Shown: piece after piece, positions 1 to 32,110 of the stretch
Layout: each line of letters opens with the position of its first letter
Numbering within the stretch: the first letter of the stretch is position 1
IMG/VR virus record: IMGVR_UViG_3300035698_015109
Span: 1-32,110 of that record
From: a virus
Strand: one strand, 5' to 3'
DNA: 32,110 bases
Position numbers and translations under genes: made by a program
Notes under the pieces: model-generated
Database searches by the model: none
What the model saw: the letters and a program-made list of their open reading frames with translations, nothing else
What the model was told of the DNA's origin: nothing

Positions 1-174
1 GGTGACGGTTCCGGTTACGGTTTCGGTTTCGGTTCCGGTTACGGTGACGGTTCCGGTTCCGGTTACGGTGACGGTTACGGTTACGGTGCCGGTTCCGGTT
101 CCGGTTACGGTTACGGTTACGGTTACGGTGACGGTTACGGTTCCGGTTCCGGTTCCGGTTCCGGTTCCGGTTGA
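1..174. repeat. Hexanucleotide GGTNNC tandem repeat tract
   Basis: Bases 1-168 are 28 consecutive units of the form GGTNNC (variants GGTTCC, GGTTAC, GGTGAC, GGTTTC, GGTGCC), followed by a degenerate 29th unit GGTTGA. The tract runs off the left window edge, so its length is unknown. On the minus strand it encodes the Pro-Glu tail of the upstream gene: GGTTCC units read as CCG GAA (Pro-Glu). Units of GGTTAC read as TAA in that frame, and the first of these ends the protein. The remaining 134 bases hold no gene I can support on either strand; the plus strand reads as an open Thr-Val/Pro-Val repeat, a trivial result of the repeat. Confidence 0.95.
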
Positions 175-920
175 CCTAACCCAAAACCCCACAACTCCCG
201 AATCTCCTGGATAACTGAGTCATCCCCCATCAGCCAGCGTCGAGCCAGCCGTCCGGTGACCTTGCTTGTCCACCACCGACGAGCTCGCCAGTCTGGATCG
301 ATGCCAGGTAGCGCGAGCTCGAACAGTGGGGTGCAAAGGTTCCCCGCGAGGCCTCTTTCTATCTTCGTCTCGAACCCCCGGTGTTCGGCGAGGAGAGCCA
401 GCGCGGTCGCGTGCCCCGATGCCCGGTGGCCACGGACCCGAGCGAACACGCGATACCACTGAAGGCCGTCCCGCAGCCGTGCCGACAGGCTCGCGGCCCC
501 ACCCGGTTTGTAGGCTCGCTCACCCCAGTCGCTACCAATGACCCCCAGCCGCTTGCGGAGGAGCCACAGCGGTGAGCGTGAGCACAGGCACGAAGCGATC
601 GAGATGATTGGATTGACCACGAGCACGGGCGCCGCTGCCGCTGCCACGTCGTAGATGGTCACCTGTCCCCGGTGCTTCACTCGCCCTGTCGTGACACCCC
701 GAGTCGAGTTCCCCCACCATGTCGAGCCACCGTGACCCGCGAGGGCGAGGTGGTCGATGGAGCGGGCTGACTGGTCGGCGAGGACCTCGAGGAGCTCCTC
801 TCCGGTGGCCACCTTGACGACGGTATCCGTGACCCCAGCTTCGGCGAGTTGGGCGGCTGATCGGAAAACACCGAGATCGCCGCGCGAGCCGTGGGCGCTC
901 CAGATTGAGAGTTCGTTCAT
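135..920 (-). CDS. Possible caspase-fold (clan CD-like) peptidase with Pro-Glu tail
   Basis: A 261-residue protein. The start at 920 has an SD (GAGGA) six bases upstream and follows the previous stop by 11 bases; the frame is open further upstream, but there it only shadows the neighbouring gene. Hydrophobic strands precede a His63 motif (LALAGHGG, 58-65) and a Cys111 motif (ISIASCLCS, 106-114), 48 residues apart. This resembles the His-Cys dyad of CHAT/caspase-like proteins. A later GGAASLSARLRDGL stretch (140-153) and GHRASGHAT (164-172) also resemble the C-terminal half of that fold. The end is five Pro-Glu pairs plus a final Pro. It is the last gene of the visible transcript, after the holin-like and membrane genes. 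It could be a lytic or virion protease, or a host-acting toxin or counter-defence factor. The family is assigned by motif only. Confidence 0.4.
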   Translation of the reverse strand: MNELSIWSAHGSRGDLGVFRSAAQLAEAGVTDTVVKVATGEELLEVLADQSARSIDHLALAGHGGSTWWGNSTRGVTTGRVKHRGQVTIYDVAAAAAPVLVVNPIISIASCLCSRSPLWLLRKRLGVIGSDWGERAYKPGGAASLSARLRDGLQWYRVFARVRGHRASGHATALALLAEHRGFETKIERGLAGNLCTPLFELALPGIDPDWRARRWWTSKVTGRLARRWLMGDDSVIQEIRELWGFGLGQPEPEPEPEPEP

Positions 921-931
921 GGTTGTCCTCG

Positions 932-1384
932 CTAGGTCTCGATGAAGTCGGCCGTCGCCAGCACCGTCGGAATCAGTCCACCCGCGATCTTCACCGGGAT
1001 GTGACCGATCGCCACGAGGTAGGCGTAGCCGGGAACGATTCGGATATCGATCGGCACGGTGACGGACGAGAGCGGGGCCGCGAAGCTCGCCCGGTAGATG
1101 CCAGCGGAGAGCGTCTCGACGCCTGCTGTAACCCCGTCGCTGTTTCGGGTCTGCTCGACTCCCGCTGTGACGACGGTCGCCCGACGCGCCGGGGTCAATG
1201 TGATGTTGAGTCCATCGACAGCAATTGCCCCGAGCGTCACCCACAGCCGCAGGAGGTCCGCGTGGTCGAAGGGCGGCATCACGCCGCCAGCCGATGCAAC
1301 GGCAAATTCGGTGAGGTCTTGCGGCCCCGGTGGAGTGCCGCCATCGTCGAAGGCCCTCACCCCGCTTCGGATATTGCCGATCAT
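932..1384 (-). CDS. Small beta-rich protein, tandem paralogue B
   Basis: A 150-residue protein of unknown function and a clear paralogue of the adjacent upstream gene. Both begin MIGNIRSGVRAFDDG and share GGVMPP, LTPARR, RNSDGV, AGVETLSAG, VTVPIDI and VPGYAYLV, with about 60% identity by eye. The start ATG overlaps the previous stop (ATGA) and has only a weak GAG, so translation is probably coupled. Alternating hydrophobic residues and many Thr/Val/Gly suggest a beta-sandwich; no membrane segment or signal peptide is seen. The position next to lysis-type and tail genes would fit a minor virion component, but nothing proves it. Confidence 0.8.
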   Translation of the reverse strand: MIGNIRSGVRAFDDGGTPPGPQDLTEFAVASAGGVMPPFDHADLLRLWVTLGAIAVDGLNITLTPARRATVVTAGVEQTRNSDGVTAGVETLSAGIYRASFAAPLSSVTVPIDIRIVPGYAYLVAIGHIPVKIAGGLIPTVLATADFIET

Positions 1385-1821
1385 TTCTCGATGAAATCGG
1401 CCGTGATGAGGGCTGCCGACGTTGCATCCCCGCCGACGCGACCAACACCCACGAGGTAGGCGTATCCAGGAACGATGTCGATGTCGATCGGTACGGTCAC
1501 ATCAGTCAGTGCGACGGTGAACCCGAGCGTATAGACGCCTGCCGAGAGCGTCTCGACCCCGGCTGCAACCCCGTCAGAATTGCGAACCGGCTCGATGTCG
1601 ACCGTCGATATCGTCCCTCGTCTCGCGGGCGTCAGCGTGATGATCAGCCCGTCCATGGCGGTGCCGTCAAGCAACGCCCACAGCCGCAGTACGTTGCCCT
1701 GATCGCTTGGGGGCATCACGCCACCAGGAGAAGCGACAGCCGCCACGGTGAGGACCTGGGCCGCGGGCGGGGTCGCGCCATCGTCGAAGGCCCTCACCCC
1801 GCTTCGGATGTTGCCGATCAT
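1381..1821 (-). CDS. Small beta-rich protein, tandem paralogue A
   Basis: A 146-residue protein and the upstream member of a tandem duplicated pair. Its first 15 residues are identical to those of the next gene, and the first ~40 bases are nearly identical at DNA level, so the duplication is recent or has been homogenised. The start has a good SD (AGGAG, AGCAGAA, ATG) and overlaps the preceding stop by four bases. Composition is beta-rich with a conserved VTVPIDI..IVPGYAYLV core near the C-terminus. Function is unknown; a small decoration or tail-tip subunit is one possibility. Confidence 0.8.
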   Translation of the reverse strand: MIGNIRSGVRAFDDGATPPAAQVLTVAAVASPGGVMPPSDQGNVLRLWALLDGTAMDGLIITLTPARRGTISTVDIEPVRNSDGVAAGVETLSAGVYTLGFTVALTDVTVPIDIDIVPGYAYLVGVGRVGGDATSAALITADFIEK

Positions 1822-2378
1822 TTCTGCTCTCCTGATTCAACGATCTCGCCCTGTAGCGCGGTGATTGCCTCGGTCAGCTCGCTAGGGGGTGTCTCTGGCA
1901 CGTCACCAGGACCAGCCCCGCCGAAGTGCGCGGCAACGGCCATGGCTGCCTCGAGTGCCTCTCCGACCCATTCCTGCCAGTCGGCCCCGTCGCGCACCAT
2001 TTCGCAAGCTCCGACCCCAGCACGACCAGCGATGAGCGCGAGCTCCGCGATACCGAGGGCCTGATTCCATTCCTCGCCGCCATCGTCGCCCACCGTCTCG
2101 CCAGCCGCCGAGATACCGACGTCAAAGGCCGAGACCACGGCCTGCTCAGCCACGCAAGGAGCGCAAGCCGAGGAGCCAACGACGAGGAGAGCGAGGAGCG
2201 CAACGGGTGGCTTAGGCCGAAGTCCGAGCCCAGCGAGCAGCCCGACAGCGCCCGACATGACGGCACCAACGATGGCCTCGAGGTCGATGGCCGTCCCCGA
2301 GAGCAGCGCCACGACGAGCAGTGCAACGGCGACGACAGTGGCGCAAATGATGAGAACGATCCTGGTCTTTGGTGCCAT
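1818..2378 (-). CDS. Multi-span membrane protein of the putative lysis region
   Basis: A 186-residue protein with three hydrophobic segments in the first 75 residues (about 7-27, 33-52 and 58-72), separated by a short charged turn (RPKPP, 54-58). A soluble, acidic, mostly helical C-terminal half follows (80-186). Cys72 and Cys75 lie at the end of the third segment (SSACAPC). This looks like a weak lipobox, but the -3 position is Ser, so lipidation is doubtful. The start has a strong SD (GGAGGA, TAA, ATG) buried in a hairpin just upstream. With the holin-like gene before it, a role in lysis (holin, pinholin or spanin-like) is plausible but unproven. Confidence 0.7.
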   Translation of the reverse strand: MAPKTRIVLIICATVVAVALLVVALLSGTAIDLEAIVGAVMSGAVGLLAGLGLRPKPPVALLALLVVGSSACAPCVAEQAVVSAFDVGISAAGETVGDDGGEEWNQALGIAELALIAGRAGVGACEMVRDGADWQEWVGEALEAAMAVAAHFGGAGPGDVPETPPSELTEAITALQGEIVESGEQK

Positions 2379-2380
2379 TT

Positions 2381-2402
2381 ATCCTCCGTGGAGGATGATA
2401 CA
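2381..2402 (-). promoter_or_regulatory. Hairpin covering the ribosome binding site of the membrane-protein gene, with a -10-like box
   Basis: On the minus strand ATCCTC-CACG-GAGGAT (2396-2381) forms a perfect six-base-pair stem with a four-base loop. Its 3' arm contains the SD of the gene starting at 2378, three bases from the ATG. The 5' arm overlaps a -10-like box (TGTATCAT, 2402-2395). A transcript read through from upstream would therefore carry the closed hairpin. One begun at this box would start inside it and leave the SD open. This is inference from sequence only. Confidence 0.5.
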
Positions 2403-2409
2403 CGACTGG

Positions 2410-2715
2410 TCAGACGGTGATGAGGAGCTTGATGACAGCGGCGAAAGCAGCGACGGACGCAGCGGTGACGGCACCCGCGGCGATCATGATTGAGATGGTC
2501 TTAGCTGCCCCGGCCCCTGTGGCCCGAACGGCTGCGGTCTGGACGGTGGTATTCCCTAGCTGGTCGCGTATCCCGCGCATGTCGCCGCGCATCTCGACAA
2601 CGAGCTCGTGGGTGTGGGTCGTGGTTTCTTCAACGCGAGTTAGACGCTCGACCATCGGTTCATGGGCGTTGCATCTTGAGGTGGATTTTTCGACCACTGT
2701 TGCTGTCCCTTCCAT
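2410..2715 (-). CDS. Holin-like small membrane protein (XhlA-like layout)
   Basis: A 101-residue protein. The N-terminal two thirds are charged and probably helical or coiled (about 20-60, with the VERLTRVEETTTHTHELV heptad pattern). A single C-terminal membrane segment follows (about 73-98, Ala/Val/Ile-rich), ending IKLLITV. This layout, a coiled N-terminus then one membrane helix, is that of XhlA-type haemolysin/holin accessory proteins and some class III holins. The start at 2715 follows the preceding stop by nine bases and has no SD; TAGATC lies six bases before ATG, close to but not matching the TANNNT start motif used elsewhere here. The call rests on topology and position. Confidence 0.55.
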   Translation of the reverse strand: MEGTATVVEKSTSRCNAHEPMVERLTRVEETTTHTHELVVEMRGDMRGIRDQLGNTTVQTAAVRATGAGAAKTISIMIAAGAVTAASVAAFAAVIKLLITV

Positions 2716-2724
2716 CGAGACGAT

Positions 2725-4290
2725 CTAAAACTGGAAGCCGTGCATCCCGATGTTGAAATCGAGCGCCCCGCCGTCGCCCGCCCCGCCTCCGCTGTCCGCC
2801 ATGACGTTCGATCTCGGGATGTAGTTGACGATCATGCTCAGGTTGCCGTTGGGATAGAGGTCAAATTCCTTTGATTGCAGCGTCTCCTTGTCCATGATCA
2901 TCCTCGGCCACGCACCGGGGACCGTCACGTCATCAGCGGTGCCGAGGGCTGAGCCCATGCCGATGGTTATCTCGAGAGCCTGAGCCGTTGCGGCTGCGTC
3001 AATTCTCGTGTGAGCCATGAAACATTTGAGCTGGACGCCATAGGGCACGTCCTCAGTCCCGCCTGGTCCGAGCACCGCGAGGTTCCACGGGCTGCCTGTC
3101 TCCCCGAACACGTTGGCCGCGTTGACGTGGAGCACCCCGTTGGCGAGTAGTCGCCCCGTGATGCGTCCTCGCCCCTCCGACGAGACCGACATTGAACGAC
3201 AGCCGATACCAGCGCCATCGGAGCGAATCAGACCAACGTGAGCCGCGCCACCGATCGGGATCGTGCATTGGAACGGAGCCGCCGTGAGAAGCGCGATCGA
3301 GTTCGTCCCGTGCTCGTTCGGCGGGGTTCGACTGGTGATGATGAACCCGTTGACCTCGAGGTCTGCCTCCCCATAGTGATTCTTTTTCGGGACCATGTCG
3401 GTGAAGGGCGCGAGATAGACATAGCCCCAGGTGTCGGCGGTCTGGAGAGCTACTGAGCTTGCCGATTCGACCATGAGGTTTTTGAGCTGAACCGTTCCGC
3501 CCGCGATTGTTCGAGCGTGGACTTTGGCCCCAGCGACCTCGGCTTCGAAGTCGATCTCGAAATCGTCCGAGACGCGGCCAATCCCGTTGACGGAGCGACA
3601 GAAATAGCGACTCCGTCGGCAGCGACCCGAGGCTGTTCCAGAGCCTGCAACGTCCTCAAGCTGGATATTGACCGGCCAAACATACTGCTCGTCGATCGCG
3701 GCGTAGATCGCTGGGCGATAGACGGCAGCGATCGGCGCCCATGTGGCCGTTGCTGCGGGGATTGTCGCGATCGTTCCAGGAATCCACTGGTACTCAATTT
3801 GGCTCTCGTATCGCTTGTCGAGAGCAGCACCGGAGGGTGCGAAGACCAGCGTGGCCGGATTGAAAATATCCCGGAATTCGCTCAGCGTCGTTTCGAGAAC
3901 CACGCGGGCCTCGAGGAGCCAAAATCGAGCCGTCGTGTCCCACGGGTCGGCGACCGTTTCCTCGGCCATTTGGAGACCGAACCGGTAGTCGGAATCGAAG
4001 GTGCCGGGGGTTGGGACGTCGGGCGGGTTCGCCGGGACGCTCTGACCGAGGATGCCCGTCGAGACGGCGATGGTCAGTCCACCGTTGTTCCGAGCGATGA
4101 GCCCAGAGCTGAGGCTCGTCGCGAGGGCGATTGTCGGCGTGGTCGTCGGGATATTTCCCTGAACCGAGCGGACCTTGAGCGCCGATAGCATCTCCGAGAT
4201 TTGCCGGTTGATGAGGTCCTGAGCCTGCACGATGTCGTTGCTGACGGTGCGCTCGAGGGTGGTGATCGGGATCGAGTCTTGAATCGCCAT
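2725..4290 (-). CDS. Large tail/baseplate-region protein of unknown function
   Basis: A 521-residue protein. The start ATG has SD GGGAG seven bases upstream and follows the previous stop by nine bases. I do not recognise the family. Residues 1-45 look helical (QDLINRQISEMLSAL) and the rest is mostly beta with many Gly/Thr/Ala. An Arg/Cys-rich patch (GRCRRSRYFCRS) lies in the middle and a Gly-rich linker (SGGGAGDGG) near the C-terminus before DFNIGMHGFQF. It directly follows the two J-like baseplate genes, the place where tail-fibre or receptor-binding proteins are often encoded. A receptor-binding or baseplate-associated structural role is therefore a reasonable guess. No chaperone-like partner gene follows it. 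Confidence 0.7.
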   Translation of the reverse strand: MAIQDSIPITTLERTVSNDIVQAQDLINRQISEMLSALKVRSVQGNIPTTTPTIALATSLSSGLIARNNGGLTIAVSTGILGQSVPANPPDVPTPGTFDSDYRFGLQMAEETVADPWDTTARFWLLEARVVLETTLSEFRDIFNPATLVFAPSGAALDKRYESQIEYQWIPGTIATIPAATATWAPIAAVYRPAIYAAIDEQYVWPVNIQLEDVAGSGTASGRCRRSRYFCRSVNGIGRVSDDFEIDFEAEVAGAKVHARTIAGGTVQLKNLMVESASSVALQTADTWGYVYLAPFTDMVPKKNHYGEADLEVNGFIITSRTPPNEHGTNSIALLTAAPFQCTIPIGGAAHVGLIRSDGAGIGCRSMSVSSEGRGRITGRLLANGVLHVNAANVFGETGSPWNLAVLGPGGTEDVPYGVQLKCFMAHTRIDAAATAQALEITIGMGSALGTADDVTVPGAWPRMIMDKETLQSKEFDLYPNGNLSMIVNYIPRSNVMADSGGGAGDGGALDFNIGMHGFQF

Positions 4291-4299
4291 TTGTGCTCC

Positions 4300-5610
4300 C
4301 TACGGGACTGAGTCTACCAGCACGAGCAGCCACGGAACGCCAGCCACTCGCGTCTTTTCAATTTCAGCCACGAGCCGTTCGAGGTCGTCATAGTACTCGT
4401 AGGGAGCGCCGTCCCACGGGGAATAGTCCCATGCCGCCGATGGGTGGACGCCGCCGACCCCTGGATCGTAGTCCCAGCACGCTCCTGGATCGCCGTAACC
4501 CTCGCGCTGGACCACGACATAAAATCCTTGATACGCGAATCGCTCGCCCTGCCAGAAATGGTGACGTCCGAGCAGCCCGACATCGGCTGCCGTGTCGTCC
4601 CATGGAGAATGGTCCCACGCCGCGCCCGTGATGTCGGTGCCGCGTGATTCGGAAATTTCAAAGGGAACGCCGATCGGTCCGAGGATGCGCTGTGCTGCCC
4701 GTTGAAGGGCGTTCGGGGCGACTGTGTCGGGGATGGCCTGCACGCGGGGCCTGTATGCCGCGTCGAGCTCGTGGGCGTTGCGCCCGATGTTCCGCTCGCC
4801 GCCGATCTCGTCAAGCCATGGGTGGACGCCGCCCGACATGTCACCGTCCAGATCGGCGAGGATGCCGATGACGTTGACGTCGACCACTTCGACCGTGTTC
4901 AGCGCGCTCGCGGCGACGGCTAGAGCCCCGTCGAGCGTCATCGAGGTGAACGCGGGGCCGACGGTGACGGCTAGGACGCGGCGGGGGTTTTCGGCAACGT
5001 TCGGGCCTGCGGTCCAATTCACGAACTGGCCGACCATCCCAGCGTCGAAGCGGTCGCCGTCGCCGTTGTCGGTGATCACGACCGGGGCCACGCCGTTCGT
5101 CGTGGCGAGCTCGACGGTCATCACGAGGCCGCGCTTGAACGCGACGCTATGCCCTTGGGTGTCGGGGACGTTGCCCTGGTAGCCAGCGCGAGCAGCGACG
5201 ATCGAGGCGGCGGTCGGCCCCTTCGAGCCGTTGACCATCGTCACGTCAGCGGAGAGTTCGACATTGGCCTCGAGCACGACCTCATCATCTGGAGTTCGCA
5301 CTTCGACGAGGAGCGGGTCGCCTTCGAATAGGTCCAGGTCTCCCGCTGTCGGCGGTGTCCTGGTGAGGATGAGCGAGCCTGTCGCCTCCGTCGCCCCGGC
5401 TGCGGGCGGGGCCGTCTGGATCGAATGGGGGGCGATGTACATCGCTTGCGTCGTGGTCTCGACGGAGCCGGCGACTCGAGCCATAACGGCGGCGATCGAC
5501 TCGATAACGTCGACGCCGCGCCCGTCGGCCTCGTCCTCGAGCGGTACCGTGTAGCTCTCGGGGAGGACCCGCCGCCATATTTCGATGAGCTCAGCTTGCG
5601 TCAGCGCCAT
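4300..5610 (-). CDS. Second J-like baseplate protein with WDxSPWD repeats
   Basis: A 436-residue protein. I choose the ATG at 5610 (MALTQAELIEIWRR), 10 bases past the stop of the first J-like gene. The frame is open further upstream, but that part is Ser/Arg-rich shadow of the neighbour. No SD is present; TAATCT lies seven bases before ATG. The N-terminal two thirds follow the baseplate J/gp47 layout: a helical start, a beta domain with LFEGDPLLVEV, and the AGYQGNV turn similar to the Gly-Asn-Val of J proteins. The C-terminal part holds three related motifs at about residues 330 (AAWDHSPWDD), 377 (ACWDYDPG) and 392 (AAWDYSPWDG). It probably partners the 375-residue J protein in the wedge, as gp6 dimers do in T4. 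Confidence 0.6.
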   Translation of the reverse strand: MALTQAELIEIWRRVLPESYTVPLEDEADGRGVDVIESIAAVMARVAGSVETTTQAMYIAPHSIQTAPPAAGATEATGSLILTRTPPTAGDLDLFEGDPLLVEVRTPDDEVVLEANVELSADVTMVNGSKGPTAASIVAARAGYQGNVPDTQGHSVAFKRGLVMTVELATTNGVAPVVITDNGDGDRFDAGMVGQFVNWTAGPNVAENPRRVLAVTVGPAFTSMTLDGALAVAASALNTVEVVDVNVIGILADLDGDMSGGVHPWLDEIGGERNIGRNAHELDAAYRPRVQAIPDTVAPNALQRAAQRILGPIGVPFEISESRGTDITGAAWDHSPWDDTAADVGLLGRHHFWQGERFAYQGFYVVVQREGYGDPGACWDYDPGVGGVHPSAAWDYSPWDGAPYEYYDDLERLVAEIEKTRVAGVPWLLVLVDSVP

Positions 5611-5617
5611 GGGGACT

Positions 5618-5625
5618 AGATTACA
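5618..5625 (-). promoter_or_regulatory. -10-like box (TGTAATCT) seven bases before an SD-less start
   Basis: TAATCT (5623-5618) lies seven bases before the ATG at 5610 and overlaps the TAA stop of the preceding gene. No SD is present. It fits the TANNNT leaderless pattern seen at six other starts, but the TG directly abuts the box rather than standing one base away, so this is a weaker member. Confidence 0.45.
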
Positions 5626-6748
5626 CCGAGGGCGTGATGAGGTCTGCGCGGGTTCGGATGATTTGCCCCGACGTGGGCACGATGTCGCCTGTCGGGACGG
5701 CCACTGCGTCGTCGAGGACGATGACGCCCGAGACGGAGCGGGCCGACGTGTAGATGAGCGATTGTTCGAGCGTGACACCAGGAGCAAGCGAGTTGACCTG
5801 GGCGATGATCGTCGAGCGCACGGAGTCGAAGGCCGCGGCCGAATCGGTCCCCGTCTTGTAGCGGAGCAGGAGCTCGATCGACTGGTAGAACGGGACGGAG
5901 CCGAAGACGTCCACCCAAATACCACCGCCCCGATACTCTCCGAGAGCGAGCACAACAGCCGCGTTTAGGAGCGCGTTCGACTGTCCGTTCGCGTCGGCGA
6001 CGTAGAGAAACACGAACCCATTCGGGAGTCCGTCTGTCCCAAGTTGCTCCTCGGCGGTGGCTTGGGTGATGCCGGGGACCGTGCGAGCGCCGAACTCGAT
6101 CGCGGCGAGGATGGCTCTCCGAGCTTGCGCGTAAAATAGACGGACACGAGCCCGAAAGCTCTCGTCCGACTCCGTGAAGTCGCCACCAGCCGCCACGTCG
6201 GGGTTCGTGACGAGGATCGATGAGTCGGTCGGAACGTCGATGAATCCCGTGATGGTTCCCGCCGCGACGTTGCCTGCTGTTCCCGCCTCGACAGCCTGAG
6301 CCGCGACGGTGAAGGGGCCAAGGTCAGCAGCGCCGAAGGCCACGATGGCGAGCGTCTCGAATCGAACGCCCGTCGTGCTTTCGAGCACGTTCCCTGATGC
6401 GTAGTTGATGGCCCCGGCTGCGGAGCTTGGGCGTGTGAACTGGAGCGTCACGCGGGATGGAGACGCGGTCTTGCGGACGATGCTGGTCGAGTACCTGTCG
6501 GAGACCCAGCGGTCGAGCGCGAGCCCGCTGGCGCCATCGAGGGTGAGGTCGCTCACGGCCTTTCCAGCCGCCCGCGAAACCTCTTCGCACATTGCTGCGG
6601 CCCCAGCTCCGATCATATTTATGTCCGAGCCGGGGGTGTAGACCTCCTCGGGCGTAAGCCGGTCCCCAACGTCGCGAAGCTCGGCGCGAAGCAAGAGCTC
6701 GTGAGCGAAGACTTCAAAGAGCTGGGGGCGCGTCAGCAGGGCTGTCAT
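5621..6748 (-). CDS. Baseplate J-like wedge protein
   Basis: A 375-residue protein, the usual length of Mu gp47/P2 J-type baseplate proteins, which form the wedge that links central hub and fibres. The typical order is visible. A helical N-terminus is followed by the GxxLDRWVSDRY region (about 75-86) and a beta domain with GNVLESTTGVRFET. The AGTAGNVAAGTITGF motif (about 154-168) follows, then TNPDVAAGGDFTESDESFRARVR (broken as TNPDVAAGG / DFTESDESFRAR), where J proteins have their conserved ESDE.lR.R. The start has a strong SD (GAGGAG, TAGCA, ATG) and sits two bases after the stop of the Ig-gp25 gene. Family assignment is firm. Confidence 0.88.
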   Translation of the reverse strand: MTALLTRPQLFEVFAHELLLRAELRDVGDRLTPEEVYTPGSDINMIGAGAAAMCEEVSRAAGKAVSDLTLDGASGLALDRWVSDRYSTSIVRKTASPSRVTLQFTRPSSAAGAINYASGNVLESTTGVRFETLAIVAFGAADLGPFTVAAQAVEAGTAGNVAAGTITGFIDVPTDSSILVTNPDVAAGGDFTESDESFRARVRLFYAQARRAILAAIEFGARTVPGITQATAEEQLGTDGLPNGFVFLYVADANGQSNALLNAAVVLALGEYRGGGIWVDVFGSVPFYQSIELLLRYKTGTDSAAAFDSVRSTIIAQVNSLAPGVTLEQSLIYTSARSVSGVIVLDDAVAVPTGDIVPTSGQIIRTRADLITPSV

Positions 6749-6750
6749 TG

Positions 6751-9600
6751 CTACTCCTCACCGTAGGCGTGCTCGAGCGCGAACGAGCCGAAGGCGTCGC
6801 CGACTTTCAGCTTGATGACCGTCATACCGGGGAGCGGCGTCGAGACAACGGCGCGAACCGAAATCACGTCGGGTTCCTCTGAAATTTGAGATTCGATGTC
6901 GTTCTGGAGTTGACGGAGCTGGGTCGCTCGAATCAGGGTCTTGTCGGCGATCTTGAGGCCGTAGTTGGGGAGGTGCATCATCGAGCCCTTGGGGGTCGAC
7001 AGGCGGCGATAGATGCGCTTGCGGAGGTACTGTCTGCGGGTTTCGACGTCGAGGTCGCCCGTGTCGGAATAGACGAACGTGCCGAGTTCTTTCCCGTCAC
7101 TATCGCGCGGGGTCTGCGGGTTTCGGATGTCCCATCGATTCGCGCTGATTCGTTCGAGCGGGATCGTGTCAGCCCCAGCCCCGAAGGCGACGATCGTGAT
7201 CGAGGTTGGAGCAATGATCATCGGGTTCACTGAGGCGATGTTGCTCAAGTCAAGCTGGTACTGCTCGCCCCGAACCAGCGGCCCGTCGAACCACACCCGA
7301 AGCGTGTTGTCCCCGATGTAGGTCACGACCAGGAGCCGGCGTTCAACGAAGGGCGCTACCGGTCCGGTCAGGACGTAGTTGGCGAGGTTCGTCCCGTCGT
7401 GATCGGCCATTGGGTCGAGGTGCTGCGGCTCGCGGTCAAAGACGATGTCAATCGTGGTCAGCGTCGACTGGCGGCTATCTGCCGTCGAGACGACCATTGC
7501 GCCGACGGTGAAGCCCCAAGAGAGCGAAGTTGTAGAGGCTGCTCCGTCTGTGACGTAGGCGTCAACCTGCCACGCTCCAGGAGCGAACAGAGGGTGAGCG
7601 TTGATGGTCACTGCGAATCCGTTGACGGCGTTGGCAACGATCGTTCCGCTGTATCCAGGTTGGAAAACCCCGTTCACAATGACCGCTGTTACAACGAACA
7701 ACGGGTCGACGAAATCGACATCAATTAGGGCCTGAATGACCTGGACATCGTCCGAGCAGTCAAATGAGATATCGACAGCGCCGTCTTCGTTCGCTCCAGT
7801 CGGAAGATTGTTTGAAATGACCGGAGGAGCGTCGACAACCCACGCCCAAATATCGGCCCCGCTGGCCGTAGCGGCATCTTCGCAGTATGCCCAAGCCGAC
7901 CACGACCCGAAGGCCATGGGCGCCGGCAGCGTGGTGATCGCGACGTCGAAGCCGTTCGATGCGTTCGCGACGATCGTCCCGTTGAAGCCAGCCTGGAAAA
8001 CGCCGTTGATGATCGCGTCGGTGACGGCGAGTGCCGGGTCCGTCAGTTTGCAATCAATCGATATTTGGATGACCTGGATATCGTCCGTGGTTGTGAACGT
8101 GATCGGCGCCGACTGGTTCGCTGTCGACACCAGAGGAGCTGTCCCGGTGAGCACTGGAGGGGTGACAACCGTCCACCCCCAGGTGTCTGTCCCGCTCACC
8201 CCGTAGATGTCGTCGCAGTCTGCTGTTGCGCTCCAAACACCGACAGCCATTGACGGGTGAGTCAGGAGGGTAACGTCGAACCCGTTGGTCGCATTCGCTA
8301 CGATGGTTCCCGTGTACCCAGGTTGGAAAATACCGTTGATGATCGCATTGGTGACGGCTAGCGCTGGGTCTGTGAGGTCGAGGCTTATCGTTGCAGAGTC
8401 GACGTTGTCATCATCTGTCGTCGTGAATGTGACCGTCGCGATCGGAACAACCATTACGCCGACCGGGAGCAGCCCTGTCACGACAGGAGCCGCGTTGACT
8501 ACTGTCCAGCCCCATGTGTCATTTCCGCTGATTCCGTAAATATCTTCGCAGTAGGCGTAGGCGCTCCAAACTCCAGCGGCCATGAATGGGTGCGTCGAAA
8601 TTGTCACGTCGAACCCGTTGGTCGCATTCGCTACGATGGTTCCGGAGTATCCAGGTTGGAATGCTCCGTTGATGACTGCGTGATGGACCGCCAACGCGGG
8701 GTCAGTGAGAGCGCAGTCGATCGTCGCCTCCGTGACCTGGTCGTCATCTGTGGTCGTGAATACGATCCAGTCCGCTGGGTCGACAGCAACACCGACAGGA
8801 GCAGTCCCTGTTACGACCGGGGCAGCGTTGACTACTGTCCACCCCCATGTGTCATTTCCGGACGCTGCTACCCCATCCTCGGCGTAAGCGTAGGCACTCC
8901 ACACACCGGCTGCCATGGGTGGATGCGTTGAGATCGTGACGTCGAATCCGTTCGAGCCATTGGCGACGATCGTCCCGTTATAGCCAGCCTGAAAGACTCC
9001 GTTGATGATGGCGTCAACCACGGCGAGGGCTGGGTCTGTCAGCGCGCAGTCGATGGTTGCTTCGGTGACTTGCGTGTCATCTGTTGTCGTGAACGTGATG
9101 GGGTCAGCAGGGTCTACAGCGACGCCAACTGGAGCCGTCCCGGTGACTACTGGCGCAACGTTGGCGACGCAGATCGCGAAGATGACTTCGATATCAACAT
9201 TCGCGGTGTTGTTCGACGCTGCAATGTCGAGGAGCCCAGCGGCGTCGGTAAAGATCTCGAGAATGCCAGCCTGCGTCGAAGTGATAGCACACTGGTTACA
9301 GCCGCCAACGGCGTCGGCTGAATCAGCCGTTGTTCCACCGCCATGAGGCTGGACTTTTACGATGACATCAGCGTCTGCTGTGATCTTGAGCTGGACGAAG
9401 AAATCACCAACCCCGATGGTCCCAGTCGGGTCAAGTGTCTGCCACGTTTCAGCGGCTGTCAGGTTTCCTGAAAACTCGACAGAGTCGTAGATAGTGAGCC
9501 CGTCATCGGTTGCGGCATTGACCTCTAGTACGGTGGTTTTCGTGCTCACGCCGCTACCGTAAAGCTCTGCACCGTACAAAAATGATCCATATATTGCCAT
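6751..9600 (-). CDS. Giant Ig-repeat tail protein fused to a gp25-like baseplate wedge domain
   Basis: A 949-residue protein with SD GGAG and ATG at 9600. Order: an N-terminal beta domain (1-146, starting MAIYGSFLYGAELYG); five Ig/cadherin-like repeats of about 110 residues (roughly 147-256, 257-366, 367-476, 477-585, 586-695); a linking beta domain (about 700-850); and a C-terminal gp25/W-like domain (about 855-945). Each repeat carries FTTTDD.QV, LTDPALAV, INGVFQ.GY.GTIVAN, NGFDVTI and W.W.V in order; repeat 5 is most diverged. The last domain has the wedge hallmarks RIYRRLSTPKGSMMHLPNYGL and a helical QLRQLQNDIESQI. gp25 is normally a separate protein of about 100-140 residues; here it immediately precedes the J genes, as usual, but carries a surface adhesin-like arm. 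Confidence 0.8.
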   Translation of the reverse strand: MAIYGSFLYGAELYGSGVSTKTTVLEVNAATDDGLTIYDSVEFSGNLTAAETWQTLDPTGTIGVGDFFVQLKITADADVIVKVQPHGGGTTADSADAVGGCNQCAITSTQAGILEIFTDAAGLLDIAASNNTANVDIEVIFAICVANVAPVVTGTAPVGVAVDPADPITFTTTDDTQVTEATIDCALTDPALAVVDAIINGVFQAGYNGTIVANGSNGFDVTISTHPPMAAGVWSAYAYAEDGVAASGNDTWGWTVVNAAPVVTGTAPVGVAVDPADWIVFTTTDDDQVTEATIDCALTDPALAVHHAVINGAFQPGYSGTIVANATNGFDVTISTHPFMAAGVWSAYAYCEDIYGISGNDTWGWTVVNAAPVVTGLLPVGVMVVPIATVTFTTTDDDNVDSATISLDLTDPALAVTNAIINGIFQPGYTGTIVANATNGFDVTLLTHPSMAVGVWSATADCDDIYGVSGTDTWGWTVVTPPVLTGTAPLVSTANQSAPITFTTTDDIQVIQISIDCKLTDPALAVTDAIINGVFQAGFNGTIVANASNGFDVAITTLPAPMAFGSWSAWAYCEDAATASGADIWAWVVDAPPVISNNLPTGANEDGAVDISFDCSDDVQVIQALIDVDFVDPLFVVTAVIVNGVFQPGYSGTIVANAVNGFAVTINAHPLFAPGAWQVDAYVTDGAASTTSLSWGFTVGAMVVSTADSRQSTLTTIDIVFDREPQHLDPMADHDGTNLANYVLTGPVAPFVERRLLVVTYIGDNTLRVWFDGPLVRGEQYQLDLSNIASVNPMIIAPTSITIVAFGAGADTIPLERISANRWDIRNPQTPRDSDGKELGTFVYSDTGDLDVETRRQYLRKRIYRRLSTPKGSMMHLPNYGLKIADKTLIRATQLRQLQNDIESQISEEPDVISVRAVVSTPLPGMTVIKLKVGDAFGSFALEHAYGEE

Positions 9601-9627
9601 GCCTTCACTCCGACTTCAGGAGCACCT

Positions 9628-9915
9628 TCAGAGTCGCTTGAACTCCATCGTTGAAAGGTCGAGCTGGACCTTGTTTACGTCCAGACCGAGCCCCTTGGCG
9701 ACGTCGCTGGCCCGCTCGTTGAATCGCTTTTTTGCCTCGACCATCGCCGCTACGATTGGCTGCTCAATCTCGAGTGCTTCCAACCTGGCCTGGCCGAGGT
9801 GGGCTGACTTTCCCATGTAGTCGCTGTGGGCTTGGCGAATGAACACTTGAAGGTCAGCGGGCACCATCAGGTCATCCGTGCTCTTCGCTTTTTTACTCGT
9901 CTTCTTGCTCGCCAT
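9628..9915 (-). CDS. Small helical protein of unknown function
   Basis: A 95-residue protein with a Lys-rich N-terminus (ASKKTSKKAKS) and a mostly helical body with a long amphipathic stretch (about 35-75). It has a strong SD (AAGGAGAGG) before ATG at 9915, so it is almost certainly translated. It lies between the tail fibre and the Ig-gp25 gene. A tail-fibre assembly factor or small baseplate component would fit its place, but no family is recognised. Confidence 0.7.
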   Translation of the reverse strand: MASKKTSKKAKSTDDLMVPADLQVFIRQAHSDYMGKSAHLGQARLEALEIEQPIVAAMVEAKKRFNERASDVAKGLGLDVNKVQLDLSTMEFKRL

Positions 9916-9947
9916 ATTCTATTTCCTCTCCTTGTCCGTCGGTTCTA

Positions 9948-11873
9948 TTACGCGCCGATTAGCCCGTGGCTCATCAGGTCCGTTATCAATGATCTGAGAA
10001 CCTCGTTCAACTCTTTTACTTCGTCGTCTGTCGCGACTGCTTCTGACTGAACGTATTGTACAGACGGAGACGATCCGGAATAGTTTGACAGCGCCTTATC
10101 TGCACCTGCTGCCGGTGCAGTCCAGCCAGTTTGCTGCTCTTTTACAACCTGTGTTCCGTCTATCTTGACAACTCCAGTGAGAACTGAATTCACAGCATTG
10201 ACGTTGACTGTCGCCGTCACATCACCAGGTGTGTAAATATTGCCACCGTAGAACTGAGCACAGATTCCAGAAACCCCACCAGTCATTGAGTATATGGAAA
10301 CCTCACCGTCTTCTGTGCCGGCTGTGACGTCGAGAGCCTTCCCCTGAACGTAGCAATAAACCTGTTTATCCGGTCCGCTGTCGATTCCGAGAAAGCGGAC
10401 CTGGCCAAGTAGGTCGTTGTCGTTTGGTGTCGGGTCAGCATAGAACATATCAATCTGAGGAGTGAGCGAAATATGAGTCTTCTCGAAAGTCTGCGCGTTG
10501 ATATCAGCGGTCTGGACGCCAGCGACGGTGATCCCGAGTGTTGAAGCGCTGCCGTACAGACCTGTTGTAAGCGCACCAACGAAAGCCAGCCCTGGGGCGG
10601 CAGCGGAACCGACGCTTAGGAATACGCCATCTCCGACAGTTGCCGGGTAAAGGTTTGTCGCAACCCTTGACCACACTGCGGCGGCTGGCGCTGCGGCTGT
10701 GATCGCGTCGTCTACGTATTTCTTATCTGTGATGTCACCGGTTGAAGTAACGAGCGCGGCATACCCAGATCCTAGGTTTGACTTTATTGTCCCGTTGCTT
10801 TCGATGATTATCTTGATTGAGCTGTTAGTGACAACGGAAACGCCAAGAGCACCGTTTGACAAAAATCCAGATGTCGTATCAGAGGAAAAAACGAACGACG
10901 TCGCCTGAACGCTACCAGTGCCCATCGTGATCGTGTCACCGGCGTTGACTGGTGACAGGTTTATTCCTCCACGAGACCAGTATGTTGACGGTAGGTCGTC
11001 CCATGCAATGTTAGTCCCATCGGTAGTCAGAACCTGATTCACCGTCCCATGACCGAGTCTGGTTGTAACGTTTGATGGGTTTTTGTAGATGATGTCGCCA
11101 GCGGTCGTCATGGGGTCAGAGAACCCGGAAGATGCAGCGGCCCAAGCTATGTCAGTCCCGTCTGATGTTAGGACCTGACCAGCAGAACCACACCCAAGCC
11201 GAACTGTCGCTGTTGCCGCGTTCTTGTAGATGATGTCGCCTCGAGTCGTCATCGGATCAGCAAATCCAGACGACGCCGCGGCCCACGCGATATCGGTCCC
11301 GTCGGAGGTTAGAACCTGGCCAGCTGTCCCCGCTGCGAGACGGACCGTCGCGGCGGCGGCATTCTTGAAGATGAGGTCGCCACGGGTCGTCATGGGGTCG
11401 GCGAACCCCCCTCCAGAAGCGTCGACATAGGCTTTGATCGATTGCTGCGTTGCGAGCGCGACGGCGCTGTCTGAACCCATGGCATCCTCGTCAAGGATGC
11501 TCACAACGGCAGTAGTCGCCCCGAGCGTCAGGCCGGCTGCTGTCGCCTTTCCGGCGAAGTCGACAAAGAACTTCTCGGCGTAAGCTGCGTCGTAGTTGTC
11601 GCCGACGCTGAGGAGCTTCCCGGAAGTGAAATCTGCTCTTGCTGCGATCTCGAACGCGACCCCACCGTCAGCAATCGGGCTGACGGCTCCACCTGGTCCA
11701 GTTGCGGCAACACCGTCGCCGATGAGGTCACCAGTTTCGCCGAGCCAGGTCTGGAGCCGAACAATTTGATCATCTGGATAGTTGAAGTCGTTGTCGTTGA
11801 CGGTATCAACGCCGTTGACTCGAGTGATCGGGGTGTCGATGGTTGTTGGCCAGGTTGTACTTGGGTATGCCAT
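9948..11873 (-). CDS. Tail fibre protein with three 47-residue repeats
   Basis: A 641-residue protein. I choose ATG at 11873 (MAYPSTTW), which has SD AGAGGG and starts seven bases after the previous stop; an in-frame TTG seven codons earlier lacks an SD. The N-terminus (1-155) ends in AVALATQQSIKAYVD, common before fibre shafts. Three tandem repeats of 47 residues follow (starting near 157, 204, 251), each with F(A/S)DPMTT.GD.I.KN, TVRL..G..GQVLTSDGT.IAW. This is a widespread tail-fibre repeat type. The rest is beta-rich with a second KKYVDDAI motif, and the C-terminus is helical (ATDDEVKELNEVLRSLI). Role: host recognition, as a trimeric fibre attached to the baseplate. Confidence 0.82.
   Translation of the reverse strand: MAYPSTTWPTTIDTPITRVNGVDTVNDNDFNYPDDQIVRLQTWLGETGDLIGDGVAATGPGGAVSPIADGGVAFEIAARADFTSGKLLSVGDNYDAAYAEKFFVDFAGKATAAGLTLGATTAVVSILDEDAMGSDSAVALATQQSIKAYVDASGGGFADPMTTRGDLIFKNAAAATVRLAAGTAGQVLTSDGTDIAWAAASSGFADPMTTRGDIIYKNAATATVRLGCGSAGQVLTSDGTDIAWAAASSGFSDPMTTAGDIIYKNPSNVTTRLGHGTVNQVLTTDGTNIAWDDLPSTYWSRGGINLSPVNAGDTITMGTGSVQATSFVFSSDTTSGFLSNGALGVSVVTNSSIKIIIESNGTIKSNLGSGYAALVTSTGDITDKKYVDDAITAAAPAAAVWSRVATNLYPATVGDGVFLSVGSAAAPGLAFVGALTTGLYGSASTLGITVAGVQTADINAQTFEKTHISLTPQIDMFYADPTPNDNDLLGQVRFLGIDSGPDKQVYCYVQGKALDVTAGTEDGEVSIYSMTGGVSGICAQFYGGNIYTPGDVTATVNVNAVNSVLTGVVKIDGTQVVKEQQTGWTAPAAGADKALSNYSGSSPSVQYVQSEAVATDDEVKELNEVLRSLITDLMSHGLIGA
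10983..11405 (-). repeat. Three tandem 141-bp in-frame repeats in the tail fibre gene
   Basis: Repeat units begin near 11405, 11264 and 11123 on the minus strand, each 141 bases (47 codons). All three preserve the GFxDPMTT, GD(L/I)I(F/Y)KN and GQVLT.DGT.IAW segments. Units 1 and 2 are most alike; unit 3 is more diverged. Repeats of this type can gain or lose units by recombination, which changes fibre length. Confidence 0.85.
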
Positions 11874-11880
11874 AGTCCCT

Positions 11881-14340
11881 CTACGTGATCCCAATTAGGA
11901 GTGATTCGGTTCCAGTTTTTGCGAGAGCCGATGAGCACGTCGAGAGCGAGCCAAAGTTGGCTGTCGCGTCGCTTGTGGCGTGGCCGGTGCCGAGGAAGTG
12001 CGTCGAGTCGTCGTCGGTTATCGCCCGTCCGTTGTTGTCAGTGGCCTCGAAGTCAGAGACGAGAATAGGTGCGTCATCTGCCACGATCTCCCAAGCGCCA
12101 GCGGCCTGGAGTGTCCCGTCGTAGTCGCCACTGACAACGGTGCCTCCAACGTTGATCGACATGCGACCTCCAGCCGCCCATTGGAGCCGGATGGTAGCTG
12201 GTGTCCCGTCGACTGGAGCGACTCCGCTGTCGAGCGTTGTCGTCCCGTCAATGTCGCATTGCCATGTCCCTGTTGTGACGTGGAGGGTCGGTGAACCAGC
12301 CCCAGTGTGTTGCAGGATTTCGACAGTTCCAGCGTCGGTTCCGCCCCAGCCGTCTGGGGTAACGGTCAGCGTAACAGATCCTTCGAGGTTGACGGGTGTC
12401 TCGTCTGTTGTCAGGACGTCCGCTGCTCTGGTAGCAGTCGCCGCTGTGGCCCAGTTTGGGATGGGGCTGGTCGCGACGTCGCCAAGTTCGAGCTGGGCTG
12501 CAACGAAATAAACAACGCAGTCATCTTCGATTTTGACACAGAATTGCGAGTCAGTATCTGGGGGTGTTTGGTCTCGCGCTATTGTCCGTGCATAGCTGCT
12601 CCCAGGCCCCAGAGTAACAGCGTTGGAGTATGTCGACGCTGATACATCCCATAAGCCGATATAAGCAGCCCCTGCACCGGAAAATTGTCTTGATATCACA
12701 GACAACGAATGAGCAGAGGTTGATCCAGTTGTTGCCCCGCCATACACGTATTGAGTCGAGCCCGTGGCATTTATTATGACCAATGCTCCAGGCCCGAACG
12801 CTTGAAAACCACCAGCCGTGAGTGCTACGGCGTCGTCTCCATATGTGAAAGTCCCGCCTGTCGCTGTCCAGCCAGTCGTTATAGAGTTATTGATATTATT
12901 ATAAACCAGATTCGTCCGCGCCGGCTCAACCCTTAGACCATCTGAATCACCACCCCGAGGCAAACCACTTGTTGCGATCTCCCATATATCGTCATGGTCC
13001 AACCATGACGCCATCGACGCCCGCGAGTATGCTCCTATCGTTCCAGTATCAGGGGTTGTCCCGCAAAAGTCAGAAGTGAATCGTTTGACCAGCGCAGCAG
13101 AAGACGCAAGCCAAGTATCAGCGATCCCAGCACCATAATAGATACCAGTTGCAGCGCACTTCGTTCCATCTGGTACGATGAGCGCACCGAATCGAGAACC
13201 CAAAGAGACCCCGCCTCCTGGGTAAATATTCCCAGCCGGGGACGCCACTGGAGCAGCGGCAATATTATTTGTGTAGAGATGAGTGTTACCATCAAGGTCT
13301 ACTATCCCAATGATGACGATCCACCCAGACTCTATAGCTAACGTCGCAGGGGATGCGGTTGCACCAGCTACGTCACGAACGTAAAGGGATAAACTACCAC
13401 TTGAAGCCCTATAAAGTTGAAACCCAGCGGCTGCGTTCCGTGTCGCAATTTCTACGTTCGCACCAGCGCCTTGAGCACCGAGCCTGCCAATCCAAAAAAC
13501 AACAATGTCCTCGCCGCTTGCAGGGTCGTTCGCTGTTGCGGTGCTTCGATAGGCTGACCCGTCATATTCTTCTGCGGTAACGTCAGCTCCACCAGACAAC
13601 TCCCATGGGGTCGACTGTCCAGTCGTTGGCGCCCCGGTAGCAGATAGCGCGGTACCAATCGACGGTGTATTCCCGTCGCCATCGATCCACAGAAAATCTG
13701 GAGTGCCATAAGTGCCAGTTAGGGCGCCTCCTGCGTCTAACCCAGCGACATCTACAACGTAATCCATCGGCAGATCGTAGGATGTCACCTCGTCGTCAAC
13801 GTCGCGTGTCCGCAGACCGATTTCATTCAGCTTCGTTGTCACGAAGTCGTTTGCCATCTGGGCCTGCATGATGACGAGTTTGTTCGTCAGGTTTGCCGGG
13901 ACGTCGTCCTGGCAAACCGGGCTATCGTTCTCGATTAGGCCACCCTCGGCGGTCGAAGTGTGGGTGTAAATTGTTCGAGAGTACTCGCCGTCAAGCCCGT
14001 CGACGTATCCCTCAACGTAGACCTCAATCGTTGCGGCGGCTGTTGCGTACCATGAGACTGTGCCCGTGGCCGAAGAGAGTACCCTGATGTAGCCCTCGGC
14101 AGTCGTGGCCAGAACGAGAGATTGCGCTTTTGAGACGCCATCAGTACCGACCTGGATGATGGTCACAGTCTCAGTGTTCGCCCCAGCGTTGACGACACGG
14201 AAGGCGATGAACGAGATATCCGCAACCGGGACACCCGTTGCTGCCGCGCCCGTGTCTACGGTGCAATCAAGAGCCGCCGCTACCGTCGGCGCAACGCCGT
14301 CAAAGACCTTGTTATTCGCGGTCAGTCTGTTCCAGCCCAT
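11881..14340 (-). CDS. Large lectin-like (LamG/carbohydrate-binding) tail protein
   Basis: An 819-residue protein. The start at 14340 has no SD but TGGTAGACT ends seven bases upstream. Domain order by eye: an N-terminal virion-attachment-type beta domain (1-150); a helical NKLVIMQAQMANDFVTTKLNEI segment (split here: NKLVIMQAQMAND then FVTTKLNEI, 153-174); a first concanavalin/LamG-like sandwich (about 215-425) with IVVFWIGRL, GFQLYRASSGSLSLYV and GWIVIIGIVD; a carbohydrate-binding-type domain (about 465-640) with RVEPARTNLV and the AAQLELGDVATSPIPNW...ATRAAD ending; and a second LamG-like sandwich (about 645-790). The QLELG...ATRAAD motif is common in phage tail proteins that bind glycans. 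It sits between spike and tail fibre, so a side-fibre or receptor-binding role is likely. Confidence 0.75.
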   Translation of the reverse strand: MGWNRLTANNKVFDGVAPTVAAALDCTVDTGAAATGVPVADISFIAFRVVNAGANTETVTIIQVGTDGVSKAQSLVLATTAEGYIRVLSSATGTVSWYATAAATIEVYVEGYVDGLDGEYSRTIYTHTSTAEGGLIENDSPVCQDDVPANLTNKLVIMQAQMANDFVTTKLNEIGLRTRDVDDEVTSYDLPMDYVVDVAGLDAGGALTGTYGTPDFLWIDGDGNTPSIGTALSATGAPTTGQSTPWELSGGADVTAEEYDGSAYRSTATANDPASGEDIVVFWIGRLGAQGAGANVEIATRNAAAGFQLYRASSGSLSLYVRDVAGATASPATLAIESGWIVIIGIVDLDGNTHLYTNNIAAAPVASPAGNIYPGGGVSLGSRFGALIVPDGTKCAATGIYYGAGIADTWLASSAALVKRFTSDFCGTTPDTGTIGAYSRASMASWLDHDDIWEIATSGLPRGGDSDGLRVEPARTNLVYNNINNSITTGWTATGGTFTYGDDAVALTAGGFQAFGPGALVIINATGSTQYVYGGATTGSTSAHSLSVISRQFSGAGAAYIGLWDVSASTYSNAVTLGPGSSYARTIARDQTPPDTDSQFCVKIEDDCVVYFVAAQLELGDVATSPIPNWATAATATRAADVLTTDETPVNLEGSVTLTVTPDGWGGTDAGTVEILQHTGAGSPTLHVTTGTWQCDIDGTTTLDSGVAPVDGTPATIRLQWAAGGRMSINVGGTVVSGDYDGTLQAAGAWEIVADDAPILVSDFEATDNNGRAITDDDSTHFLGTGHATSDATANFGSLSTCSSALAKTGTESLLIGIT

Positions 14341-14347
14341 AGGCCGA

Positions 14348-14356
14348 AGTCTACCA
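14348..14356 (-). promoter_or_regulatory. Extended -10-like motif TGGTAGACT before an SD-less start
   Basis: TAGACT ends seven bases before the ATG at 14340, with TG one base upstream. No SD lies between it and the start. It matches the TGNTANNNT start-proximal motif shared by other SD-less genes here and would yield a nearly leaderless transcript. Confidence 0.55.
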
Positions 14357-14374
14357 CCCGCCCGAGGACGGCCG

Positions 14375-15139
14375 TCAGTCGCCGAGGATGCGCGTCGAGA
14401 GGTACTGCGTGCGGGCTGTCTTGAACGAGGCGGCAGCAGCGATCAGGGGAGCAGCAGCGGTGATCACGTCGGCCACCGTCAGGGCTGCGTTGGGTGGAGC
14501 TGGGAACGAACCAGCGAGAGCTTGGGCAAAGTCGGAGACCGCGTCGGCAAGATCGTCGAGCGCGTCGGCGAGGTCACCTCCTCGAGCGAAGGGCTGGTCA
14601 GCGTCGGAGAGCCCGAGGACCATCCGGTCGGCTGTGATTCGGACGTTCCGCCATTCCTGGTCGATGTCGGCGCCGGGGGCGACGGTGATGTGAGTCTCAT
14701 CGGCGGCGACTTGCCCCTCACTGGCGCCGGTCTCGACGATGGAGTCACCGTTGACGGCCGAAGGCGCGGCTTCCCCCGTGCTGTGGAGCTGGCCCACGAT
14801 GATTGCGTCGTCGTTGGCGTCTCCGTTGGGGATTGCAACCACGACCAATCCATCACGAATCGGTGGCCGGTGCTCGCCTGTCCCGGTGCCCTGGAACCCC
14901 GACGCGACCCGGCAAACCACTGGTCCCTCTCCGTCGAGCGCCCCGCCGATGAACGTCACGTCGACGAGCCACCCGAGTTCCGAATCCCACACCATCGCGT
15001 CGGGGTCGTCGTCGATCCGTGCGAGCTCCACCCACGCCCTCGGGTCGATACCAGGCCGCGAGACAGCCGCGGCAACGCGCCCCCAGTCCAATCGGAGCCT
15101 CGTCGACGATCTCGTGTACGACTGCCGTCTGCCCGTCAT
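14375..15139 (-). CDS. Baseplate spike protein with OB-fold (gpV/gp5 N-terminal-like)
   Basis: A 254-residue protein. ATG at 15139 overlaps the hub stop (ATGA) and has SD GAGGA. Residues about 20-125 look like the OB-fold of baseplate spike proteins: PGIDPRAWVEL, then VVCRVASGF, then the terminal strands GLVVVAIPNGDANDDAIIVG and QLHSTGEAAP. A short repetitive beta part follows (130-180), then GLSDADQPFARGGDLADALD and a helical Ala-rich C-terminus. It would sit on the hub trimer and form the membrane-piercing tip. No lysozyme domain is present, unlike T4 gp5. Confidence 0.75.
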   Translation of the reverse strand: MTGRRQSYTRSSTRLRLDWGRVAAAVSRPGIDPRAWVELARIDDDPDAMVWDSELGWLVDVTFIGGALDGEGPVVCRVASGFQGTGTGEHRPPIRDGLVVVAIPNGDANDDAIIVGQLHSTGEAAPSAVNGDSIVETGASEGQVAADETHITVAPGADIDQEWRNVRITADRMVLGLSDADQPFARGGDLADALDDLADAVSDFAQALAGSFPAPPNAALTVADVITAAAPLIAAAASFKTARTQYLSTRILGD

Positions 15140-16896
15140 GCGTCCTCACGTACGGTGATGTAGTTGATGAACGAGACCGAGATTCGAAGTCCACTGTCCG
15201 AGTCCCAAGAGATGCGGACGTCTTGCGTCCGAAACACCGTCTGAAACCCCGTCGCGTCCTGGAGCGAAGCGAAGCGGGCAGCGACAGTTTCGTCCCACCC
15301 GAGTGCAGTCATGTAGGTGGTGCGTCGCTGTCGGTCCATCGCCTGGAGTCGTGCGAGCGTGGTTGACGAGCCGAGCTCCTCTCCGTCGGTGTCGGTTGCT
15401 CGAGCGATGAGCACCTCGACGGGGTCGCCAAATTGTAGCTTCAACAGGTCGGCGTTTTCGGGGGGGAGGTCGTAGCTGTTGGCGTCCCCGGTCTCGAAGT
15501 TCCCCTCGATCTCCTGCCGTCCAATCTGCTCGAAAGCGTTCCGCGCGATCTGCTCGAGCACCTCGGTACGAATGACGCCAGAGACCACGATCGTCTGGAC
15601 CGATTCGTCAGGGTTCGCCCCGCTCGGCGTGACCTCGTTCGCTCGGCGGGGTCGAGGCGGGTTGTTGACCCCGAGCACCCCCGACCCTGGCTCACCATCG
15701 CGAATTGGGTATCGAGCCCAGCGAGTCCGCCCGATCTCCGAATCGTAGGCCCTCACCTCGATTGTCGGAACCTTCGTTCCCTGAAGCCGACGCGAGAAGT
15801 CGAGTTTTTCGAGGTTGCGGCCGTAGACCATCCGAGCCGCGCCAATCGAGGTGAACAGCGTGCGGGGTTCCATAATGAACAAGTCGAACCCACGGACGAA
15901 GGGCACGAAGCCCGACGCACGCACCACGTCGTTGATGTGGTCCCACAGGCTCATCTCACCGCCTGCGCGTCGAGCCCGACGGCCGCGCCTCCCTCGTCGA
16001 GGCCTTCGCCGAGCCGGCTGAGCGTCGACAGGGATCGGAGCGTCGCCGTCGCCCTGATAGGTCACGTTGACCCCGCGCGTTGTGGCGCTCACGTCGTTCA
16101 GGAGCGCGGTGACGCCATCGTCGAGCGGTAGGGTCATGTCGATCGACGCACCCGCTGGGAGCTTGATGTCGCGAAGCGGGGCCGACATATCGCGGCACTC
16201 GAGCGTGACCGTGTCGCCGTTGTCGCCCCAGCCGACCGCCCAGTCATCGACAAACCCGACGAAGGTGGTAGCGCCCTCGAGGATTCCATCGGCCTCGCCG
16301 ACAATAGACACGAGCGAGCCGTCCTCGCGGACCTCGCCCCGTTCGATCCCCGCTTCGAAGTTCTCAGCCCTCACGACGCCGATGATGAGCTCGATATGAC
16401 AGGCTCGGATGATCCTGGGGTCGATGGGAACGTCGATGTAATTCAGGGTCACGCTGGCGGTATCGGCGGTGGACAGCCCGTTCAATTCGATCTGAGCGGA
16501 GATGGGGAGTATCTCGCCGAGCACCGTCAGATCGTCACGAGCGGAGCCGGCGACTGACTCGGGGAGGTGAGTCGTTTCGGTCCTCGCGGCGATCCCCCGG
16601 TAGATGTCTTCCCGGTCGTCGTCGATGGCGCGCTGCTCAAGGTCAAACTCTTCGGACGACATCGAGCTTCGACGAAGGCCGAGGGCTCTCCGTCGCTCCT
16701 GGTTGGCCGTCAGTCTCGCCGCGGTCGTGTCGCTACTGGCGGGCGTCGTTGATGGCGGTGAGCCTGGAGCGGCGGCAGGAGGCTGTGGAATCTCGGTCCA
16801 CGGGCGGGGGAGTCGGCTCTCGAGCTCGGCGGTCTCCTCGAACTCCTCGGTGCGGATCGTCAGCCTCACCCGCGCGCTGGGTCGAATGACCGTCAC
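15136..16896 (-). CDS. Baseplate hub protein (gp27/gpD-like) with Arg-rich linker
   Basis: A 586-residue protein. The GTG start at 16896 overlaps the previous stop (GTGA), so translation is coupled. Residues 1-130 are a charged, Pro-rich and helical extension. From about 125 the hub-type beta domains begin (ISAQIELNGLSTADTASVTL; FVGFVDDWAVGWGDNGDTVT; LECRDMSAPLRD), as in late-control gene D proteins. Residues 295-310 are Arg-rich (12 Arg in 16, ARRRPRRGRRGRRARR). After it the second half resumes with GGEMSLWDHINDVVRASGFVPF and ends in beta strands (DVRISWDSDSGLRISVSF). Flanking LysM and spike genes agree with a hub role. The N-terminal extension and Arg linker make it longer than typical hubs of about 350-400 residues. 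Confidence 0.75.
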   Translation of the reverse strand: MTVIRPSARVRLTIRTEEFEETAELESRLPRPWTEIPQPPAAAPGSPPSTTPASSDTTAARLTANQERRRALGLRRSSMSSEEFDLEQRAIDDDREDIYRGIAARTETTHLPESVAGSARDDLTVLGEILPISAQIELNGLSTADTASVTLNYIDVPIDPRIIRACHIELIIGVVRAENFEAGIERGEVREDGSLVSIVGEADGILEGATTFVGFVDDWAVGWGDNGDTVTLECRDMSAPLRDIKLPAGASIDMTLPLDDGVTALLNDVSATTRGVNVTYQGDGDAPIPVDAQPARRRPRRGRRGRRARRAGGEMSLWDHINDVVRASGFVPFVRGFDLFIMEPRTLFTSIGAARMVYGRNLEKLDFSRRLQGTKVPTIEVRAYDSEIGRTRWARYPIRDGEPGSGVLGVNNPPRPRRANEVTPSGANPDESVQTIVVSGVIRTEVLEQIARNAFEQIGRQEIEGNFETGDANSYDLPPENADLLKLQFGDPVEVLIARATDTDGEELGSSTTLARLQAMDRQRRTTYMTALGWDETVAARFASLQDATGFQTVFRTQDVRISWDSDSGLRISVSFINYITVREDA

Positions 16897-17966
16897 GCAT
16901 CACCGCCCGTCCCAGCGTTGGCCCGTCGAGGGATGAAAACGAACGTCCCAACAGGCTGCACGGAGCCGGTGAGTCCGTTCGCATCGGCGATGAGTTGCCA
17001 TGAATCGGCATCTCCGTACCAGCGCATAGCCACGTTGCGGAGTGTCTCCCATTGGCCCACCTTGTCGGTGCCGATGAACGGCTCGATCACGCGGGCTCGG
17101 ATTGACTCGCGGGCTTCAACAGCGGCGACGGCGAGGTCGATGGCGTCGGAGGTGACGTCACCGACCCATGTCTCGGCGCCCAAGACGTATCCAACGTCGT
17201 CGGTCGCGATGAGGTCCTCGATCGACGAATCGCTCAGGAGTTGGCGAAGCTCGGCGACGTTGGCGGCGATCGTCTCGGCCTCCGACGAGATGCCCCGGTA
17301 TTGAGCCAGCGTTACCTGGGGGGTGCCATAAATCAGGTTCATCGACGAAATCATCGTCGAATTGGCCAAACGAATCGCCTCCTCGACAACGAACAACGGC
17401 GCGGTGATATTCGGCAGAATGTAGGGCGGACGCTGCGCCAACGATGCGTCGAGCTCGGCCATTCCCTTCCGTAGTTGGCTTTCCTTCGTCGGGGCCTGAG
17501 CGATGCGCGGAGCGACGCGCTGGCCCCGTTGAGCCCACACGAAATTGCAGGACCATTCGATGTCTTCGACGCGAAGATAGGTCGGAGTGAATTCGGCGAG
17601 TACGCCGCGCCGAACCTCTGGACCCCAGGACACCTCGAGGAGGTTCCCGCCGTCCATGAGCCTGTGAAACACCTTCGCGAGGATCTCTGCCGTGATGGCA
17701 TCACCGGGTCCGGCTAGGTCGTCAAACCCGGCAATGAGCGCCATATCTGCGATGTAACGGGTTTTCCAAACGCCGTTCAGCGGGGTGTCTTTCATCGACG
17801 GCCCGAGCATTTGGATCGTGGCCACGGGGTTGCCCGGATAGACCCGTTTGACGTGCTTCGCCTCCCCGCCGAAGGGAACGGGGCGATAGGGGAGGGCGCG
17901 GTCCTGGAGTTCGACAACGCGCCGAGAACCAGTCAATTCGGTGATTGTGAGGGCCTCAGCGGTCAT
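16893..17966 (-). CDS. LysM-containing tail/baseplate protein
   Basis: A 357-residue protein. ATG at 17966 has no SD, but TACACT lies exactly six bases upstream. The N-terminal region is beta-rich, with ATIQMLGPSMKDTPLNGVWK and an EVSWGPEVRRGVLAEFTPTY motif (about 111-130) typical of tail proteins of this position. A central helical part (160-250) follows. The C-terminus (about 307-346) is a LysM module (ETLRNVAMRWYGDADSWQLI, then ANGL, then PVGTFVFIPRR). Contractile-tail phages commonly encode such a LysM protein just after the tape measure, where it joins tube to hub (gp53/contractile injection system Afp7-like function). Confidence 0.78.
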   Translation of the reverse strand: MTAEALTITELTGSRRVVELQDRALPYRPVPFGGEAKHVKRVYPGNPVATIQMLGPSMKDTPLNGVWKTRYIADMALIAGFDDLAGPGDAITAEILAKVFHRLMDGGNLLEVSWGPEVRRGVLAEFTPTYLRVEDIEWSCNFVWAQRGQRVAPRIAQAPTKESQLRKGMAELDASLAQRPPYILPNITAPLFVVEEAIRLANSTMISSMNLIYGTPQVTLAQYRGISSEAETIAANVAELRQLLSDSSIEDLIATDDVGYVLGAETWVGDVTSDAIDLAVAAVEARESIRARVIEPFIGTDKVGQWETLRNVAMRWYGDADSWQLIADANGLTGSVQPVGTFVFIPRRANAGTGGDA

Positions 17967-17972
17967 GGGTGG

Positions 17973-17981
17973 AGTGTATCA
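17973..17981 (-). promoter_or_regulatory. Extended -10-like motif TGATACACT before an SD-less start
   Basis: TACACT ends exactly six bases before the ATG at 17966 and has TG one base upstream. No SD is present, and no good -35 lies 17 bases further up. It fits the leaderless-start pattern of this genome. Confidence 0.6.
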
Positions 17982-18154
17982 CCGGGTCCGCCCCTGGTTC
18001 CCGGGTTGTCGCCGAATAGCAAAAACTGAGTTGTACCTTGTACCTAGGTTGGTACCCGGAACGATGTGGGTACAGATAAACACAATAAATACGTGGGGGA
18101 AACGCGCTGTGCCACTTGTACCTTCGAGGTACCGTTATGCGAAAACAGTACAGG
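17982..18154 (-). repeat. Intergenic region with repeated GTACC boxes and two hairpins
   Basis: The largest clearly non-coding gap inside the window (about 190 bases between the tape measure stop and the LysM gene). TTGTACC occurs at 18031-18037, 18038-18044 and 18116-18122 (plus strand). GTACCT-TCG-AGGTAC (18118-18132) and GTACC-TAGGTT-GGTAC (18040-18055) are perfect inverted repeats. A T-run on the minus strand (TTTTT, near 18021-18025) lies about 15 bases past the second hairpin, too far for a convincing terminator. The 18070-18092 part is AT-rich. An operator cluster, an RNA-processing element or a partial terminator are all possible. Confidence 0.6.
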
Positions 18155-20371
18155 TCAGCCCGTCAGAGCCGGCGTGAAGCCGCTTGAAATCCGGCTCGTT
18201 GCCTCGCGCTCAAGCCCCTCTCGCATCTGGACCCAAACCCTGTCAGGATCGGCATCGCGGAATTCTTGGTTGACGGTGATCCGCGAACCACGGAAGTCAG
18301 CGGCTGGCCGCTCTGGTCTATCTCCCGGGGCCGTTCCTGTGCCGTTCTCACCTGGGGCTTGCGGCGTTCCTCTCATCGCCGCGCCAAATCCCTGTCTCAT
18401 CTCCTTCAACCAATCGCGAGCGTCTTCCGGTGTTGTTGTTCCCGTCACGCGCGGCGTCGAGATTCTGAGACTTGGCAGCAGGGCGATGAGCCGATTTGTG
18501 AACTGTTCAAATACGGCGAGTAGAAGCTGTGTTTGGATGACAAGTCGGTTGAATTTCGGTTCTAGTGTGTGGGCAATGACCATCATCACCCCGGCAATGA
18601 ATCGAAATGCTCTGGATGCGGCGTAAATGAGTTTTGCCACCCACCGGAAGGCAATCCCGACCACGCTCACGAGAATGAAACCGAGGGCCTCGAGCGCAGG
18701 CGAAACCGTGATCCAAACGGCTTGGAACCCGTCCCAAACAGAGAGCACGGCGGCAAGCAGAATCTCACCGCCTTCGTAGAAATAACGGCCCAGTTCCTTC
18801 CCATTTCTCGCCAGTGCCGTGAAGACAGCGCCGACGGTCACCGCCATTTGGATGAACCCTGCAAGCAGAATCGGGAGCGTCCCCAGGAGAAAGATCAGGG
18901 GGGCAAGAACGAGAAGAAGCGGAGCCAGCCCACCAGTCGCAGCCGTGGCAGCGCCACCAGCAGCTACGGCACCTCCACCAAGCGCAGCCAGTCCCCCGCC
19001 GCCCAGGAGCGGTATCAGGACGCCAGCGATTGACCCCAGCGTCCCGACGATGGCGCCCGCTGCCGAGAACGCCGCGCCGAGGGCAATCCCGGCAACGCGA
19101 AGGGCAACCCCGGCGATGAGCATCGTTCGGATGATCGGAGCGAAGCGGCGAACAGCGGCAAAAACTTGATCGATTCGGAGAGCCACCAGATCGAGGTGGG
19201 TCACGAGCCAAGTGAAATTCTCTCGCATCCCGTTGATCGCCCTCGTGAAGACGCGGGCGATACCGCCGCCAAAGACCGTGAGGAGCTTGGAGATCGCGGG
19301 ACGGAACTTGATTAAGAGCGTGTTGACGGCTCGGAGTTGGTCTCGGATGATGGCGAAGGCCGGGGAGGTCGCCGCGCGGACGAAGTAGTTGGCGATGTCC
19401 TCTGTGGCGCTCGTGACGCCCGCCCATGTGCGGCCGAAGGCTTCCGCCGACTGTCGCCCGAGCCGATCGAAGATGCTGATCAGCCGCTCCGCTGTCTCTG
19501 CTGGGGTTGCCAGCGCGATCCGGTTCCAGTCCTCGGTGCTCTCGGTGATCATCCCCATCGATCGAAGCATTCGGAAGGTGCGGACGTCCTGACCAGCGAC
19601 ACCGGAGGCCATCATCGAGATGTCACGGGCGACCTGGGGGGCGTCGATTCGGAGAGCTGAGGCCACGGCGACGGCATCGCGCGAGAACGTCGTCAAGCGG
19701 TTCATCTCGACGCCGGCCCGACGCATTGGCCCGTAGGCCATCGTGAACATATCGGCGAGTTCGCCAGTTGTGCCGGGACTTTCAATCGCGAGTTCCTGGA
19801 GTGTGTCGTGGAGTCTTTCAGCACTCCTTGTCGCCTCGTCGAAGCTGACGCTTTCTACCTCGGTATACAGCGAAGCGATGGAGAGGATCGTCCCCTCCAC
19901 TGAGCTATTTGCCTCCATTGCTCCGCTGGCGATCGACTCGATGGCACGCGAGACGAGGCGTAGCGCCATGTACGTCGCCCCCATCGCCACGAGGTTGCGA
20001 ACGAGGTGACCAGAGGGCGCAAGCGACCCACGAATGCCCCGCCCGATCGACGAGAACACGCTCCCGGTGGAAACAGCCGCCTTGCTCGCTGACGCGGCAA
20101 GTTGCTCCATCAGCCGTCGTTGTTTTCGGATAAGCCGAGCCGCGTGGCGGTGCTGTCGTTCGAGCGCGACCTGACGCCGTTTCGACCCAAGTATTCGCTG
20201 ACGACCAAGGCGGGCCGCCAGGTTCGCGGACTTGCTCGCCGCCGCCATCTCTTTGTGGTGAGCCGCCTCGATATGACGGATCGCCCGAACCACACCGTTG
20301 GCTTGGCGCTTCGCCTTCGCGACGTCCTTGAGCCCTAGTTCTACGTCTACGGAATACGCGGTATCAGCCAT
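18155..20371 (-). CDS. Tail tape measure protein
   Basis: A 738-residue protein directly after the frameshifted chaperone. The N-terminus (1-110) is long, basic and helical (KRRQVALERQHRHAARLIRK). The middle (about 150-345) has the conserved tape-measure region with SVEGTILSIASLYTEV, LQELAIESPGTTGELADMF, ASALRIDAPQVARDISMM and FGRTWAGVTSATEDIANYF. A long hydrophobic Gly/Ala-rich stretch (about 412-520) holds several possible membrane segments, usual for proteins that also aid DNA entry. ATG at 20371 has no SD; TACAAT lies exactly six bases upstream. At roughly 0.15 nm per residue, a tail near 110 nm would be expected (estimate only). Confidence 0.9.
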   Translation of the reverse strand: MADTAYSVDVELGLKDVAKAKRQANGVVRAIRHIEAAHHKEMAAASKSANLAARLGRQRILGSKRRQVALERQHRHAARLIRKQRRLMEQLAASASKAAVSTGSVFSSIGRGIRGSLAPSGHLVRNLVAMGATYMALRLVSRAIESIASGAMEANSSVEGTILSIASLYTEVESVSFDEATRSAERLHDTLQELAIESPGTTGELADMFTMAYGPMRRAGVEMNRLTTFSRDAVAVASALRIDAPQVARDISMMASGVAGQDVRTFRMLRSMGMITESTEDWNRIALATPAETAERLISIFDRLGRQSAEAFGRTWAGVTSATEDIANYFVRAATSPAFAIIRDQLRAVNTLLIKFRPAISKLLTVFGGGIARVFTRAINGMRENFTWLVTHLDLVALRIDQVFAAVRRFAPIIRTMLIAGVALRVAGIALGAAFSAAGAIVGTLGSIAGVLIPLLGGGGLAALGGGAVAAGGAATAATGGLAPLLLVLAPLIFLLGTLPILLAGFIQMAVTVGAVFTALARNGKELGRYFYEGGEILLAAVLSVWDGFQAVWITVSPALEALGFILVSVVGIAFRWVAKLIYAASRAFRFIAGVMMVIAHTLEPKFNRLVIQTQLLLAVFEQFTNRLIALLPSLRISTPRVTGTTTPEDARDWLKEMRQGFGAAMRGTPQAPGENGTGTAPGDRPERPAADFRGSRITVNQEFRDADPDRVWVQMREGLEREATSRISSGFTPALTG

Positions 20372-20377
20372 GGCCGA

Positions 20378-20386
20378 ATTGTATCA
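20378..20386 (-). promoter_or_regulatory. Extended -10-like motif TGATACAAT before the tape measure gene
   Basis: TACAAT (one change from TATAAT) ends exactly six bases before the ATG at 20371; the TGA of the extended motif doubles as the stop codon of the chaperone fusion. No SD is present. It is the best -10 match in the leaderless set. Confidence 0.65.
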
Positions 20387-21132
20387 GCCGCGGGATGCCT
20401 TGTTTTCAGACTCGATTAGGTTGGCGAGAGCATCGCAGAACGGAACGAGATCGGAGATCGGGATGGCCATGGCTTCGGCATACCCAACGTGACCATACCG
20501 GCAGACGAAGGCGAGACGCTCCCAGATTTGCCCCGTGCCCCGTTTTTTCCACTTCTCGCAACCCTCGATCCACGAGAAATACCAGGCGACGAAATCGTAA
20601 GGTTTCCACTCATCGATGCTCAGCCGATTTCCACTGAGCTCATCGCTTTTCCCACGAGCTCCTCATCGATGCCAGCGCAGTGCGACATAAAGGCCATGCC
20701 GGCGACTGTGCGCCCGCCCATGCCGAGGGCTTCCCACAGGGTGTCAACCTCGTGCGGGAGGAGCACGCGCCCGTTGACGGCTCGGATCGACGCCTTTCCC
20801 ATCAGCGACGACAGAGCCCCACCGCTCCCGCCGTCCTCGTCGTCCTCTTCACCGTCCTGTGACGCTGGCTTCTTTCCGCCGACGCTCATTGCCTTGAAGA
20901 CACGAAGCTCGGCGGCGCTGCTCAGCTCTTGGAGCTCGAGTCGGAAAGGCTTGTCGAAAGTGTCGAGCCTGCAAAGTTCAGGATCGATCGTGATCGTGAC
21001 GGTGCGGCGTCTGAGCGAAGAATGGGTCTCTCCCTCCGACATTGAGCCGGTCACTTTCGACATGAAAGAGTCGAAAGCTCCAGGGCTGAAAGTGAGCTCC
21101 TCTGATTTCGCGATGGTCGTCTTCTCGTCCAC
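20384..21132 (-). CDS. Tail assembly chaperone GT fusion, made by -1 frameshift
   Basis: Lambda-like G/GT arrangement. Ribosomes that slip back one base at GGGAAAA (20653-20647) leave the G frame after Lys162 of the GTG-started protein and continue through an otherwise start-less frame to TGA at 20386-20384. This gives about 249 residues, the last 87 from the T frame. That frame reads as a real protein, not as shadow: it begins SDELSGNRLSIDEWKPYDF, is rich in aromatic residues (AWYFSWIEGCEKWKKR) and ends SENKASRG. No ATG opens it. In lambda-type systems T recruits tail tube subunits while G coats the tape measure. The tape measure gene starts 12 bases downstream, as expected. Confidence 0.85.
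20618..20664 (-). promoter_or_regulatory. Programmed -1 ribosomal frameshift signal
   Basis: Three parts lie in order on the minus strand. An SD-like GAGGAG (20664-20659) begins 11 bases before the slippery site. The slippery heptamer GGGAAAA (20653-20647) is in the correct phase (G GGA AAA). After a seven-base spacer, GCTCAG (20639-20634) and CTGAGC (20623-20618) form a perfect six-pair stem with a ten-base loop; GAT/ATC outside can add three pairs past a two-base bulge. The zero-frame stop TGA (20622-20620) lies in the 3' arm. The layout resembles the dnaX and lambda G/T signals. Confidence 0.88.
20620..21132 (-). CDS. Tail assembly chaperone G-like protein
   Basis: A 170-residue protein when begun at GTG 21132, which has an ideal SD (GGAGG, five bases, GTG). 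The frame is open to a TTG at 21177, but no SD stands there. The N-terminus is charged; a beta region (TVTITIDPELCRLDTF) and helical FRLELQELSSAAELRVFKAM follow. Then comes an acidic, Gly/Ser-rich loop (DGEEDDEDGGSGG) and a helical C-terminus (LPHEVDTLWEALGMGGRTVAG). Length, place between tube and tape measure, and the frameshift at its end identify the role. It acts in tail assembly and is not usually kept in the virion. Confidence 0.82.
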   Translation of the reverse strand: MDEKTTIAKSEELTFSPGAFDSFMSKVTGSMSEGETHSSLRRRTVTITIDPELCRLDTFDKPFRLELQELSSAAELRVFKAMSVGGKKPASQDGEEDDEDGGSGGALSSLMGKASIRAVNGRVLLPHEVDTLWEALGMGGRTVAGMAFMSHCAGIDEELVGKAMSSVEIG

Positions 21133-21228
21133 AGTTTCCTCCGGTGCAGAAGGTCGCGCCTCGCAGGTGGACACCAATGGAGAGTCGCCCCACCACCCGC
21201 TCAGCGCGTCAAATGGTTGTCATTGGTG
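21133..21228 (-). other. Short gap between tube gene and chaperone gene
   Basis: The 96 bases between the tube stop and the GTG start contain the SD GGAGG (21142-21138). I see no other signal. An in-frame TTG at 21177 would add 15 residues to the chaperone but lacks an SD. Confidence 0.5.
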
Positions 21229-21666
21229 CTAGGGGGCGGGGATGATGGTCGCGTCGTCAGCGGCGAACTCGAGCTTGAAGTTGACGAAATCCGCTCGCGA
21301 CTGAATGCCGATCGGGATGTTGCCAAACGAGCATTTCGGGATCACGACCCGACGCGAACCGCCTGTCGGGAATCGAAGGGTAACGACGATCTGGATCGAC
21401 TCGCCGGGGAGACGGCGCTTCGACACTTCGTTAAGCCGTTGAAACAAGCTCAACACGTCGGCGGTCTGCGTGTGAAACTCGATGTTTCCGCTGACGCCCT
21501 TGAAGATGTCGTCCTTCTGCTCGGTCGTTTGGCCGAGATAGCCCTCGCTCAGGATGTCTCGGTCGAATTGGAAGTCGGCCGACTTGACGTCGGTGAACGC
21601 TGATTCGAGACCGTTGGTCGTCGAAACGACGTTGATGGAACATTCTTGACCCTTAAGGCGTACCAA
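21229..21666 (-). CDS. Tail tube protein
   Basis: A 145-residue protein, the usual size for a contractile-tail tube subunit. It polymerises into the inner tube through which DNA passes. The start is TTG at 21666, with a good SD (AAGGAG, six bases, TTG) and 12 bases after the sheath stop; no ATG is near. Beta-rich pattern: KSADFQFDRDILSEGYLGQT, a GVSGNIEFHTQT motif, SIQIVVTLRFPTGGSRRVVI, and the C-terminal FGNIPIGIQSRADFVNFKLEF, each typical of the beta-barrel tube fold. The order sheath, tube, chaperone, tape measure is the standard one. Confidence 0.85.
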   Translation of the reverse strand: MVRLKGQECSINVVSTTNGLESAFTDVKSADFQFDRDILSEGYLGQTTEQKDDIFKGVSGNIEFHTQTADVLSLFQRLNEVSKRRLPGESIQIVVTLRFPTGGSRRVVIPKCSFGNIPIGIQSRADFVNFKLEFAADDATIIPAP

Positions 21667-21678
21667 TTGCTGCTCCTT

Positions 21679-23871
21679 CTAGGCTTCGGTGATGACGACG
21701 ACGCCTTCGCCAATTTCAGTGTCAAAAACCATCGTATCCATCGAATTGAGCATCCGAACTTTCACTTGGCGAACCGAGATTCCCTGCGCGGAAAGCTCGG
21801 GGTTTTCTGCGGTGGTATTGACCATCGAGTAGCCCGCAATCCGCTGGGCTGTCGGTGCTCCAACGCTCAAGAGCCCGCTGAGGAACGATTCATCGGCAGC
21901 GTCGAGGGCTGCTTCCCGGTCGTCTGTGGCGAGCTTCTTGGAGTAGGGAAGGCCGATCTCCGCGAGGCTGTCCTGGATGAAGTCGGCCATCTTGCGCCGT
22001 TTCTGGGTCGTGCGGCCTGGTGTGAGATCGCTCGTGACCTCCGACTGGTAGATCGGCGTCCCACTCCGGTCGACGCGCGGAGAGCAGATCCCAGCGGCCT
22101 TCAGCGCGATGTAGAGCGCCATGTTGAGCGTCTCGGTCGTGACCTCGAGGCCGTTGACGAAGGTCAAGAGCCGGGTGTCCTGGCCGGGGTTCTCCTCGGG
22201 ATTCAACACCGAGTTGATGTAGGCGAGAGGGCCGTCACCGCCGATGGTGATTTCACCGTCAGCGGTAAATCCTGTCCCGCCAGCGGTGCCGATTTCGGCG
22301 ATCTCCGAGACGGTAATTCTCCAACCGAGCCAGCTGTAGAAAACCCGATCGTGTCGCCAGTTGACGACGTCCGCGATGGCCTGCGCGCTCGTTGCGCCGA
22401 GGGATGCCCGAGCGTAGAAGCGGCGTCCGAGGTTCCCCTCGTCGCTTGCTGTGATGGCGTTCTGTCGACCGACACGAATCACGGTCTCGCTCCGTCGAGC
22501 GCTGACCGACTGGCTCACATCCTGGCTATCCGCCTGGGGGTCCAGCGTCGCGGCGAAGGCCGTGGTGTACGCCGAGTCAATCTGCGCTTCGGTCAGCGCC
22601 ACAGCGAGGTTCGCTGGATTGGTCACGGTGACCATTCGAGCGGACGGGGTGTCGACCAGCGTGGTCACTGTCCCGCCGACTGCCCCGCCCCCGCTTCCAT
22701 CGTCGGTCTGGTCGCGGACTTCGACGTCGATCGTTCCCTCGTTCGGCGCGGCAACGGTGCCGACAGGGATCGAGAGGGTCCGCATCGTGACCCAGGTGTC
22801 TCCGCCAGCGTTCCGGCAGCGAGTCCCAGCGGCGACGGTAAAGGCCTCGCCGACGTTGCCCGTGATGGTCGTCGCGACGGCGAATCCCATGTCGGTTGCC
22901 ATCGTTCCGGCGACATCGAGCATGGAGATTGTCCCGGCGCTCGAGCCCGTGCGATAGACGATGACTTCTTGAGTTGCGGCGTCGACGACTGCCACACCGT
23001 TGATGGCGGTGACGGCTGCGGCGTTGATGAGGTTCGCGGCCTCGGCTGCGGTCACGGCTGCGGCATTGGCGACGAGCCCGCCGCCCGCCGTGGTCGCGAC
23101 CGCGTGGCCGATTTGGGCCAGCGTCCCGGCGTCCACGTCGCGGAGCGTGATCGAGCCGCCAGTACCAATCTGGATACCGCTGAGGTCGACCTGGGCGCCG
23201 TTCACGACCGCGCAGGTGTATCCCATGAATCCGTTGATTCGCAGGGCAATGGCGGCAACGAGTTGATCAGCGGCCTGGAACGTGATGATGACTTCGGGGA
23301 GCGCGTCAACCTGGATGCCGATTCGCTCACCACCAGCAAAGAGCGTCGGCGAAACGAAACCGCCACCAGCGACCGACGAGACCGTGGCAGTCAAAGCCGT
23401 GGAGACGGCGGGGCCACCCGTGTCGGTCGTGACGCTGAGTTGGTCGGCCGCGGCCATGGCGAAGGGTCCGGGGTCGCTTCGGAGAGCAGCCGCGAGGGTG
23501 AACCGAACGTCACCGACGCTGGTGTCGACGCGGCAGATGACCTTTCGCGCTGGACGAAGGTGCTTACCTTTTAGGAACCCGTTGCCGTTCCAGATCTCGG
23601 CGAGGTGCAGCCGAGCGCAGGGATCTTGATATTTCAGCGCGCCCCGGTCGTAGCCGAACCCACCGAAGAGGGCTTTTTCTGAGTTCGCCCCATAGACCTC
23701 GGTCGGGGTGTTGAAATCGCCGTCCTCGAATTCGCCCACGATCATCATGGCCCCGGTTCCAACGCCCGTAACGGGGGTGGAGGGGTCGCGATCGATCAGC
23801 GCGAGTTGCTCGATTTCGGTCAAGGTTTCGAGCGAAGGCATGGCCCGATATCGTCGAACGTAAGCTGACAT
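21679..23871 (-). CDS. Tail sheath protein with inserted beta modules
   Basis: A 730-residue contractile sheath protein, longer than T4 gp18 (659) and far longer than simple sheaths (about 350-490). The N-terminus begins with SAYVRRYRAMPSLE and an early VTGVGTGAMMIVGEFEDGDFNTPTEV (broken: VTGVGTGAMMIVGEF / EDGDFNTPTEV), the usual sheath opening. Residues about 183-335 hold two tandem modules with IGIQVDALPEVIITF, INGFMGY and GTGGSITLRDVDAGT, then LINAAAVTAINGVAV and SAGTISMLDVAGTMATDMGF. Another beta domain follows (340-470). The C-terminal 260 residues form the conserved core (PLAYINSVLNPEENPGQDTR; LLTFVNGLEVTTETLNMALY; MADFIQDSLAEIGLPYSKKL). The SD (GGAG) is eight bases before ATG. Confidence 0.9.
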   Translation of the reverse strand: MSAYVRRYRAMPSLETLTEIEQLALIDRDPSTPVTGVGTGAMMIVGEFEDGDFNTPTEVYGANSEKALFGGFGYDRGALKYQDPCARLHLAEIWNGNGFLKGKHLRPARKVICRVDTSVGDVRFTLAAALRSDPGPFAMAAADQLSVTTDTGGPAVSTALTATVSSVAGGGFVSPTLFAGGERIGIQVDALPEVIITFQAADQLVAAIALRINGFMGYTCAVVNGAQVDLSGIQIGTGGSITLRDVDAGTLAQIGHAVATTAGGGLVANAAAVTAAEAANLINAAAVTAINGVAVVDAATQEVIVYRTGSSAGTISMLDVAGTMATDMGFAVATTITGNVGEAFTVAAGTRCRNAGGDTWVTMRTLSIPVGTVAAPNEGTIDVEVRDQTDDGSGGGAVGGTVTTLVDTPSARMVTVTNPANLAVALTEAQIDSAYTTAFAATLDPQADSQDVSQSVSARRSETVIRVGRQNAITASDEGNLGRRFYARASLGATSAQAIADVVNWRHDRVFYSWLGWRITVSEIAEIGTAGGTGFTADGEITIGGDGPLAYINSVLNPEENPGQDTRLLTFVNGLEVTTETLNMALYIALKAAGICSPRVDRSGTPIYQSEVTSDLTPGRTTQKRRKMADFIQDSLAEIGLPYSKKLATDDREAALDAADESFLSGLLSVGAPTAQRIAGYSMVNTTAENPELSAQGISVRQVKVRMLNSMDTMVFDTEIGEGVVVITEA

Positions 23872-23873
23872 TT

Positions 23874-24578
23874 CTAGAGCTCCTCAACTGGCGGGTCGCT
23901 CGGATCAACGACGTCCACGCAGTGTTTGGGGGTGTTCATCAATCGAGCCATCCTGAGCGAGACAATATCACAGTCACTCCGCACGACGCATCGTAGGCGG
24001 CGCTCGTTCGAGTAGGCCGTCACGCCCGAATCGTCGTAGTTCACAGACTCCAGAACGAACCGCATATTTTGAGAATAGTAGGACTCTGGCCCTTCGACGA
24101 GCACCCCAGCGCGCTCCTCGCCGGGGTTGAATGCGCTGGGGAGGAGAGCCTCGACGGCCTGGCGGTCTGCTTTGTTGTCGAGCCAAACGTCGACCTGGAA
24201 ACCGATGTCGGCCTCGCCCTCTTTCCAGAGAACCGTGGCATCTCCGGTGGTGCAGCCAATGAACGAGTCGAACTGACCGATCGTCTCCTCGAGCGGGGTT
24301 GGCGTCAGGTTGTGGGCGAGGAGCTTGACGTCGGGAACGTCGACGATCGAGGCCGTCGGGTAGTTGATGTTCTCGTCTGGCTTCGGCCACTGGTTCGAGA
24401 CGGGGTTGAGTTGAAATGTCCGGTCCTGGGGATCGTCGCCGCCATCGACGCGAAACACGAGTCCCTCGAGGAACGCCGCGAGCGTCCGAGCCATGGCGTC
24501 ACGCGGCCCCATCGTGTTTGCTCGGGCGACAGGGTGCTTGATGATTGCGGCGCTCTGGACGATGTCTCCAAATGCCAT
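23874..24578 (-). CDS. Probable tail terminator/neck protein
   Basis: A 234-residue protein directly upstream of the sheath gene, with SD GAGGT and ATG at 24578. The N-terminal part is helical (DAMARTLAAFLEGLVF), then beta (TASIVDVPDVKLLAHNLTPT), then FDSFIGCTTGDATVLWKEGE with ADIGFQVDVWLDNKADRQAV, and late beta strands (MRFVLESVNYDDSGV). The alternation of a helix-sheet-helix fold with a QVDVW strand and a following DRQAVEALL helix resembles tail terminator proteins that cap the tube. Position between the gp10-like protein and the sheath supports this. The family is not proven by motif. Confidence 0.55.
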   Translation of the reverse strand: MAFGDIVQSAAIIKHPVARANTMGPRDAMARTLAAFLEGLVFRVDGGDDPQDRTFQLNPVSNQWPKPDENINYPTASIVDVPDVKLLAHNLTPTPLEETIGQFDSFIGCTTGDATVLWKEGEADIGFQVDVWLDNKADRQAVEALLPSAFNPGEERAGVLVEGPESYYSQNMRFVLESVNYDDSGVTAYSNERRLRCVVRSDCDIVSLRMARLMNTPKHCVDVVDPSDPPVEEL

Positions 24579-24581
24579 TTG

Positions 24582-25067
24582 CTACCTCGAAATCTGCTCG
24601 AGTTCATGGCGGATTTCTTTTTCGATGTGCTCCCCGTCGACCAATTCCTGGAGAGCTCTTGCCATGAAGTGCCGGGGGGCGATGCCCTCTTTTGAGATCT
24701 TTATGGCGATGCTCATCGCTATCCTTTTCGCCTCTTTTGGGCTGTCGGCGAACCCCTTCTGCTGAGCCCAGTCGATGAGGGGGGCCAGTGGCGGGAAATG
24801 CGGCCTCGTCCCGTATTCCATAAATGGGGCGTGGGGAGCGGTCATCGCCACGATCGCCCCGGTCGTCGTAGGGGTCGTCTGGTGCGAGTTGATGAGCACG
24901 GAGTTGTTGATCGGTGGATAGGGCTTTGTGTCTTTGATGGCGTCGGGGATCATGCCTTCGAGCTTGTATGCCGCGCTTTTCAGCCCACGAATTACCGCTT
25001 TTTCAACTTTCTTTGGGAGCATCTCGATGATGTCGGCGAGTTGGTCAATGTCGACGTTGATCGCCAT
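24582..25067 (-). CDS. HK97 gp10-like / tail completion protein
   Basis: A 161-residue protein with the hallmarks of the gp10-like/virion morphogenesis family. An N-terminal helix (LADIIEMLPKKVEKAVIRGL) leads to AAYKLEGMIPDAIKD, then the middle HAPFMEYGTRPHFPPLAPLIDW, given as HAPFMEYGT and RPHFPPLAPLIDW (about 79-101), and the late IAPRHFMARALQEL (about 129-142). The conserved Y-G-T-R-P-H-F-P-P pattern is diagnostic. ATG at 25067 follows the previous stop with one base between (TGAG ATG). It joins head and tail at the neck. Confidence 0.85.
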   Translation of the reverse strand: MAINVDIDQLADIIEMLPKKVEKAVIRGLKSAAYKLEGMIPDAIKDTKPYPPINNSVLINSHQTTPTTTGAIVAMTAPHAPFMEYGTRPHFPPLAPLIDWAQQKGFADSPKEAKRIAMSIAIKISKEGIAPRHFMARALQELVDGEHIEKEIRHELEQISR

Positions 25068-25068
25068 C

Positions 25069-25650
25069 TCACCACACTCGGTCGCGCGGTGCCTGTGCTT
25101 CGCCGTTGCGCGCTCTGTCGCCGTCCTGTCGCTTCAGGACGAGCAACCAGTCGAGCTTGGTCGGTCGACGCTCTGGGGGGCGCGCCAGGACGTAACGGCG
25201 GCGCTTGGTCAGTCCGTCGCGCTCGTCGATGCGGATCTCATAAAAGGCGTCCTGAGCCTCGTCGCTGCCGAAATAGGTGTCGAGTTCGTCTTCGGTGTAG
25301 CGGGCCGAGACCCCGGTCAGCCGAACGTCCCCGCGCTCGACGGAACCCGCAGATTTCAACTCTCGCATCGTCGCGCCGATCCCGCTCATTTTCGGGGTGG
25401 GGAGCAGGGCAAGGTCTTGCTCGACGATGGCGTCACCGCGTCCTCGCTCGCCGCCGCTCCAGCGTACGCGGACGACGTGGACGGCGTAGGGCCGCGCGCC
25501 GAGGTCGGCAGCGACTTGCCGAAGCTCGTCAGCGACAGGCCCGAGACTCTCGATGAGCGACGAGCCCGCCGAATAGCCAGCCTCCCCAAGCCGCCCATCG
25601 TAGGTCGCTGGGAGAGGGCCGCGGGGGTTGCTGGTGGAGTCGTCAGCCAT
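25069..25650 (-). CDS. Probable neck/head-closure protein
   Basis: A 193-residue protein whose ATG at 25650 shares a base with the preceding stop (TGATG), so it is translationally coupled and has no SD. Beta-rich middle: ARPYAVHVVRVRWSGGERGR, DAIVEQDLALLPTPKMSG, SAGSVERGDVRLTGVSARYT, then AFYEIRIDERDG and a terminal TKLDWLLVLKRQDGDR. The strand pattern with a late Leu-Lys-Arg strand resembles small head-closure proteins, and the place between connector and gp10-like genes agrees. No unambiguous family motif is present. Confidence 0.55.
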   Translation of the reverse strand: MADDSTSNPRGPLPATYDGRLGEAGYSAGSSLIESLGPVADELRQVAADLGARPYAVHVVRVRWSGGERGRGDAIVEQDLALLPTPKMSGIGATMRELKSAGSVERGDVRLTGVSARYTEDELDTYFGSDEAQDAFYEIRIDERDGLTKRRRYVLARPPERRPTKLDWLLVLKRQDGDRARNGEAQAPRDRVW

Positions 25651-26054
25651 CAGGAGTTGACCACTCGCGCGTTGCGCCCACCAGCGGCGACGTCATGCCC
25701 GAAGGGGTTGAAGTACCCGCCGAGGTCGTCGGAGAGCCGACCAGCCCAGTAGGTCATCTCTTTTCGAAGCATCACGATTTCATCTTCGTTCATGGTCAGA
25801 TCGCCGACTTTTTTGGCCTTGAACCGGCCGCGAGCGTCCGAAATCTGATTCTCAATACAGCGGAGTTCCTGGAGGTCGCGGCGAAGGAGCTCGAGGCCTT
25901 GCTCGGTGATCCGGTTGAAGGCGTCACGGACCAAAAACTCTGGCTGTGACGTCGAAGGGAACCCGAGCTGGAACGACGAGGCAACGCTATCCCAATTCGT
26001 GTAGCCGAGATATCGGAGGGCCTCAGCTTGCTCTTTTTCGGTCAATGCCGCCAT
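25650..26054 (-). CDS. Probable head-tail connector (adaptor-like) protein
   Basis: A 134-residue mostly helical protein. ATG at 26054 has no SD; TATTCT lies exactly six bases upstream. It begins ALTEKEQAEALRYLGYTNWD, and long helices follow (RDAFNRITEQGLELLRRDLQ, then EDEIVMLRKEMTYWAGRLSD). The start with an acidic helix and LGY is seen in adaptor proteins that bind the portal. It is the first gene after the small accessory proteins and the first of the neck group. The assignment is by layout, not by a clear motif. Confidence 0.5.
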   Translation of the reverse strand: MAALTEKEQAEALRYLGYTNWDSVASSFQLGFPSTSQPEFLVRDAFNRITEQGLELLRRDLQELRCIENQISDARGRFKAKKVGDLTMNEDEIVMLRKEMTYWAGRLSDDLGGYFNPFGHDVAAGGRNARVVNS

Positions 26055-26060
26055 GGGGCG

Positions 26061-26069
26061 AGAATAGCA
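26061..26069 (-). promoter_or_regulatory. Extended -10-like motif TGCTATTCT before an SD-less start
   Basis: TATTCT ends exactly six bases before the ATG at 26054; no SD is present. A 12-base identity (CGTGCTATTCTC) is shared with the motif upstream of the gene at 30453, although the two genes are unrelated, which argues that the motif itself is selected. Confidence 0.65.
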
Positions 26070-26084
26070 CGCGGGTGAGAGGGG

Positions 26085-26297
26085 CTACTTCATCCCTTTG
26101 AGCCGGCCGCGGAGCTTCAAGAGCCTCGCTCGGCGCCCCTTTCGCATCGTCGGACCCTTGCCAGGCTTCCGGCCTTTTCGAGCAACGCGGCGCGCTGAGG
26201 AACGGGCAATCGCTGCCGACTGTCGAAGGGGACGGCCCGCTTTCTGCTCGGTCGCGGCCTTGGCGAACTTTCGCGCAAACCCTTTTTTCAGCGCCAT
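26085..26297 (-). CDS. Very basic small protein, possibly DNA-binding
   Basis: A 70-residue protein with 26 Lys/Arg and a single acidic residue (Glu17). ATG at 26297 follows the previous TAG with no base between, and has SD GGAGGA four bases upstream. The C-terminal half is histone/protamine-like (ARSSARRVARKGRKPGKG; MRKGRRARLLKLRGRL). It may bind packaged DNA or act as an ejected head-internal protein. The plus strand is also open here, but that lacks an SD and fits as the shadow. Confidence 0.7.
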   Translation of the reverse strand: MALKKGFARKFAKAATEQKAGRPLRQSAAIARSSARRVARKGRKPGKGPTMRKGRRARLLKLRGRLKGMK

Positions 26298-26717
26298 CTA
26301 GTCCTCCAGGATCGGCACGAGCACGCCGCCCGAGCGCTTGACGTTCGTGATGTCGTACTGGTTTTCAGCGATGATTTTGCCCGCGAGGCAACGGCGCGGG
26401 AGGCCGTTGACGACGAGGCTGATGTCGTTCGTGAGGCGGTAGCGCTTCGGCTCCTTCGGCGGGGGGCCGGTGACCGGCTTCGGCTCGGGCTTCACGGGCT
26501 CGGGCTCTGACGCGATCTTCACGGGTTTGCCGTCGGGAGCGGGCTCGATGTCGTCGGGCATATCGCCGAAGTCGGAGGGGTCGGCGTTGACGGCGGCATC
26601 GTCGGCGGCCAGAGCGTCGGCGAGCTCGGATTTCCGCATCCCGCTGGCACCAGAAATCCCGCGAGCGCGAGCTTCGCGTTTGAGCCTGGTGATCGTCTCA
26701 TTGGTGTAGTCGGTCAT
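26298..26717 (-). CDS. Small accessory head protein with SAP/Rho-N-like N-terminus
   Basis: A 139-residue protein. ATG at 26717 has no SD; TATGCT lies exactly six bases upstream. Residues about 6-35 (ITRLKREARARGISGASGMR, then KSELADAL) form a SAP/Rho N-terminal-like helix-turn-helix common in small phage head proteins near the capsid gene. Residues 40-90 are acidic then Pro/Lys/Glu-rich. The C-terminus (90-139) is a short beta unit (ISLVVNGLPRRCLAGKIIAE). It follows the capsid gene by about 50 bases. Role in head assembly or DNA contact is inference. Confidence 0.65.
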   Translation of the reverse strand: MTDYTNETITRLKREARARGISGASGMRKSELADALAADDAAVNADPSDFGDMPDDIEPAPDGKPVKIASEPEPVKPEPKPVTGPPPKEPKRYRLTNDISLVVNGLPRRCLAGKIIAENQYDITNVKRSGGVLVPILED

Positions 26718-26723
26718 GCCGCG

Positions 26724-26732
26724 AGCATAACA
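26724..26732 (-). promoter_or_regulatory. Extended -10-like motif TGTTATGCT before an SD-less start
   Basis: TATGCT ends exactly six bases before the ATG at 26717, with TG one base upstream and no SD. It lies in the 49-base gap after the capsid gene, where it could give separate expression of the genes that follow. Confidence 0.6.
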
Positions 26733-26766
26733 GACGAGGTTTTAGTCGGGAGAAGAGGAGAACGAA

Positions 26767-28149
26767 CTAGCTGATGGCGTGCTCGATGACGATGGCGCGG
26801 GCGAAGCGGTCGCCCGTGGTCGACTGGTCGCTGGGAACCGCGAAGCCACCGGACCAAGACCATGCGTTAGAGACGACTTGCTGGAGGCGATCCAGCGGGG
26901 CGCGCATGGTGAAACGGACGCGGGCGGTGTCGACGAAAACGCCGTTGTTCATCACCGAGAAGTTGCCGACTTTGCCGGTCGCGCCGGCTTCGGTCATGTA
27001 GTCCGCCTCGGGGATGTAGCACTCCATGAGGCTCGACTCGCCCGTAATGATCGTGCGACCGATGTGGACGCCCGCATTGTTCGTGACCTCAGCGCCGATC
27101 GAGGAGACGACCTCGGAAGCGCCAGCACCGGAGCTGATCAGCGTCCCGGTGTTGCGGAAGTCGGGGCTCTCCGAATTGCGGAAATGGAGGCACTCGGCTT
27201 GCTGACCGATCACGAGCTTGCGGTAGGCCAAGCTGTCGGGGAGCGACTCGTGGAGACGCTGCCAAGCGTTGTCCGAGAAGACCTGAGCGACAGCCTTCGG
27301 GCCGAGGTGATGATGGAAATTCCCGTCCCCGTGGGTCGGGATGTTGTTGTCGTTCAAGATCGCCACCGCGTTGATGATGTCCTGAAGGGTTAGCACGTCG
27401 GCAGCGCCGATCGCGTCGACCGAGGTCCCGCCGCCGACCCGATAGATCTCGGGAGCAGTCGAGGCCAGGATCGGCTGACGAGCCGCACAACCCACGGTCA
27501 GGGCTGCGGAGATGGTCAGCGTACCGGGGCCGAATGGAGCGGCTGCGGCGTCGGGGACAGCCGCGACGACGAGGCGGTCAGGCTCGGCGATGCCGGGGAA
27601 CGAGATCGTGATTGGTGCCGCTGCCGACACCGCGGTCACGACGCCGTTGAGGAGACGATCGTTGAACCCGTTCATCGAGGCAACGTGCATCGTGAAGGCA
27701 CCGATCGCGGCGACGGCGGTGCAGGCGGTCTGCCCACCGGAATATGCGCGGAACAGCGGGTCACGGGCAAGACGGTTCATGGTCTGCCCAGCATTCAAGC
27801 CGAGCTTTTTGACGTCCTGTATGAGCTTGGAGGCCAACGCCGCGCGGCTGCTCGGCATGTGGGTGTCGACGGCCTTACCGTACTGGTTCGCGGTCACGCT
27901 CCATTGCTCGAGGCCATAGGTCTCGGGCGTGGGGTCCGTGCCGGGAACGAGCGGGGCTGTGTCGACGGTCAGGAGGCCCGTGCGGGTCATCACCTTGGTC
28001 TCGCCCTCGTGGGCATCCCAGATCTCGGGCATCGCGTCGGCCCGATAGAGGAGGCCGGGGAACAGCGCGTCGTGGAAAACCTTCTGGAGGGTGTTGTCCT
28101 GGATGATTGCAGCGATTTCAGGGCTGAGTCCACCGAGAGATACGGCCAT
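26767..28149 (-). CDS. Major capsid protein
   Basis: A 460-residue protein, directly after the scaffold gene, with a strong SD (AAGGAAGGA, seven bases, ATG). It forms the icosahedral shell and most likely has the HK97 fold. The N-terminal helix (EIAAIIQDNTLQKVFHDALF) and the early TRTGLL...LEQWSVTANQYGKAVDTHM part (as LEQWSVTANQYG, KAVDTHM) fit the capsid N-arm and E-loop. A helical LASKLIQDVKKLGLNAGQTM (spine-like) follows. A middle Ala/Val-rich beta insertion (about 155-245) is followed by DVLTLQDIINAVAILNDNNI and the domain with GDGNFHHHLGPKAVAQVF. Near the end, GVHIGRTIITGESSLMECYI and VRFTMRAPLDRLQQVVSNAW are typical of the P-loop region. Confidence 0.85.
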   Translation of the reverse strand: MAVSLGGLSPEIAAIIQDNTLQKVFHDALFPGLLYRADAMPEIWDAHEGETKVMTRTGLLTVDTAPLVPGTDPTPETYGLEQWSVTANQYGKAVDTHMPSSRAALASKLIQDVKKLGLNAGQTMNRLARDPLFRAYSGGQTACTAVAAIGAFTMHVASMNGFNDRLLNGVVTAVSAAAPITISFPGIAEPDRLVVAAVPDAAAAPFGPGTLTISAALTVGCAARQPILASTAPEIYRVGGGTSVDAIGAADVLTLQDIINAVAILNDNNIPTHGDGNFHHHLGPKAVAQVFSDNAWQRLHESLPDSLAYRKLVIGQQAECLHFRNSESPDFRNTGTLISSGAGASEVVSSIGAEVTNNAGVHIGRTIITGESSLMECYIPEADYMTEAGATGKVGNFSVMNNGVFVDTARVRFTMRAPLDRLQQVVSNAWSWSGGFAVPSDQSTTGDRFARAIVIEHAIS

Positions 28150-28229
28150 GGTTCGATCCTTCCTTGTTGAGTACCCGAGGAAAGTTGAACCCGTTCGACC
28201 GTTGCCGCCGTCGTCGCGTGGGTGGGTGT

Positions 28230-28255
28230 TCTTCCCGCTTTCGAGAAGATTACCA
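28230..28255 (-). promoter_or_regulatory. Possible capsid promoter (TGGTAATCT) and 5' hairpin
   Basis: In the 120-base gap before the capsid gene, TGGTAATCT (28255-28247) is an extended -10-like motif. It overlaps the start of TCTTCTCG-AAAG-CGGGAAGA (28249-28230), an eight-pair stem with one G-U pair. A transcript begun here would have a leader of about 95 bases. There is no -35 match 17 bases upstream, and the motif is common enough to occur by chance. Confidence 0.35.
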
Positions 28256-28269
28256 CAAGGGCTGGGGTG

Positions 28270-28992
28270 CTAGTGGCGAGCGCCGAGCTTGGCCATGCGG
28301 GCCTCGAACTCCTCGGGCGTGGCTGTCATCGCGTCAAAGGGCTTGTCGCCGTCGTTCGGCTTGGGGTCAGGACCGCTCTTCGGATCAGCGGTCTGAGCTG
28401 GCTTGGCTTTCGGGTCAGCGGCGATCCCGAGGGCCACCCGTTCGACGGGGTCTGCCAGGAGGTCGTCGAGGAGCTTCACCTCGTCGAGCTCGGCGTCAGC
28501 GTCGGGGAGCAAGGACAGCGCTTGCTCAATCTTGAAAAACGCATAATCCGAGTTTTTGATCCCGCGCTCGGCGAGGAGTCCCGAAACGTGAGCCTCAATC
28601 CGCGATGCCTCCGCGGCTTCCTCGGCTGCGGTGACCTTCAACTCCGCAGCCGCCGTCAACTCCGCTTGAGCCGCCAAGTCTGTCTTGGCTTGCTCAAGCT
28701 CGGTCATCTCGGCTCGCTTGGCCTCCTCGGCCTCCTGAGCCCTCTTTGCCGCGTCAGCCTGGAATGTCTTGAGCGCTTCGGGGCTCTCGAACCCGTGCTC
28801 CTTCAGCGCGTTCGCCACGGCTGCTCGGCGAGCTTGTTCGAGCCGCTTTTCGAATGCGTCCTTGGGCATCGAAATCGTCGTCTCGACTGCCGGGTCCGTG
28901 GGCGGTACTGCCGGCGCTGGTACTGCCGGCGCTGGGGGCTCGGGCGCTCCTGTGGCGGCCGGGTCAACCGGGGGTGTCAGGTCTACTGTCAT
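28270..28992 (-). CDS. Capsid scaffolding protein
   Basis: A 240-residue protein directly upstream of the capsid gene, with SD AGGAGAGGA and ATG at 28992. The N-terminus (1-40) is Pro/Ala-rich and disordered; it includes a short duplicated unit (PAPAV twice, 15-base DNA repeat near 28904-28934). A long coiled-coil follows (about 45-135), with KDAFEKRLEQARRAAVANAL and dense Ala/Glu/Lys. Then come SRIEAHVSGLLAERGIKNSD and FKIEQALSLLPDADAELDEV, and a Pro/Lys/Asp linker before the basic C-terminus (EEFEARMAKLGARH), where scaffolds bind the capsid protein. No protease motif is present. Confidence 0.82.
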   Translation of the reverse strand: MTVDLTPPVDPAATGAPEPPAPAVPAPAVPPTDPAVETTISMPKDAFEKRLEQARRAAVANALKEHGFESPEALKTFQADAAKRAQEAEEAKRAEMTELEQAKTDLAAQAELTAAAELKVTAAEEAAEASRIEAHVSGLLAERGIKNSDYAFFKIEQALSLLPDADAELDEVKLLDDLLADPVERVALGIAADPKAKPAQTADPKSGPDPKPNDGDKPFDAMTATPEEFEARMAKLGARH

Positions 28993-29034
28993 GGCGTGGT
29001 CCTCTCCTGGTGTTTGGGGGCGATGGGGGGCGAC

Positions 29035-29697
29035 CTAGGAAACTTCGAAGGCCGCAGCCAAACGAGCGCCGATGCCGTCTTGAGCGGTTCCGACACCCGG
29101 GAAGGCGTAGTAACTGACTTCGGCGGTGCAGATGAAGCCAGCCTCAGCCGCGACGAAGTTGATGCCGAGGCCGTCGGTGGTGACCGAGCAGTCAGCCCCG
29201 GCGAGAGCTCCGGTGAGCGTCCCGCGGTAGTTGATGGCCTTCACGCCAGCGGTGGCGGCGGGGGCGATGAGCGTCGCGCTGACGATCTGGACAGCCTGCT
29301 TCGCGCCGAGGAACGTCCCGATGCCACCAGCGGTGACGGGGATGGTCTCGGTGACGAGGACGCCCTCGATGGGGACGAAAACCACGTCGCAAGCGGTGAC
29401 GGCGTCAGCCGCGGCGAACTCGATCCCGCCGTTCTCGTCGACGGCGCACTCACCCGCGTTGGGGACGGTCTCCGATTCCACGACGTCCATCCAGCCGGTC
29501 ACGCCGCCCGCGGTCGCCCAGCAATAAGAGATCGCCTTGGCAGGACGGGACGCGGTCGCGATGTGAGTCGCGGCGACGGCAAGGTGCTCGCTTCGGGGGA
29601 GCATCTCGAGGGCTTGGCCCATGAGGAGCAGGCGGTTGAGATCCGCGATGTTGACGGGATTCGCCTTGTCGAGCTCTGCTTTGATGGTAGATGCCAT
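29035..29697 (-). CDS. Beta-rich structural protein, possible capsid decoration
   Basis: A 220-residue protein, upstream of the scaffold gene, with SD AAGGAG nine bases before ATG. Residues 1-35 are helical (IADLNRLLLMGQALEML). The remainder seems to be a duplicated beta unit: IEFAAADAVTACDVVFVP (about 91-108) resembles INFVAAEAGFICTAEVSYYA (about 184-203). Each follows a Gly-Ala..Cys-x-Val strand and is spaced about 90 residues apart. Place in the head cluster and composition suggest a head decoration or cement protein; it could also be a minor virion protein. No family is recognised. Confidence 0.6.
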   Translation of the reverse strand: MASTIKAELDKANPVNIADLNRLLLMGQALEMLPRSEHLAVAATHIATASRPAKAISYCWATAGGVTGWMDVVESETVPNAGECAVDENGGIEFAAADAVTACDVVFVPIEGVLVTETIPVTAGGIGTFLGAKQAVQIVSATLIAPAATAGVKAINYRGTLTGALAGADCSVTTDGLGINFVAAEAGFICTAEVSYYAFPGVGTAQDGIGARLAAAFEVS

Positions 29698-29721
29698 TTT
29701 CTGATTCTCCTTGTCGCCCTG

Positions 29722-30453
29722 TTAAGAGCGGCCGCCTGCAACGACGTCTACCGTCGCCGATCCACTGACTTGAGCCTTCGTCGGGGCTTGTGACCCCGTG
29801 TTCGGGAATTCTGAGAGATAGAGACCGTTGACGGCGATGTCCTGGCCCTGAGCGTCCACCGACGTCGGGGACGAGCCAGAGTCGAGGCCGAGGGTTGCCG
29901 CGCCGGTTCCTGTGATGGTGATCACGCCGAGCGTTCCATCGACCCCGGTGGCGATTCCGTCGATCCGAAGTTGGCCCGAGACCACTGTCGCTCTCGGGGT
30001 TGCGATCCCGGCGAGCGCGAAGGCCGCGTTGATGCGAGCCGCACATTGGGCGGCGGTCTGGTCGGCAATGAGGAACGTCGTAGTGGTCGTGACACCGTCG
30101 AGGACGACGATGAGCGTCTCTGCCCCGGCGAAGGCCGTCGGGAACGTGCCCGAGACGGCCTGAGTTGAGGCCGGGACGGCATAGAGTCGGAGTTGAATAT
30201 CCGCGCTCGACCGGAGATAGAGCAGCGTGATTTCGGAGAGCTCGTCGAGGCAGTCGACGTCCTCGAAAGCGGCTCCAACGGCCCCGGCTGTCGCGACCGT
30301 GAACTGGCTGGTGATGACGGCGTCAACGAATTTCGAGCAGGATTGAACCTCGCTCGGGCCGAGAACGAGCGAGCGGAGCGTTTGCCCTGAAGCCGTCGCG
30401 CAGGCGTCCGACCTCACCATGAGCGTCCCTTGGGTCTCGATCGTCTTCGCCAT
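29722..30453 (-). CDS. Beta-rich structural protein with a module shared with the sheath
   Basis: A 243-residue protein. ATG at 30453 has no SD; TATTCT lies exactly six bases upstream. Residues about 110-193 form a module (ETLIVVLDGVTTTTTFLIAD; TAAQCAARINAAF; ATVVSGQLRIDGIATGVDGT; ITITGTGAATLGLDSG) of the type inserted in sheath and other phage surface proteins. The sheath in this window carries related modules. The N-terminal part (1-100) has ITLLYLRSSADIQLRLYAVP. It sits between a small unknown and the decoration-like gene. A head or neck surface protein is likely; the exact role is unknown. Confidence 0.6.
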   Translation of the reverse strand: MAKTIETQGTLMVRSDACATASGQTLRSLVLGPSEVQSCSKFVDAVITSQFTVATAGAVGAAFEDVDCLDELSEITLLYLRSSADIQLRLYAVPASTQAVSGTFPTAFAGAETLIVVLDGVTTTTTFLIADQTAAQCAARINAAFALAGIATPRATVVSGQLRIDGIATGVDGTLGVITITGTGAATLGLDSGSSPTSVDAQGQDIAVNGLYLSEFPNTGSQAPTKAQVSGSATVDVVAGGRS

Positions 30454-30459
30454 GTCGGG

Positions 30460-30468
30460 AGAATAGCA
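30460..30468 (-). promoter_or_regulatory. Extended -10-like motif TGCTATTCT before an SD-less start
   Basis: TATTCT ends exactly six bases before the ATG at 30453, with TG one base upstream, and no SD. It is part of the 12-base CGTGCTATTCTC identity with the site before the gene at 26054. Confidence 0.65.
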
Positions 30469-30474
30469 CGGGGA

Positions 30475-30798
30475 CTAGGGCCTTCGCAGAGCCTCGCGCG
30501 GGTCGTCGAAGTCGGCCGCGTCGTCCCCGTCGAAATACCACTCGGGCGGATAGTGGCTTGCTGGATCGAAATCAGGGTCGAGGAGATGGCGGGTTTCGAT
30601 GCCCATGGCGAGCGCCACCTCGTCGAGGAGCGCGGACGACATCGAGACCACGTAGCGCGTCGGGGAGAGTAGGTCAGAGCACCACGAGCCGGTCCTCTCG
30701 GCGCCAATGGTGAAGCGGTGGGCTCGAACCTTGTGGTGGCTAAGCCAGCGTCGGAGGTTGCGCTTGGCGATGCGGTGACAGGGGAGGTGATCGGTCAC
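30475..30798 (-). CDS. Small protein of unknown function
   Basis: A 107-residue protein. The GTG start at 30798 overlaps the DUF3310 stop (GTGA), so translation is coupled. The N-terminus is basic with several His (MTDHLPCHRIAKRNLRRWLS), the middle has SPTRYVVSMSSALLDEVALA, and the C-terminus is acidic (GDDAADFDDPREALRRP). No family is recognised. Tight coupling to the DUF3310 gene suggests they are made together, perhaps as non-structural proteins within the late operon. Confidence 0.65.
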   Translation of the reverse strand: MTDHLPCHRIAKRNLRRWLSHHKVRAHRFTIGAERTGSWCSDLLSPTRYVVSMSSALLDEVALAMGIETRHLLDPDFDPASHYPPEWYFDGDDAADFDDPREALRRP

Positions 30799-31292
30799 TC
30801 GCCAACCTTTGCGACGAGCCGGAATAGATACCAGCTAGCCTTCTTCAAATCCTCTGCCTCGTTCCCCTTGTGTGGAGCTCTGGCGATGTACTTGAGCACG
30901 TTGCCGGCGTGGAATCCGAGCCCCAGCCCCTCGATCGCGTCGATAACCTCCATGGTCCCCTGGTTGTAGTGATCGGGGTGGTCGACTGTTTCGGGCTGAA
31001 CAAACAGCGTGCTGCTCGTCATGGTAGCGTCAGCGGGCGCCGATCCAAAGATGACGGGCTCCAACTCTTTGATCCGCTCGTTGGCTCGGTCCAACTCATC
31101 CATGTTCTGCTTTTCAATATCCTCAAGCCGCCTAACTTCGGCTCGCTCTATTACAAGCTCGGCCTCAAGCCCCTCGATCTTGCTGAACGCACGGTCGAGC
31201 CTCTCTTGGATTGGGCTGCGGCTGAGCCCCCCTGGTTTCGTCTCGTCGGGCTCGTTCTCGTTGGTCAGCGTTTGGTCTCGCAGTAGATTCAT
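30795..31292 (-). CDS. DUF3310 protein with coiled-coil N-terminus
   Basis: A 165-residue protein. ATG at 31292 has SD GAGG five bases upstream. Residues about 28-80 form a coiled-coil (RLDRAFSKIEGLEAELVIER and on). Residues about 102-162 match the phage DUF3310 family: VDHPDHYNQGTMEVIDAIEG, FHAGNVLKYIARAPHKGNEA, EDLKKASWYLFRLV. DUF3310 proteins are widespread in phages and often labelled nucleotide kinase-like, but the function is not established. It is the first gene after the main promoter. Confidence 0.85.
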   Translation of the reverse strand: MNLLRDQTLTNENEPDETKPGGLSRSPIQERLDRAFSKIEGLEAELVIERAEVRRLEDIEKQNMDELDRANERIKELEPVIFGSAPADATMTSSTLFVQPETVDHPDHYNQGTMEVIDAIEGLGLGFHAGNVLKYIARAPHKGNEAEDLKKASWYLFRLVAKVGE

Positions 31293-31309
31293 GCTCGCCT
31301 CGCCTTCCT

Positions 31310-31323
31310 GCCGGTTTCCCGGC
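31310..31323 (-). promoter_or_regulatory. Leader hairpin GCCGG-GAAA-CCGGC
   Basis: A perfect five-pair GC stem closed by a GAAA (GNRA-type) tetraloop. It lies directly downstream of the predicted start site of the main promoter and about 18 bases before the ATG of the DUF3310 gene. Such a structure at the 5' end often protects mRNA. No T-run follows, so it is not a terminator. Confidence 0.6.
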
Positions 31324-31330
31324 TCAGAAA

Positions 31331-31359
31331 ACTATACGTAGCGCTACATATTTTCTCAA
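31331..31359 (-). promoter_or_regulatory. Sigma70-type promoter with palindrome in the spacer
   Basis: On the minus strand TTGAGA (31359-31354) and TATAGT (31336-31331) each match the sigma70 consensus in five of six positions and are separated by exactly 17 bases. The spacer contains the perfect palindrome GTAGCGCTAC (31347-31338), a candidate operator; a protein bound there would block RNA polymerase. The predicted start near 31325 places the GAAA hairpin at the 5' end of the mRNA. The -35 overlaps the last codons and stop of the preceding gene. This is the best promoter in the window and could drive the whole structural operon. Confidence 0.75.
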
Positions 31360-32110
31360 TGAGGCGGAGAAGCGGCAACGGTTCCGCCTGGTTGCGCGGG
31401 CGGGAAATTTCTGGCGTCGCGTCGATTTCTTGCTCTGGCGACGGCTGCGCGGCGTTGACGCTGGCCTGCCTGCCACTCGGCATTCCGCTCAAGCATGGTC
31501 CGTTGCTGGCTCTCGGTCATCACCCTGGAGCGTGGGGTTTCACTCCAGTGTGCTCGCCAGGGGATAATCGTTTCGCGGTCGTTTGGGCGCGCTGGGGGCC
31601 GCAAATAGTGACGGCCGGCCCCGTCGACGAAGTTCTCGTCTGTTTTCCGAATCTGCCCGTGGACGGCGATTGAATCGGCTGCGGTCCGATTGTCCATCAT
31701 GGCGAGGATCTTCTTCGACATATCGGGGAAGTCCTGGCGCCCCCCTTCGATGCCGTCCAGGTTGACCATGTTTTGAGCTTCGGCTGTCTCGGTGCGAACA
31801 ATCCGCCACGCCCAGTTCCGGTGACGGACGAAGAGGCCTTCGGGTATCAGCTCCTCCGAAATCCTCACCACCATATTCGGCTGAACCTCGACGGCTCGCA
31901 TCGAGACCATCCCGCGAGGGCCGCCCATCCTGGTGAGCCGTCCCACTTGCTCGAATTGGCTGATTCCTTCGGCCATCCCCTGAGCCATGGATTGCTCCAG
32001 CCGGGTGATCATCGCCGACCCGTAGCGGTCAACGCTGGTGGCGTGACGGGCCAGCAATGACGGGCGAGTCCGCATGATCATCGTCTCGTCGACCCGGAGT
32101 GGACGGACCA
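31356..32110 (-). CDS. Probable MuF-like minor head protein, C-terminal part (partial at edge)
   Basis: The frame is open to the right window edge, so the true start is probably outside; an internal ATG at 32081 would give 241 residues. Numbered from there, residues about 60-160 resemble the MuF/SPP1 gp7 C-terminal domain: WAWRIVRTETAEAQNMVNLD (the Arg-Thr-Glu-Thr helix), then MMDNRTAADSIAVHGQIRKT (the D.RT...H part) and GRHYLRPPARPND before IIPWR. The final NCRC found in many MuF proteins is absent. The C-terminal 45 residues are a basic, Arg/Ala-rich helix then a Gly/Pro tail. MuF proteins attach to the portal inside the head. Gene order (before scaffold and capsid) agrees, but the assignment is by eye. 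Confidence 0.45.
   Translation of the reverse strand, partial: VRPLRVDETMIMRTRPSLLARHATSVDRYGSAMITRLEQSMAQGMAEGISQFEQVGRLTRMGGPRGMVSMRAVEVQPNMVVRISEELIPEGLFVRHRNWAWRIVRTETAEAQNMVNLDGIEGGRQDFPDMSKKILAMMDNRTAADSIAVHGQIRKTDENFVDGAGRHYLRPPARPNDRETIIPWRAHWSETPRSRVMTESQQRTMLERNAEWQAGQRQRRAAVARARNRRDARNFPPAQPGGTVAASPPH

Follow-up and report, generated by a model that had tools for sequence, protein, structure and literature searches.

In the Thermus phage phiYS40 the middle and late mRNAs are mostly leaderless (reviewed in PMC3594737). The middle and late promoters of a second Thermus phage, P23-45, are placed in an extended -10 class that is less -35-dependent and tied to remodelling by gp39 (PMC7403470). 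In the mycobacteriophage Corndog (Cluster O), leaderless SigA promoters have been predicted (PMC4351075). In bacteria, TA-like signals about 12 bp before gene starts have been interpreted as marks of leaderless genes (PMC3160421).

Here we analyze IMGVR_UViG_3300035698_015109 (32,110 nt, the whole of which is referred to as the window), which belongs to a family of contractile-tailed phages. We consider it highly likely that six boxes on its minus strand are extended -10 promoters giving leaderless mRNAs from virion-module genes. Thus, six virion-module genes would very probably each have their own promoter, so near to the gene that the mRNA would begin at the start codon.

Candidate promoters at gene starts

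The first-pass annotation listed seven starts lacking a Shine-Dalgarno (SD) sequence but with a -10 hexamer (TANNNT) close to the ATG, and its coordinates, distances and hexamers are all correct as written. The hexamer ends 6 bases before the ATG at five starts and 7 bases before it at 14340 and 5610 (Table 1). It is preceded by TGN, giving the extended form TGNTANNNT, at six of the seven sites (the exception is 5610). A canonical SD is absent at all seven starts, as had been claimed; the SD-like GGTGAT at 17966 itself lies within the -10 region.

There are five copies of TGNTANNNT-N6-ATG on the coding (minus) strand, each at a gene start, compared with a mean of 0.057 and a maximum of 1 in 1000 dinucleotide shuffles. 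It occurs 0 times on the plus strand of the window and 0 times in a reversed-pattern control. If either N6 or N7 is allowed, six copies are observed (shuffle mean 0.12, maximum 2). A comparison with random ATGs, which the annotation had suggested as a check, finds the enrichment confined to gene starts: the extended form at N6 or N7 precedes 6 of the 31 gene starts but none of the 336 remaining coding-strand ATGs (Fisher p=2e-7), and plain TANNNT precedes 7 of 31 and 3 of 336, respectively (p=2e-6). All six extended boxes are intergenic, in gaps of 21-188 nt, whereas most other genes in the window overlap or are separated by gaps of at most 12 nt (p=0.003 versus the boxed genes). Because they lie in gaps of at least 21 nt, the six boxes are not forced by protein coding.

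Three other matches were set aside. At 5610, the TA of TAATCT is part of the stop codon (TAA) of the preceding gene, TGN is missing, and the ortholog in the related genome G003 is without the motif; this site is a weak candidate and probably not a promoter. The copy of TGGTAGACT at 4319 (window 4311-4319) is coding sequence (protein end LVDSVP). The same TGGTAGACT at G003:21275, which is counted among the sites in relatives, is also a coding coincidence (protein end LVDSVP), by accident 7 bases before an ATG.

Two further features of the window were noted. The contig end (window 1-190) is a simple repeat encoding PEPEPE or VTVPVP in its reading frames, and may represent an assembly stop. The adjacent genes at 932-1384 and 1381-1821 are a tandem duplication, with both products starting with MIGNIRSGVRAFDDG.

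Table 1. Boxes, genes and hairpin copies in the window and in related loci (G and L numbers denote relatives; N6 and N7 give the distance from box to start codon).
Feature	Position	Strand	Remarks
Extended -10 box TGCTATTCT	30460..30468	(-)	6 bases before ATG 30453; N7 in G001 and G003 orthologs
Predicted leaderless gene, 243 aa	29722..30453	(-)	Virion/head module, possible head decoration; no family match
Extended -10 box TGTTATGCT	26724..26732	(-)	6 bases before ATG 26717, gene after capsid gene; kept in G001 (N6) and G002/G003 (N7)
Predicted leaderless gene, 139 aa	26298..26717	(-)	Weak Rho_N-like N terminus, E 7.6e-5, just below Pfam cut-off
Extended -10 box TGCTATTCT	26061..26069	(-)	6 bases before ATG 26054; kept in G001 and G003 (N6), before GTG in L021
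Predicted leaderless gene, 134 aa	25650..26054	(-)	Connector position; first of closely spaced run down to sheath
Extended -10 box TGATACAAT	20378..20386	(-)	6 bases before ATG 20371; kept in G002/G003 (N6), positional counterpart in G001
Predicted leaderless tape measure gene, 738 aa	18155..20371	(-)	PHROG 167 tail length tape measure, E 3.6e-10
Extended -10 box TGATACACT	17973..17981	(-)	6 bases before ATG 17966; N7 forms in G003, L024, L043
Predicted leaderless gene, 357 aa	16893..17966	(-)	C terminus resembles LysM by eye; overlapping genes 16896 and 15139 follow
Extended -10 box TGGTAGACT	14348..14356	(-)	7 bases before ATG 14340; 819 aa product, no homolog among relatives
Weak candidate TAATCT	5618..5623	(-)	7 bases before ATG 5610; overlaps preceding stop codon, no TGN, not conserved
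TGGTAATCT, probable leadered capsid promoter	28247..28255	(-)	About 106 nt before major capsid ATG 28149
Sheath gene	21679-23871		Protein used as probe for related loci
Second hairpin copies	L043:2308-2377, L030:2213-2280		Covariance model
Weak second hairpin copies (E 0.1-0.6)	L028:3191-3259, L012:293-361, L026:4678-4743, L011:187-257		Covariance model

We predict that each of the six boxes would be read by the main sigma factor of the host without a -35 element, that transcription would begin at the A of the ATG to give an mRNA without a leader, and that the ribosome would initiate at the 5' AUG. The boxed gene and the genes behind it would both be made from this mRNA, the latter via SDs or stop-start overlaps. 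We infer the start at the ATG from position and conservation, and infer also the sigma factor used, the route of translation and the timing. As the boxed genes lack an SD, they would be expected to be poorly translated from read-through mRNA.

The suggestion that the boxes split the late operon into modules is partly supported. A true gap precedes each of the six genes, several of which are the first of a coupled or overlapping run (26054-25650-25067-24578-23871 and 17966-16896-15139), and the genes downstream of boxed genes overlap, abut or carry SDs. Sigma-70 scans at the module borders found nothing convincing. However, terminator scans also found no convincing terminator there, so read-through between modules is likely. 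Each box probably heads a coupled gene group, not a separately terminated unit.

Related loci and exchange with SD-led starts

Using the sheath protein as a probe we identified 28 related viral loci, and then 45 with an alignment, all of them metagenomic and 30-62% identical; the capsid protein as probe of viral contigs (pattern method) found no relatives. The distance from TGNTANNNT to the ATG in the first 28 loci is N6 at 21 sites and N7 at 17, with 0-5 sites at other distances and 0 at N6 or N7 on the opposite strand (these counts include near-duplicate records, e.g., L007/L008, L010/L014 and L017/L018). The density of sites is very uneven among relatives, and G011 has none. Extra sites in relatives stand in front of genes for the portal (Pfam SPP1_portal), a small-terminase-like protein, the tape measure and other virion proteins. 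Those in G001 are in the packaging and virion part, and the presumed early part shows none.

After de-duplication, the window and all records together provide 54 sites with the consensus TGnTAnnCT, in which TGN is the search criterion itself and C occupies the fifth hexamer base (-8) in 74%. The base before the ATG (-1) is C in about 83% (81-84%) of these non-redundant sites, followed by A at +1, and an SD is almost entirely absent from them. C at -1 is found at 15 of 18 motif-led and 142 of 313 motif-free starts (p=0.003). A pyrimidine at -1 with a purine at +1 is the usual preference for initiation, thus the C(-1)A(+1) pattern supports a transcription start at the A of the ATG. Upstream of the box no position in the 54 sites exceeds 0.34 bit, and so there is no -35 consensus. 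A sigma-70 scan also detected no -35/-10 pair at the window sites.

Orthologs in the two nearest relatives, G001 and G003, were located via protein homology, independently of the motif. Those found for 30453, 26717, 26054, 20371 and 17966 all have the extended box at a distance of 6 or 7. In these two relatives the motif is kept at 8 of 9 orthologs of motif-led genes (including 5610) and at 1 of 24 for the remaining genes (p=6e-6, with linked starts and the few starts from two overlapping loci treated as independent). In distant relatives the same genes are usually SD-led; for example, 24 of 35 members of the 26054 family have an SD and 4 of 35 the extended box. An SD is present at 1 of 18 motif-led and 207 of 313 motif-free starts (p=3e-7), and the two signals exclude each other at starts. 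The original proposal of leaderless internal promoters is well supported, on sequence-based grounds, for six sites (position, strand, conservation at orthologs, lack of an SD and C(-1)A(+1)) and probably does not apply to 5610.

The capsid gene is SD-led in 35 of 35 cases. Its leader (window 28150-28269) contains a hairpin at 28170-28238 (minus strand), upstream of the capsid ATG at 28149, with the consensus ACGCg-aC-NNC-GGCGG-naAC-GNN-G. The stem covaries in 20 relatives (GAC/GTC, GCC/GGC, ACC/GGT, TGC/GCA and UCU/AGA pairs) around the loop GGCGG, with ACGC just ahead. Pairing is found in 98.8% of cells, and covariation is 0.508 compared with 0.121 in shuffles, 0 of 500 of which reach it; an outer stem is not supported. 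A covariance model (R1) identified the hairpin before the capsid gene in further distant relatives left out of model building. In several relatives the model also finds another copy close to the scaffold gene start, some 0.9-1.3 kb upstream of the one at the capsid gene. No Rfam match was found in the window. The hairpin may regulate capsid synthesis from the leader. Boxes like TGGTAATCT lie 106-124 nt (or 108-124 nt) upstream of the capsid gene in L017/L018, L019, L021, L022, L029 and L030, and TGGTAATCT, ahead of the hairpin, is a probable leadered capsid promoter, in contrast to the predicted leaderless ones.

The host question

The boxes had initially been taken as a clue to a host in the Actinomycetota or Deinococcota, which is not supported by the few replicons compared, all of them plasmids. 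The extended box is not above control on Rhodococcus pRHL1 (1.12 Mb; 8 vs 15 in the control), where plain TANNNT is enriched at 6-7. Deinococcus is barely sampled (3 vs 1 on plasmids only), and the Thermus plasmid pTT27 is also a small sample, of one plasmid only (5 vs 0). The actinobacterial marker WhiB, a supporting mark and not a strict requirement, occurs in 0 of 30 records of the phage family.

The form is strong in a delta-proteobacterial genome. A scan of GTDB contigs with the sheath alignment gave only one match, in a metagenome-assembled genome (MAG G029) labelled uncultured delta proteobacterium, which also holds a second related contig. When 318 genomes of the same class were searched with greater sensitivity, one further strong relative emerged. 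In the DNA of G029 itself the extended box lies 6-7 bases before an ATG 105 times, compared with 7 in the reversed control, and TGNTANNNT-N7-ATG occurs 75 times genome-wide (2 in the control). Of 59 genomes of the class, most have the N7 form more often than the control. Extended -10 leaderless starts thus appear, from their motif counts, to be common in this class; Zheng et al. (2011, PMC3160421) had listed leaderless genes for 8 of 33 delta-proteobacterial genomes, with an average share of 15.8%.

The phage contig in MAG G029 has no extended box, and no 16S gene was found in the MAG. Phage contigs in MAGs are often wrongly binned. Base -8 is C at 19 of 21 close phage sites, versus 10 of 30 N6 sites of G029. 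Sheath and hub proteins have no match among isolated phages, and these comparisons, including those of the capsid (33% identity to Streptomyces phage Kromp, 29% to Komagataeibacter phages) and terminase (about 25% to Bacillus and Streptomyces phages), allow no inference of host. We conclude that the motif indicates neither Actinomycetota nor Deinococcota, nor which bacterium the phage infects.

Alternative readings and described systems

One tentative alternative, which we consider possible, is that a phage factor remodels the host RNA polymerase by removing the contacts of sigma region 4, leaving extended -10 promoters as the only ones active late, as in the gp39 logic of P23-45. The leaderless layout would be unchanged, and the promoters would form a late class. 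This would be consistent with the lack of a -35 consensus (TGN itself being the search criterion), with the restriction of G001 sites to packaging and virion genes, and with the lesser effect of gp39 on the extended -10 middle and late promoters of P23-45 (PMC7403470). However, no such factor was found in the phage, and in genomes of the G029 class the extended form stands before ATGs with no phage involved. A wider scenario, which we regard as unlikely, is that the virion operon is a chain of -35-independent leaderless modules jointly switched by a phage factor that makes -35 promoters invisible to the host RNA polymerase; only the capsid gene would be kept on a structured leader, and orthologs would have moved between leaderless and SD-led initiation in evolution.

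It is improbable that the box sets a transcription start that leaves a very short leader of 1-5 nt, and hence an mRNA that is not strictly leaderless. The alternation of the spacing between 6 and 7 would fit such a leader, but initiation at the A of the ATG would account for the preference for C(-1)A(+1) and for the sharp 6-7 limit, and 1-5 nt is too short for any SD. It is very improbable that the box is a processing or protein-binding site resembling a -10, as its fixed T-A-T positions, TGN and fixed distance to the ATG are those of a -10 and it takes the place of an SD in orthologous genes. In a GC-rich genome such boxes might also arise by chance or through coding constraint. This is likely for 5610, where a stop codon gives the TA, and is the case for 4319 and G003:21275, but it is refuted for the six intergenic sites by the spacing peak, the shuffle and ATG counts and the ortholog test.

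We looked for the same spacing in described phages, using a simple scan. The first 50 kb of phiYS40 has no 6-7 peak, although its AT-richness could hide one, and the first 50 kb of P23-45 lacks the extended box 6-7 bases ahead of ATGs. Nor is there a clear peak in Mx8, phiKX1, lambda or Kromp, thus these six phages provide no positive control. Nothing closer was found in the literature on leaderless late phage operons.

The predicted leaderless modules can be compared with each of the described systems. In phiYS40 the leaderless middle and late transcripts were mapped, whereas here the boxes lie at virion genes that would be leaderless and may be late; phiYS40 is AT-rich and has a Thermus host, and no sequence relation was seen. 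The boxes are of the extended -10 class, as in P23-45, but no gp39-type factor was found. Corndog differs in having few promoters, predicted with a -35, and an Actinomycetota host, whereas here there is a series along one virion operon. A bacterial parallel is in TA-led leaderless genes, with TANNNT about 12 bp before the start and no SD (Zheng et al., 2011, PMC3160421), although those have plain TANNNT in high-GC groups, and here six of seven sites have TGN and C is strongly preferred at -8.

Such boxes allow true gene starts and transcription modules of uncultured phages to be located from sequence alone. They also offer a natural series, with one and the same virion gene predicted to be leaderless in a given phage and led by an SD in a related one. 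A warning follows against naming a host from leaderless boxes, as the extended form is frequent across a delta-proteobacterial class but not on the actinobacterial replicon tested. Leaderless late phage mRNAs were already known; what is added here is a conserved series of predicted ones in a phage family without a cultured member, and the exchange of leaderless and SD-led starts at orthologous genes.
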